Assembly: GCA_037576195.1 (NCBI GenBank) | Contig: CM075103.1 | Span: 8,804,001-8,868,000 of the forward strand | DNA length: 64,000 nt | Source: Phytoseiulus persimilis | Lineage: Eukaryota; Arthropoda; Arachnida; Mesostigmata; Phytoseiidae | Direction: 5' to 3' | Shown here: positions 1 to 64,000 of the stretch, piece after piece | How the letters are laid out: every line of letters starts with the position of its first letter | Numbering within the stretch: position 1 is the first letter of the stretch | Program-made: the position numbers and the translations under genes | Notes under the pieces: model-generated | Seen by the model: only the letters and a program-made list of their open reading frames with translations | The model's database searches: none | What the model was told of the DNA's origin: nothing

Positions 1-1
1 C

Positions 2-899
2 AGCTCCACGCTCGACATTGACCTCGAAACAATCGACCAAGAAACGAGATTCGTCTGGCTGCAAGAGATATTCATCGACGGCCCCAAGGTCAGTGTACCT
101 ATAATGCCCTGCATGCTCTTCAGGGGTGGCGAGGAGACTTCTATAGGGAGCCACCGGCGAGTCCTGTCCTCTTGTCGAATGAATGAGGGTTAGTGTTATT
201 TACACACGAGCTTCCTGACGTGGTATTCATACCGAGTTCCTCGCCGAATTCTTTGGTCGATCTAGGACTGGAATCTGGGATGGAGATTCGGTGAATATCT
301 CCAAGTGTGCAGCTCGCCCACACTACCACATACTCCCCGAGGATCACAAGACTGATAAGCTTCTTCCACAATACTTCGATTCCAGGACTTCCAGCGGAAT
401 ATTGTCAAAGCAAGGAACGCTTCCCATGCTCAAGTGAATTTGGAAATCCGTGATCCCGTCTACGGATCGAGATTTATAAGTCGATTCGAGTTCTTGGCAT
501 ACAGGCTACTTGACCAGGTCCCTTTCTGGACAACAATGGTCCACGCGGCCCTCCAGACTCACGTCAATTCCTACGTTATCAACACGCGGCTAGCGTTAGC
601 TGGAGTGACACCCTTTGAAATAATTGTTTCCACTCTTTTGCCACTGCTGTTCTTTCTGCTCCTACGTACAGCTGGCCTCCTCGTTTGTATATTCCTCTCA
701 TACTGGGGTTGTCGGCTCTCACTGGAAGGATCACTAACCCTCGTCATCTGTCTGATAGTTGAGCAAGGTCTTCGAGGCATGGCCGTTGGACTCACGATTG
801 CATCAGCTTGCCTTCCCGTCAGAACCAAGACTGGTCAAGAAGTATTCGAGTGTTTTTTTCAGTTTTGCACACTCTTCTCCGCATCGATTCTCATATACG
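2..899 (+). CDS. Multi-pass membrane protein, partial (possible cation/proton antiporter-like)
   Basis: Two exons read in one frame. The first (2-91) runs in from the window edge and ends AAG|gtcagt. The second (386-899) starts after ttccag and ends at a gtgagc donor. The phase-0 join is clean. The product is a short polar segment followed by at least three hydrophobic helices (around TPFEIIVSTLLPLLFFLLL, LLVCIFLSYWG and LTLVICLIVEQ). A short LRG-containing turn (EQGLRGMAVGL) follows before another hydrophobic stretch. The helix-LRG-helix pattern recalls Na+/H+ exchangers of the CPA1/SLC9 type, but I cannot confirm the family and no signature residue decides it. Both ends are missing: the start lies left of the window and later exons were not identified with confidence. 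Coding status is moderately supported by splice signals and length. Confidence 0.45.
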
Positions 900-1007
900 G
901 TGAGCATCGACAGTATTTGAAATGATATCAGTTTCGGACGGATCTCGCCGATCGTCCGAATTAAACGCTCATGTAATGTTCACGAATAAGCCAATCGTCC
1001 TGGGTAG

Positions 1008-1219
1008 ACATGTATTCCCGTATTACGGGAAATGAATTCCGTAATACGGAATCACGGAAAAGATTTTCCGTAATACGGGATTACGGAAAAGGTCCCCGTC
1101 ATCGAATCAGGTGTGAATCTGGGCGAGAATATTTTCCGTTATACGGAATCAAGGCAATACATTTCCGTAATGCCGTGATACGGAAATGTTACCGTGAGCC
1201 GTAATACGGAAATACATGT
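1008..1219. mobile_element. Palindrome-rich MITE-like element with CCGTATTACGG dyads
   Basis: Outer inverted arms at 1008-1028 and 1199-1219 match at 20 of 21 positions (ACATGTATT-CCGTATTACGG). Between them the same dyad TTCCGTAATACGGAA recurs about five more times, perfect or nearly so. The structure fits a small non-autonomous inverted-repeat element. No target duplication could be fixed. Confidence 0.5.
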
Positions 1220-1379
1220 GTAGTTCTGGGGGCATTTTCTCCGGATCATTCACATAGGCTTCGACTTCGTCAAGAGTGTGGGCGCCACTGCTCTAACAGT
1301 TCGATCGCTAACATCAGAAGGAACTTCGATTTTCAGTTGCGCTTTTGCCCCGCCACGTCATTCCGGACATTATTCGCAG

Positions 1380-2110
1380 CATGCGATACTATTTCCTACC
1401 CACGAGTTCCACTGAATCGCTCTTCTATATCATGTTTCGTGGCTGGGGCCTCGAGAAGAAGGAGGTCGCCATCGGGTTCACCGGGCTCGGACCGTGGACA
1501 GGATTCTTCGCCTTCTTCGTCGCTCTCTATGTTCTGTGCTTATCTTGTCTTACTATACCTTGGTTCAGACGATCGTTTGGCCTCCAAAGGCAACGAGTGT
1601 CGGTCGGATGAGCCGCGGATCCCTGTCTTGATACAGCGCCCTAGACTTGAATTTCGTCCCGCCTGATCTGTGTTCACGATGGTATCTCCACACTCATTCG
1701 CGTTTCCCTTGAAAACCACGCGTCCAAGGGGGAAATCCCCATGGATGAGCTCCCACGCTGATGGGGATCTGACAGTTCCCCCGATCTCATTGACATCCAT
1801 CACAGTGACGCCGCTTTTCGGCGCTGCCTTTCAAGGAACTCCCCATGAAAACGTCTTCGATCGAGAAATCACAAAACATCCAAGCGGGCTTGGGCCTCGG
1901 CCTCATTCCGTTTATGGAATCAATCAAGAAATTATCTTTGAGTGTCGTAAAGCTCATTCTTCGGGCAGCTTGCACCCCTATGTGTTCCACTGGTCTTGTT
2001 CTGTGGCTGGGGCCTCGAAAAGGATGAGGTTCCCACCGGGCTCATCGGGCTAACACAGTGGAGAGGATTCTACCATCTGGTCGTTGCTGCTGATTTTAAA
2101 TTTCAATCTA
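1380..2110 (+). other. Tandemly duplicated exon-like segment (GWGLEK motif)
   Basis: Two related stretches, about 1,425-1,520 and 1,975-2,085, translate on the plus strand to GWGLEKKEVAIGFTGL and GWGLEKDEVPTGLIGL. Both are followed by a W-x-GF motif, and in the first a hydrophobic helix follows. They could be duplicated exons of the membrane-protein gene to the left, or remnants of a repeat. The first stays open for about 88 codons and the second for about 50. No function can be assigned. Confidence 0.3.
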
Positions 2111-2390
2111 CTGGCAATCTGTCGAGATGGCCCGGAAAACTTCAAAACTCCTTTTTGCTATCGATAAGATGAGATGGGATCATCCATCGGGCGTCCTCCT
2201 CCAAGACGCGTAGTTCTCGAGCGAAACCTGCGAAATAGCTTTAGGATCTTCCTGTATGTGTGTCGCGCCCTGATGGAAAGTTCTTGGAAATAAACGACTG
2301 AGAGATCTTTCACCGCTACTATGCTTTCGTCCCTTCAATAATCTCGGCGTTCGTCGTCTTCGTGTGACTTGCGATGAACCACGGATCATT

Positions 2391-3132
2391 CATGACTAGA
2401 GACGCCATATGACCGGACATTTTTCTCATGGAAACCGGACAGGACATCAGTGCCGAAAGCGGACATCAAACCGGACATTTTAAGATACAACAATTTATAT
2501 GACTGGAAGGGGCTCAAGGCTCGATATGTTTCCCTCATTCCATGCAGCATTGATGAGTCTCAAGTACGAAGATGAGCAGTCAGAGTGAGCTCCTCTCTCT
2601 CTTCAATTGTATCCATCATCTGTTCGTCTGAGCAGCGGGTTCTTTAGTCGAGATCTTCTCCGAATTCGAGTATCCAGAGGGCCTTCGCTTGGAGTATTTC
2701 CCGACAAAATGTAATTCGGACACGGAGGAGCGTATTTCCCAGTTTTTTCTCTCTCTGGAAATAAGTAATTGCGTGGGAAACTAACGCTTCGAGTCCGTCG
2801 CGGGGTATGCTCACTCTGCTCTCTCGGTGGCTGGCGCGGGCAATTTTCTCCGCTAGCCGACGAAACACTGGTCTGCGAAGACGGCGCTCAACCGTCCGCG
2901 CGCGTGATGCGCTCTCACACGGTAAAAGCTCTCCAGAGCCGGAAATTTGCTCCCGGAAGGGATTGGAATCGAACTGGGTTTCCTTCGATCTCTTAACAGT
3001 GGAAATTATTTTCTTGGATCCCGAACCCTGGGCCTTTTCTCCAATATCTCAGAATCCGAACATTTGGCCCTGAAATCCCGTGAACCGGACAAACCGGACG
3101 GACAAGGACGTCATATGGCGTCTCTATTCATG
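2391..3132. mobile_element. Inverted-repeat DNA element (MITE-like), 742 bp
   Basis: Terminal arms 2391-2413 and 3110-3132 are inverted copies with one mismatch (core TAGAGACGCCATATGAC). Inside each end sit short CCGGACA repeats. There is no transposase reading frame. A single end of a related element (CTAGAGCTCCCATCTGACCGG) lies near 5,799, so the family has more than one member here. Confidence 0.5.
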
Positions 3133-3497
3133 ACACTCGATTAGGCACGTTCTTGAGGGGAACAACTCCAGGTAGTTGAGAGCCCACAGAAGAAAAACTT
3201 GAAGCTGAACCAAATTAGAGGAGTGGGTTGCTCTCGTTTTCGATGACGGCGTCGCAAACGAGCTGAATCCGAATCTCGAGACTAGTCTGCTCCCGCTGTC
3301 GATGAGGCCTCGGGCCAGGAGCTCCGAAGGGAGCGTCCGTGACGGACGAATCATTCACACAGGCCCGAAAAGCGTGCGTCCTCCACCGTTCTTGAAGTCG
3401 ACGGTTCCACCTCAGCTAATTGTGGTATGGGTCTATTAATCTTGACTCGGTCCGAGATGTGTACAAGCTTGCATTCAGTCCGGATCAGCCTTTCATT

Positions 3498-5587
3498 TCA
3501 GGTGCTTGCGCAGATCGTTTGGTCTCCTTTTCCCACTTTTTGAGGGCACGCTTTGTCTTGTGATGGGTCTTGCATTTCCTCCGGGAGACCTTGTGCTTTG
3601 AGGAAATCATCGTCTGTGTAATAAGCATCATTACATTCGAAGATTATGTGTTGTACAGTTTCTTCGTATGTGCCGCATCTTGGGAAGGTGTTGATGTCCT
3701 GTTGTTCGGAAAGTCCTCTAGTTGGCAACATTCCTGCTCTTGCTAGGGCTATTAGAGCATTCCCTCATCGATTGCCGTAGAGATAAGACCTTGAACCGGG
3801 GCTCAGGCTGTTTTTCAAAAGCATGTCTCGCGTCAGCTACGCTTTTGCATTTCTCTAACTCTCTTTTTTATCAGTGAGTTATATGCCTTAAGTGCTGGCG
3901 TTCCTTGACTCGATATTGGTGGCTCCATCCGGTCACAGCCGTATTTGCGACTCAGTGTCTGCGTTCGGATGCAGAATTCAGTCTGTATTCCGAGTATCTC
4001 CATCATGTTCAGGAGAGATTTCGGCCATCTCTCATTTGGCATGTGTTGGATACGTTCCACGTATCTGAGTTTGCTTTGAGCTTCCCTGGCTTCGAATAGG
4101 GGCCATCCAAGTTCTCCCAGTATGAATTCATTGGCTACTTTGTAGCCTGATATGTCTAGGGCCCAACGGCTTGCAACACGTTGAGTCTTTTCCAGTAGGT
4201 CCTGTGGTTTGTTCGACGTGACTGTCACCGAGTTACTGTGTGCAAGTTTGGCGACTGCGGTCGCTCTTGAGATTTCGAATCTGTTGAAACTCCATGTGGA
4301 TGTGGCGTGCATTCTGTGTAGGCCAGTTATGGCTTCTTGTTGCCAGATACCTCCCTGTTTGTCGAGATATCTTCTGCTGTCAGACAGTGAGATTCCAAGG
4401 TACTCGTATGGGTGTACGAGTACCTGGAGTGGAAGGGGTTATCCTTGTATTTCTGGGCTGGTGTGTTCGCCAGTGCTCGATTTTGAAAACACGACTATGG
4501 GGCTTTTCGCGGGGTTGAAGGTGAGCTTTCTATCGGTACCGAATTCGCCCGTTACCGATAGTAGCTACTTCAATACATCCGTGGATTTTGCCATTAGGAC
4601 GATGTCATCGGCAAAGAGGAGGCCTGGGATGTTGAAGGAGCCTTTTTCCCTCAGATCCCATCTCCATTTCTTGGATCGGAATTCGAAGCCTGCTCCGCTT
4701 CGCGTGAGCCTGGTTTCGAGTTCCGATATGTAGAAGATAAATAGAGTGCTGGAGAGGGGGCGGCCCTGTTTCAGTCCGGAGCTTGTTTCCACCCGCTCTG
4801 ATGTATGCTCCCCCTCTATGAGTTTTGTTCATTTGAGGAGTATAGTTCTTGCAGCATGTTTGTCCAATTTATGTTCATTCCCATCTCGGACAGAGCACTC
4901 CATAGTAGGTTTCTGTCGATCCGGTCGGATGCTTCGGCTGCGATAGGAAGGCGCATATTCGTCCGGCGTTGGTTTTTCTGGACATCTTGATGGCTGTGGT
5001 CAGGATGAATAGGTTGTCATCGCCTCGGCGATTTACTCGAAATCCATTGTGCATTTCTCCGAGCAGACTATTTTCCTCAGCTCATTGCGAGATTCTATTT
5101 GCTGGAATTCTCGCGAAGGTTCGATATAGGACCGGCGATATCGTGATCGGTCGATATGTGTGGAGCTGTCCTTCTTTGAGTTCGATTTTTCGATCATCGA
5201 TACTCTGTTTGTTCTCCACTCGAATGGAACCTCTTGTTTTCCGGCAAATATATCGTTGAAGAGCTGTACGATGTAGGCTATGCCATGTTCGTTCAGCTCT
5301 TTCAGTGTTCTGGCCGGGATATCGTCCAACTCGCAGCTTGAGGTTGGTTTCACCTTGCTCAGAATCTGCGAGATTTCTTCAGCGCAGGTGGTGATTCCTG
5401 TGGGGCTGGGTATCGTCGTGCGGATTGTGGTTATCCGTGTTGTTGGTGTTGCCTCTAGTAAGTCGATGGCAATCCGGGTTAGGTGCGACGGGAGGAGTTC
5501 AGTTGGTACTGGTGCTCCGTTGCTGTCGATGATCTCTTGTGGTCCGCTCTTCCTCGGTTTGTTCCCGTTTACGAACCGCCAAAACAT
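3498..5587 (-). mobile_element. Non-LTR retrotransposon (LINE) 3' fragment, degenerate
   Basis: Reading down the minus strand gives reverse-transcriptase blocks in order. First comes a segment before the palm (around 5,587-5,033) with EWRTNRVSMIEK. It is followed by GLKQGRPLSSTLF and then LLFADDIVLMAKS carrying the catalytic FADD at about 4,600. Next is the post-RT region (4,312-3,833), and last a C-terminal piece with CGTYEETVQHIIFEC resembling the zinc-knuckle tail of LINE proteins. The blocks are in different frames and separated by stops, so the copy is dead. It is distantly related to the second LINE at 33.5-36.8 kb. The clade is not assigned. Confidence 0.75.
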
Positions 5588-5649
5588 CCTGGCCCTCTCG
5601 TTTGAGCTGAGGAGTCCTCAGGCTCCGCCTCAGCTGACGTCAGAACCCT

Positions 5650-6117
5650 TTAAAGCTTAAACCCTTCCACCTCAGTTGGCGGAAAGTTCTGGAATCGATC
5701 CAACGCACCGGAACAAGGAGTTGGCGGGTCGGTGCGAGGTCTCTTTCCACCCCGAAATGACGCTGATAGAAGGGATCGACACTCATTTCTCTAATTACTA
5801 GAGCTCCCATCTGACCGGACATTTTTGCTGCGAAAAACGGACTCTTGACCGGCCGATATCTTGCCTGGAACCGGACAAGGAGGCGGACCTGCAAACTTCG
5901 GACTTCTCCAGATAAGTTCTAGCATGAGAGAGCATCGAATGAGAACGTCTTCGATCGGACTCACTCAGGTACAATCACAGGCTCTTTATTCGCAGAAAGT
6001 TAGGTGGGCAAAAACTGTATCGATAAGAGCCTCTTTATGTTCGATCGTGACAAACGATCTTTCCTATCCGAGATAAGTTTATTGTACATGGAGGAGGATC
6101 GCTCCATTCCTACCGTA
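5650..6117. other. Intergenic stretch, repeat remnants only
   Basis: This stretch contains the solo inverted-repeat end near 5,799 with CCGGACA repeats. I see no gene. Confidence 0.4.
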
Positions 6118-6506
6118 TTTTCCAGAAAATAAGCCATCCCCTGAAACTACGCCATACCTCGATTTTCGAACTTCCCGGTTATATAAGCCGTACCCCGCAT
6201 ATAAGCCGTAGCTGCAACTGATCTCAGCTTGAAGCCTGCGCGCGAGGAATGTCGGGACTGTCGGGATGTCTAAGTTCTCGAATTCGTGTGGTTTAGTGAG
6301 CACCGATTTGAGATGACGCCTGCTAGCTGGGAAGTTTGTGGCAAGGGTTTCGAGCACGCTGTTGTTGCAGGTTCGAAGTCGTCCCGTGTTCGATCATGTG
6401 AGTGCAATTCGCAGTTCGGTTTATGTAAGCCATACCCCGAAAATGAGCCGTAGTCCAATTTTCGGACCCCAAGACGAATATAAGCCATGGCTTATTTTCT
6501 GAAAAA
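6118..6506. mobile_element. MITE-like inverted repeat (AGAAAATAAGCCAT ends), 389 bp
   Basis: The ends 6118-6137 and 6487-6506 are inverted copies built on AGAAAATAAGCCAT. Inside are several ATAAGCCGTACCCC-like short repeats in both orientations. There is no coding capacity. It lies just downstream of the isomerase fragment. Confidence 0.45.
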
Positions 6507-6892
6507 CACATTACATTGGAAAGGATGCCGTGCTTGAACACTTGCGAGTCTCTTTCTGACATTATCCGCAGTTGATCGGAATCGAGATTTTTGCCCACCA
6601 TTTTCTTGATCCGTGTTGCGAGAGGACATTCGAGAGTTCTCTGAATCCAGCTCAGGATGCCGATTTGGCACTCGTAAAAATTGCGCAATCAAATCCAGCT
6701 GGACTGCCGGGTCTGGGTCATCGACCAGGGATTTCAGCTACGAGCTGTGTGCAGGTGTCGTCTGAATTTTTGAGACCAACCATTCGATTTCCTCAAAATT
6801 TTCATGAGTGGGGAACGTGTTGCTCAGAGACGTACCCCAGCCTGTGATCACTGGCTCAGCTGGTTTCATATCGACGAGGCCGCCGGAAGGCG

Positions 6893-7527
<635 letters not shown>

Positions 7528-8577
7528 TCAATCGAGTTCAGTCTTCCTCGATCGGTTCGGAGTCGATCGCGGGCATAGCGAACCGGAATCGAGTGCAAAG
7601 TTTCGATTCAGCAGCTCACTGAATTCTCTGAATGACAAGCATGCACCGAATCCCGGCAGCTTGGAGGTGCCTGGAGGAAGTCGTGGAATGATTCGTCGTG
7701 CGATTTGGGGTCGATTGGGGGTACAAGTTGGGGGCCGAACGTGTCAGGCTGATCCGAGGTCGTATTCTGATCTCGAACTCACCTGCGAGGCGTAGCTGCT
7801 GATGACCGCGATGAAGCTCAGGAAGATGAGCGGTGCCATCGCAGCGGAGCCTTTTCCTTGTAGTCGAATCGATTTACAGAGCAGAGAAAAAAATGTATCC
7901 GATGATTTCATTCTCAATGAACTATTTTCTGACTGTGGGCTGCGGTGACTGTGGGCTCGACTCGGTGACGCGCGGCCCGTTCGGGAAATCATGCTCGGAA
8001 ATGAAAAAAAGGCGAACCGCAGTTGCGGGCTCTGCTCACCGGAAACTGGGAATCTCACCTTCCACGATGGCTCGCGGATCAGGAGGAGATCAGAGAGGCT
8101 CAAGTACAGTAGTGCGATTTCTCCAATCTCCAACGGCTCACTCCACGCACATCATGGGTTCCAGCTGCTCTGATTCTTGGAAAGACAATGGTCCCATTCA
8201 AGTAACATTTTCAACTGTTCGAGTTGGTTTCATTGCGAGCCTCAACAATCGCTGAGCAGATTTTGATTCTGTCGCAGAAATGGGTTCCCCGCAGTTCATC
8301 CACGTTGCTACTCATGCTATGCCCTCATTTGTGTTGGGAAGAAGACATTCCGCGAACACGGAAGGAAACCACCAATTTCTCTGAAGCATAATTGCGTCGT
8401 TCATACAAAGAATGTATTCGCCGACCCTGACCTCGGCGACCGACAGAAAGAAGGCGGATGTTTCAGATGATCCACTTTATTCCATGTGCTAGCTGTTAAC
8501 GTTGGTAATGACGTTACAGGAACAGCAACCAATCATTCGAGTATCACCCGACGCGCTCGAACTTACAATAGAGGGGT

Positions 8578-8869
8578 TCAACCATTCGCAACAAGCCCAT
8601 GAATTGTCCTCTCTTGGGCGGATACTGGAATAGATGATTCCGTCAAGGATATCGTCGGTAACAGAGGACAGAATCTGATTCGAGGAAGCCCCCGCTCGTA
8701 GCTGTCTCCTGCTATGCTCACTCTAGGTGTCCGCGATGTTTTGAAGAGCCTGTAGTTCCACAACAATTTGGCTAGAGCGATTCTGATCTCCATTTGAGCA
8801 AATCTTATACCAACGCAGTTTCTCGGACCGGCGCCAAAGGGCTGCCAAGCCAACATGTCGATATGCGAT
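8578..8869 (-). pseudogene. Cytochrome P450 haem-binding exon, isolated
   Basis: An exon-like segment begins after an acceptor (ttctaaaacag, exon from 8869) and reads SHIDMLAWQPFGAGPRNCVG, then IRFAQMEIRIALAKLLWNY. FxxGxRxCxG is the P450 haem ligand signature and the following helix is typical of CYP3-clan enzymes. After KTSRTPRV the usual C-terminal strands are not recognisable and the frame ends at 8578 with an unrelated tail. No upstream P450 exon (ERF, ExxR) was found up to 9.4 kb, so this is probably a stranded fragment. An active gene with a long upstream intron is less likely. Confidence 0.65.
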
Positions 8870-8959
8870 CTGTTTTAGAACCTTTAAAGGAGAGAGTCTG
8901 GTGAGCTCAAGCATTTCCATAAACTGTTCCGGAGAATCTCGGGAAGACTCTCTTCACTC

Positions 8960-9720
8960 TGTTCGAGAGTGGATAGTCTGAACATTACGCGCTTCTCGTT
9001 CCAATATTCCTCGCTTAAAGGGCCACGGTGCACGATTCGGCGTTCGCGTCCCGTCCGCCCGACTCCGCATCGAAACTTGGGCTGACGCCTCGTATCGTGG
9101 TACGCCGTAGCCCATCAGATTTTCCGTCCACCGACTCGGCTTGGAGTAACAACCAAATTGACGCACCTGGCACTCAGGAGCCAGAGGGCTCGGATGGCTA
9201 TCACGGCGGCTCAAAGGACGCTGGCGCTTCGGGTGAGCCGGGCTCACAGCAAGATCACGACTGAGGCTGCCCTCGTCATCGCAAAGATGGTTCCATGGGA
9301 CTTCCTGGCTCATGAGAGCGCCAGGTGTCGTGAAAAATCAAGGGAGGATACTGTGAGGGAATGGTAGAGGGAATGGGATCTAGGATAGGTTGGAGAGTAA
9401 AAGGGGAAACGAACGCGAGAGATGATCAGGGACCTCATGGGGTGGGTTAATTGAGAATACGGGGAACTAAGCTATGGGGCAACGCAAGCCATTACTGGAC
9501 ATGGTCAGTTCCAGACTCACATGGTCAGAATTGGTAGAACCCTGTCAGCAGTGGTTCATGGAGGGACTCTCCGGCTAGAAAGGGATGCTCTTTTGCCGGA
9601 ACAACTCACTGGGAACGGGCGGGAGGGAAGAGGGGGAGTCTGGGGTTGACGTTGAAGATGGTTCGGCGGTCCGCCCGGGCCGGACTGGCTAAGGCGTTAA
9701 TTGGGGAGACACTAGGTTTT
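8960..9720. other. No gene seen
   Basis: Short ORFs on both strands lack recognisable domains or splice structure. The purine-rich stretch 9,340-9,440 and the following 280 bp hold nothing I can name. Confidence 0.3.
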
Positions 9721-9724
9721 TAGT

Positions 9725-11160
9725 GGGTATGCGAGTCCCCCAGTACCGAGCGGGACTGTGGCTCGGTCTGCATCACGCATTTTTGATCCTGGTCCCCGCG
9801 GAAAAAAAACACCCAGAAAAGTATGATCAGATCGATGCCGGAATCACTTCCCCAGACCCAGAAAAGTATGATCAGACCAGCCGGCCTTTGGCCGACTGGA
9901 GTCAGTGAATCATTTCTCAGGGTCGAACTTCTTTTCAGCGACTCCCAGTGGGATGAAATTCCATACACACCGAGAGTAGGACACAAGCAAACTTTATCCG
10001 CAAACTCGAAAGGAATCGATCGCGAGGAAGTCGAGATAAAAAATATCGAATGGTGAAACTCAAATCACTTCAGTGAATCCTTTCTCAGGGTCGAACTTTT
10101 TTTCAGCGACTCCCAGTGAGATGAAATTTCATACACACCGAGAGTAGGACACACGCAAACTTTATCCGCAAACTCGAAAGGAATCGATCACGGGGAAGTC
10201 GAGATAAAAAATATCGAATGGTGAAACTCGAATCACTTCAGTGAATCATTTCTCAGGGTCGAACTTTTTTTTCAGCGACTCCCAGTGAGATGAAATTTCA
10301 TACACACCGAGAGTATGACACAAGCCAACTTTATCCGCAAACTCGAAAGGAATAGGTATGCGAGTCCCCCAGTACCGAGCGGGACTGTGGCTCGGTCTGC
10401 ATCACGCATTTTTGATCCTGGTCCCCGCGGAAAAAAAACACCCAGAAAAGTATGATCAGATCGATGCCGGAATCACTTCCCCAGACCCAGAAAAGTATGA
10501 TCAGACCAGCCGGCCTTTGGCCGACTGGAGTCAGTGAATCATTTCTCAGGGTCGAACTTCTTTTCAGCGACTCCCAGTGGGATGAAATTTCATACACACC
10601 GAGAGTAGGACACAAGCAAACTTTATCCGCAAACTCGAAAGGAATCGATCGCGAGGAAGTCGAGATAAAAAATATCGAATGGTGAAACTCAAATCACTTC
10701 AGTGAATCCTTTCTCAGGGTCGAACTTTTTTTCAGCGACTCCCAGTGAGATGAAATTTCATACACACCGAGAGTAGGACACACGCAAACTTTATCCGCAA
10801 ACTCGAAAGGAATCGATCACGGGGAAGTCGAGATAAAAAATATCGAATGGTGAAACTCGAATCACTTCAGTGAATCATTTCTCAGGGTCGAACTTTTTTT
10901 CAGAGACTCCCAGTGAGATTAAATTTCATACACACCGAGAGTATGACACAAGCCAACTTTGTCCGCAAACTCGAAAGGAATCGATCACGGAGAAGTCGAG
11001 GTAAAAGATATCGAATGGTGTAACTCAAATCATTTCAGTGAATCATTCCTCAGGGTCGAACTTTTTTGCAGCGACTTCAATTGAGATGAAAATTCAGACA
11101 CACCGAGAGTAGGACACAAGCAAACTTTATTCGCAACCTCGAAAGGGATCGATTGAGGGG
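9725..11160. repeat. 168-bp tandem array with a 629-bp higher-order duplication
   Basis: Monomers beginning CAGTGAATC start at 9,903, 10,071, 10,239, 10,532, 10,700, 10,868 and 11,036. Spacing is exactly 168 bp within each block. A leader (GTATGCGAGTCCCCCAGTAC, then two 45-bp-satellite-like monomers) occurs at 9,727 and again 629 bp later, so three monomers plus leader were duplicated as a unit. The leader carries CCAGCCGGCCTTTGGCCGAC at 9,877 and 10,506, the reverse complement of the Helitron 3' terminus at 18,183-18,213. Confidence 0.85.
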
Positions 11161-11351
11161 AAGCCGTTACAGATAATACCAAAACTCGGATCGATTGCTC
11201 CGAGGGACCCAGGTAGCACTCAGAAACAGCTCTCACAGCTTCGCACGGTCAGAGTGGTCTCACGTGACCGCTCCCCAGTGAAGACTGGGAATCGAAGGGG
11301 ATCGATTGAGAGGGATCCGAGATTGAAGAATCAAACGAACATCCCGCTCGT

Positions 11352-11940
11352 TTCCGTGCCGGCGTGCCTCTACAGGTATGGAATGGCCCTCGAGCCCATG
11401 GCTCCAAGGGAGTCCCATAGCGACACTTGGGAGCGAGGCTGCGCGTGAACGGCTGATCGCCCGATGATACCCATGGTATCAGAGATACCAAGCATCATCC
11501 CGAGTATGCTCGCGAGATTCCATCGATATCGCTCGTTCCCGTACCTCCGTACCTCTGCAGGTACGGCCCTTGGGCCTATGGCTCCATGGGAGTCCCATGA
11601 CGAAACTTGGAAGCGCGGCTCGGTGCGAACGGCTGATCGCCCGATGATACCCAGGGTATCAGAGATACCAAGCATCATCCCAGCTATGCTCGCGAGACTT
11701 CATCGACATCGCTCGTTTCCGTACCTCCGTACCTCTGCACGTACGGCCCTCTATGGGAGTCCTATAGCGAAACTTGGAAGCGCGGCTGCGCGCGAACGGC
11801 TGATCGCCCGATGTTGCCCATGCTGTGAGAGATCAGCAGCATCATCCCATGTATGCTCGCGAGATTTCATCGATCTCGCTCGTTTCCGTACCTCCGTACT
11901 TTTGGGCCGTACCTTCCCAGCCGTACCTCCGTACCAGAAA
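11352..11940. repeat. Tandem repeat, about 180-bp units
   Basis: GATCGCCCGATG recurs near 11,455, 11,635 and 11,802 (spacing 180 and 167 bp). Each is followed by GTACCTCCGTACCTCTGCA-like short repeats, with a truncated first unit from 11,352. Reading frames through it are by-products of the repetition. Confidence 0.75.
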
Positions 11941-11962
11941 TTTTCAAGTCTAGGTGTGAGCG

Positions 11963-12921
11963 ATGCCGAGGGCGAACTATTTGACCGGTGAAGAAAAAGC
12001 GAAGATCGATGCATTTTTCGAATGTGGTCTGACACGTAGAGCTACCGATAAGAGGCTCATTTGCCGCGCTGCGTCAAACTCAACACGTTCGAGTACGCAG
12101 ATCAGACGAGATCTCGAACTTAGTGTGACTCCGAGGCGCATTCGTCAGGTCATCAATGAGCAAGAACACCTCCAATCGGCGAGAATGAGGTGCGCGCCGA
12201 CCTTGGAACCTTCTCACATTGATGCTCGGCTGATTTTTGCGAAAGAAAATATGACACGAAGGCGGAAAACGGTAGGATCGTTGTTAGAGAATCCTGTCGA
12301 ATCATATAGAGTTTCTTTGCTCGCATTTGAGACACTCCACTTCCATAGGTTCTCTTCAGCGATGAAAAAAAGTTCTCCCTCGACGGCCCGGACGGCTTCA
12401 ATCACTACTGGAGAGATTTAAGGAAGGAACCAATGATCTTTTCACGACGCAATTCCGGGGGAGGATCGGTCATGTGTTGGGGTTGCTTCGGGTCCGTGGG
12501 AAAAGTGGAACTAGCGTTTCCCTCATCAAGAATGGATTCCATAGAATATCAAGGGGTGCTAGATTTTCATCTTTTACATTTTTTGAGGAGGTTCCGCCCC
12601 CTCAAACTGATATTTTAACATGATAATGCATCTGTGCATGCCAGCTCGAGTACAAATCGATGGTTGAAGACCAAGAGGATCAAGGTTCTCAAGTGGCCAG
12701 CGTGCAGCCCTGACTTGAATCCCATGGAGAACCTCTGGGGCATCGTCGGTCGGCGGTTATACGCGGAAAACAGGCGATTCGAGAATGTGGATGAACTGAA
12801 AAGAGGCATAGTGAATGCTTGGAGCAGTATTGGGCAAGAAACAATTGATGATCTCATCTCCTCCATGCCAGATCGCGTGTTCCACGTCATATCGAGAAAG
12901 GGGAAACAGATAAACTATTGA
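11963..12921 (+). pseudogene. Tc3-like transposase, frameshifted
   Basis: The N-terminal helix-turn-helix part starts MPRANYLTGEEKAKIDAFF. The catalytic blocks then occur in order but in shifted frames. They are FSDEKKFSLDGPDG and YWRDLRKEPMIFSRRN (first Asp near 12,360), HDNASVHAS (second Asp near 12,620), and WPACSPDLNPMENLWG with Glu 34 residues after the second Asp (DD34E). The C-terminus closes with PDRVFHVISRKGKQINY, as in Tc3 relatives. Stops and frameshifts near 12,360-12,420 and 12,617 inactivate it. Its last 70 bp are repeated at 23,672, the left boundary of duplication copy B. Confidence 0.85.
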
Positions 12922-12989
12922 GAAGCCTTTGATGTGTCTTCCGATCAGATAGAGTAATCGAAAATCGATTTGATTCTAAAAGCGTGGTT

Positions 12990-13590
12990 TCCTGGAACTC
13001 TCCGATAATATTGGAAGGGTTGGACTATTTTCTACAATGATGTACCAAGTTGTTCCGCAAAGATTCAGGCTCATCAGGAATTCCTCGCCCCGGAAGAAAA
13101 AGCTGAGGACGCTCCTAACTATCAGTTAGGAAACCTTGCCTGGGTCGAGCTCCAGGCGAGACGAGAACCGGATGAGAAGTTGCTTGGCTCGTGGATGTCC
13201 AGTAGTGTACTCGTCATTCCACCTGCCAAGAGAGAAATGATCATCTCAGAATACAAAGGCAACAACTTTATCTAGAGAGTCAATTACCAGGGTTTGGCGT
13301 AGTCCCGTAGGAATCAGAGACCGACTTGTTTCCGACCGAGGCTGACCTCTCCGCTAAGGGAGTGACTTCGAGTACTGAACACAAGTGACTCGACAGAAGA
13401 GGCAGCGAGATTTTTGCGGGAGGAGGACATCCTCACCGCGGGTCAGGCGAGGACATCGAAGTTCGGGAAGAAACCGTTCTTCACGAGAAATCAGAAAGGA
13501 GGATGGTAGAAGTGCGGTGGGAGGCCACCCAAATCCGACAAAAAACCCACAGCTCACCATGCCCGCGCTCAGGTATCCAATGTACATTGT
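12990..13590. repeat. Interspersed repeat R, copy 1
   Basis: Related to 21,780-22,190, and, through the duplication, to 23,811-24,411 and 30,300-30,710. Shared landmarks are CCGATAATATTGG, GAAGATTCAG-like and CCGTTCTTCACGAGAAATCAG. A plus-strand frame (from 13,384) reads SDSTEEAARF and later KKPFFTRNQ and stays similar at amino-acid level between diverged copies. The frame stops at 13,507 here. Confidence 0.6.
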
Positions 13591-14360
13591 ACACATGAAG
13601 ATGTGCACGTAACGGAACGGTTGAGGAACATATCGATCATCAATGTCGAAAATCACCGCGAGGATAGCCGCTGATCGGTCGAACGCGAATGCCGCGAAAC
13701 CTCGCGGACCTGTACCTACGAGAATCTGTTTTCGAGAGCTCATGTATTGGAAACACTCATCAGAGCCCCGGGTTCTTGATGCCGTCCAACGAATGGAGCG
13801 CGAATTGAGAGCTCGATCCATTGTCGGCGGAAGGGCACCTTATGATTCCGTTTCGAGACAATGTGTGGCGTCCTGGTCGGGGGTTGGTTGGAACTGAACG
13901 CTAAATAACATCGATGCTGTACAGAACTTCGAAGATCGAGATTGAATTCAGTTCTGTTATGAGGAGCAAGTGATCAGCGGAAACTCGATGATAGGAAAAT
14001 GATGACAACGGCAACCGCGAGGACGCTGATGGAACAGGAGTATTATTAAAACGGAAATACGCTGTTGAGCCGTGAACAGGGGCCACGAAAATCCAGGAGT
14101 CCGAGTCTACGAGTTCAGGTGAGGGAGCTAAATTTCGGATATGGGTTCGAATAGACTTTCTCGGGCTCATTCTGTCCTGACTTATTCTGGCCCACGAAGC
14201 TGTGAGAGTCAGGATATCAGTCTAGTGATTGCTGGAGAAAGAGGCAGAAGCTCGAGAAATACACGCATTCCGAACGAACCGAGAGAAGATACGTGCTAGG
14301 GACATAAAATTGGATAACATATTATAATCATTGCCAAGTGAATTTCTAGTGTGAATGTAG

Positions 14361-14717
14361 GGGAGCGCGTCAGCTGGGCCGCGGCGTCAACTGGGCTTCG
14401 CCGTCAACTGGGCCCCGGCGTCAACTGAGCCTCGCCGTCAACTTCCGAGCGGACCGGCAGGCAGCGGACTTGAAGCGGATTGGGAGATTGGGTGAGGTTA
14501 GGTTAGGGCTCGGGCGAGCGAGCGGAGCGATGCGAGCAGATCGACAGCCAGCGCACTCGAAATCGTGCGGGGGAATCCGGTGAGATCAGGTTAAGGCCTC
14601 TGTTGACCCCGTGGCCCGGTTGACGCCATGGCCCAGTTGACGGCGAAGCCCAGTTGACGCCGGGGCCCAGTTGACGGCGAAGCCCAGTTGACGCCGGGGC
14701 CCAGTTGACGGGCACCC
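14361..14717. mobile_element. 357-bp foldback element with 8-bp target duplication
   Basis: The insertion is flanked by GAATGTAG at 14,353-14,360 and 14,718-14,725. Copy B has a single GAATGTAG at 25,149-25,156 and no insert, which defines both ends exactly. The termini are imperfect inverted repeats (GGGAGCGCGTCAGCTGGGCC against the complement of the right end, 17 of 20). Both arms consist of reiterated GTCAACTGGGC units facing each other. The 8-bp duplication fits hAT- or P-type transposition, but no transposase is present. Confidence 0.85.
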
Positions 14718-15800
14718 GAATGTAGCGCCTTCATCCGACTGCAGCCGGGTGAATTCAACCTGACAACCAACCGTCTCTGTCGTGTTTCGTTTCAAGGGAG
14801 ATTCGCGAAAAGGGGCGTTTTTTCTTTCCCCAAAATTCAGAGGGCATGTCACCACAAGGGCGGGTGTCGCGGAACCCCTGGAACTCGACCGATGAGGATC
14901 CTGCCACTTCACGAAAAACTGGTTCCCAGTAACAAATCGCACACTGAAGTTGCGTACAATTCTCGCGTTCAATGGATCAGACATTTTTCGATCGATTTTC
15001 TTTGTTTTCTGGGAGTTGGGAGTTTTTTGTATGTTGTTTCCATACGGGCCTGTTGTGCCAGATGGACACCTCTCCGAAACACACCGAGAGAGCTCAACTC
15101 CACCGCCAATAGAGAACTAGTGAGCACTCCGGAAAAGAGGAGCGAAAAATCGCTTCTTGTATATCTGCTTTCAAAATGAAACAAAAATTCTCGGAGACAA
15201 TTCAATCGATTCGCCAGAGAAAATTCCAGAATCCGCCAACTGCTCGAATTATCTGACCTAACTTAACCGCCGTCTGAATCGCGAGTACCGATGGTATTCG
15301 GAAAAACATAGCTCTGAATGCTGAAGTCACTTCTCCAGTCATCAATCGGTTTTTGAACACTTGGGAAAGCACAACAGAAGCCATTCGGTCGCAGCAGCCG
15401 GTTCACATTGGAACTCTTAACAGTCGCACCTCCACACGGTTACGGCGTCAAGGTAAAGGAATACGAGAGTTTCCGGCCTGAGGCTCTTCATCCTCCGACG
15501 GAAGCGTTCTCCGCTAGCATGAAGTGAACTGGAAATGGTGAGGATCTTGGGTTTCACCACGAAGAATTGCTGAATTGTGACTCGCTTCTACCTGGTTCTA
15601 CTTGTGTTCCGTGGTTCGCGTTGTTCGTTTCACGATCCCGCGTTCTCTGGCTCCCGGGCTTCAATAGAAGGAGGTGCCTCTGATCTCGGAGGCTCGTGTC
15701 GCATATTCACATATTTTCCATTCGATAGATTCTTCCGTGAAGAAAAAAAGCTCTCGGTCTGAGCCTCCTCGTTCGTATCGAAGTTTCGAAGGTCGGGGTT

Positions 15801-16304
15801 ATGCACAAACCCAGCAAGAGCGCCCATGCTGGCCGGTTGCACGTTGAGATTTTCGAATCAAAGAGAATCAGAGCCATCAAGCGATATAAAATCAGTGGAA
15901 GCATCCCGGTGCTGGACCGCAAGATTCATGGTGTTTTCCTTTACTGCGAATACACCGCCCCTGATTCTCTACGAGCAATCAGGTCAGCGATTCCCACGGT
16001 GATCAGTCTCGAGTGTTCATCCGAGGGTGTCTTCAGCGCTGAGAGATCAGGGAATGGTGGTGCTTCGATTTTCACCGACAGAATAAAGCCCCCGTTTTCG
16101 AAGGGTAGCGGCAAAGAAATCCTGTTCGGGTCTAACGGCTCCGCGTATCGAAACTGTAGCTGTTCGAAGGCGGTACATACTCATTTGCTGCCTGTTCCCA
16201 AGGAACGAAAACAGGGAGCATATCCAAATGTTGCCGATGGAACCTCCCGCTTGCGAACACTCGTATCCAAGATCATTGAGCCCCCACATCCTTACTATAT
16301 ATAA
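15801..16304 (+). CDS. Uncharacterised ORF, copy A (167 codons)
   Basis: An open frame of unknown identity, kept open in both duplicates (copy B 26,232-26,723, 163 codons). It is mildly basic, with no signal peptide or membrane segment. The Helitron at 16,289 interrupts the penultimate region, so the last five codons (HPYYI) come from Helitron sequence instead of ending at H as in B. The copies differ by only a few bases here, so maintenance of the frame is weak evidence for coding. Confidence 0.25.
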   Translation: MHKPSKSAHAGRLHVEIFESKRIRAIKRYKISGSIPVLDRKIHGVFLYCEYTAPDSLRAIRSAIPTVISLECSSEGVFSAERSGNGGASIFTDRIKPPFSKGSGKEILFGSNGSAYRNCSCSKAVHTHLLPVPKERKQGAYPNVADGTSRLRTLVSKIIEPPHPYYI

Positions 16305-18213
16305 TCGGCTTCGTCTGTAAGTTTGTCAGTTTGTCTGTTCGTCCGCACTTTTTCTGGAACATATGGGAGTGATTCTGGGACCAAACTGAACATACTCTCC
16401 CGAGTCTGGAGAGGTGATTCCGGTACGAGTCTGATTATACATTCTGAAAGCTGGAGGGGTGATTCTGGAACCGATCTGATCATACTTTTCAGAACGAGGA
16501 GGGGTGATTCCGAGACCAATCGGTGCATTACTTCCCAACTCTGGAGGGGTGATTTTGAGACCGATCTGAGCATTACTTTCCAACTCTGGAGGGGTGATTT
16601 CGAGACCGATCTGAGCATTACTTTCCAACTCTGGAGGGGTGATTTCGAGACCGATCTGAGCATTACTTTCCAACTCTGGAGGGGTGATTTCGAGACCAAT
16701 CTGAGCATTACTTTCCAACTCTGGAGGGGTGATTTCGAGACCGATCTGAGCATTACTTTCCAACTCTGGAGGGGTGATTTCGAGACCGATCTGAGCATTA
16801 CTTTCCAACTCTGGAGGGGTGATTCCGGGGTCAATCTGAGCATTACTTCCCAACTCTGGAGGGGTGATTCCGAGACCGATCTGAGCATTACTTTCCAACT
16901 CTGGAGGGGTGATTTCGAGACCGATCTGAGCATTACTTTCCAACTCTGGAGGGGTGATTTCGAGACCGATCTGAGCATTACTTTCCAACTCTGGAGGGGT
17001 GATTCCGGGGTCAATCTGAGCATTACTTCCCAACTCTGGAGGGGTGATTCCGAGACCAATCTGAGCATTACTTCCCAACTCTGGAGGGGTGATTTCGAGA
17101 CCGATCTGAGCATTACTTTCCAACTCTGGAGGGGTGATTCCGGGGTCAATCTGAGCATTACTTCCCAACTCTGGAGGGGTGATTTCGAGACCGATCTGAG
17201 CATTACTTTCCAACTCTGGAGGGGTGATTTCGAGACCGATCTGAGCATTACTTTCCAACTCTGGAGGGGTGATTTCGAGACCGATCTGAGCATTACTTTC
17301 CAACTCTGGAGGGGTGATTCCGGGGTCAATCTGAGCATTACTTCCCAACTCTGGAGGGGTGATTCCGAGACCAATCTGAGCATTACTTCCCAACCCTGGA
17401 GGGGTGATTCCGAGACCAATCTGAGCATTACTTTCCAACTCTGGAGGGGTGATTCCGGGGTCAATCTGAGCATTACTTTCCAGCTCTGCAGGGGTGATTT
17501 CGAGACCGATCTGAGCATTACTTCCCAACTCTGGAGGGGTGATTCCGGGGTCAATCTGAGCATTACTTCCCAACTCTGAAGGGGTGATTCCGAGACCAAT
17601 CTGAGCATTACTTTCCAACTCTGGAGGGGTGATTCCGAGACCAATCTGAGCATTACTTTCCAACTCTGGAGGGGTGATTCCGAGACCAATCTGAGCATTA
17701 CTTCCCAACCCTGGAGGGGTGATTCCGGGGTCAATCTGAGCATTACTTCCCAACTCTGGAGGGGTGATTCCGGGGTCAATCTGAGCATTACTTCCCAACT
17801 CTGAAGGGGTGATTCCGAGACCAATCTGGGCATTTCTTTCCAACTCTGGAGGGGTGATTCCGAGACCAATCTGAGCATTACTTTCCAACTCTGGAGGGGT
17901 GATTTCGAGACCGATCTGAGCATTACTTCCCAACTCTGGAGGGGTGATTCCGGGGTCAATCTGAGCATTACTTCCCAACTCTGAAGGGGTGATTCCGAGA
18001 CCAATCTGAGCATTACTTTCCAACTCTGGAGGGGTGATTCCGGGGTCAATCTGAGCATTACTCCCCAACTCTGGAGGGGTGATTCCGATCTGACCATACT
18101 TTTCAAAATCGGAATGCTGACCCAGTGAAAAGAGAGAAAAGTGCCTCGATGGCAGGGAGCGCCGTCCAAGCGCGCGCAGTGCGGCCGACTCCAGTCGGCC
18201 AGGGGCCGGCTGG
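16289..18213 (+). mobile_element. Non-autonomous Helitron, 1,925 bp, carrying a minisatellite
   Basis: Comparison with copy B (host CCCCCACA|TTAATTA at 26,719/26,720) defines the insert precisely. It lies between A and T, begins TCCTTACTATATATAATCGG and ends GGCCGGCTGG, that is 5'-TC and 3'-CTGG (the CTRR terminus). A hairpin GGCCGACT-CC-AGTCGGCC (18,183-18,200) ends 13 nt before the 3' end. Absence of a target duplication, A/T insertion, TC/CTRR ends and a subterminal hairpin are the defining Helitron features. No Rep/helicase is encoded, and the interior is almost wholly the 45-bp array. Confidence 0.9.
16362..18105 (+). repeat. 45-bp minisatellite, about 38 units, inside the Helitron
   Basis: The consensus unit opens AGGGGTGATTCCGAGACCAA and continues TCTGAGCATTACTTCCCAACTCTGG. 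Variants alternate mainly at GAGACC/GGGGTC and ATTTC/ATTCC. Because 45 is a multiple of three and the unit has no stop in several frames, long ORFs (up to 654 codons) appear on both strands. These are artefacts of repetition. Confidence 0.95.
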
Positions 18214-18639
18214 TTAATTATATTTGGCTTTGTTGAGACGCGATTCGTCGATACGAACAGAAGGCTTCTTTCGTATGAGATCTCCCACACCGTTGTTGCG
18301 GTTCCAGTGTAAACAGAACCGCATAGCGATTGGCGATGCCCCCGTTACTCTCTCAGTAAGCCTAATTCCGTAGGTAACCCGTCTCAATTCGCATACAGCC
18401 GAAAGAGGGTGGAACCCATTCACTCTCCCACTCACAACCCATATAAGCATCCCCCCACCAGAATGAACTCCTGTTCACCCGTGCACCGAACGATCTTCCC
18501 ACTCGTGCCGTATCAGCGTCCGCGAGGTGAAACCGCCTGTGCACGGAGCTTTTTAGCTGGTGTGCCACTGAAGACGAATTTCCTCTTCAACACGTTAGCA
18601 GTACCTTCGTTTGTTTCGAGCAACGCCTGCGTATCTTCG

Positions 18640-18874
18640 GTGAGTTTAACAGGATAATACGCGGTGAACAGCCATTTCGTTATGTCCTTCCCACCGTCTC
18701 CAAGTCAAATTTCTCATGATATCACCCGCCGACAGTGATACGTTCATCATCCTCGTAACGGATCAATCAGACTTTGATACACCTTCACCAGTTCATTTTG
18801 GAGTAAAACGAATCTCCATTCTTCCAGGCTTCCTGATTGCCTGTTGGGAGATCTCCCTCTGTTCATTTTTCTAG
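18640..18874 (+). other. Putative 5'UTR intron of family gene 1
   Basis: Donor TCTTCG|gtgagt at 18,640 and polypyrimidine acceptor ttcatttttctag ending at 18,874. Both are unchanged in copy B. The acceptor lies 23 nt before the ATG. Confidence 0.45.
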
Positions 18875-18897
18875 GCCCACATCGAGGCCACATCTAG

Positions 18898-20322
18898 ATG
18901 GCGGAGGGTCAAAACCCCGATGCGAAGAGGCGACGTATTGATGAGTCGATGGAAGAGGATACGGCCGGATTCCGTGCCGAATCTCCGCACAATGGCACGG
19001 CAAGTGGTTCCTCCAGAACCGACCGCAGACTATCGAGCTCTTTCTTCATCGAAAGGTTGCTGAGATTTGCAACGAAATCTTGCACTGGAACCGCACCTAC
19101 GGACTGCGCCGAGGCTTGCCGTTACTACCGCAGCATGGACGATCCGAGCTTTGCTTGCTCCGAGATGCGTCCAGAAGTGAAAGTCAGCCAAATGTTGTCT
19201 TTTCACGAGAAACTCGCACTCGTGTATCTCTCTGAGTCCGTCGAGTCTTTTCCCGAAGAAACGGCCTTAGCGTTCGAGCTCCTGGAAGCGTCTTGGTTCG
19301 AAAATGAAAACCCGGATGCGGTGAGGAATCTCACGCCCAGGGGCCCACGGCTGAAGTATTTCCGGATGGCTCAGAGCATCCGGAACAAGCACGGAATCTC
19401 ACGGAAAAATCCCTTCATGCAATGTTTCAACTCATTCGAAGACATCACGAAACTAGAGAAGGCACTTGCGGAGGACGATCCGCTAGAATTCATGCTCCAG
19501 TGCGTTGCTTTGTCGAAGGATGTGTGGATTGACAACATGTACAGCTGCACAAAGACACACTGGCAGCTGAAGTCTTTCCATCAGGAGATTTCCCGCATGG
19601 GCAGGGCATACCCGGACTGCGTAGACGCATACGCTGGCCACTTTGAAGATTTGAGTTCTAGCGGTGAGAACATACCCACGTGGTGCCAGGTGGAATCCTA
19701 CCTGAACCTGCCGTTCCCATGTTTCTCACCCGATATAGAAAATTTATTTCACGCGGAAGTTCCTCGAAAGAAGCTCGACGAGGCTCTCAGGAGAGTGTTG
19801 AGCTACCTCCTCCAATGCTTTGGTCCGGAGAAGAAGCGGTGCCTCCTGGAGGGTTACCCCGAGTCGCAAGTCATCACACCAGCTGTGGTGAACGCGACCG
19901 TTCACGGGCTACGGCGGCTGCTCCAGAGAGGCGCCAGCTTGGATTTCAGGGAGCCGCAAGAGTTTATTCATCTTGAACAGTCGTCTCTGGGAGCGCTCAT
20001 CGAGCTTGCGGACGTCGTCTCATCGTTCCCGCTGGCGGAACTAGAACCCTATATTTGTTGCCCGCTGACGCGTAAACGATACCGAATTGAATTCGATAAA
20101 TTCCGCCCTGCTCGGCTCTCGTGCCTCGCCGCGCGAAGCGTTCGAGTTTCGGCAGAGTGTTCGGAGATCCCGGGAAAACTACGCTCGTGCCTGAGGATGC
20201 ATCAGGACCTGAAATCGCAGCTCGAGAATGAACACCTGCGGATCGCTCTTATAGGGGGAAGGGTTCTGGGTGAGACGTTTCCCATGGATAATCCCAACTC
20301 CGCAGACCCTCCGGCTTCTTAG
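18898..20322 (+). CDS. Intronless SOCS-box-like family protein, member 1 (474 aa)
   Basis: No named homologue is recognised. An in-frame TAG directly precedes the ATG, fixing the start. Residues 9-13 (AKRRR) form a basic NLS-like cluster followed by an acidic low-complexity stretch. About 45-260 is a conserved core with IERLLRFA, FPEETALAFELLEASWF, RLKYFRMAQSIR-KHGI and EFMLQCVAL. About 330-390 resembles degenerate ankyrin helices (LRRLLQRGASLDF, then EQSSLGALIELADVV and YICCPL). Residues 403-436 (RPARLSCLAARSV, then IPGKLRSCLRMH) match the spacing of a SOCS box: a BC-box-like segment with Cys, then the P-x-x-LR helix. SOCS boxes dock Elongin B/C, which suggests a nuclear Cullin-ligase adaptor; this is inference. 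Members at 27,405, 38,648 and 44,112 share the layout. AATAAA at 20,429 follows the stop by about 105 nt. Confidence 0.85.
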   Translation: MAEGQNPDAKRRRIDESMEEDTAGFRAESPHNGTASGSSRTDRRLSSSFFIERLLRFATKSCTGTAPTDCAEACRYYRSMDDPSFACSEMRPEVKVSQMLSFHEKLALVYLSESVESFPEETALAFELLEASWFENENPDAVRNLTPRGPRLKYFRMAQSIRNKHGISRKNPFMQCFNSFEDITKLEKALAEDDPLEFMLQCVALSKDVWIDNMYSCTKTHWQLKSFHQEISRMGRAYPDCVDAYAGHFEDLSSSGENIPTWCQVESYLNLPFPCFSPDIENLFHAEVPRKKLDEALRRVLSYLLQCFGPEKKRCLLEGYPESQVITPAVVNATVHGLRRLLQRGASLDFREPQEFIHLEQSSLGALIELADVVSSFPLAELEPYICCPLTRKRYRIEFDKFRPARLSCLAARSVRVSAECSEIPGKLRSCLRMHQDLKSQLENEHLRIALIGGRVLGETFPMDNPNSADPPAS

Positions 20323-20428
20323 GAACGAAGCACCGGAATTTACGAGATGAACGTTGACGGAAGCTTCGACAAGTCGCTCCGATTCCGGGAGACTTCGAGC
20401 CTCTTGGCTGTAAAGACGTATATTGTTA

Positions 20429-20434
20429 AATAAA
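20429..20434 (+). terminator. Polyadenylation signal AATAAA, family gene 1
   Basis: About 105 nt after the stop codon. The same signal is kept in copy B at 28,949. Confidence 0.55.
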
Positions 20435-20518
20435 AGTGACTCAATGATGAAACATGTAATTCTGAATGCAAGCCTCGATTCGTTCGAGAAAGAACCGTCA
20501 CGAATATATTGTGTAAAC

Positions 20519-20733
20519 CAGGGGTTCTCAAAGCGGTCGATATCGACCCCTGGGGGTCGATGGCCGATCTCCGGTGTACAGAGGTGATGCCGGGGTGGAT
20601 TTAACCATACTTCTTGGCGTCCACGTAGGTAGATCAAGGGGTCGACGGTCGATCCCTCGGGGACGGCAGTTCATAAACTTCAACGAAATCGCCTAGGGGG
20701 TCGATGGGTCATTGGAGGGTTTGAGAACCACTG
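20519..20733. mobile_element. hAT-type MITE, 215 bp, with 8-bp TSD
   Basis: The termini are inverted (CAGTGGTTCTCAAA class, first base pair region mutated to CAGGGG here) and flanked by GTGTAAAC at 20,511-20,518 and 20,734-20,741. CAGTGGTTCTCAA termini with 8-bp duplications are typical of hAT elements. The interior is rich in GGTCGATC repeats and noncoding. Copy B holds the same insertion, so it predates the duplication. Confidence 0.85.
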
Positions 20734-21018
20734 GTGTAAACCAATATAATAGTAGGCCTCATTCCGGTTGTTCCTCTGTGCATAGCGCGGAGAAAGCGAG
20801 AAGAAGAGGAAGCAGATCTTCTCGGAAGGAATCCGTATCCATTTATGCTCGAAGCGGCTTAATTATCGTCTTCTCGTCTACTTCCTCCAGTTCATTGTTG
20901 GGTAGAATGCGTCATCCGACTTTGCATGTACTATCTAATCATCAGATATCTCCGTTCTCCTTGATCTGCCCCACTAGAGGAATGACCGGCTTGGACAGAT
21001 GCGCGGTGGCTCTGGCAA

Positions 21019-21688
21019 GGGAGGTACGCGATGTGTAACACCGGGATTCAGATGAAATGGTGCCCGTTCTGTAGTGGCCCATGTTCAAGCCCCACAGTTG
21101 GCCGTCCGTCGGAATGGGCTCGCGCTCTTCACGGAAGATTTTGAATTAGGACAGAAGGGGGTTTGTCGGCGTCTCGAGCCCCACAGTCGCCCCGATCTCT
21201 GACTGGCAATCGGGTATTACGACTTTTCAGCTAGTGGACGACTCGCGGGAAACGATAGGATCAACCAGACCCTTTTTTGAACTAGAAGTCCAGGACTGCA
21301 GAAAAAAGGTTTACCGGCGTTCCGAGCTCGAGAGTCCCTCCATTGACCGGTTATACTGATGTGCGACCTTCTTCTCGGGGATGAGCGGCGGATCGGACCA
21401 TCTCTCAATTTTCATGGGTTTGATCGAGCGTCTGATCGGTCTTATAGTCTTGCGGGGATTGATCTCTGATCAGAACGTCGCATATTTAGGTGACCAGCCA
21501 GAGATCGGGGCGACTGTAGGGCTAAAACCGCCGACAAACCTCTTCCTCTTCCAATTTGAGATCCCCCGTGAAAAGAGAACGCGAGCCCATTCGGGACGGC
21601 CAACTGTGGGCCTGAACATGAGTCACTAGAGGCTTCAAAACGGGCACCATTTCATCTGAATTCCGGTGTTACACATCGCGTACCTCCC
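21019..21688. mobile_element. 670-bp foldback element
   Basis: Arms starting GGGAGGTACGCGATGTGTAA (21,019) and its complement ending at 21,688 extend inward for roughly 200 bp with some mismatches (shared GATGAAATGGTGCCCG, then AACTGTGGG and GACGGCC). A unique centre separates them. There is no transposase. It is identical in copy B at 29,539-30,208. Confidence 0.65.
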
Positions 21689-21738
21689 AAGTGAGTGTCG
21701 CGCGGCGAAACTCGGTGTCGGACAGAATGAAGCTTCGG

Positions 21739-22440
21739 CAGTGGCGTACCCAGGGGGGCAAGGGGCCATATCCCCTTGAGACTCTTCGATAATATTGGGA
21801 GGTATGGATTCTATTCGACTATAATGGACGGAAGTGTTCTGCGAAGATTCAGTCTTCCCAGGAAATTCCCTCTCACCTCCAAAAAAGAAATGGGGATAGG
21901 CAACAACTCTGTACACAGCGTTAATTCCCAGGGTTGGACGTAGTCTCGTAGAGATCAGAGACCGAATTGTTTTCAACCGAGGATGACATCTTCGCCAAGG
22001 TAGTGACTTGAGTGGTGAGCACAAGTGACTCGACAAGAGAGGCGGCGAGGTTCTCGCGGATTGACCACATCCTTATCAAGGGTCAGGAGAGGACACCGAA
22101 GTTCGTGAAGAAGCCGTTCTTCACGAGAAATCAGGACGGGGATTGTAGAAGAGCGGTGGGAGGCCACCCAAGTCCGACAAGAATCGCGAAGAATGAAGCG
22201 CGAATTGGCAAAGCGATCCATCCTCGACGGAAGGAACCCGGACCATATGATGCAGTTTTCAGCCTACATGTGGCGCTCTGGTCGCGGGTTGGTTGGGATT
22301 GGGCCCTGAATAGCATCGGTGCTTCACAGAACCCCGATGATCGAGATTGAGTTTAGTTTTGTCATGAGAAGCGAGTGATCAGCCGAAATTCGATTGGAAT
22401 AGGCGTGTGAATAAAACGAGAATATGCTGCTGAGCTGTGG
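21739..22440. repeat. Interspersed repeat R, copy 2, with CAGTGGCGTACCCAGG end
   Basis: The left edge CAGTGGCGTACCCAGGGGGG is a typical DNA-transposon terminus. From 21,780 on it is related to 12,990-13,590. The plus-strand frame from 22,012 stays open for 112 codons, starting with a non-ATG codon, and includes SDSTREAARFSR and KFVKKPFFTRNQ. Confidence 0.5.
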
Positions 22441-23224
22441 TCGCCGCGCGAATTCGAGAGGAGTCCGAGTGATTTGAGTCCATGAACATAGATCATAAAC
22501 TCTCCCGGTTATTCTCCGGGATCGTAATTGCGCAACCAGGAGCGCTTCTGAGCTATCTGAGGCCTTGACACGGGAATCGTTATCCGAGAAGCGTTTTCCG
22601 TAGGAATAATATGCGGGGTCGTTTGAGCTCCATCTACACTGAATGGTCAACAATCGTCGGCTGGGATGAGGCGAGCGAGAACAGCCGTGCAGTCGCACAG
22701 TCGAGCTATTTCTGTGTCGAAGTGCTCGTAGTCCGGGTTCGCGAGTAGTTTCTTCTCCTGAGTCTCCCTGTCATTGTCTTCACAGACTGCGCGGTGATCC
22801 CTGAGGACCTTCGGGTTCGGCGAACCCCACCGAGCCCGACCTTGTTTCGTCGCAACTCTTTCATCTGATTCCTCTGCATCGCCGAGATGGTACGTTCTAT
22901 GAACATACAGTGGCAGTCAATGTAGTAGAACCAGCCTCATCGATTGGAGCTTATTTTGACGTCCGTCAGCCCATGGCCCTCCTGGAAATGTCCGGAATGT
23001 CGATGACCAGGAGAGTATTTAGCAGAGTAAGAATAGAGAATGCCCTCGTAAACCAGCTTCAAATTGCTGCCATCACCCTTTGGAGGAGCGAGCGCTAAAA
23101 GATTCAATGTGAACCGGTTGCTATGATCGCATGGCTTCCATTGGCTTGCGCATTCCAAGGTGTTCACAAAACCGATTGATGACTGCAGAAGTGATGTCAG
23201 CGTTCGGAGCTGTGCTGCAGCTTC

Positions 23225-23671
23225 CATTCTACTATTCGGGCCGATGTCCATCGAGGCAGTGAGCGGTGACGGTCGCATCACTGTTCGCGACGCTTTTTGC
23301 GGTTGTGGAACCGCGGTCTGGAACATGTCTTCGTAGGTAATTCCGAGGTCAATCTGACCATATATTTCGACTATGGAGGTGCTTCCGGGATCGAGCTGAC
23401 CGTACTTTTCGGAGTCTAAGGAGGTGATTCCGAGGTCCATCCGACCAGACTCGTCGGGTGGATGGCGGTGATCCAAGAGTCGATCTGACCATACTTCACG
23501 GGGTCAGTGGAGGTAAATGTCTACGATAGTCCACTACACTGTTCACGGGAGCCTAGAAGACCGGCTACGATCGCGAGCTACAAGGGGAGCTTCAGAAACA
23601 CCCGAAAGAACAGTCGGATCCGAAAAGCTCACACGTCATGCACGAGAAAGCCGCCAGAAACATCGGAGAAA
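23225..23671. repeat. Linker shared with 37,238-37,692
   Basis: This segment joins the two duplication copies. It aligns with 37,238-37,692 from CTTCCATTCTACTATTCGGG to AACATCGGAGAAAA. It contains degenerate 45-bp-satellite monomers (ATTCCGAGGTCAATCTGACC). Its right edge is the duplication junction at 23,671/23,672. Confidence 0.85.
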
Positions 23672-26231
23672 ATCTCATCTCCTCTATGCCAGATCGCGTG
23701 TTCCACGTCATATCGAGAAAGGGGAAACAGATAAACTATTGAGATGCCTTTGATGTGTCTTCCGATCAGATAGAGTAATCGAAAATCGATTTGATTCTAA
23801 AAGCGTGGTTTCCTGGAACTCTCCGATAATATTGGAAGGGTTGGACTATTTTCTACAATGATGTACCAAGTTGTTCCGCAAAGATTCAGGCTCATCAGGG
23901 ATTCCTCGCCCCGTAAGAAAAAGCTGAGGACGCTCCTAACTATCAGTTAGGAAACCTTGCCTGGGTCGAGCTCCAGGCGAGACGAGAACCGAATGAGAAG
24001 TTGCTTGGCTCGTGGAAGTCCAGTAGTGTACTAGTCATTCCACCTGCCAAGAGAGAAATGATCATCTCAGAATACAAAGGCAACAACTTTATCTAGAGAG
24101 TCAATTACCAGGGTTTGGCGTAGTCTCTTAGGAATCAGAGACCGACTTGTTTCCGACCGAGGCTGACCTCTCCGCTAAGGGAGTGACTTCGAGTACTGAA
24201 CACAAGTGACTCGACAGAAGAGGCAGCGAGATTTTTGCGGGAGGAGGACATCCTCACCGCGGGTCAGGCGAGGACATCGAAGTTCGGGAAGAAACCGTTC
24301 TTCACGAGGAATCAGAAAGGAGGATGGTAGAAGTGCGGTGGGAGGCCACGCAAATCCGACAAAAAACGCACAGCTCACCATGCCCGCGCTCAGGTATCCA
24401 ATGTACATTGTACACATGAAGATGTGCACGTAACGGAACGGTTGAGGAACATATCGATCATCAATGTCGAAAATCACCGCGAGGATAGCCGCTGATCGGT
24501 CGAACGCGAATGCCGCGAAACCTCGCGGACCTGTACCTACGAGAATCTGTTTCCGAGAGCTCAGGTATTGGAAACACTCCGGGTTCTTGATGCCGTCCAA
24601 CGAATGGAGCGCGAATTGAGAGCTCGATCCATTGTCGGCGGAAGGCCACCTTATGATTCCGTTTCGAGACAATGTGTGGCGGTCTGGTCGGGGGTTGGTT
24701 GGAACATCGATGCTGTACAGAACTCCGAAGATCGAGATTGAATTCAGTTTTGTTATGAGGAGCAAGTGATCAGCGGAAACTCGATGATAGGAAAATGATG
24801 ACAACGGCAACCGCGAGGACGCTGATGGAACAGGAGTATTATTAAAACGGAAATACGCTGTTGAGCCGTGAACAGGGGCCACGAAAATCCAGGAGTCCGA
24901 GTCTACGAGTTCAGGTGAGGGAGCTAAATTTCGGATATGGGTTCGAATAGACTTTCTCGGGCTCATTCTGTCCTGACTTATTCTGGCCCACGAAGCTGTG
25001 AGAGTCAGGATATCAGTCTAGTGATTGCTGGAGAAAGAGGCAGAAGCTCGAGAAATACACGCATTTCGAACGAACCGAGAGAAGATACGTGCTAGGGACA
25101 TAAAATTGGATAACATATTATTATCATTGCCAAGTGAATTTCTAGTGTGAATGTAGCGCCTTCATCCGACTGCAGCCGGGCGAATTCAACCTGACAACCA
25201 ATCGTCTCTGTCGTGTTTCGTTTCAAGGGAGATTCGCGAAAAGGGGCGTTTTTTCTTTCCCCAAAATTCAGAGGAAATGTCACCACAAGGGCGGGTGACG
25301 CGGAACCCCTGGAACTCGACCGATGAGGATCCTGCCACTTCACGAAAAACTGGTTCCCAGTAACAAATCGCACACTGAAGTTGCGTACAATTCTCGCATT
25401 CAATGGATCAGACATTTTCCGATCGATTTTCTTTGTTTTCTGGGAGGTGGGAGTTTTTTGTATGTTGTTTCCATACGGGCCTGTTGTGCCAGATGGACAC
25501 CTCTCCGAAACACACCGAGCGAGCTCAACTCCACCGCCAATAGGGAACTAGTGAGCACTCCGGAAAAGAGAAGCGAAAAATCGCTTCCTGTATATCTGCT
25601 TTCAAAATGAAACAAAAATTCTCGGAGACAATTCAATCGATTCGCCAGAGAAAATTCCAGAATCCGCCAACTGCTCGAATTATCTGACCTAACTTAACCG
25701 CCGTCTGAATCGCGAGTACCGATGGTATTCGGAAAAACATAGCTCTGAATGCTGAAGTCACTTCTCCAGTCATCAATCGGTTTTTGAACACTTGGGAAAG
25801 CACAACAGAAGCCATTCGGTCGCAGCAGCCGGTTCACATTGAAACTCTTAACGGTCGCACCTCCACACGGTTACGGCGTCAAGGTAAAGGAATACGAGAG
25901 TTTCCGGCCTGAGGCTCTTCATCCTCCGACGGAAGCGTTTTCCGCTAGCATGAAGTGAACTGGAAATGATGAGGATCTTGGGTTTCAGCACGAAGAATTG
26001 CTGAATTGTGACTCGCTTCTACCTGGTTCTACTTGTGTTCCGTGGTTCGCGTTGTTCGTTTCACGATCCCGCGTTCTCTGGCTCCCGGGCTTCAATAGAA
26101 GGAGGTGCCTCTGATCTCGGAGGCTCGTGTCGCATATTCACATAGTTTCCATTCGATAGATTCTTCCGTGAAGAAAAAAAGCTCTTGGTCTGAGCCTCCT
26201 CGTTCGTATCGAAGTTCCGAAGGTCGGGGTT

Positions 26232-26723
26232 ATGCACAAACCCAGCAAGAGCGCCCATGCTGGCCGGTTGCACGTTGAGATTTTCGAATCAAAGACAATG
26301 AGAGCCATCAAGCGATATAAAATTAGTGGAAGCATCCCGGTGCTGGACCGCAAGATTCATGGTGTTTTCCTTTACTGCGAATACACCGCCCCTGATTCTC
26401 TACGAGCAATCAGGTCAGCGATTCCCACGGTGATCAGTCTCGAGTGTTCATCCGAGGGTGTCTTCAGCGCTGAGAGATCAGGGAATGGTGGTGCTTCGAT
26501 TTTCACCGACAGAATAAAGCCCCCGTTTTCGAAGGGTAGCGGCAAAGAAATCCTGTTCGGGTCTAACGGCTCCGCGTATCGAAACTGTAGCTGTTCGAAG
26601 GCGGTACATACTCATTTGCTGCCTGTTCCCAAGGAACGAAAACAGGGAGCATATCCAAATGTTGCCGATGGAACCTCCCGCTTGCGAACACTCGTATCCA
26701 AGATCATTGAGCCCCCACATTAA
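26232..26723 (+). CDS. Uncharacterised ORF, copy B (163 codons)
   Basis: The uninterrupted counterpart of 15,801-16,304, ending naturally at PPH-stop on TAA. Identity is unknown. The two copies differ by a few bases, including a two-codon change (ESKRIR versus ESKTMR). Confidence 0.25.
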   Translation: MHKPSKSAHAGRLHVEIFESKTMRAIKRYKISGSIPVLDRKIHGVFLYCEYTAPDSLRAIRSAIPTVISLECSSEGVFSAERSGNGGASIFTDRIKPPFSKGSGKEILFGSNGSAYRNCSCSKAVHTHLLPVPKERKQGAYPNVADGTSRLRTLVSKIIEPPH

Positions 26724-27404
26724 TTATATTTGGCTTTGTTGAGACGCGATTCGTCGATACGAACAGAAGGCTTCTTTCGTATGGGATCTCCCACACCGTT
26801 ATTGCGGTTCCAGTGTAAACAGAACCGCATAGCGATTGGCGATGCCCCCGTAACTCTCTCAGTAAGCCTAATTCCGTAGGTAACCCGTCTCAATTCGCAT
26901 ACAGCAAAAAAGAGGGTGGAACCCATTCACTCTCCCACTCACAACCCATATAAGCATCCCCCCACCAGAATGAACTCCTGTTCACCCGTGCACCGAACGA
27001 TCTTCCCACTCGTGCCGTATCAGCGTCCGCGAGGTGAAACCGCCTGTGCACGGAGCTTTTTAGCTGGTGTGCCACTGAAGACGAATTTCCTCTTCAACAC
27101 GTTAGCAGTACCTTCGTTTGTTTCGAGCAACGCCTGCGCATCTTCGGTGAGTTTAACAGGATAATACGCGGTGAACAGCCATTTCGTTATGTCCTTCCCA
27201 CCGTCTCCAAGTCAAATTTCTCATGATATCACCAGCCGACAGTGATACGTTCATCATCCTCGTAACGGATCAATCAGACTTTGATACACCTTCACCAGTT
27301 CATTTTGGAGTAAAACGAATCTCCATTCTTCCAGGCTTCCTGATTGCCTGTTGGGAGATCTCCCTCTGTTCATTTTTCTAGGCCCACATCGAGGCCACAT
27401 CTAG

Positions 27405-28829
27405 ATGGCGGAGGGTCAAAACCCCGATGCGAAGAGGCGACGTATTGATGAGTCGATGGAAGAGGATACGGCCGGATTCCGTGCCGAATCTCCGCACGAT
27501 TGCACGGCAAGTGGTTCCTCCAGAACCGACCGCAGACTATCGAGCTTTTTCTTCATCGAAAGGTTGCTGAGATTTGCAACGAAATCTTGCACTGGAACCG
27601 CACCTACGGACTGCCCCGAGGCTTGCCGTTACTACCGCAGCATGGACGATTCGAGCGTGGCTTGCTCCGAGATGCGTCCAGAAGTGAAAGTCAGCCAAAT
27701 GTTGTCTTTTCACGAGAAACTCGCACTCGTGTATCTCTCTGAGTCCGTCGAGTCTTTTCCCGAAGAAACGGCCTCAGCGTTCGAGCTCCTGGAAGCGTCT
27801 TGGTTCGAAAATGAAAACCCGGATGCGGTGAGGAATCGCACGCCCAGGGGCCCGCGGCTGAAGTATTTCCGGATGGCTCAGAGCATCCGGAACAAGCACG
27901 GAATCTCACGGAAAAATCCCTTCATGCAATGTTTCAACTCATTCGAAGACATCACGAAACTAGAGAAGGCACTTGCGGAGGACGATCCGCTAGAATTCAT
28001 GCTCCAGTGCGTTGCTTTGTCGAAGGATGTGTGGATTGACAACATGTACAGCTGCACAAAGACACACTGGCAGCTGAAGTCTTTCCATCAGGAGATTTCC
28101 CGCATGGGCAGGGAATACCCGGACTGCGTAGACGCATACGCTGCACACTTTGAAGATTTGAGTTCTAGCGGTGAGAACATACCCACGTGGTGCCAGGTGG
28201 AATCCTACCTGAACCTGCCGTTCCCATGTTTCTCACCCGATATAGAAAATTTATTTCACGCGGAAGTTCCTCGAAAGAAGCTGGACGAGGCTCTCAGGAG
28301 AGTGTTGAGCTACCTCCTCCAATGCTTTGGTCCGGAGAAGAAGCGGTGTCTCCTGGAGGGTTATCCCGAGTCGCAAGTCATCACACCAGCTGTGGTAAAC
28401 GCAACCGTTCACGGGCTACGACGGCTGCTTCAGAGAGGCGCCAACTTGGATTTCAGGGAGCCGCAAGAGTTTATTCATCTTGAGCAGTCGTCTCTGGGAG
28501 CGCTCATCGAGCTTGCGGACGTCGTCTCATCGTTCCCGCTGGCGGAACTAGAACCCTACATTTGTTGCCCGCTGACGCGTAAACGATACCGAATTGAATT
28601 CGATAAATTCCGCCCTGCTCGGCTCTCCTGCCTCGCCGCGCGGAGCGTTCGAGTTTCGGCAGAGTGTTCGGAGCTCCCGAGAAAACTACGCTCGTGCCTG
28701 AGGATGCATCAGGACCTGAAATCGCAGCTCGAGAATGAACACCTGCGGATCGCTCTTATAGGGGGAAGGGTTCTGGGTGAGACGTTTCCCATGGATAATC
28801 CCAATTCCGCAGACCCTCCGGCTTCTTAG
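27405..28829 (+). CDS. Intronless SOCS-box-like family protein, member 2 (474 aa)
   Basis: Paralogue of member 1 in duplication copy B, same length with no indels or stops. By hand alignment 13 residues differ: positions 32, 33, 47/48, 71, 83, 85, 124, 145, 237, 247, 347, 424 and 426. Ten of these lie in the first 250 residues, where I count only one silent change. The last 224 residues have three replacements and about twelve silent changes. The NLS-like cluster, core, ankyrin-like part and SOCS-box-like C-terminus are all kept. Within the SOCS-like part I424L and G426R fall beside the conserved proline. The in-frame TAG before ATG, upstream splice signals and AATAAA (28,949) are conserved. 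Maintenance of the frame suggests a functional gene. Confidence 0.85.
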   Translation: MAEGQNPDAKRRRIDESMEEDTAGFRAESPHDCTASGSSRTDRRLSSFFFIERLLRFATKSCTGTAPTDCPEACRYYRSMDDSSVACSEMRPEVKVSQMLSFHEKLALVYLSESVESFPEETASAFELLEASWFENENPDAVRNRTPRGPRLKYFRMAQSIRNKHGISRKNPFMQCFNSFEDITKLEKALAEDDPLEFMLQCVALSKDVWIDNMYSCTKTHWQLKSFHQEISRMGREYPDCVDAYAAHFEDLSSSGENIPTWCQVESYLNLPFPCFSPDIENLFHAEVPRKKLDEALRRVLSYLLQCFGPEKKRCLLEGYPESQVITPAVVNATVHGLRRLLQRGANLDFREPQEFIHLEQSSLGALIELADVVSSFPLAELEPYICCPLTRKRYRIEFDKFRPARLSCLAARSVRVSAECSELPRKLRSCLRMHQDLKSQLENEHLRIALIGGRVLGETFPMDNPNSADPPAS

Positions 28830-28948
28830 GAACGAAGCTCCGTCCGCAAGCACCGGAATTTACGAGATGAACGCTGACGGAAGCTTCGACAAGTCGCTCC
28901 GATTCCGGGAGACTTCGAGCCTGTTGGCTGTAAAGAGGTATATTGTTG

Positions 28949-28954
28949 AATAAA
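28949..28954 (+). terminator. Polyadenylation signal AATAAA, family gene 2
   Basis: Equivalent of the signal at 20,429, about 120 nt after the stop because copy B keeps 13 bp lost in A. Confidence 0.55.
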
Positions 28955-29038
28955 AATGACTCAATGATGAAACATGTAATTCTGAATGCAAACCTCGATT
29001 CGTTCGAGAAAGAACCGTCACGAATATATTGTGTAAAC

Positions 29039-29253
29039 CAGTGGTTCTCAAAGTGGTCGATATCGACCCCTGGGGGTCGATGGCCGATCTCCGGTGTACA
29101 GAGGTGATGCCGGGGTGGATTTAACCATACTTCTTGGCGTCCACGTAGGTAGATCAAGGGGTCGACGGTCGATCCCTCGGGGACGGCAGTTCATAAACTT
29201 CAACGAAATCGCCTAGGGGGTCGATGGGTCATTGGAGGGTTTGAGAACCACTG
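29039..29253. mobile_element. hAT-type MITE, copy B
   Basis: Intact CAGTGGTTCTCAAA / TTTGAGAACCACTG termini, flanked by GTGTAAAC at 29,031-29,038 and 29,254-29,261. Confidence 0.9.
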
Positions 29254-29538
29254 GTGTAAACCAATATAATAGTAGGCCTCATTCCGGTTGTTCCTCTGTG
29301 CATAGCGCGGAGAAAGCGAGAAGAAGAGGAAGCAGATCTTCTCGGAAGGAATCCGTATCCATTTATGCTCGAAGCGGCTTAATTATCGTCTTCTCGTCTA
29401 CTTCCTCCAGTTCATTGTTGGGTAGAATGCGTCATCCGACTTTGCATGTACTATCTAATCATCAGATATCTCCGTTCTCCTTGATCTGCCCCACTAGAGG
29501 AATGACCGGCTTGGACAGATGCGCGGTGGCTCTGGCAA

Positions 29539-30208
29539 GGGAGGTACGCGATGTGTAACACCGGGATTCAGATGAAATGGTGCCCGTTCTGTAGTGGCCC
29601 ATGTTCAAGCCCCACAGTTGGCCGTCCGTCGGAATGGGCTCGCGCTCTTCACGGAAGATTTTGAATTAGGACAGAAGGGGGTTTGTCGGCGTCTCGAGCC
29701 CCACAGTCGCCCCGATCTCTGACTGGCAATCGGGTATTACGACTTTTCAGCTAGTGGACGACTCGCGGGAAACGATAGGATCAACCAGACCCTTTTTTGA
29801 ACTAGAAGTCCAGGACTGCAGAAAAAAGGTTTACCGGCGTTCCGAGCTCGAGAGTCCCTCCATTGACCGGTTATACTGATGTGCGACCTTCTTCTCGGGG
29901 ATGAGCGGCGGATCGGACCATCTCTCAATTTTCATGGGTTTGATCGAGCGTCTGATCGGTCTTATAGTCTTGCGGGGATTGATCTCTGATCAGAACGTCG
30001 CATATTTAGGTGACCAGCCAGAGATCGGGGCGACTGTAGGGCTAAAACCGCCGACAAACCTCTTCCTCTTCCAATTTGAGATCCCCCGTGAAAAGAGAAC
30101 GCGAGCCCATTCGGGACGGCCAACTGTGGGCCTGAACATGAGTCACTAGAGGCTTCAAAACGGGCACCATTTCATCTGAATTCCGGTGTTACACATCGCG
30201 TACCTCCC
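29539..30208. mobile_element. 670-bp foldback element, copy B
   Basis: Identical to 21,019-21,688 throughout, as far as line-by-line comparison shows. Confidence 0.65.
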
Positions 30209-31733
30209 AAGTGAGTGTCGCGCGGCGAAACTCGGTGTCGGACAGAATGAAGCTTCGGCAGTGGCGTACCCAGGGGGCCAAGGGGCCATAGCCCCTTAAG
30301 ACTCTTCGATAATATTGGGAGGTATGGATTCTATTCGACTATAATGGACGGAAGTGTTCTGCGAAGATTCAGTCTTCCCAGGAAATTCCCTCTCACCTCC
30401 AAAAAAGAAATGGGGATAGGCAACAACTCTGTACACAGCGTTAATTCCCAGGGTTGGACGTAGTCTCGTAGAGATCAGAGACCGAGTTGTTTCCAAGCGA
30501 GCCTGACATCTTCGCCAAGGTAGTGACTTGAGTGGTGAGCACAAGTGACTCGACACAAGAGGCAGCGAGGTTCTCGCGGATGGACCACATCCTTATCAAG
30601 GCTCAGGAGAGGACATCGAAGTTCGTGAAGAAGCCGTTCTTCACGAGAAATCAGGAAGGGGATTGTAGAAGAGCGGTGGGAGGCCACCCAAGTCCGACAA
30701 GAATCGCGAAGAATGAAGCGCGAATTGGCAACGCGATACATCCTCGACGGAAGGAACCCGGACCTTATGATGCAGTTTTCAGCCTAAATGTGGCGCTCTG
30801 GTCGCGGGTTGGTTGGGATTGGGCCCTGAATAGCATCGGTGCTTCACAGAACCCCGATGATCGAGATTGAGTTTAGTTTTGTCATGAGAAGCGAGTGATC
30901 AGCCGAAATTCGATTGGAATAGGCGTGTGAATAAAACGAGAATATGCTGTTGAGCTGTGGTCGCCGCGCGAATTCGAGAGGAGTCCGAGTGATTTGAGTC
31001 CATGAACATAGATCATAAACTCTCCCGGTTATTCTCCGGGATCGTAATTGCGCAACCAGGAGCGCTTCTGAGCTATCTGAGGCCTTGACACGGGAATCGT
31101 TATCCGAGAAGCGTTTTCCGTAGGAATAATATGCGGGGTCGTTTGAGCTCCATCTACACTGAATGGTCAACAATCGTCGGCTGGGATGAGGCGAGCGAGA
31201 ACAGCCGTGCAGTCGCACAGTCGAGCTATTTCTGTGTCGAAGTGCTCGTAGTCCGGGTTCGCGAGTAGTTTCTTCTCCTGAGTCTCCCTGTCATTGTCTT
31301 CACAGACTGCGCGGTGATCCCTGAGGACCTTCGGGTTCGGCGAACCCCACCGAGCCCGACCTTGTTTCGTCGCAACTCTTTCATCTGATTCCTCTGCATC
31401 GCCGAGATGGTACGTTCTATGAACATACAGTGGCAGTCAATGTAGTAGAACCAGCCTCATCGATTGGAGCTTATTTTGACGTCCTTTAGCCCATGGCCCT
31501 CCTGAAAATGTCCCGAATGTCGATAACCAGGAGAGCATTTCGCGGAGTAAGAATAGAGAATACCCTTGTATACCAGCTTCAAATTGCTGCAATCACCCTT
31601 TGGAGGAGCGAGCGCTAAAATATTCAATGTGAGCCGGTTGCCACGATCGAATGGCTTCCATTGGCTTGCGCATTCCAAGGTGTTCACAAAACCGATTGAT
31701 GACTGCAGAAGTGATGTCAGCGTTCGGAGCTGT

Positions 31734-32345
31734 GTTTTTTTTTCCGAATACCGTAGGTGCTCGCGATTTACAGGGTGGTTGAATTAGCTCAAATATTTCG
31801 AGCAGTGGGCGGATCCCAGGATTCTCTTCTGCTAATCAATTCGATTGTATCGATTGTTCTTCGTTTGGTTTCTGAAGAAAAATTATGGAAAGGGATTTGT
31901 TTTCGTTCAGAGTGCTCTCCGATTTTCCATCGCCCGTGCAGCTGAGCTCGCCCGGTGTGATGCGGGGGGTGTCCATCTGACGAAAAAAGCCCAGTGTCAC
32001 CAGCATCCCGCTCCCGCCTGGGCGGAACCGACGAGCCAAAACATAGAAAAGTTTTGGGGTTTTTGCCGTGAACCGAGCACCGGTGCTGGAATCGAATTTC
32101 GACGAAGCAACAATCGACTGGAAGATCTCCAGTCAGTTAAATGCGGGAAAGATACGCATTTTCAGTGTGCGATTTGTGATCGAGAACCACTTCTTTGAGG
32201 AGTGACAGAGTCCTCTTCGGTCAAAGCTCAGGAATCCCGCAGCACCGCCCCTGTGGTGATAGACCTCTGAGTTGAAGGGAAAGAAAAAACGCCACTTTTC
32301 GTGAAACTTTTCCTGGAACGGAACGAAAAAAGGCGGAAACGATTG
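31734..32345. repeat. Old inverted copy of the 14,760-15,320 segment
   Basis: The reverse complement of 15,310-14,760 aligns with this stretch in patches: TTTTTCCGAATACC, ATTTCGAGCAGTGGGCGGAT-like, GGTGTCCATCTG, TTTTCAGTGTGCGATTTGT, and GAAAGAAAAAACGCC near the end. Gaps and many substitutions show an older event than the A/B duplication. It abuts the right edge of copy B. Confidence 0.65.
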
Positions 32346-33471
32346 GTTGTCAGCTTGTATTCGCGAGGCTGTGGTCGGATGGAGGAGCTACATTCCCGAA
32401 AATGAGTTCCGGAAAGCCGCCCACTTGACTCGAAATAACAACTGAAAGAAAAAGGGCCGAAGAATCCCGGCTTGATTTGAACACGCTACATCCGTAATGT
32501 ACATCGGAACGGGAGCTGTCAAGTAACCAGGACATTCTTTGGCACATTTCTGAAGTGTTGCGTGCCTGTGTTCGCAGTCTGGGGTAATCATCACGATACA
32601 TGAGCCGAAGTAAAAAATAAAGTCAACACGGAAGACACGCTGAAGTTCGGCTTCGTTCAATCGGCTCGAGATCAGGCACCCGTTGATTTTCCTCTTCTGC
32701 CACTAGGGCACAGCGGATGGGTCTTTTGAGCCAGGTCGTTCACGGGATTGATCTCATTGCTTGGTCCGTATTGGACAGTTCTCAGAAATCCGTTCGTGTA
32801 AGGATACTAGCGATTCCTCCCGAGAACTTGTCCTTATAGTAATTCTCGGATATCGGCGCAAGTATTTGAAGGTGCTTTGTGACCGTGTCCCTTTTTCACG
32901 CTGGCGGTCGAAACAAAAGGCTAATCCTCGGGAGAGTTTGGAAGATTCGCTTCCAGTGACGTCTTAGCTTTTACGGCATGAGACCGAGGGCGAACACATT
33001 CCACCCCTTCTCGGGCCCTTCCACCAACCTACCAGAGTTACAGCACTCATTGAGATTTTGCTACCCTATTCGTCACCGTCGATGCAAGCCACACCTCTCC
33101 GACATTGGATCCCTCAAAGTATCCGGAGGAGAACTTCGGAAAAGGGTCAACGATAAAAATCGACTGCTGTGTGTCGAAGGCCACGCCAGACCGTGTGCGG
33201 GAGACGAGGGTCCCTTTGCGGATTGCAAAATTAGGACAGTGTCATACGCTCGGCGAACAGCTCGTCGAACTGGAGATATCGTCGTACGCCGAGAGCTTGG
33301 AGGAGAGGAACGACAAGGGAATAGGTTCCCTCCGCCCGGACCACAGTGCGGTCGGCAGAAAATGGAACGCATCGCCGAAAGCGTCGGAGAACAACTTTTT
33401 CACGGGATACGGGGTATTTCAACTCAATGAAGACACCATCAGAAACGGTGAAGTTTCACTCCCAGGCAATC
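32346..33471 (+). other. Intergenic; one unassigned ORF (33,105-33,539)
   Basis: A 144-codon plus-strand frame (STIKIDCCVSKATPD near its start, NNFFTGYGVFQLNED later) has no recognised domain and runs into the GGAT microsatellite. It is listed as a possibility only. Confidence 0.2.
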
Positions 33472-33492
33472 TGGATGGATGGATGGATGGAT
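33472..33492. repeat. GGAT microsatellite / LINE 3' tail
   Basis: Five GGAT repeats. On the minus strand they form an ATCC tail following AATAAAT, at the 3' end of the retrotransposon to the right. Confidence 0.6.
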
Positions 33493-34655
33493 ATTTATTG
33501 ATCATCTCCCTCCTATCTTTACATTTCAAGCATATTTAGGGAGACCCTAGTCAAGGGGCAGCGTAGTGGCTGATCCGTGCGGCATTTGTTTCGCTGAATT
33601 CGTTGCTTTGGCGATTGGAGTTCCCCCATTCCTCTAGCGTTTTCTTAGTGTTCAGTATCGTCTTCGGGGTGCTGTCCTTGTGGAGTCCAAGTTTCTTCCG
33701 GGTCTCCTCCTCCATGTTGATTGGCTTCATGCATTGTAGGATCACATGTTCGAGGGTTTCTTCTTCTATGCCCCATTTAAGGCACGTCATTTCGATGTCC
33801 TTGTATTTTGATCGGTATTTTCTGGTCTGTAGACATCCCGCTCTGGGGTTTGCCAGTAGGCGACTGCCTCTGGTGTGGTCGTATATGTGCTCGATGTTTC
33901 CTCGCACTGTTTTGTAGTCTCTGTGTCGCTCGAGAGTTTTTTTCTCTGCCATTCCTCTCCGCCATGTCTCGTCGAGCTTGGCTTTGATGGTTTCGTCTAC
34001 ATACTTTTTGTAGGCTGTCTGTGATACCCGAATGATTCTTCTCGGGAGTTCCCTTATGTACGTGCACCCGAAGGTTTCTTTTAGCTCTAGGCTCCTCTTC
34101 TGTAGTCTGGTTGGTATGTTGGCAATTTTCGTCATTGTGAGAATTGCTCTTGGCCATCTGATCTCGCTCCTTTCGCTGATGCGTGCCAGGTATGTCAGTT
34201 TGCTTTTTACCTCTCTGGCCTCGAAGGTTGATTAGCCTAGTTCTCCGTCTATGAATTCGGTAGCGATGTTAGAGTTTGGTTGTCCCAATGCCCATTTCCC
34301 AGCTTCTCGCTGTATGGTTTCGAGCCTTCTCCTCGTTTTCTGTGTCATCGTCGTGACTGAGTTCGCATGAGTTAGGGCTGGAACCGCTGTGCTCTTCCAC
34401 TGTATTTTCGTGACTTTGAAGCTGTTAAACTTCCAGAGCGATCTGGCGTGCATTTGCTGCATCACCCTTTCCGCTTTGGATTCCCATATTTTCTCCTGCT
34501 CCTCCAGGTGGTTTCGTGCGTTGCATAGGGAGATTCCTAGGTATTTGTATGTATTCAACGTGGGTAGCTCTCTTTTTTGGATCTCGAATTTCCGTTCTGC
34601 ATCCGTGCACTTCGAGAATTCCACTACCGCGCTCTTTCCCGAGTTGAAGTAAGGG
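33472..34655 (-). mobile_element. LINE, 3' part (second family)
   Basis: On the minus strand the post-RT region (FNSGKSAVVEFSKCTD, YKYLGISLCNAR, LTHANSVTTMT) leads into a C-terminal region with CLKWGIEEETLEHVILQC. The order matches the LINE at 3.5-5.6 kb. Stops near 34,230 separate the two ORFs. Its RT half lies at 36,530-36,845, on the other side of the minisatellite insertion. Confidence 0.75.
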
Positions 34656-36095
34656 TCAGATTGGTCTCGAAATCACCCCTCCAGACTTGGGAAGTAATGC
34701 TCAGATTGGTCCGGGAATAACCCCTCCAGAGTTGGGAAGTAATGCTCAGATTGGTCTCGGAATCACCCCTCCAGAGTTGGGAAGTAATGCTCAGATTTGT
34801 CTCGGAATCACTCCCCCAGAGTTGGAAAGTAATGGTCAGATTGGTCCCGGAATCACCCCTCCAGAGTTGGGAAGTAATGCTCAGATTTGTCTCGGAATCA
34901 CCCCTCCAGAGTTGGAAAGTAATGGCCAGATTGGTCCCGGAATCACCCCTCCAGAGTTGGGAAGTAATGCTCAGATTGGTCTCGGAATCACCCCTCCAGA
35001 CTTGGAAAGTAATGGCCAGATTGGTCTCGGAATCACCCCTCCAGAGTTGGGAAGTAATGCTCAGATTGGTCTCGGAATCACCCCTCCAGAGTTGGGAAGT
35101 AATGCTCAGATTTGTCTCGGAATCACCCCTCCAGAGTTGGAAAGTAATGGCCAGATTGGTCCCGGAATCACCCCTCCAGAGTTGGGAAGTAATGCTCAGA
35201 TTTGTCTCGGAATCACCCCTCCAGACTTGGAAAGTAATGGCCAGATTGGTCCCGGAATCACCCCTCCAGACTTGGAAAGTAATGGCCAGATTGGTCCCGG
35301 AATCACCCCTCCAGAGTTGGGAAGTAATGCTCAGATTTGTCTCGGAATCACTCCCCCAGAGTTGGAAACTAATGGCCAGATTGGTCTCGGAATCACCCCT
35401 CCAGAGTTGGGAAGTAATGCTCAGATTGGTCTCGGAATCACCCCTCCAGACTTGGAAAGTAATGGCCAGATTGGTCCCGGAATCACCCCTCCAGACTTGG
35501 AAAGTAATGGCCAGATTGGTCTCGGAATCACCCCTCCAGACTTGGAAAGTAATGGCCAGATTGGTCTCGGAATCACCCCTCCAGAGTTGGGAAGTAATGC
35601 TCAGATTGGTCTCGGAATCACCCCTCCAGAGTTGGGAAGTAATGCTCAGATTTGTCTCGGAATCACTCCCCCAGAGTTGGAAAGTAATGGTCAGATTGGT
35701 CCCGGAATCACCCCTCCAGAGTTGGGAAGTAATGCTCAGATTGGTCTCGGAATCACCCCTCCAGACTTGGAAAGTAATGGCCAGATTGGTCCCGGAATCA
35801 CCCCTCCAGACTTGGAAAGTAATGGCCAGATTGGTCCCGGAATCACCCCTCCAGAGTTGGGAAGTAATGCTCAGATTTGTCTCGGAATCACTCCCCCAGA
35901 GTTGGAAACTAATGGCCAGATTGGTCTCGGAATCACCCCTCCAGAGTTGGGAAGTAATGGCCAGATTGGTCCCGGAATCACCCCTCCAGACTTGGAAAGT
36001 AATGGCCAGATTGGTCCCGGAATCACCCCTCCAGACTTGGAAAGTAATGGCCAGATTGGTCCCGGAATCACCCCTCCAGACTTGGAAAGTCGATC
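34656..36095 (-). repeat. 45-bp minisatellite, about 32 units, inverted relative to 16.4-18.1 kb
   Basis: Units GGAATCACCCCTCCAGAGTT plus GGGAAGTAATGCTCAGATTGGTCTC are the reverse complement of the Helitron array. GGGAAGTAATGCTCAG and GAAAGTAATGGCCAG unit types alternate. A rare variant (GAAACTAATGG) occurs twice, exactly 12 units (540 bp) apart, and flanking unit types match, revealing a higher-order repeat. Long ORFs (484 and 471 codons) are by-products. Confidence 0.95.
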
Positions 36096-36529
36096 CCCGG
36101 CCGACAACAAGAATTTCCTGTGTGGTAAAAAGAGGATTTAATTTATATCAGAATTAAATCTGGACCATCTTAAGACCCAAGCCCACCGCCCGCAATGGGA
36201 TTTGCGAGGCGATAGGGAGTGTTACTGAAGCAATACCGAAAGGTGATTCCGGGACACTTCTGAGGGCTGGCTGAGAGGTTCAGCCGGAAAAAAAAAGACT
36301 TGGAATGTAATGGCCAGATTGGTCCCGGAATCACCCCTCCAGACTTGGGATCACCTCGATAGACTCCAAAAAGTATAGTCGGGTCGAACCCGGAATCAAT
36401 AATGTAATTCGGTAGGCGGCCATCGTGGAACCCGCCTCATATAACCGGGTTCACCCGAGTCTGGAACCGGGTACCCGGGTCCGACACCCGGGTCCGGAAC
36501 CGGGTGTCATACCCGGTTCTGCGACCCCT
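36096..36529. other. Insertion remainder: unique segment plus ACCCGGGT-rich stretch
   Basis: After the array comes about 200 bp of unique sequence, one stray 45-bp unit (36,300-36,350), and at 36,440-36,520 a dense run of CCGGGT/ACCCGG palindromic words. Together with the array it separates two halves of one LINE. Confidence 0.5.
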
Positions 36530-36845
36530 ATTGGAGACCCATTTTATCTCCGAATTTGGATGTTACCTCGAGTAGTCTCTCCAGGTCCCTTCTGGTTTGT
36601 CCGATGCGCACCAAGTCATCCGCGAAGAGCAGCCCGGAGATCGGGAAGTCTTTTTTTTGCCAGACGTCAAAGATGTTTCCGGGTAGTCGAACCCTGAATC
36701 CAACACCTGTTCTCTCTAGTTTTTCTTCCTACTTGGAGATATATAGAATGAACAGGATTGAGCTGAGGGGGCATCCCTGTCGGAGGCCCTTGTTCACACA
36801 TTCACGACGAAGATCCCACAGAGGGAAGATTGTTTTGCTCTAGGT
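36530..36845 (-). mobile_element. LINE, reverse-transcriptase part (5' half of the split copy)
   Basis: The minus strand reads KGLRQGCPLSSILFILYIS, one stop, then GLLFADDLVRIGQTRRDLE with the catalytic FADD motif, and ends TSKFGDKMG at 36,530. The continuation FNSGKS is found 1.9 kb away at 34,650, so the two parts were once contiguous. Confidence 0.75.
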
Positions 36846-36976
36846 CAGTGGTTCTCAAACTCCACTGAACCATCGACCCCCTAGGCGACTTCGTCGAAGT
36901 TTATGGACTGCCGAACCCCAAGGGGTCGACCGTCGACCCTTGGTCCACCTACGTGGACGCCAAGAAGTATGGTCGA
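36846..36976. mobile_element. hAT-type MITE fragment
   Basis: Starts CAGTGGTTCTCAAAC and matches the inverted orientation of the 29,039-29,253 element through CTACGTGGACGCCAAGAAGT, then breaks off. Only one terminus is present. Confidence 0.75.
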
Positions 36977-37237
36977 ACACAAAGTGCTCAACGATCACCT
37001 TTCAGGGAACTCCTCAAGCTTCGAGTCGCTGAGGCTGCTCAGTAGCAACAACTCGGCCGTCTCGAGGACAGGCGCCCAGAGAGCTATTGTTGCCAATTGG
37101 CGACTCGCATGGTGCGGCGAAGCAGAGACCAGAGTGATCTTGGAAGTTTGGCGCTCTCGTTTTCCAAGTTCCATTGAGGCCCAGGCCTGGAGTGCGACGG
37201 GATGGCATCGCTATCGTGGAAACCTCCTCAGGCTCCT

Positions 37238-37692
37238 TCGGCTTCCATTCTACTATTCGGGCCGATGTCCACCGAGGCAGTGAACGGTAACGGTCGCATC
37301 ACTGTTCGCGACGCTTTTCGCGGTCGTGGAGCCGCGGTCTGGAACATGTTTTCGTAGGTAATTCCGAGGTCAATCTGACCATATATTTCGACTATGGAGG
37401 TGCTCCCGGGATCGAGCTGACCGTACTTTTCGGAGTCTAAAGGGGTGATTCCGAGGTCCATCCGACCAGACTCTTCGGGTGGATGGCGGTGATCCAAGAG
37501 TCGATCTGACCATACTTCACGGAGTCAGTGGAGGTAAATGTCTACGATAGCCCACTATAACGTCTACGGGAGCCTAGAAGACCGGCTACGATCGCGAGCT
37601 ACAAGGGGAGCTTCGGAAACACCCGAAGGAACAGTCGGATCCGAAAAGCTCACACGTCATGCACGAGAAAGCCGCCAGAAACATCGGAGAAA
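37238..37692. repeat. Third copy of the linker segment
   Basis: Homologous to 23,225-23,671. Beyond 37,692 this copy continues into unique sequence, showing the arrangement before the duplication junction formed. Confidence 0.85.
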
Positions 37693-38218
37693 ACGATTCG
37701 AAGTCGATTTTGAGAAACTGAAGCGCGTACCAAAGAGCGAGCGCCCAAGACGCACGGGGAAACGGCTCAATGTCAAATTCATGAAGCCGGAGCAGAACCC
37801 ACGAGAAAGGCTCCAGAATCTCGATTCGCTACGATATTTCACGATTTCAACGGCGGCGAGGAAAAAAATCCTGGAGCGCTTTGCTAATCGACAACGACCA
37901 TGTTTGCGAAGTTTATCGAAGAGGAAGAATGAAATCCGGTCAGCGACGGTTCTAACAGGATGGTCCATCAAGGATCGATACGACTCATTCGAACTGAGAG
38001 TAATTCCGCTAGAGACGGATTCTGTCTCAGGAGGATCGACGGCGATCGGCGGCTCACTAGAGACTGTATCAGATTCCGGCTTGCAGCTCGGGTCGCTTCG
38101 CTTGGATTCGTTGATGTTATGCCAACACTCGTGGCTCGGTGAACGACGAATTTCGAGCACTTGGCGGACAATGGCCGTGATGAGTATCAAGAACGTTGAA
38201 AATCACAAGAGAATTTGA
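37538..38218 (+). CDS. Uncharacterised ORF (226 codons)
   Basis: Basic N-terminal half (RESRQKHRRKRFEVDFEKLK, RPRRTGKRLNVKFMK), with no recognised domain. The first 50 codons are repeated at 23,517-23,671, where the frame is cut by the duplication junction. Antisense to it runs another open frame, so coding direction is uncertain. Confidence 0.3.
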   Translation: MSTIAHYNVYGSLEDRLRSRATRGASETPEGTVGSEKLTRHARESRQKHRRKRFEVDFEKLKRVPKSERPRRTGKRLNVKFMKPEQNPRERLQNLDSLRYFTISTAARKKILERFANRQRPCLRSLSKRKNEIRSATVLTGWSIKDRYDSFELRVIPLETDSVSGGSTAIGGSLETVSDSGLQLGSLRLDSLMLCQHSWLGERRISSTWRTMAVMSIKNVENHKRI

Positions 38219-38647
38219 TTCTCGTCGCTGGGGTACGTTGTCGCGCTGAAAATACTAAAAACCGGGGAACAGCGGATAGAATAGCGATAGAAGGTTCACG
38301 AATGTTTTATTCAGGACGGCCCGAATCCCGGAGATCGGGCCTTACAATTGGAATCGTCAAACGCTCAATCGATATACCTCCAATTAGGAATGTACTTTTT
38401 AGCATCCGACGGGGGCGTAGTCAAGCAGTCTCTCGAAACCCCGCGTTCTGAATCGAAGTCATTCCCCGGAGCGTCCGCTCCTCGAGTATCTACAGAATCG
38501 AGTGGTTCCCGGATAAGTTCAACGATGTATGGAATATGAGAGGGGAGAACTAAACCACAACCGCAGCGAAAGACACTTCGCGTGAGTTCACTCAAAGTTA
38601 CTTCTCAAAATACCTGGGCGGCCTCTCAAAATCACCAGATACTCACA
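38219..38647. other. 3' flank of family gene 3; no other gene seen
   Basis: A minus-strand AATAAA (complement at 38,306-38,311) lies about 340 nt beyond the stop of the gene to the right and may be its polyadenylation signal. Confidence 0.3.
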
Positions 38648-40174
38648 TTATTCGTCAAGCATATCATCAGATTCCTCGTCCCCATCGGATTCAAAAGCTC
38701 CGATGGCGTCATCGACAATCCGGTGTGGCCGCCTCAAAATACTGTCTATGGTCCATCTATTCAGAACTGCCTGACTCCAGCTCATTCGCGGGCCTTCAGG
38801 GGGAAAGTTGTCGACGTCTAAATAATCCACGGGATACACGTCACCTAAGACCCTTCTCCTGATCATGGCGATCCGCAAACGTCTGTTTCCAAGCTGTGAT
38901 CGTAGGTCCTGGTGCATTCTCACAAACGAGCGAAAACAGCTCGGCAATCTCGAATCATTTTTCAAAGTTGGAATGTTTCGAGCAGCGAGGCATGAGAGGC
39001 GAGCGAGGCGTTGACAATCAAATTTCACTTCGTCTTCTTCGCGCGCTAATGGACAACAAATATAGGGTAAAAGCTCCGTCAGTGGAAACGAAGAGACCAT
39101 GTCTGCGAGCTCGATGAGCGCCCCTAAAGACGATTGCTCACAGTGGAGGAAATCGTGCGGCTCCCTATATTCCAAGCTGGCTCCCCGCCGGAGGAGCAGC
39201 AGCAAGGCGTTCGCCGCCGCGTTCACTTTATTGGCTGTGAGGATGTGCGACTCGCGGTACCCATCGGCCGCGCACCGCAACCTGTCCGGGGCGAAACAAC
39301 GGATGATGTAGCTCGTTACTCTCCTGAAAGCCTCATCGAGCTTCTTGCTTGGAACCTCAACATTGAATAGGTCTTTGATATTGGATACGAACATCGGCTT
39401 CGGTTGTTCGAGGTATGTTTCCAGCTGAAACCAGTCCGGCGTTACCGGGTTTTGCACAAAATCGCCGGTCAAAAATTCGAATCGGTCAGTATACGCATCT
39501 AAGTCAGACGGGGTGAGCCTCCCGAGATTGGAAACTCCGAGATAGAGCGATTTAATTTCCCAGTGGGTCCAGGTGCAGGCGAACATGGCTTCAATGCTTG
39601 CGTCATCTGTCAACGCGACGCACTGCAGCATGAAATCTATACACTCATGATTTGCGAGTGCTTTCTCCAGTTCTATGATATCTTCGAAGGAGTTGAAACA
39701 AGGCCAGTCGGGAATTCCACGTGAGATTCCATGCTGGTTCCGTATACTTTGAGCCATCCGGAAATATGTCAGCCGTGGGCCGGAAGGCAAGTTCTCCCTA
39801 ATCGGAGTTCGGGGATCACCCTCGAACCAGGCCGCTTCCAGGGTCTCAAACATTAGAGCCGTTTCTTGAGGAAAGTGCGCGACAGACATAGCAAGGAACT
39901 CGAGCGTTTTACGCTCGTGTAGTCCCAGCATTTCGCAGAGTTGTACCTCTGGTCTCTGCTCATTGTAAACACACCTCGGATTATCCAAGCTGCGGTAGTA
40001 AAAACATGCCTTCGGGCAATCTTGAAATATAAATGTAACGCAGGGTCGCGTCACGAATCTGAGCAACCTATCGACGAAGAGAGACAGTCTGCGGCGAGCT
40101 TCTAGAGCCGGATCCTCTTCTCGCAACTCTACGAGACGTCGCTTCTTTGGAGCTGGTTCTCGACTTTCAGCCAT
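38648..40174 (-). CDS. Intronless SOCS-box-like family protein, member 3 (508 aa)
   Basis: I chose the ATG at 40,174 because it aligns with the other members (MAESREPAPKKRRL). A splice acceptor (catttttcag, exon from 40,191) lies 17 nt upstream, so the 40 open codons further upstream are probably intronic. It has a basic NLS-like PKKRR, then VDRLLRFV, FPQETALMFETLEAAWF, RLTYFRMAQSIRNQHGI and EFM-like core motifs (IDFMLQCVAL). The ankyrin-like part (LLLLLRRGASLEYREP, EQSSLGALIELADMVSSFPL, YICCPL) and SOCS-like LARLSCLAARNI with LPSCFRSFVRMHQDL follow. It carries an extra C-terminal tail ending in an acidic run (ESDGDEESDDMLDE) not seen in members 1, 2 and 4. The sequence is much diverged from members 1 and 2, so the family predates the A/B duplication. 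Confidence 0.85.
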   Translation of the reverse strand: MAESREPAPKKRRLVELREEDPALEARRRLSLFVDRLLRFVTRPCVTFIFQDCPKACFYYRSLDNPRCVYNEQRPEVQLCEMLGLHERKTLEFLAMSVAHFPQETALMFETLEAAWFEGDPRTPIRENLPSGPRLTYFRMAQSIRNQHGISRGIPDWPCFNSFEDIIELEKALANHECIDFMLQCVALTDDASIEAMFACTWTHWEIKSLYLGVSNLGRLTPSDLDAYTDRFEFLTGDFVQNPVTPDWFQLETYLEQPKPMFVSNIKDLFNVEVPSKKLDEAFRRVTSYIIRCFAPDRLRCAADGYRESHILTANKVNAAANALLLLLRRGASLEYREPHDFLHCEQSSLGALIELADMVSSFPLTELLPYICCPLAREEDEVKFDCQRLARLSCLAARNIPTLKNDSRLPSCFRSFVRMHQDLRSQLGNRRLRIAMIRRRVLGDVYPVDYLDVDNFPPEGPRMSWSQAVLNRWTIDSILRRPHRIVDDAIGAFESDGDEESDDMLDE

Positions 40175-40191
40175 TTGATTCAGCGGGAGGC

Positions 40192-42487
40192 CTGAAAAAT
40201 GTCCCTCGGTCAACGATGAAGTCTCTCCATGATGACTTAAGAATCTCCTGAGAAAATCGGGAAGCACAGTCTCGTTCATTTGGGAGGGCGCCATTCGCAG
40301 CGGGGGTTTGAGAGCTCAGATCTTGAGGGAAAGCCTACAGCCACATTCGCTCTTTGTTCCGGCAGAACCGGCAGCAATATGCGACAGGTCTACCACGGGG
40401 TGTATACAGGCTCCATGCGCAGAGCACAAACAACATCCCCTTCGAGGCCGCTATCGATGAAGTAAAGAACAGGGGCTCTCTGCTATCGGCCGGAACAGAA
40501 TCATCCTCCAATCCCGACTTTCGATCGGAGTCTGTGGAATCCACATTCGCGTATCCACTCGTCTAGAGTGACGTTCCCCTCAGAACAGGAATCTCGCTGG
40601 CACAAACGCTCTAAACTGGAGACCAGCGAGATGAGAAAACACGGGCTGACCTGATCAGTCGTCAAAGAAGAAGATCACAGGTTGCATGATCGTAAGAACG
40701 TGTCGCAGGGAGTCACTTTATCAGGCGTTTCAGCGCCCGAATGTTTCCGCTACGTTTGTTTTGCTCTGTAGCTCTCACTCTCTTCCATTCGGAAATCTCC
40801 ACTCGCAACCACTCGGCTTAGGAGGAGCCGGTTCACGTTTATGCCATTTTCCATTGTCTCCTCTCCGATTTTCCCGATCGCACTCGATGCCACCGACTCC
40901 GTCGAGCGCATTCGAATTAATTGCACGGAGCCGCGTGGAAACACTAGAGTCACCCTTCGAATGACATTCGTTGGCATGGATTGAGAAGGAGCCCAGCGGG
41001 ACAGCCACCATCCCTCCACGTTAATGCTGATAAGAATTCAGCCGAGGCTCCAAAGCTCCGCACATGTGATTTGCTTCTCAGCGAATGCTTCCTGCGTCTA
41101 CAGCTTGGTGAGAATGCTGAATTCGGGAATTATTCAAGAAAATCAGACACTTCTCCGGCTCAGGCTCCTCTCCGCTGACACGCTCCAGAGTGGAAAGCGA
41201 CGGAGAGTAGGGTGTCAGAGAGTTCATCCATGACGGTCGAAGAAATCGTGCCTCTAAATCAGAATCGTCGATCACATGGTTAAGCTCCTTTCTTTTCGAA
41301 GAGTACTTGAGATCCGATGGTCGCATCGGTTCGAAGTCCCCCGACACTTCAAGTTATGATTCATAACACACGCCGTCTTCCCTTAGCGGTTCCATCGACT
41401 TGACGAAAAGATGTGGAATCGTTGCCGCATCGGTCGAGTCCCGGTCGGGCAAGAGATGACTTCGACCAAACCGCTCGTTTCATCTTCTGAGACCTAAAGC
41501 TTCAATTGCCTGATTGCTGCTCGCATTTTCCCGATGATATTCTTATACAAACATGCAACACATGTTCGTCGGAACCTGTAGCCTTTGGGAATTTCTTCGG
41601 GGTTTACTTGCCGACGAGCTTCCTCAGAACAGCATCGCAGATCGTTCGCAATGGAATGTTAGCTCCCTCAAAAGCATTACACGAATTGGTATTCAATTGA
41701 TTCGTTGGCCGTGCGCTAACGACGGAGGCCAAGAGTTAGTGTTGCATCCTTGACCTTCTGTTATCTTCACGTTCCCAGAGAGCGACTTTGTGAAATTCTG
41801 CGCTCACATGATGGATCTTGAACTTGGTGGGTTCTGGAAATGCCATCGAGGGTGTCTAACAGAATGAACCGAATACGCTTGAAGTGAACAGTTCGATTTA
41901 TTTGACAGCATCCAGCATATAATAGTGATCCGATTCTTCAGACCGTTCTTCCCCTTCAAGCACTTGACCGGTATTTCCTTGCTAATATCTGTTTGCTCCA
42001 AGCTCGAACAAGCTATTCGTCACAGGTGCACGGATTTTCCCATTTCCTCTGCAGATGACGCTCCAATGTCCGCTCCAAATTCGCTTAAAACAGAACCGAC
42101 ATGCGTTTTTTCTAGCTCCTTTCAATTTGACGGAAAGCTCTGAAGAACAATTATTACGATTTTCCCTAATTGCTCTTTTTTTCTGGCAATCTGCGCCGAT
42201 AGCTCGCTCGGTGGAGGCCGGCTGGACGTCGCAGTCCTCGATCCATCGCGACGTGCCGTCGTGATGCTCGAAACGTGCCTTTCTTCGCTCGGAATCAATA
42301 GGCAGGCGGGGAGATCGAGCTTCCCGAGCTGCACCAGCGGGTTTTCGGGAGGAGGATAGATAACATCCTCGAAATTAGACAAAAACTCATCCAACGATTG
42401 AAATAAGAGGGTCGGTTGAATAGGCCTGGAGATTAGGAAATCGCAGAATATGCATGCATGCGGGAAATATGCGTTTCATCGGATGTA
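40192..42487. other. Intergenic between family gene 3 and the mariner
   Basis: Includes the presumed 5' flank and 5'UTR intron of gene 3. Scattered short ORFs show no domain, and I see no repeat array or RNA gene. Confidence 0.3.
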
Positions 42488-43771
42488 TTAGGTAAGTCAA
42501 AAAGTTCGTAGCGTTTTTTACCTATTTTTCAAGAGCCGAATTCCTGTACACAAGAGTCTTTTTATTGAATGATATATTGGCCGTTTTGTTCTATGACCTT
42601 CGCCCATCGGTCAGGTAAATCGAAGATTCCCTTCTCCCAGAACTTGGTTTCCTTCTTTCCAAAAAACTGATTGAGGTGATTTTTTATACCCTCCAAAGAT
42701 TCGAATATTTCTCCATCAAGAGAGTTTTGAAGAGACCGGAACAAGTGATAGTCTGACGGTGCAAGGTCGGGACTATAAGCTGGGTGTGGCAGCACATCCC
42801 AGTCAAACTCCGCCAATTTCTGCCGAGAGCGCAAACTTACGTGGGGTCTCGCATTATCATGTTGAAAAACGACGCCCCATCTGTTCGCCAATTCTGGGCG
42901 CTTTGTTGCTACTGCGGTCTTCAAATCCTCAAGCTGCCTGCAGTAGACTTCGGTGGTGATGGTCTGACCCGGCGGGAGCAGCTCGAAAAACACAACGCCC
43001 TTGCAGTCCCACCAACAGCTCAGCATCACTTTTTTTTGATGAATTTCGGGTTTGGGGACGGCTGCGGCCCGTGAACCTTTGGGGACCCAGCTTTTTCTTT
43101 GCGTAGCGTTCCTGTAGAGTATCCACTTTTCATCGCCGGTTATCAGTCTCTTCAGAAATGGTTCATTGGCATTCTTCCGGAGAAGAGTGTGGCTTGTATC
43201 CACACGTCTTTCGAGCTGGCGATCGGTGAGGTCATGAGGCAGCCAGATATTCCTCTTGTTTGAGAAGCCAGCTTGATGGAGGCGATTCCAAACGGTTCCA
43301 TGAGAAACTCCCGTCGAGTCTTCAATTTCTTTGATGGTCAGGCCGGGGTTTGAAGTTACCAGGCTAATGATTTCATCGGGTTCCACAACTTGTGGTCGTC
43401 CTGCTCTGGGCTCATCTTCAAGATTAAAGTTTTCAGCCTTGAAACGGGTAAACCACTTTCTAACCGTAGAACTTTGAAGAGCATTCTCCCCGTAAACTGC
43501 AGATATTCTTCGAGTGGTCTTCGCTGCATTCAAGCCTTCGCGGTAGCAGAACAACATTATGTGTCGAAAATGCTGCTTTTGGTCCTCCATCGCAAATTCT
43601 TCCTGATTTTACGAACTCGACGATAAAGTCTGAAACGATACACCGGTAGGAACTCTAGAGCCCGCCTAAGAACGTAAACGAACAACCACTGTAGTAGGCG
43701 GCTCTTGTGCGGAGCGCGGGAATTTCAAAAATGTCGGATCAAAAACGCTACGAACTTTTTGACTTACCTAA
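42488..43771 (-). mobile_element. Full-length mariner element, 1,284 bp
   Basis: Perfect 31-bp terminal inverted repeats begin TTAGGTAAGTCAAAAAGTTC at 42,488 and end with the complement at 43,771. TA target duplications lie at 42,486-42,487 and 43,772-43,773. It encloses one uninterrupted transposase ORF. The perfect repeats and open frame indicate a recent, possibly still active insertion. Confidence 0.97.
42562..43590 (-). CDS. Mariner transposase, intact (342 aa)
   Basis: A cut-and-paste transposase that acts on the flanking 31-bp inverted repeats at TA sites. The N-terminal half holds paired helix-turn-helix DNA-binding modules (about 1-110, including TVRKWFTRFK and VSHGTVWNRLHQAGF). The linker shows LPHDLTDRQ, the counterpart of the family WVPHEL motif. 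The catalytic triad is D153 (TGDEKW), D245 (HDNARPH) and D280 (YSPDLAPSDYHLF), 34 residues apart, the DD34D signature. The length is that of the family (about 340-350), with no frameshift or stop. Base use and intactness contrast with the decayed Tc3-like copy at 12 kb. Confidence 0.97.
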   Translation of the reverse strand: MEDQKQHFRHIMLFCYREGLNAAKTTRRISAVYGENALQSSTVRKWFTRFKAENFNLEDEPRAGRPQVVEPDEIISLVTSNPGLTIKEIEDSTGVSHGTVWNRLHQAGFSNKRNIWLPHDLTDRQLERRVDTSHTLLRKNANEPFLKRLITGDEKWILYRNATQRKSWVPKGSRAAAVPKPEIHQKKVMLSCWWDCKGVVFFELLPPGQTITTEVYCRQLEDLKTAVATKRPELANRWGVVFQHDNARPHVSLRSRQKLAEFDWDVLPHPAYSPDLAPSDYHLFRSLQNSLDGEIFESLEGIKNHLNQFFGKKETKFWEKGIFDLPDRWAKVIEQNGQYIIQ

Positions 43772-43773
43772 TA

Positions 43774-44111
43774 TATGAATCCATTCATGTTTCCGATGGA
43801 GGTCGAATCGAGTCCACCGAGTTGAGGAGCCACATCCATGGACGTCTCTCACTGAGACACCCAGACTTCTGCTCAATGTGTCTGCCATCTTCTGCTGGAT
43901 GCGTTGCACTGGGAAGCTACTCCCCATTCCGAACCGGGAATTTTTCTGCCTTCGAACGGAAAGTCGTAGTTCGGGAAGCACTCTGGATGGTCGAGAAAGT
44001 CACGAAGCGAGATTGTTCCCATAAGAAACGGTCATCGAGATACAGGCCTCTAGAAACTTTATCAAAAACGTTCTTAATGAACCTTCAAACGCCGTGGATC
44101 GTTGACATCTC
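43774..44111. other. 3' flank of family gene 4; nothing else seen
   Basis: A short intergenic stretch between the mariner and the gene stop. Confidence 0.3.
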
Positions 44112-45557
44112 TCAGTACAGAACGTGTATGGCTCGTCTCCTGTTCAACAGAAACGAGAATAGAATGAGTTCGATGGGGCTGGCATCATCAACGGGATAAA
44201 GGTCACCGAGTACTCTCCTCCTCGCCACCGCAATCCACAAAACTTTTCTACTGAGTTGCGATTGCAGATCCTGGTGCATTCTGATCAATAACCGCAACTT
44301 GTTCGGGACTCGGGGGTATCTTCCCAGAGCCCCGACTCTCCTGGCCGCGAGGCACGAGAGTGGCACGATTCGGTTGGCATCCAAGCCCAGCTCACCCCTA
44401 ACAGTCGCCAGCGGGCAACAAATGTAGGCGAAAAACTCCATCAGCGGGAACGTGGGGACCAAAATTGCCAGCTCGATTAGCGCTCCCAAAGATGACTGCT
44501 CACAATGCAGAAACTCATGCGGCTCCCTGAACCACAACCGGGCACCTTTGTCAAGGAGCCACTTGAGAGCAACGACGGCTGTTCGCACATCTTCCCTGAA
44601 ACTCCCGAAGTCTGCGCCGACTTGAATATATTGCTCGCTCGTTCGGGCGAAATAACGGAGGAAATAATTCATCGTTCCTCTGAAAGCTTCGTCGATATGC
44701 TCTCTCGGGATGACTGCATCGAACAGAGTTTTCATCTGCGGGCAGAGGAATGGTGCTTCCTGGAGGTACATCTTCACCTGAGACCAAGTGGGCGCCGATG
44801 CTCTATTTTGTATCAGGAATCTGAATTGTTCTCCGAAAAGGTATTTGCATTTCTCATCGAGTTTGCCGAGTCGCGAAACTTCGCGGTGGAAAGACGTCAG
44901 CTGCGAGAGTGTTTCAGTGAGACTATACATGCTCACGAAGGCGAGAGATGCGTGCTCATCTTTCGTCAACGCTACGCACTGAGCCATGAACTCAACAGGA
45001 TTATCTTCCGCAAGTGTTTCCTCCATTCGCGCAATATCTTCGAACGAGCTGAAACATTGCGGTGAGCAATGAGCACGTGTGATGCCATGCTGGTCTCGGA
45101 TCTGCTGCGACATACGAAAATACTCCAACCGCGGGCCGCTGGGGAGTTTTTTCCTCACCGCGGTGTCGGGCAACGGAGAACGATCGAACCAAGAGGCCTC
45201 CAAGAGCTCGTAGGTCGAAGCTGTCTCGTCAGGGAAGCTTTCGCAGAATTTGGCGAGGTAGACAAGCACAGCATCTTCGTGGTCGATGAGGAATTCAACG
45301 ACACTCAGCTTTGGGCGCTTTCGTGCGTGGAAAATGCTTGGAGCATTTCTTCGGTAGTATTTGCACGCCGACGTGCAGTCCCGAGATCTCTTCTCACACA
45401 GCTTCGAGGCGAAACTCAGCAACCTCTCGATGTAGAAATATTTTGACCATTCGCGCTGAGCGCAAAGAGAAGCGCTGTCTCGAGTTTTATGCAGTCTTTC
45501 TTGGAGATCATTTCCGAGTCGAGGCCTCTTCGGGGCTGGAGCTTCATCGTCAGACAT
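44112..45557 (-). CDS. Intronless SOCS-box-like family protein, member 4 (481 aa)
   Basis: The start at 45,557 (MSDDEAPAPKRPRL) aligns with the other members, and a splice acceptor (ctgtttacag, exon from 45,575) lies 18 nt upstream. The open codons beyond are therefore likely intronic. The basic NLS-like PKRPR is followed by IERLLSFASK, FPDETASTYELLEASWF, RLEYFRMSQQIRDQHGI and EFMAQCVAL. The ankyrin-like LKWLLDKGARLWFREP, EQSSLGALIELAILVPTFPL and YICCPLA come next, then the SOCS-like VPLSCLAARRV with VPNKLRLLIRMHQDL and RRRVLGDLYPVD. The tail ends in a hydrophobic NLL-type stretch (ELILFSFLLNRRRAIHVLY) instead of the acidic tail of member 3. Function is unknown; adaptor role is inferred from the C-terminus. 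Confidence 0.85.
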   Translation of the reverse strand: MSDDEAPAPKRPRLGNDLQERLHKTRDSASLCAQREWSKYFYIERLLSFASKLCEKRSRDCTSACKYYRRNAPSIFHARKRPKLSVVEFLIDHEDAVLVYLAKFCESFPDETASTYELLEASWFDRSPLPDTAVRKKLPSGPRLEYFRMSQQIRDQHGITRAHCSPQCFSSFEDIARMEETLAEDNPVEFMAQCVALTKDEHASLAFVSMYSLTETLSQLTSFHREVSRLGKLDEKCKYLFGEQFRFLIQNRASAPTWSQVKMYLQEAPFLCPQMKTLFDAVIPREHIDEAFRGTMNYFLRYFARTSEQYIQVGADFGSFREDVRTAVVALKWLLDKGARLWFREPHEFLHCEQSSLGALIELAILVPTFPLMEFFAYICCPLATVRGELGLDANRIVPLSCLAARRVGALGRYPRVPNKLRLLIRMHQDLQSQLSRKVLWIAVARRRVLGDLYPVDDASPIELILFSFLLNRRRAIHVLY

Positions 45558-45575
45558 ATGGTTCAGAAGTTTGCT

Positions 45576-47797
45576 CTGTAAACAGAGAGGCTTCGTTCTA
45601 TTCTCAGTCAGGTTCACGATCAGTTTGATGAGCGAGGAGAATCGGGGGTTCAAATGCTTGCTCGTGAATCATTATTACCTCGTTTGAGCTTCCCTGACTC
45701 CAACGAATCAGCTGAAACCATTCGCAGATAGAAACATGGAGGTGAGCTTTGGCTCGTTTTGGTTCGGAGCCGAAGACGATACGATGAGCAATTTCGGGAG
45801 CCCAAAACGGAAAAAAAGAGTTGTAATGTGCTCGCCTTTCGCTCATTATATAAGTTCTTCAATGAGAGTTGAGGCCTTCCTCTCGATCAATCAAAGTCCG
45901 CCCGAACGGGGTCTCTCTCTGCCACATCCTCATTTGGATACTCGGATGCTCACCTGTGTATCCTGTGTTGAACAGTTCTGCGGTGCAGTGTTCGAATGCT
46001 CGTCGTACAGCATGTGCCCTCTCACCCTCTTTCACTACGACCTCTCCGCGTGCACTCGAAGACAAACTTGACATTCTAGACACTAACTATTCGAATCGGA
46101 ACTTCGCTTACAGAGACGCGCGTCCGAATCAGTCAAATCACACAACCGGACAGAAGAAATGCAACAAGGAAGTCATTGACTTGCTTTGTCTCGGTCGACT
46201 TATCGTATTCCCGTGATTTCGTGCCGCGAGCCTTCCCCTCGGCTTGGATGTTTATCGGGATCGACTTCCTCTAGGGAGACCTGGAGTGTTGTGTACGGTG
46301 GAAGTACGGATGACCCAAGGCAAAACATTCTCCGGCTCCGTCACACATCAGGCACAACTCCTATAATCTCACAGTTTGAGTTCAGAGACGTTCAATCCCG
46401 GTATCAGACCCAGCCGATCACAGCGCGTACTCTCGAAACTTCGATTTTTCAGCGACTGCTCATGCAAAACAGATCCCGACTTCCGGCTGGAGTGGAAACT
46501 GGAGACCTACAGTTCAGACATTGCTCGGAAATCACCCGCCACCAATCCATGGATATAGCGATAGATTAATTAATGCATCGCTCGACAACGCCTGATGGTT
46601 TTGAGAACTGAGCATATCACTCATAAGAGGCTCATTCATTCATTCACTCATACGGATGTATGGAAGCTGTCAGAAGAAAGTCCTGATCCTATCAATAGCT
46701 CCAGCTGGGCGAGCACGTGGCAGAAAAGGCAGGAGACCTTTCTATTTCTTCCAACATCAAAGTAAGAAGTATGAATCAGAGTTCAACATGAAGTCAATAT
46801 AGATAAGGTAGCAATCAGGAGAAGGAACATGGAGCTCTGTTGTGCGGAGCGGGCAGACACAATTGATCAATGATCAGTCCGGAATGAGCTTTGTATACGA
46901 TCCTCCAGACTAGATGTTCAGGCTAGCTGTTTTCCGTTTCATTGGTTGTTGACTCGAAGCGGATGACAGCCCAGAACGGTTTGTCATTGTCGAGGATGCT
47001 CACTGCCCTTGCGTTTCCGTAGGTCCCAGGGAAACGTGAGACACTTGGAATCTAGGTTATCGGAGCCCGGAAATCATCAATGGTACTTTCCATGAACGGG
47101 ATCGACCATTGAGCTGTCTCTCCCCGGAAGTCCTCAATGATGAAACACTTTGATTGAACACACTTTTCAGACTCGTCTACTTTGACGGCAAATCTCATTT
47201 TATAGACGTCACGTCCTATATACACTGTACAAATTATACAAGAACTTTAAAAATCAAATAACAAAGGCTCAAGTACAGCGGAGCTCGTTTTCGAAGAGAG
47301 CTTCCGAGAATCTTCATGACGGTTTACATTCACCGGGGTCCGCCTCTGCGAGATACTTCGCTCCTTTGAACTGCTGCATATCTTGCAGTTCCGCCAGAGG
47401 CCTCTCACCGGGTTTGGACTGATGATTCTCAGCTGAAGGCCGCTCTGGAATGGAAGGAGTATGATGATCGCTCGGGAACGATGGCCGGATGAAATGCTGC
47501 CATCAACCGAGGCTCGATGGAGGTAACTGATTCAGTGCAGCTCACGGAATCAGAAAATGTATCGCGGAAAACCCACCTGCGGTCGTCGGTTCAACATTCT
47601 CGACCTCAGCCGTCGATTCATTCCCGTCGGCAGTTTTTAAGTTATCTTCCTCGACGTGAGCTTTGTTCGATGTTTTTTGGCGAACAAGAAGCCTCTCGTT
47701 CAACATGCGATCCTTTCTGCAATGATTTCGAAATCAATAAAAGAAATATGAAACGCCGAGCCGCGGCACCAGGCCTCGAGAAGTTGGAGCAGTGGCC
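45576..47797. other. Intergenic between family gene 4 and the kinesin gene
   Basis: Several unassigned ORFs of 60-127 codons, no domains, and no array. It probably includes the 5' flank of gene 4 and the 3'UTR of the kinesin. Confidence 0.3.
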
Positions 47798-50700
47798 TTA
47801 CATGTCGGCGTGGCGGAAGCAGAACTCTTTCAGAGCTTCATACTTCTTCTTCAATGTTTCCACCTCCTCGTTCTCAGCGCCTGAAAACTGAAAGATGTGA
47901 ACAGAGCATCATCTTCACTCTCTTCCACCGGTAACGATTCGGGACACGCTTCCGGAAAACCAAAAGACTGGACGTAGTCTCACCCCCATTGTTAGGCTTC
48001 ACATTACCCCCGGAAACACCTTGACAGCTGAGGATTTGTCTCGGATCGATACCCTGTGCTTGGAAGTACTCGAGGTACTTGTCGTTCGTGTTGACGAGTT
48101 TCCCGCGTTCCCTCCAGAGCTCCTCCAGCTTCGACTCAGCATCCTCACGGGCTGTCTTTTCCTGGTCGAGTTTCATTTTGATCACCCAGAGTTCCTCTAT
48201 ACGAGCCATAACTCCGACATCACGAGTGATCACCCTCTTCGAACTCGGTTTGGGAGTGTCCGCCAAAATGGCGTCGAGTCCCCGAACCCCGTCCGCTGCG
48301 CAAACCTGAGAGTTTCAAGATGCAAGATTGAGACCCAAGCCTGTCAAAGATTGAATGAAAGGAACACACAACACGAAGACGACGGAAGGAGACACAGAAG
48401 GCCATTAGAAAAACGGGACAGATCATACCGAGCCCGGGCTTTCCATGCAGCGCGTCACAAACGAGAACCTATTGATCGCTGGGCGCGGTGGTGTCGCCTA
48501 AAAATTTCAGAGCCTCTTGTTCACATGACGTTCAACTCGGAAACATGGTACCATGAGTCATCATGCGAACGGAAAGACCGAGCTATGACTGGAGCCTAGG
48601 AGTTGAGGTGATTTTTCGAAATTATCTCCCCATTGCAATGGATCAATCCCGGGCAGCCAGTGGAATAATTTCGAAAAAACTTCCAGGCTCTAGCTTTGAA
48701 TCGGTCGGATGAGGGAGAAAGAACATCACGTGGGTTATACCTTTCCGTCCGTGGTTTGGGTGAACTCATCGACACCAGGGTTGATCGGGATCGAAGTATC
48801 GGCATCGATCATTTCGACACTGGCCTGACTTAGCCTGCACGAAGTTTCTGCGGAGACCTGGACTCCGGAATCGACTCTGTCCGGCTGAGCCTTCAGGGGT
48901 TCCGCGTCGGTCTGTGCGCCCGCGTCCAACCGCTCAACGGCGCTGCTGGGAATTGAAGAGCGTCGAGGTTTCATTGTGCTCTCATCGATTTCATTCTCTG
49001 AAATTTCCGAGATCTCGGGATCCGTGGCAAACCCTGTCCAGGTCTCCGCGTCTTGCTTCGACACCTCGGGATTTCCTGCGAGAACACGAGAGAGGAACAG
49101 AGTCATTCTCCCATCGAAGAGAATTGATCAGGGTTTTCTGTTGGTTTGCTCGAGGGCTTCCGGGAAGAGGTAACGTATCGCCTCACCTTCAGGGCAGGAA
49201 ACTTGGATCCCGACGTCCCGCACGATTGTCGGTAAAATTTTTGGCGTGTTCTCCGACACGAGCCATGACGTCTCGGAACACCGGCCGGGGGTCGAGATCG
49301 GTTTCCTGAGGCTTTGAGGGCTGCACAAATCCGGGAGCGACGATGAGTCCTTGCACGATTTCGGGACCGTCCTGAGCGGAGTGTACCTCCCGGGAGAATC
49401 GGCGCCAATTGATACGGGCGCTGCCGCTCCCTCGCCCACAGCGTCGGAGAACCGTTGGATCTTGAAGTCGGCGTCAAGTTCTCGTCCTGCGACCTCCGGC
49501 TCCTCGCATTGACAGGCGACTTCACAGGTTTCAGGTTTCGTTTCGGATGCTGATGATGAGGGCATCGATCTGTTGCAAAGAGTCATGACCGTGTCTTCGG
49601 ATGGCGCCGGTGTGGAACAGCTGCTAGCGGCCATGAGACTTCGTTTCAGCATTCGGTTCTCGAGCTTCATACCCTGGATCTTCTGACTCGGGGTGGCCAT
49701 GCTGTTGGGGATTGAGGATTCACGAGGTCAGATACGATCGGATAGATTAGGAAGAATTTCCGCGGGGACTAATTCTGCTCAGAAGGACGTCGGTCGCTCA
49801 GAGAACTCACATCTTGAGCTTGGTTCCGAAGGGGCTGTCGTCTTCCAGCTCACTGTCTTCTTCTCTGATGAGACTGAGGGTCGGGACCGGCGTGACCGCG
49901 GCAGGCGGATCGAGCCGACTGCGTTTCGCACCCGCGGGAGTGCACGCACCGCCACAGTACAGACCTTTTTCGTTGCGCAGGAAGTCCAGTTCCTCCTTCA
50001 GCGACGCGATTTCTCTCCGGGCTTCCTGTGGGGCAAGTCATCGTGGAAGTTAGCCGGAAGTCGTCCTCAGCCGGCCCTCGAGCTGCGGAACGTCCACTGC
50101 GCATAAAAAAACTCACTTCAAGCTCATCCGTTTGAGTTAAATCAGCGGCTTCTTCTCCAAAGATTGGATCCGGTCCGGAAGAAGGTCCAGCCCCGACCTC
50201 TGGAAAGGCTTCGCAGCTCTTACGCTTCCGGGGTCTGGCGGGCGTGAAAAATCCAGAATGATCTTTGTAGGTTCCGTATTTGGCGATGAACGAATCGTCG
50301 AGAGCATTGGTCAGATTGGGATTCGCCATGGCTTTCGCAGGCGTGGCCGCTGCGGCGATTTGCCCCGGACACCAAGTTTCTCGACGACGAGTGTCCGTCC
50401 TCCTGGCAGGGATCTACAAGGAGATAGTGGATGATGAGCTTCGATGCTTGGTTTCAAGTCCAACTACAAGGAGGAGAGAATGCTCAGTCGACCGCTACTT
50501 TTTTTTGGTTTCGGATTCTATTTTTTTTTTCCCTTTCCAGCTGTTCGAGCCATCGGGGATTTTCTCGGTCCCTGAGCTCACCAAAGCGACATTGCGATCC
50601 GTCACTGTCAGGGGTAGCTCTCCTCCTATGGCCAGCTTCTGCAAGCCCTCGATCTTCTTCCTCAGTTTGTCGATCGTGTCATCTTTCTCTTTGAGCTGCT

Positions 50701-52083
50701 GCTCTTTCCCTGTTTCAACTTTCTGCAAGGCGGATCCTCGAGTCAAAAAAAAGTTTCGTGAATGGAATGGAAATTCCTGATGCAATCCTGGAGCAGCGGC
50801 GATTTGACGAATGACCAACCGAAATGAGTGCCTTCAAGGATTCGATTTCCTTGTTTCGCTTCTGGAGCAAACTGGCATCCTCGGTGAGCACTTGGTTGAT
50901 GATGGGCTTGTTTTTTATCCTCTTAGCATCCGAGCCGAACCGCAGAGTTGACAAACTCGTCTCGTAATCCGACGGGGATATATTACAGATGATAGCCGTG
51001 CGTGAATTTCCTCCGAGGGAGTTTTGCAAGATTCGCGTCAACTTCGAGTCACTGTGGAGAGGTGAACTTCGGTTACGGAGCGAGAATCTTGGAAAGACTG
51101 ATATTGGGAACGAAAATCATCAAAACCAACTAACCGGAAGTTGATGTGTTTTTCCCCGGTGGAAAGCTTCCGGATGACGATACCCAACGCGGTCAGGGAG
51201 GTATTGATGTGACACCCTTCACGGAGCCTCGTTCCTGTGGCCCCAGTCTGATTTGCTCGTTCGGACCCAGCAAGGTCAACGAGATTCAACTGGGACACTC
51301 TGATGCCGTCTTTCTTATTGGTCTCCGGATTACGATTGGAGGACTCGATTGTTATTCGAAAGATGGAGTGAGATCGGGAGGATCTCTCGTTCATGTTCGT
51401 GCAGCCGACCTGACGGTTCTTATCTCCCTCCGTCATGTACCGAAGGATCTGGTCCGAGTCCGTCGTGACCTGCTCCGTCAAGCCCGCAACCGCCATGTCC
51501 GGACCCTTGATCTGAAGATTGGCGCCAGTTGAATTGTTGAGGAGGTCCCGGACTTGTTCATTATAGATCTCCAGGTACGAGATGCGGATCAGGAATTCTC
51601 GATGCGACTCCTGTGGATCATACGGGCATTATCCTCGAGACGAAGCATCCGTAGATATCAAGACGACACTCCCATCAACCATGCGTCCCAATTTCCCGCA
51701 TGGCTCGTGTAGGAACGCTCTCGGAATCTCACTTTGTGAATTTCATCGAAGATTTGCGCGATGGCTCTCTTTATAACGCCGGGATCCTGTTCATTGCCCA
51801 TCATCGTATGAGTTTTTCCCGAAGACGTTTGGCCGTATGCGAAAACGGTTCCGTGGTAGCCAGCCATGACTGACGTGATGATGGGCTGCACCACTCGCTC
51901 GTATACATCGGCATTCGTCTTCTCCTGAGAAAGTATGTGGTCGAAAGCGAACACGTTGTGCTGGCAATCTGGCTGGGCCGCGTAAATGACCTGGTCCTGG
52001 ACGATCCACTCGTCGATGTCGCTCTCAAGTTTCGCCGGCCGGACTCTCACCGCGACAGAAATACTGTCGCTGGATGACGTCAT
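47798..52083 (-). CDS. CENPE: CENP-E-like kinesin-7, 10 exons, 988 aa
   Basis: A plus-end motor of the kinetochore/mitosis class in the known family. Exons (high to low): 52083-51733, 51610-51135, 51051-50820, 50722-50582, 50413-50117, 50025-49811, 49701-49187, 49075-48741, 48305-47984, 47880-47798. They total 2,967 nt with consistent phases and GT/AG borders. The motor holds P-loop GQTSSGKT (84-91), NERSSRSH, LVDLAGSERA and DSKLTRILQNSLGGN. After a short coiled coil (KEQQLKEKDDTIDKLRKKIE) comes RRRETWCPGQIA, matching the conserved RRVTWCLGKI element of CENP-E, which supports the subfamily. The rest is Ser/Glu-rich with small coiled coils (EARREIASLKEELDFLRNEKG, EELWRERGKLVNTNDKYLEYF) and ends KEFCFRHADM. 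Vertebrate CENP-E is over 2,000 residues, so the stalk is drastically shortened. A further exon inside the 435-bp intron 8 cannot be excluded. Confidence 0.92.
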
Positions 52084-55000
52084 CTGGAAAGGTGAGCCGG
52101 TTTTGCATTAGCAGTCAACGGTTTCCCGGGTAAGGGTTTTTCCAAGATGAGTGCGAAAGCACAGAACGGGTTGATGCTCCCAGATGCAAGAAAAACTTCG
52201 GAGAGCATGGGGACAGGCGGAGACTGATGGAGTCTCCCGCGCATTCGTAAATATCTGACACGCACAGCAGAGAAATTCCCCGGATCGGGTCGCTAGTCGG
52301 CAGTAGATTCCAATTGGGTTCGAAATCTGCCGTGGAAATCGGATTCTAGGCTCTGGAGATCTCAGAGTCATCCGCGGGAAGGAGACGTTCCCGTCTTGCC
52401 ATTCGAACGATACTGTGACGAGGGATGCCGCGAAAACCCTACAGCTGTTCGAGGGGCAGTTGAATACTCCGCAATGCCGAGAAGCAATCCCGAATCGTAG
52501 TATCGTCGAACCCAGCAAGGGTTTCATCGATACAACATGGCCTTGACCGAGCACTCCGAGGGGGAAACACCCTATGCAGTCCAACTGGACTTCGAAGATA
52601 CACTGCTCTCCTCGGGAAGCGATGCTCTGCCGAGGCCATAGCAAGCTGTCGTCCAGACCTGGCCAACGGAATGGCGGGATAACATCGCACAGACGAAACA
52701 TTCTGATTTGATACTAAGGTTAGATGGGACTGGTTTCCTCGTCTTCTGGGAAACACGGCCAGCACAAATGCATAAAGAGCACGCAAAAGCCAACGATGAT
52801 TTCAATCGGAGATCTGCTCAGACTTGGGTTCTCCAATTCAAGTCTGGATGCAGAGTCCTGGAGTTGCCCAGCCCTTCCAATGAGGCCGAACGATGGAGGA
52901 GAACTCGGGAGGGAACTCACCTCGTTCCTCGGGAAGAAGAACCTCACAGAGCCACTGTTTTAGCGCCAATGTCTTCAAAACACCGTCTCCTCGGAGGCGA
53001 AGCGCGGGTTTTTCGAAATTGATTTCGACCCATTCCTCGGTCTCCGAACAGGCCTTGAATCATTCCAAGCGATGGGCTCCGACCCGAATGTGTTCTGAAT
53101 CCTCAATGAGGAGGAAGCTGTAGTCCTTCAGCGACAGGTTTCACATCGGTTTTTCCCGACAGAATTCGAATTCAAAGAGACCATACATCAGACCGCTCAG
53201 CCGGCAAGCGGGAACGGTCCCAGGTTCTATCATCCGGAACTTCCCCCGAGAACCACCTTTCCGATTCTGATCGTGCCCCGTCCGCGGTTCCTAGCCTTCG
53301 CTCTTGGGATCACACCGTGTTCCCGGGGACCAGAGTCGTCTACTGCGCAGGAAATGCGCATCCACTCGTTGTCCTGTTGTATTTAGTGCTAGCGGTGAAG
53401 AATCCATCTGTAGTATTCAGGAACAGAGGCGGGTTTGCGATCGCCTACCAGGATTCAAAGTAGATCAGAGGAGTCATGGCGATTCCATGATATGGATCCG
53501 AGCAGTCAAATTTAGCGGGCTGCGTTCATCAACGGGACTCTCTCAGAACTTCATATCTCAATGATGAGGGATCCGGATTCCGAGGTTCAGAACGGCTGGA
53601 TAACATAGGCTCCTATAGCGAATCGGAAGCAGCAGCGAAATGCACGGCGATCAGGAGCGAGGTCTCTCCAAAATACTATCCTAACGGGGTCGCGGAGCCG
53701 CCCTCAGCAAATCAATGGGAACCCCCGAAGCTTCCATACAGGATGAAACTTCCAAAAGTCAATTTCTCCTCTGAAAGCTATGGAGAACAGTCGCCGTCTC
53801 CTACTCGAGTACCTTGAGACCACCTCGTGTGAATCGCCACTATAACTCAGGGAGGACCAGCTCAAATAATGGGGCTTTCTGAGCTTTGTGGAGGAGTTAT
53901 CAAACGGTATCTGAGCCCGCGCCCTCGAATACGATTTCCTGCCTTCCATTCCATTCTCTCCGAGATTGAAGACAGCGTCAAGAAGTTTCGGCGGAGTTAG
54001 ATGTGACTTCCCAGGTTCTCGAGCGAATGCCGAATGCCATGCGAAAACGGGTCGGAGCCTCGAACAATATCCAACAGATCGTACAATCACCGCTTCGAGA
54101 GGACCGGTTCTGACCTTTCATTTGTTTCCCCTGGAACGCTTCTTCGTAGCGTTCTGGAACGATTCCCGATGTCCACCGTAACGACAAAGTCGCCGCCTAA
54201 GTTGAAACGGTCGGTCGTCGCGCGCAGCTTAGCAGACGATGGGTTCGTGATAACAACCTGGCTGTTCTGCTCGTAGTCTGTCACATCGAGCTGAAGCTCG
54301 GCGGCTGAACGTGTTCGTCCGATCGCTTTGCGAATTTTTTTAAGCTTATTGCGGCCTCAAACGCGCACACCAGCGTATTTTAAGCTATATATTATATATA
54401 GCTTAACACCCTCAAACCTTCCGCAATGGCCGCATAAATGCTAAGATTTTGGGCTTTGCCCCACCATACCTATTCAAATCCAGTATCGTAAATTTTCTTT
54501 CAAGTGGAAATCTGGTGTAAATTTTCCTGATCAAAATTGCAATCTTTGTTGTTCGCCCAATTCGGTAAGACTGAAAATTAAAGAAGTCAGAAACAGAACC
54601 TCGACGTCGGCAAGACTCGTCAGTCAACGCTACCCCAGCTTCTTTCCAATCATTGGAAAAAATTCTACAGGAGGTAACGACGAAATTCAAACCCAGAAGA
54701 CTATCAAAATTCAGAATGTCAAGTTCTGGATGCCCCTGGGGAAAGCTACCCCAGGCCACGGCGGCTCCCTTCGACGGTGAGTTACAAGCCAGTGACAACG
54801 CTCTATAAATCAGTGCGGAACCGCGGCAACCGCGAATAGAAGTTGATTTTCTCCCCTGGCTATTGTGGACTCCGAGTGTCAGTGCTTCAGAAACTAACTG
54901 CGGAAAGAACTGTGCTTGGCTGCAGGCCTCAATCCCTGCTGGGCTCCGTTCGGTTCGATTCGTCGAGTGACGTCGTTTCGACGGCCGAGCTTTGCCCAGA

Positions 55001-55329
55001 CAAGCTGGGTCAGCGCATCGGTAAGCCGCCGATGGGACAGATCCTCGTCACTCGAGTCGGGGGCAGCGCAGCGTTGACACCGCTGGTGCGGACTGTGAAT
55101 TTTAGTGAAGAGCCGCACGGGAAAACGCACAAACTGTGATCTCAGTTCGATGACTTGGTCACGGAACACACAGTCGGGCTCGCGGCCCTTTTGCCCGAGC
55201 TTGAATGGTAGTTTACGATGGTTTCGAGGGTTGCTTGAGCCCAGAATCGAATGCTACGGATTCGACGTCATTACAGAGCTCGAGAAATGAGGTGAGCGGA
55301 AACTCTAAACCATCTATCTATCTTTGCAG
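52084..55329. other. Intergenic between kinesin and RIOK3 (divergent promoters)
   Basis: Divergent arrangement, so promoters of both genes lie here. A perfect 23-nt AT-rich palindrome (AAGCTATATATTATATATAG onwards) is at 54,382-54,404. Open frames are short and unassigned. The 5' exon(s) of RIOK3 must be within 54.8-55.3 kb but could not be fixed. Confidence 0.4.
54382..54404. repeat. Perfect AT-rich palindrome
   Basis: AAGCTATATAT-T-ATATATAGCTT, a 23-nt dyad. It is flanked within 40 bp by CCTCAAAC repeats. Confidence 0.6.
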
Positions 55330-55334
55330 ATGTG

Positions 55335-56866
55335 ATGAGTGAGGAGTTGGCGCGCGAGTTCGAGAAAGAAGAGCTCATTTCAGCATCGCTGATCCCACTC
55401 GAGAAGACTCCGAGCTTCCAGGATTCGCCCCCGAACACCGACGATGACCTAATGCTCGCCCGCATGCTTCAGGAGCAGTTTGATCGCGAAGCCAACGGAG
55501 ACGAGGCGTTGAAAATCAGCGTTGAGAACAGTGAACGCAAGCTGAAAGACGGTGATTCGATTGCCCAAGACTCGGAATCTGAGGATGAAGTCAGGGACGT
55601 TGACCGCTTCGAAACCCAACAGCGAACCAATCCTCCGATCGGTTTTCGAGGCTTCTCCCGCGACCAGGACGGCACGATCAAAACGAAGCACGACGCCGAC
55701 ATGTGCGGACGGAAGCACGCTCGCAAAGTGATGGAGTTGACATCATCCATCGCGACTGGAGACGGCGCGGGTTTTGACATGAAACTCAACAACAGTGTCT
55801 ACAATGCCCTCCGAGGTAAGCCGTGAGAGGAACGATTGACGAGTAATCGAACGATCGATAGCCCGATCCACGAAAAACGGTGGAGCCTCGAGTCGATTCT
55901 AAGCCTAGATCCGTTCCCGCAGTGCACTCGAAAATGGAGGAGCGCCGTGCATCCCGACTCCATGACAAGAGGGAGAAAGCGACATCCGAGCAGACGATGG
56001 ACCTGGCAACCCGTATCTTGATTTTCAAACTGATCGATCGAGACATCCTGGAAGAGCTCAATGGATGCATTTCGACCGGGAAGGAATCAGCGGTTTTCCA
56101 CGCCATGGGCGGAAACACCGAAGAATTGAACGTCCCGAAAGAATGCGCCATAAAAGTGTTCAAGACCACGCTGAACGAGTTCAAGAACAGGACCGAATAC
56201 ATCAAGGACGACTTCCGCTTCAAAGATCGTGCTGGAAAACTGAACCATCGGAAAACAATCCACGTCTGGGCTGAGAAAGAACTCTACAACTTGCAGAAGA
56301 TCCACCGCGCCGGCATCAACTGCCCGCAAGCCGTCATCTTGCGCAAGCACGTTCTGGTCATGACGTTCATCGGTGGAGACGGGAAACCAGCTCCGAAGTT
56401 GCGCGATGCCCATCTGAACCACGAGCAGTTGAAGGAGGCTTTGATCCAGTGCCGCAATATGCTCAAAAAACTCTACCAGACTTGCAAACTCGTCCACGCC
56501 GACTTCTCCGAGTACAACGTTCTCTGGCATCTCGGCAACGTTTGGGTGATCGACGTCTCTCAAGCGGTTGACCACCTGCACCCGAATGCGCTCGAGTTTC
56601 TCTTGCGTGACTGCACGAACATCAGCGACTTTTTCCGCAAGAGCGGCCTGGACAACGTGCCCGCACCCAAAGAGCTGTTCCAACAGGTATGCGGACTGGA
56701 GCTGCCCGGCGAAGGTGCCGAACTGCTTTCGCAAATTCGGAATTTCGTCCGCGAGGAAGATCTTCTCAAACGTGAGAACGAGCACTTTTACGACCAACGC
56801 GACAGATTCGAGGTGATGTTCGGACACTCAGGCCACCTTCTCAACGTGGCTGACGATTCTGATTAG
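55335..56866 (+). CDS. RIOK3: Serine/threonine-protein kinase RIO3
   Basis: An atypical kinase of the RIO family, linked in animals to pre-40S ribosome maturation. Exon 55330-55815 (acceptor ctttgcag, donor CGAG|gtaag) joins 55923-56866 in phase. It contains MSEELAREFEKEE, LMLARMLQEQFDRE and TKHDADMCGRKHARKVMEL, which mark RIO3 rather than RIO1/2. The kinase domain includes the glycine-loop equivalent STGKESAVFHA, the AIKVFKTTLNEFKNR lysine strand, the catalytic loop LVHADFSEYNVLW and the metal-binding VIDVSQAVDHLHPNALEFL. All key residues are present. The C-terminus is short, and with the start at 55,335 the product is 474 aa (about 519 in human). In vertebrates ADVMSEQL is preceded by about 35 residues from an upstream exon. 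Here the exon begins AT-GTG-ATG, so an upstream coding exon ending in G is possible and the true start may lie further left. Confidence 0.95.
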
Positions 56867-57206
56867 GCCCCCCAGAAAGCCAGATTTCCATTCGGACTCT
56901 CCACTGTATGCGCACGGTGTCGACTTTCCCCACGAGGCATCTGCATTGTCCTACTATGAAAACCAAAGAAGACTGAGGCTTTGCCACCTTTCGTTATTCA
57001 CCCCATAATTATTTTTTCATCCGTTACAATATTAAGTAATCATCGGCATTGAATGCTGGCATTCGCCTGTCTGTGGATTTTGAAATCCGGTCTCGGAAAC
57101 TCGTGAAAAGTCGATGCTGCGCTCATACGAACATTCGCGAAAATTCGGCAAAATGTGAAATATCTGTGAAAATATAGCGACCCTCCAGGTCGTTGTGATC
57201 ATATTG

Positions 57207-57212
57207 AATAAA
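57207..57212 (+). terminator. Candidate polyadenylation signal AATAAA for RIOK3
   Basis: First AATAAA after the RIOK3 stop, 340 nt downstream. Confidence 0.35.
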
Positions 57213-58407
57213 ATTCGTATTGTTGAACGCCGTCCCACTCCCTCCCGAACGGGGCCATCTCTAATTATCAGACAGACCTGGAACCTGTTTGGGTTCGGCC
57301 AGCCACGCGAGCCAAAATGCGATGGGAGGTCCCGACCGTGTTGACAAGTCTGCCACCCAGACACACACGCCGCGCTCCCATTCTGTAGTCCTCGCTTCCC
57401 CTTGGCTGGTCTCAGCCGATCCTGGGGATCGAAGGTCGCGCCTGCCGATGGCTAGAAATCGTGCGGAAGGGATCATTCGTCGAATAGTTCATTTCGTTTA
57501 TTGATAACTTCCTAAAACATCAAACACTGTCCGCTCGATAGACCTCGTGTAGGGAGGCGATGGAAGCCTGCTCGGGCTTCCAGAAATCAACTGTGTGACG
57601 AGCGAGAATCCGCGCGACTGGTCTCAGCTTCTTCCACCAAGGCTTTTGACGCCAGACACGGTACCTGAAAGGGCCGAAGCAGATCGTCAACGATTGGGAT
57701 GCCGACAGTCATTCGTGGATGCAGCTGCTCCCTCCTATGGGGGACCGTGAGCTCGAGAACGCGTCCTAACGAACGAACATGGGTCGATCGATGCCCCCGG
57801 AACTCGACTCTACGAGAGTCGCGTCACGAACCAGAGAAAATGCGTTTTTCAAACGTAACGGTTTTTATTCCTTCCAATCGTTAAATCGAAAAGGTAACCT
57901 CCAACAACGTATCCATCAGCGAGAACAGATCGTCCGCGGTTTTCGAGGAGACCTGATACGGTGCTGAGTCACCGAAGTCAACGTCCGATATTTCTTCAAT
58001 TTGTACTCACCCAAGGAAATAACAAACGCTCCATTTTAGACGATAACTCTTTCCAATATCAACACCGCCGTAATGATTTCTATCCGAATCCTGACCAGTT
58101 CGTCTAGTTGAAAGCACTTCATGACGTGTAATTCGGTTGATAACAAGTGAACCAACTCTACGTAAGCGATTTTAACGGAATTTCTGCGGGTTCTAGATCG
58201 TGAATCACGAGAATCCTGATTAAGAGTTATCAACTCTTAGCTAGCACGACATCACCCTTGACGCGACTGCTGCTCCTGATGTTCCCGCAGACTTCTGTAC
58301 GAGTGTTCACACCGGATAAAGACAGCCGGGGTTCTCAGATAAGGACAGGTTCTAGGCTCGCGCCTGCAAAGTCTTCCTCGACTAAGCACCAGGCATTGGG
58401 CTCCGCT
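57213..58407. other. Convergent intergenic region; no gene seen
   Basis: RIOK3 and PFK converge here. The region presumably holds the PFK 3'UTR. Short ORFs only. Confidence 0.35.
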
Positions 58408-61400
58408 TTAGTTGATGCACGTCTCATTGTAAAGCGCTTCTGCGATGTCTTCGGCGATCGATTGACTGACGCAGAGCGCGGCTCTCTTGCGCTCATCAGC
58501 TGATTTTTCCAGGTAGGCGACAGATGTCGCCAGGGTGTAGAGGAGGGGCCGGAGACACAGCCACCATTGCTCGGTTGGAAGACGAGTCCTGAGGAACAGC
58601 TCGTTACTGCCTGTTCGGAAACTCGATCCGGTTCGGCTGAACGAGCAACCAAAACATGCTAAGCAGGCTCAAGCTCACCGACGTACAAGCACTGTGGTTT
58701 TCATGGGGGGAGGTAGTGTTTGGGTTGCTGTCATCGGACTTCCGCGCATAAAGAAATGTGCCGACGCTCCGCAAAGACGCTTATTCTTCAGTTTCTTAGG
58801 TTATGTCTAAGAGTGCTCAATCACAGCCGGAACTACGTGTTATCACTAACATTCCACTTGAAGCCTCCTCGAGCCTCGCGATGGTTAGGAGTCACGCAAT
58901 TTCCCTGAGGTGGATGGGGAAAATAAGAAAACCAACGAAACATTGCGGAAGCGCAACGAAAATCGTGGAAACCTGAGGCTGAACGCAACGAAAACTCGCC
59001 AGTCAGTCACCGCAACGCGACATATCTCAGAATTCTCGAGCTGGTCTCGATAGTCGTGTAGCATACTTCATATCGAAACATTCACCGTCGATCACGAGAA
59101 AAGGGAGGGCGCAACTCACTTGAAATCGGTGTCTTTTTTCAACTCCTGGATCGGCGAGAATCGGTATTGCCGCTTCACCAGACCGAGTAAAACTGCCGAC
59201 TCCGGTGTCTGCAGACGGGAAAAAAAAACAGTTCGAAATACGAGTCGGAAGATCGTACCAAGGAGTGCTACGGTAAGGGATTGTTCTGGAGAAGAGGAGG
59301 ACTGATTACCTTGCAGAAATCAGGGCCTTTGTTGAGTGCCTCGACGAGGAAGTTCGCGGCTTTTGATGCCATTTTTGTGCCGAAGTTTCTGTCGAAGGGA
59401 GAGGGGCTACCTCCTTGCTGCATGTGGCCGAGGATGTTCTGGCGGGTTGTGAAGATCTCTTTGCCTTCTTCCGAGTACAGTCGATAAATAAAGTCCGTGC
59501 TGTAGTTCTCATTCGCGTTCTCGTTCCGGAGTATCAAGCCTCTCGAAACACCCTCAGACATTTTTGCTTGCATGTGCATGACATCGTTCATGAGGTCCTT
59601 AATCGCGAACTTTTCCTCAAAAATGTAGGCAGCATCCGCACCACCCGCCAGACCAGCCAAGGTCGCCAAATATCCGCAGTAGCCACCCATCGTCTCCACG
59701 ACGAAGACCTGCAGTGATTCAATGAACGTTCGATTTCAGAAGAGCCGAAAATCGAGGGATGCGGAGAATTATCCCCGTTCTTCATGGGAGCTGCGAGAAC
59801 TCGAACTCACCCTCCGTTTCGTGCCCTGAGCTGATTGTCGAATCCTGTCGCAAATTTCTGTGATTTCGTTGAGTGCAGTGTCAGCTCCGAGTGAGAAATC
59901 CGTGCCCGGAACGTTATTGGATATGGTGGCGGGCACAACGCACATGGGAATACACAACTCCGGGAACTGTTCGCGCGCGTCAGCCAACTGCTGCACGGCA
60001 TGGAAGCCTTCGAAGCCTCCAACCACGAGCAGACCCTGGATTTTGAATTTTTTGAGAACCGCCACGACCCGAGGCATTTGTTTGTCGGGCAGCGTCCTTT
60101 TGGTACCGAGGAAAGCTCCGCCCTGACCGACCCAGCCGGCCACGTCGTGCCATTCAACAGGTTTGATATTTTCCTCGAGAAGACCCTCGATTCCCTCGTG
60201 GATTGCCAGTACGGTATCGCCTCGATAGAGGCAGTTCCTCACGAACGATCGCACGGCGGCGTTCATCCCGCAGCATGGAGCTCCCACGTGCATAACGGCA
60301 AACACGAACCCCTGTCTACTTTCGGTGGCGAGTTTCGGTGGTTTCAATCGGGTAAGCATTTTGTATGTCAGCAAGTTGCGCTCGAAAGAAGTTCCTCTGA
60401 GCTTCACGGCGTTCTGCCAATCTTTGTTCGCCATGCACTTCCCGACCTCCTTGGTTTTCTCGACGCACTGCATGAGGGGAACGCGGACGGCTTGATTTCC
60501 GGCAAGCGAAACGACGTACGCCTCGGAGTCGGGAGTCGCTTCGAAGAGCGCGAGGACAGCTTCGGCGCCCATGCGGCAACCGAGAACTCGATCGAAGGCC
60601 GACGGCGAACCTCCGCGCTGCACGTGACCGAGGACAGTGACGCGTGTGTCCTGGTTCAGACGGTCGACGACAACTTTCTTCACGTCGTCTGCTGTGATGG
60701 GTTTCCCTTCTCGATCCATCGCACCCTCTGGAAGGATGACAGAAGGTCTATTTCCGCGGTGGAGACTTGATTCCTCAGCTGGAGCCCGGCGGCGGCGGGA
60801 ATCCATCGGAACTCACCCGCGACGATGATGATGTTCAAGCGTTGTCCACCCTCTCGTTCTCGCAAGAGTTTCGTGCAGAGGATCTCTTGCCAGTTTCCCT
60901 CAGGAGGCCACTCGGGAATGAACACGAAGTCGGCTTCGGAAGCGAGAGCTGCGACCAGAGCCAGGTACCCACAATGCCGTCCCATGACTTCGAGGATGAA
61001 TGTTCTCTGATGAGAGGATGCTGTGGTAACGATCGCGTCGACAGCTTCCAGGATGCGATGCAAAGCCGAGTCGGTTCCTGCAAAGGTTTGACCCTCCTGA
61101 TACACATCAGAACAAAGGATGTAGCCAAGAACTTGTCCAAGCAAGTTCCACCCGACCTGCGGATTCTGACTTGGTTTCGAGAAGACTCACCGATCGTCAT
61201 GTCTGTTCCACAAAAGTCGTTGTCGATTGAGCCGACCATCCCTACGATGTTGAGATGGGAGTGCTTCTTGCGTTCATCCGGTGTTATTTTTCCGGTTTCC
61301 ACGAGCTCGTCGAGAATCGATGACCATTCCCGACGAAATAGGTCAGCTCCCGTGAGGGAACCGTCTCCTCCGATGACGACCAAGTTCGTTATGCCGTGCT

Positions 61401-63467
61401 TGATCAGGTTGTGGGCTGCTCGCAAGCGCCCCTGACGTTCGCGGAAGTCTTTGCATCGCGCAGAGCCGATGATGGTACCGCCTGCACGATGGTTCCAAAC
61501 AAAAGATGCAGTGGATTACACACAAAAAACCTATGGAGCTATCTTGCAGTCTCAGAACGAGCGACGCCATGTTCGCGAACGAAATGGACAGCTGCCGAGC
61601 AAGAGAGTTTCGCAATATCGTTAGGTTTCGCACCTTTGTGGATGATTCCTGACACGGAGACCCAGGTGGCCTCCTCGATCATGGTATCGCCGTCGACCAT
61701 GCCCTGGTAGCCTTCTCGGATGAAGAAAACTCGGGCTCCCAGGTACAACCCCATTCGAACCACCGCGCGCACCGCGGCATTCATCCCTGAAATCGCAGTC
61801 ACCATCTTCTAGGGATCTATCATTCATTTGGCTCAGAGAATATGGAGTGTACGCACTTTCGAGCATTCACATCTATTCACATCCAACCGATTCCGGCGAG
61901 AACCTTCGTGCTTGGTAGCGATCCCCGAGCTGCCGCACCTTCCCCGCTGCACCCCAACAAGAGCTTTCCGCAGCTGTCCCTGGACACCATTTCGATACGT
62001 TGCACAAAGCTCTGGAGGTATGATTCCGAAGCACGACTTGGCACTACGAGGTCTCGATGGCGACGGGTTTCACAATGCACCGGGCTTCGACTTCGCGCTG
62101 CTCTGCCATCATCGATGTTCCTGCCGAGTTCGCGACCGCCCCCACAATGCGGGCCGCGCAGGATACACAGAATAGAGCGGAAAAGTCCCAGAAGGTGGCA
62201 AATCTGGAGATTGATCAGAAAATCATTTGAACGAATCCAGGGGTTGAGCCGAGGATTACGAACGAAAACATATCTCTGTGAAGCTGCGATGAAAGCATGG
62301 TGCCAACGGGTTACGTTCGCGTAAGATCGTTCGCGTTCGCTTTCGGATGCTCTTAGCCGGACCAGTCAACGGGATTGTCTGCAATCGTTCATACCGGAAA
62401 TCTCACTCAAGGGATGGCTTATCAAGACAAATCGATTTCTTGGCGAGAAACGGACCGAAAACATACCGGGGTGAGCCAGAAAAACTCCCTCGTCAAGAGG
62501 CCAATTGGGCCAAGATCGGGTTTCTCTCAACCCCTCAGTTGCAGAACGATCGTTGATTATTTTCTACAATGTTACCGCTGCTTCGAGAGTCCGGGCTCGA
62601 CTTCGCGCAGCTTCTCAATGTTTCGTTTGTGGTCTACGGCCATTAGTTTGCGGTCAGGGGTCGTGCGGAATTCCTCTCACCGATTCGTAATCGTTACAGA
62701 ACTGCCCCTCGGAGAACTTAGCGGGGAGGTGATGAACTATTTTCGCGGGTCGAAACCCAATACTTTCCTTGTCTAATGATCGTCGCCTTGTTGGCTCGGG
62801 GAACAATGGCTAGGAATGATGTGTTTCATCCACATCAAATACAATAGTAATCATCGAGCATTGTGCAGGGAGCTGTCAATAGCAGATTGGAGCACATTTT
62901 CACCGCGAAACCCGCTGACAGTTTTCCAGTTCGGGAATCAACAGTCCTCGGAGAAATACTCCAAACATTGGTCTGCCACGCGTAACCCGAAACGACAATC
63001 GGGACTCAGCCACAACAGCATCGTCACGGATGGGAATCACATGATGGGACCAAGTATCGTGTGGCGGTAAACTCTGAGGAGTCGTATCGGTTGCCCTGAT
63101 TATCGGCTCCGCAAACTAGGAGTGTTCCCGAGTTCAAAGGAATCTTCGACGGGAATTCCAAGAACTTCCACCGACGAATCACGCTGGGGCAATGAACTCC
63201 TCCGCGCGACCCAGCTACTCCGCAATGACATTCAGACGTTGCGTGACCTTCAGAGAACCTCACAAAACCCTCATTCTTGAGAATACTGCGACCCTAAAGA
63301 ATCAGGTAATCCACTCCAGGCCCGAACTTCCCACACAGTGACTTACCTTGGGAATCTCCTCCGGAGGTGAACACCCCGATCACCTTTCCTTTGTGAGCTC
63401 CGGGGTTGAGCCCCTTGGATGCCACGGCCTTGCTCATTGAAGTCGATGAAGAGTTACTCCCGGACAT
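58408..63467 (-). CDS. Pfk: ATP-dependent 6-phosphofructokinase, 8 exons, 803 aa
   Basis: Phosphorylates fructose 6-phosphate to the 1,6-bisphosphate, the committed step of glycolysis; cytosolic, tetrameric in animals. Exons: 63467-63347, 61786-61634, 61481-61191, 61077-60817, 60727-59811, 59708-59310, 59208-59120, 58588-58408 (2,412 nt including TAA; all phases agree). The protein shows the eukaryotic two-lobe fusion. The N-lobe has [51 protein letters not shown] and [13 protein letters not shown]. The C-lobe repeats the fold ([26 protein letters not shown]-type, [59 protein letters not shown]). The catalytic Asp region (DNDFCGTD) and the sugar-phosphate sites are intact. The N-terminal Ser-rich leader ([11 protein letters not shown]) precedes the lobe. 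The C-terminal exon reads [15 protein letters not shown] and ends ALYNETCIN. Length is close to animal enzymes (about 780-800). Intron 1 is 1,560 bp. Confidence 0.97.
61787..63346 (-). other. PFK intron 1
   Basis: This 1,560-bp intron is far longer than the other PFK introns (89-531 bp). It holds no recognisable exon or repeat. A regulatory role or alternative first exon is possible but unsupported. Confidence 0.6.
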
Positions 63468-64000
63468 GTTTAGGTCTTCGAATTTTGGATGAATCTCGGA
63501 GTTTCCGGGACTCTGAGTCTCCTCTGCGACACCCGTCTAACCTTGCTCTGATGTTTACGTGCAGAGCTCTGCGAACAGGCGGGCTGAGTGGCAGGTCGAG
63601 GAGCGGTGGTGGTTCCTCGACACCACAGACAATACAGACCACCGAGAGGGAGGGCGATGTCGTCTGCTACAGCACTGAGCAACCTCACTCTTCAGTGGCT
63701 CAATCAGCTTAAGATCTCGGTGTCGGGAGGTTCTGGCATCCCACGATGCATGAATTGTTTCCTGAACTGTCAGTGACCTTCGAGGGTTAACAGCTGATCA
63801 GACGACAGCGTGGAGAAAGCCCGCGGTCGCGCGCTGCGCCGAGGAAGTGACGAATGGATGGATGCGCGGCGTGGAAACGACGGCGAGCTTCAGCGGCTCT
63901 GTTTGTCGCCCACGAAACATGCTTTCATTGTTTTTCGCAAACCAAGAAACCTGGTCGATGAACCACGGTTGATTACACGCTAAATAGTACGAGCTCTCAG
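63468..64000 (-). promoter_or_regulatory. PFK 5' flank (UTR/promoter region)
   Basis: Upstream of the PFK ATG. No TATA box or other element is clear enough to name. Confidence 0.3.

Follow-up and report, generated by a model that had tools for sequence, protein, structure and literature searches.

Four single-exon genes of a multiplied, FEM1-related family in the mite Phytoseiulus persimilis

Four single-exon genes of Phytoseiulus persimilis probably belong to a large, fast-turnover family of shortened FEM1 paralogues whose products would be CRL2 receptors with altered targets. FEM1 is the model C-degron receptor, of which animals usually keep one to three copies. Profile comparisons show the family to be FEM1-derived as far as sequence can tell, being homologous to and collinear with FEM1 from the TPR region to the terminal VHL box.

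The window, a stretch of 64,000 nucleotides, contains the four genes as intact frames (Table 1). The shared architecture ascribed to them in the initial annotation was confirmed in part: genes 2, 3, and 4 are 97, 53, and 46% identical to gene 1 and are alignable over their length, and the core motifs quoted at that stage are present in all four, either verbatim or with slight letter changes. In gene 3, the 40 codons upstream of the start also are open, to an ATG at 40294. Genes 1 and 2 are a recent tandem copy (dN 0.012, dS 0.046), with 12851-23214 and 23672-31734 matching in three pieces that are 97.0-98.5% identical. The FEM1 reading would place genes that otherwise are unannotatable: Pfam produced no match with the four window proteins, NCBIfam and PHROGs searches with genes 1, 3, and 4 yielded nothing useful, and a PDB search with the four proteins alone returned a single match (E 1.1) to an unrelated protein.

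Table 1. Positions in the window of the four genes and of features assigned to them
Feature	Position	Strand	Remarks
Family gene 1	18898..20322	+	474 codons, one coding exon
Family gene 2	27405..28829	+	474 codons; tandem duplicate, its protein 97% identical to that of gene 1
Family gene 3	38648..40174	-	508 codons
Family gene 4	44112..45557	-	481 codons
Tandem segmental duplication behind genes 1 and 2	12851..31734	.	
FEM1 TPR-like region, gene 1	19216..19455	+	residues 107-186; weak alone (17.6%), by alignment with gene 3
FEM1 TPR-like region, gene 2	27723..27962	+	by identity with gene 1
FEM1 TPR-like region, gene 3	39665..39919	-	residues 86-170, HHalign
FEM1 TPR-like region, gene 4	45018..45266	-	placed by aligning it to genes 1 and 3
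Ankyrin-like stretch, gene 3 (LLRRGASL ... SSLGALIELA)	39077..39214	-	aligned with FEM1 C-terminal ankyrin repeats; limits approximate
FEM1-type VHL box, gene 1 (BC LSCLAARSV, Cul2 IPGKLRSCL)	20116..20202	+	computed from residue 407
FEM1-type VHL box, gene 2 (Cul2 box LPRKLRSCL)	28623..28709	+	read from sequence, homology to gene 1
FEM1-type VHL box, gene 3 (LSCLAARNI, LPSCFRSFV)	38912..38998	-	PDB search, HHalign, motif pattern
FEM1-type VHL box, gene 4 (LSCLAARRV, VPNKLRLLI)	44274..44360	-	PDB search, HHalign, motif pattern
AG of putative splice acceptor, gene 1	18873..18874	+	
AG of putative splice acceptor, gene 2	27380..27381	+	
AG of putative splice acceptor, gene 3	40192..40193	-	weak tract
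AG of putative splice acceptor, gene 4	45576..45577	-	

Collinearity with FEM1 and the N-terminal domain

The relationship to FEM1 was assessed by HHalign using a profile of 18 family members picked from intact frames, among them window genes 1, 3, and 4. Against a profile of three FEM1s, two of which are from the same genome, the family matched at 95.9% with an E-value of 5.3e-9. The 78 columns that were aligned confidently correspond to the TPR region, and the unrealigned path spans 310 columns in which family positions 91-431 are placed on FEM1 247-640, the latter being the last residue of FEM1. Omission of locus L032 from the profile gave 95.1% and a score of 69.7, compared to maxima of 28.0 for 200 column-shuffled controls and 13.0 for the reversed control. 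The 12 rows nearest to the window genes matched at 94.2%, and the C-terminal part alone matched FEM1 at 89.9% with a score of 38.0 (≤16.8 in 200 shuffles). Thus, the middle TPR feature of FEM1 is found in the family, with or without L032, and the four window genes alone as a profile provide a weak match of 17.6%. Values also were lower when single FEM1 sequences were used: the 18 rows matched human FEM1C at 18.4%, the profile without L032 matched L065, FEM1C, and the pieced L066 at 76.3, 53.6, and 0.6%, respectively, and the corresponding values for the 12 near rows were 77.9, 11.3, and 0.6%. The five most divergent relatives matched the FEM1 profile at 3.2%.

A blind PDB search yielded 38 matches at E ≤10, among which the C-terminal box was matched only by FEM1C, to its last residue (E 0.0044), and by three FEM1B sequences (E 0.034). 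Five matches that ranked above FEM1C, and most of the others, are ankyrin-repeat proteins that aligned on the ankyrin-like part. No named family had been recognized initially, a view that the HHalign and PDB matches overturn; membership in a characterized family, which the initial annotation had named as a finding that would refute it, holds by half: homology to FEM1 is clear, but the N-terminal ankyrin domain, a defining part of FEM1, is missing.

This absence is evident in two ways. The alignment of the family with FEM1 begins at FEM1 column 247, and Pfam ankyrin models matched none of the 18 members whereas full-length L065 was matched strongly. By sequence, therefore, there is no recognizable N-terminal ankyrin domain, and the window genes instead start with a short, basic, NLS-like segment. 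Nearer to the C-terminus, PDB ankyrin proteins match the profile near 304-330 in a region that aligns with the C-terminal ankyrin repeats of FEM1. The ankyrin-like helices proposed previously hold to the extent that ankyrin-like sequence precedes the box, but they fall outside the Pfam ankyrin models in all 18 members.

Two loci appear to bridge FEM1 and the shortened family. L065 is a full-length, single-exon FEM1 in the same genome, and the N-terminus of L032, the one row aligned individually there, still aligns with the FEM1 ankyrin domain (82%); with L032 alone, the PDB search gave weak ankyrin matches only. Judged by their sequences, both may be intermediates. The likely route would be that a FEM1 gene turned intronless, then lost its N-terminal ankyrin repeats, and subsequently was multiplied by tandem and dispersed duplication.

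The terminal box

The VHL box comprises an Elongin BC box and a Cul2 box, the latter following the pattern hydrophobic-P-x-x-hydrophobic-x-x-x-hydrophobic as given in PMC5216831. The BC motif is present in all 18 sampled members. The combined BC and Cul2-box pattern occurs in 12 of these, including window genes 1, 3, and 4, as well as in the three FEM1s, against 2 of 9000 shuffles; the strict pattern is absent from the other 6 members, and gene 2 carries the Cul2 pattern by reading. The box is followed by 12-90 residues in the 12 full-pattern rows vs. 3-4 in the three FEM1 rows.

The C-terminus originally was interpreted as a SOCS box, which would place the proteins among the ankyrin-SOCS-type adaptors of CUL5. 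The spacing of the terminal box is indeed SOCS-like and ankyrin-like sequence lies before it. However, this assignment is very improbable: the Pfam SOCS_box model matched none of the 18 members at E up to 10 but exceeded the cut-off at six other places in the same genome, which served as a positive control; comparison of the family profile with these six genomic boxes gave 0.4%; and FEM1C and FEM1B match at the very same place. On sequence grounds the terminal box is a FEM1-type VHL box and not a Cul5 SOCS box, and the expected cullin therefore would be CUL2 rather than CUL5. Cullin genes are present in the genome. The broader proposal of a Cullin-ligase adaptor is retained in that the box is by sequence of the Elongin-BC/cullin-binding type, with the SOCS element replaced by a FEM1-type VHL box.

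Family expansion, constraint, and gene starts

The family initially was described as four-member. The genome-wide count instead revealed 34 related loci, some of which are broken. Eleven of the 34, including the four in the window, lie in one array (C3:8.717-8.850 Mb) which, together with the tandem copying of genes 1 and 2, substantiates the local amplification noted earlier. The array also contains a mariner element and minisatellites. At least two array loci, L017 and L019, are broken, the frames of L012-L015 end early, after the box, and broken or partial copies occur in a distant clade. The dN/dS ratio was 0.25-0.67 in 15 of 17 pairs, and all 15 usable pairs, old pairs among them, were <1.

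The degraded loci and early frame ends, the mobile and repeated elements within the array, and a dN/dS as high as 0.67 would be compatible with functionless, decaying FEM1 copies that spread passively by local duplication. This interpretation nevertheless is quite unlikely, as all four frames in the window are unbroken through their 474-508 codons, every usable pair is below unity, and the BC motif is retained in each sampled member, although these were picked from intact frames. The upper ratios allow for partly relaxed constraint. Duplication accompanied by dN/dS of 0.25-0.67 suggests that the loci may encode working CRL2 adaptors with altered targets. No account of such a family appeared among the open-licence papers listed for SOCS-box, FEM1/fem-1, and CUL2-receptor topics, including their combination with mites or chelicerates, or for chromosome-level genomes of Phytoseiidae.

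The basic start reported for the window genes was verified as a K[KR]x[KR] motif in all four (KRRR, KRRR, KKRR, and KRPR, respectively). Among the 18 sampled members, five possess the motif within the first 25 residues, the start codon being unsure in some others. A nuclear role is suggested by this four-residue basic motif. Putative splice acceptors were scored by combining a pyrimidine tract with an AG located 10-35 nt ahead of the ATG, and 1928 window ATGs were used as background. The score level of gene 1 was reached by 0.7% of these ATGs, and the upstream letters of gene 2 are the same; the levels of genes 4 and 3 were reached by 6.7% and >25%, respectively. The proposed acceptor positions 17-23 nt before the ATG stand as distances (23, 23, 17, and 18 nt), but the tract of the gene 3 candidate is weak. 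The sequence TTTTTCAGG at this candidate also stands before the C2 paralogue L008. The 5′ UTR introns accordingly are a weaker claim than the frames.

Proposed function and comparison with known systems

FEM1 proteins (FEM1A, FEM1B, and FEM1C in vertebrates; FEM-1 in C. elegans) are CRL2 substrate receptors in which the N-terminal ankyrin domain and TPR form the substrate groove. The VHL box of the family would dock on Elongin B/C and CUL2, and each protein therefore would select substrates for a CRL2 ubiquitin ligase as its receptor subunit. With loss of the N-terminal domain, most of the classical C-degron groove presumably is gone; the divergent TPR/helical middle and tails may provide each copy with its own target, and for copies with the basic start the complex might work in the nucleus.

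Retention of the docking box and loss of the N-terminal ankyrin domain would also fit substrate-less adaptors that act as dominant decoys on Elongin BC-CUL2 or in FEM1 oligomers, tuning full-length FEM1 ligases. According to PMC10943247, FEM1B oligomerizes via an N-terminal-domain helix, C-terminal ankyrin repeats, and TPR contacts, and the family keeps part of these surfaces. Decoys are an unlikely explanation, however, as more than 30 divergent loci, with dN/dS <1 in those tested, would be many for a single decoy function. If the proteins instead are receptors, a FEM1 without its N-terminal groove but with the CRL2 docking end kept, present at ~34 loci, would represent a conserved receptor turned into an open-ended receptor family. 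The genome offers a testable series of full-length multi-exon, full-length single-exon, ankyrin-remnant, and ankyrin-less genes. Phytoseiid mite males eliminate the paternal genome. It is conceivable, but decidedly unlikely, that ankyrin-less FEM1 is a scaffold for more than 30 loci of nuclear CRL2 receptors in a conflict-driven-like expansion, and that the array could serve sex-specific or germline chromatin control; if so, the array would be a further FEM-1 derivative in sex biology.

Among known systems, FEM1 itself is homologous to the family with its parts in the same order: TPR region, C-terminal ankyrin-like part, and terminal VHL box. The family differs in having no recognizable N-terminal ankyrin domain, in an N-terminus that is short and in some members basic, and in its 34 loci vs. 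the two FEM1 genes found in the same genome. ASB and other SOCS-box (CUL5) proteins likewise combine ankyrin-like sequence with a C-terminal box of the Elongin-BC type, but the box here is FEM1-type, and SOCS/ASB identity was rejected on the Pfam and six-box comparisons. The PRAME family of mammals also has multiplied and evolves rapidly; by description it is set apart by leucine-rich repeats in place of FEM1-type TPR/ankyrin sequence. The receptor type is comparable, PRAME being described as a VHL-box CRL2 receptor in PMC5216831. Poxvirus ANK/BC proteins, which PMC6232478 portrays as ankyrin proteins that target CUL2 via a C-terminal BC box, are similar by description in pairing an ankyrin-type protein with such a box. 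These proteins are viral, whereas the mite genome has two FEM1 genes of its own as well as an intermediate, which point to a FEM1 origin; descent from an animal virus seems unlikely because FEM1 genes sit in the same genome.

Genes 1-4 and their surroundings

Genes 1-4, in the window at C3:8804001-8868000 of the 181-Mb genome (C1-C3 are contigs), all proved to be intact single-exon frames located where the initial annotation had placed four intronless genes. The N-terminus of each is short and carries K[KR]x[KR] close to its beginning, which bears out the basic, NLS-like start described there; the motif was seen in five of 18 aligned family members, the start codon being uncertain for some other rows, and this short motif may point to nuclear action. 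Introns in the 5′ UTRs had also been proposed: the AG-ATG distances were about as claimed, but the tracts were only partly above chance, and the introns are a putative suggestion. In full-length alignments to gene 1, genes 2, 3 and 4 were 97, 53 and 46% identical, respectively. Genes 1 and 2 (dN 0.012, dS 0.046) arose when a segment about 8-10 kb long was recently duplicated in tandem (12851-23214 versus 23672-31734).

Two 45-bp minisatellite arrays of opposite orientation are each open in one frame (SPLQSWEVMLR...); the first is within the segmental duplication and is absent from the second copy (near 26720). An intact-looking transposase frame, matching Pfam Transposase_1 and HTH_48, stands between genes 3 and 4, and ordinary genes form the right flank of the array.

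Features of the window, in window coordinates
Feature	Position	Strand	Description
Minisatellite	16276-18097		600 codons open
Gene 1	18898-20322	+	474 codons
Gene 2	27405-28829	+	474 codons
Minisatellite	34512-36157		471 codons open
Gene 3	38648-40174	-	508 codons
Transposase	42562-43590	-	mariner/Mos1-type, 342 codons
Gene 4	44112-45557	-	481 codons
Kinesin motor	51038-52083	-
RIO1 kinase	55934-56866	+
Phosphofructokinase	59769-60806	-

Comparison with FEM1

Pfam returned nothing for the proteins of genes 1-4 and no meaningful match for the 18 members, which were picked from the fetched loci with near-identical copies, fragments and broken frames excluded (genes 1, 3 and 4 were included and gene 2 was left out). 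A blind search of PDB sequences with the profile of these members yielded matches to 38 different sequences with E no higher than 10. Most were ankyrin proteins aligning near profile positions 304-330, and five of these outranked FEM1C; the C-terminal box was matched only by FEM1C (E 0.0044; residues 583-617, up to the end of the protein) and, at E 0.034, by three FEM1B sequences. The genome holds at least two FEM1 genes, and more are possible because 71 of 122 candidates were scored. L065 (C1:24664771-24666543) is a full-length single-exon FEM1 of 642 aa, matching human FEM1C at 32% over nearly the whole length; it may be a retrocopy and have given rise to the shortened family. The FEM1B-like L066 matched in separate pieces around C1:31307798-31308749 and therefore is probably multi-exon.

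HHalign comparison of the family with a profile of L065, human FEM1C and the pieced L066 gave 95.9% (E 5.3e-9). The default output contained 78 confident columns, corresponding to the TPR region, and the unrealigned path spanned 310 columns, placing family 91-431 on FEM1 247-640 and reaching the FEM1 end. Without the member L032 the values were 95.1% and a score of 69.7, with column-shuffled FEM1 profiles at no more than 28.0 (n=200) and the reversed profile at 13.0. When the family was reduced to the 12 rows closest to the window genes the value was 94.2%, and the C-terminal part alone gave 89.9% with a score of 38.0 (200 shuffles, no more than 16.8). Weaker values were obtained with genes 1-4 alone (17.6%) and for the family against human FEM1C alone (18.4%), and the five most divergent rows gave 3.2%. 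Against L065, FEM1C and L066 singly, the family without L032 yielded 76.3, 53.6 and 0.6%, and the 12 rows close to the window genes 77.9, 11.3 and 0.6%, respectively. In HMMER the family profile scored 19.3 bits on FEM1C; among the aligned stretches the TPR part, at 4.0 bits, was followed in the expected order by the box, at 10.1 bits, and another stretch had -0.8 bits. The best shuffle reached 8.0 among 1162 reported of 2000, and none equaled 19.3 bits. Genes 1-4 are real and homologous to FEM1. A side match of the FEM1C search was an open frame of 3118 codons with abundant ankyrin repeats (C3:33342439-33351468).

The terminal box and predicted function

The VHL box of FEM1B comprises a BC box (597-608) and a cullin box (617-627) at the C-terminus (PMC10943247), and the Cul2 box follows the pattern hydrophobic-P-x-x-hydrophobic-x-x-x-hydrophobic (PMC5216831). 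L-x-C-L-A-A/S was present in all 18 members. The combined BC and Cul2 pattern occurred in 12 of 18 members, 3 of 3 FEM1 rows and 2 of 9000 shuffled family proteins, an enrichment that the shuffles overstate because the BC pattern was written after viewing both groups; the HHalign controls are independent of it. The Cul2 box of gene 2 reads LPRKLRSCL. The SOCS-box-like C-terminus of the initial annotation was rejected: Pfam SOCS_box matched none of the 18 sampled members versus six matches elsewhere in the genome, and profile comparison with those six boxes gave 0.4%.

The docking box is visible in the sequence and would dock to CRL2 machinery; cullin genes are present in the genome, CUL2 not being singled out among them. 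Most likely, the proteins serve as substrate receptors of CRL2 whose target-binding surfaces are new. That they instead act as decoys carries real weight, because the part lost is the FEM1 groove. Among 17 pairs compared, 15 had dN/dS of 0.25-0.67, one had near-zero differences and one was saturated. The proteins of family loci L012-L015 stop shortly past the box, the L014 tail going on in a different frame, and these ends fit selection up to the box.

Family extent and the missing ankyrin domain

Genome searches, the counts of which are lower bounds, extended the supposed four-member family to at least 34 loci. Gene 3 gave 28 matches, by our count 23 separate ORF-scale loci, two second pieces (L028 and L029, of L017 and L019) and three fragments (L031, L033 and L034, the last at E 0.007 and perhaps a chance match). 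A search with L064, a distant relative, found 12 matches, counted as 11 loci because two pieces belong to one broken copy; L036 retrieved the same set plus L032. At least five of the 34 have a broken or incomplete core (L017, L019, C1:2030292-2031432, C2:18256570, with one internal stop, and C3:27891349). Eleven cluster at C3:8.717-8.850 Mb, including the four window genes. In a midpoint-rooted tree of 28 rows, the window genes fell together with the other array members and with three dispersed copies in a well supported 14-member group (99/98); L030 and L032 had long branches of unsure position. Four tandem distant-clade copies at C1:2030292-2043498 are 98-100% identical, one being broken, and mark a very recent amplification. 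L025 (C3:23.96 Mb) and L026 (C3:23.93 Mb), about 31 kb apart, encode identical proteins, and L024 is nearly identical.

Searches of open-licence paper listings on FEM1, VHL-box/SOCS-box and mites showed no report of this FEM1-derived family. Its alignment with FEM1 starts at about the end of the N-terminal ankyrin domain, and Pfam ankyrin models matched none of the 18 members whereas L065 gave strong matches. L032 is an in-between of FEM1 and the shortened family: in profile comparison its N-terminus aligned with the ankyrin domain of FEM1 (82%), although BLASTP against L065 recovered no more than the TPR part (E 0.001) and Pfam found nothing in L032. The family is homologous to FEM1, but is not FEM1 in the strict sense because a defining part that was tested, the N-terminal ankyrin domain, is absent.
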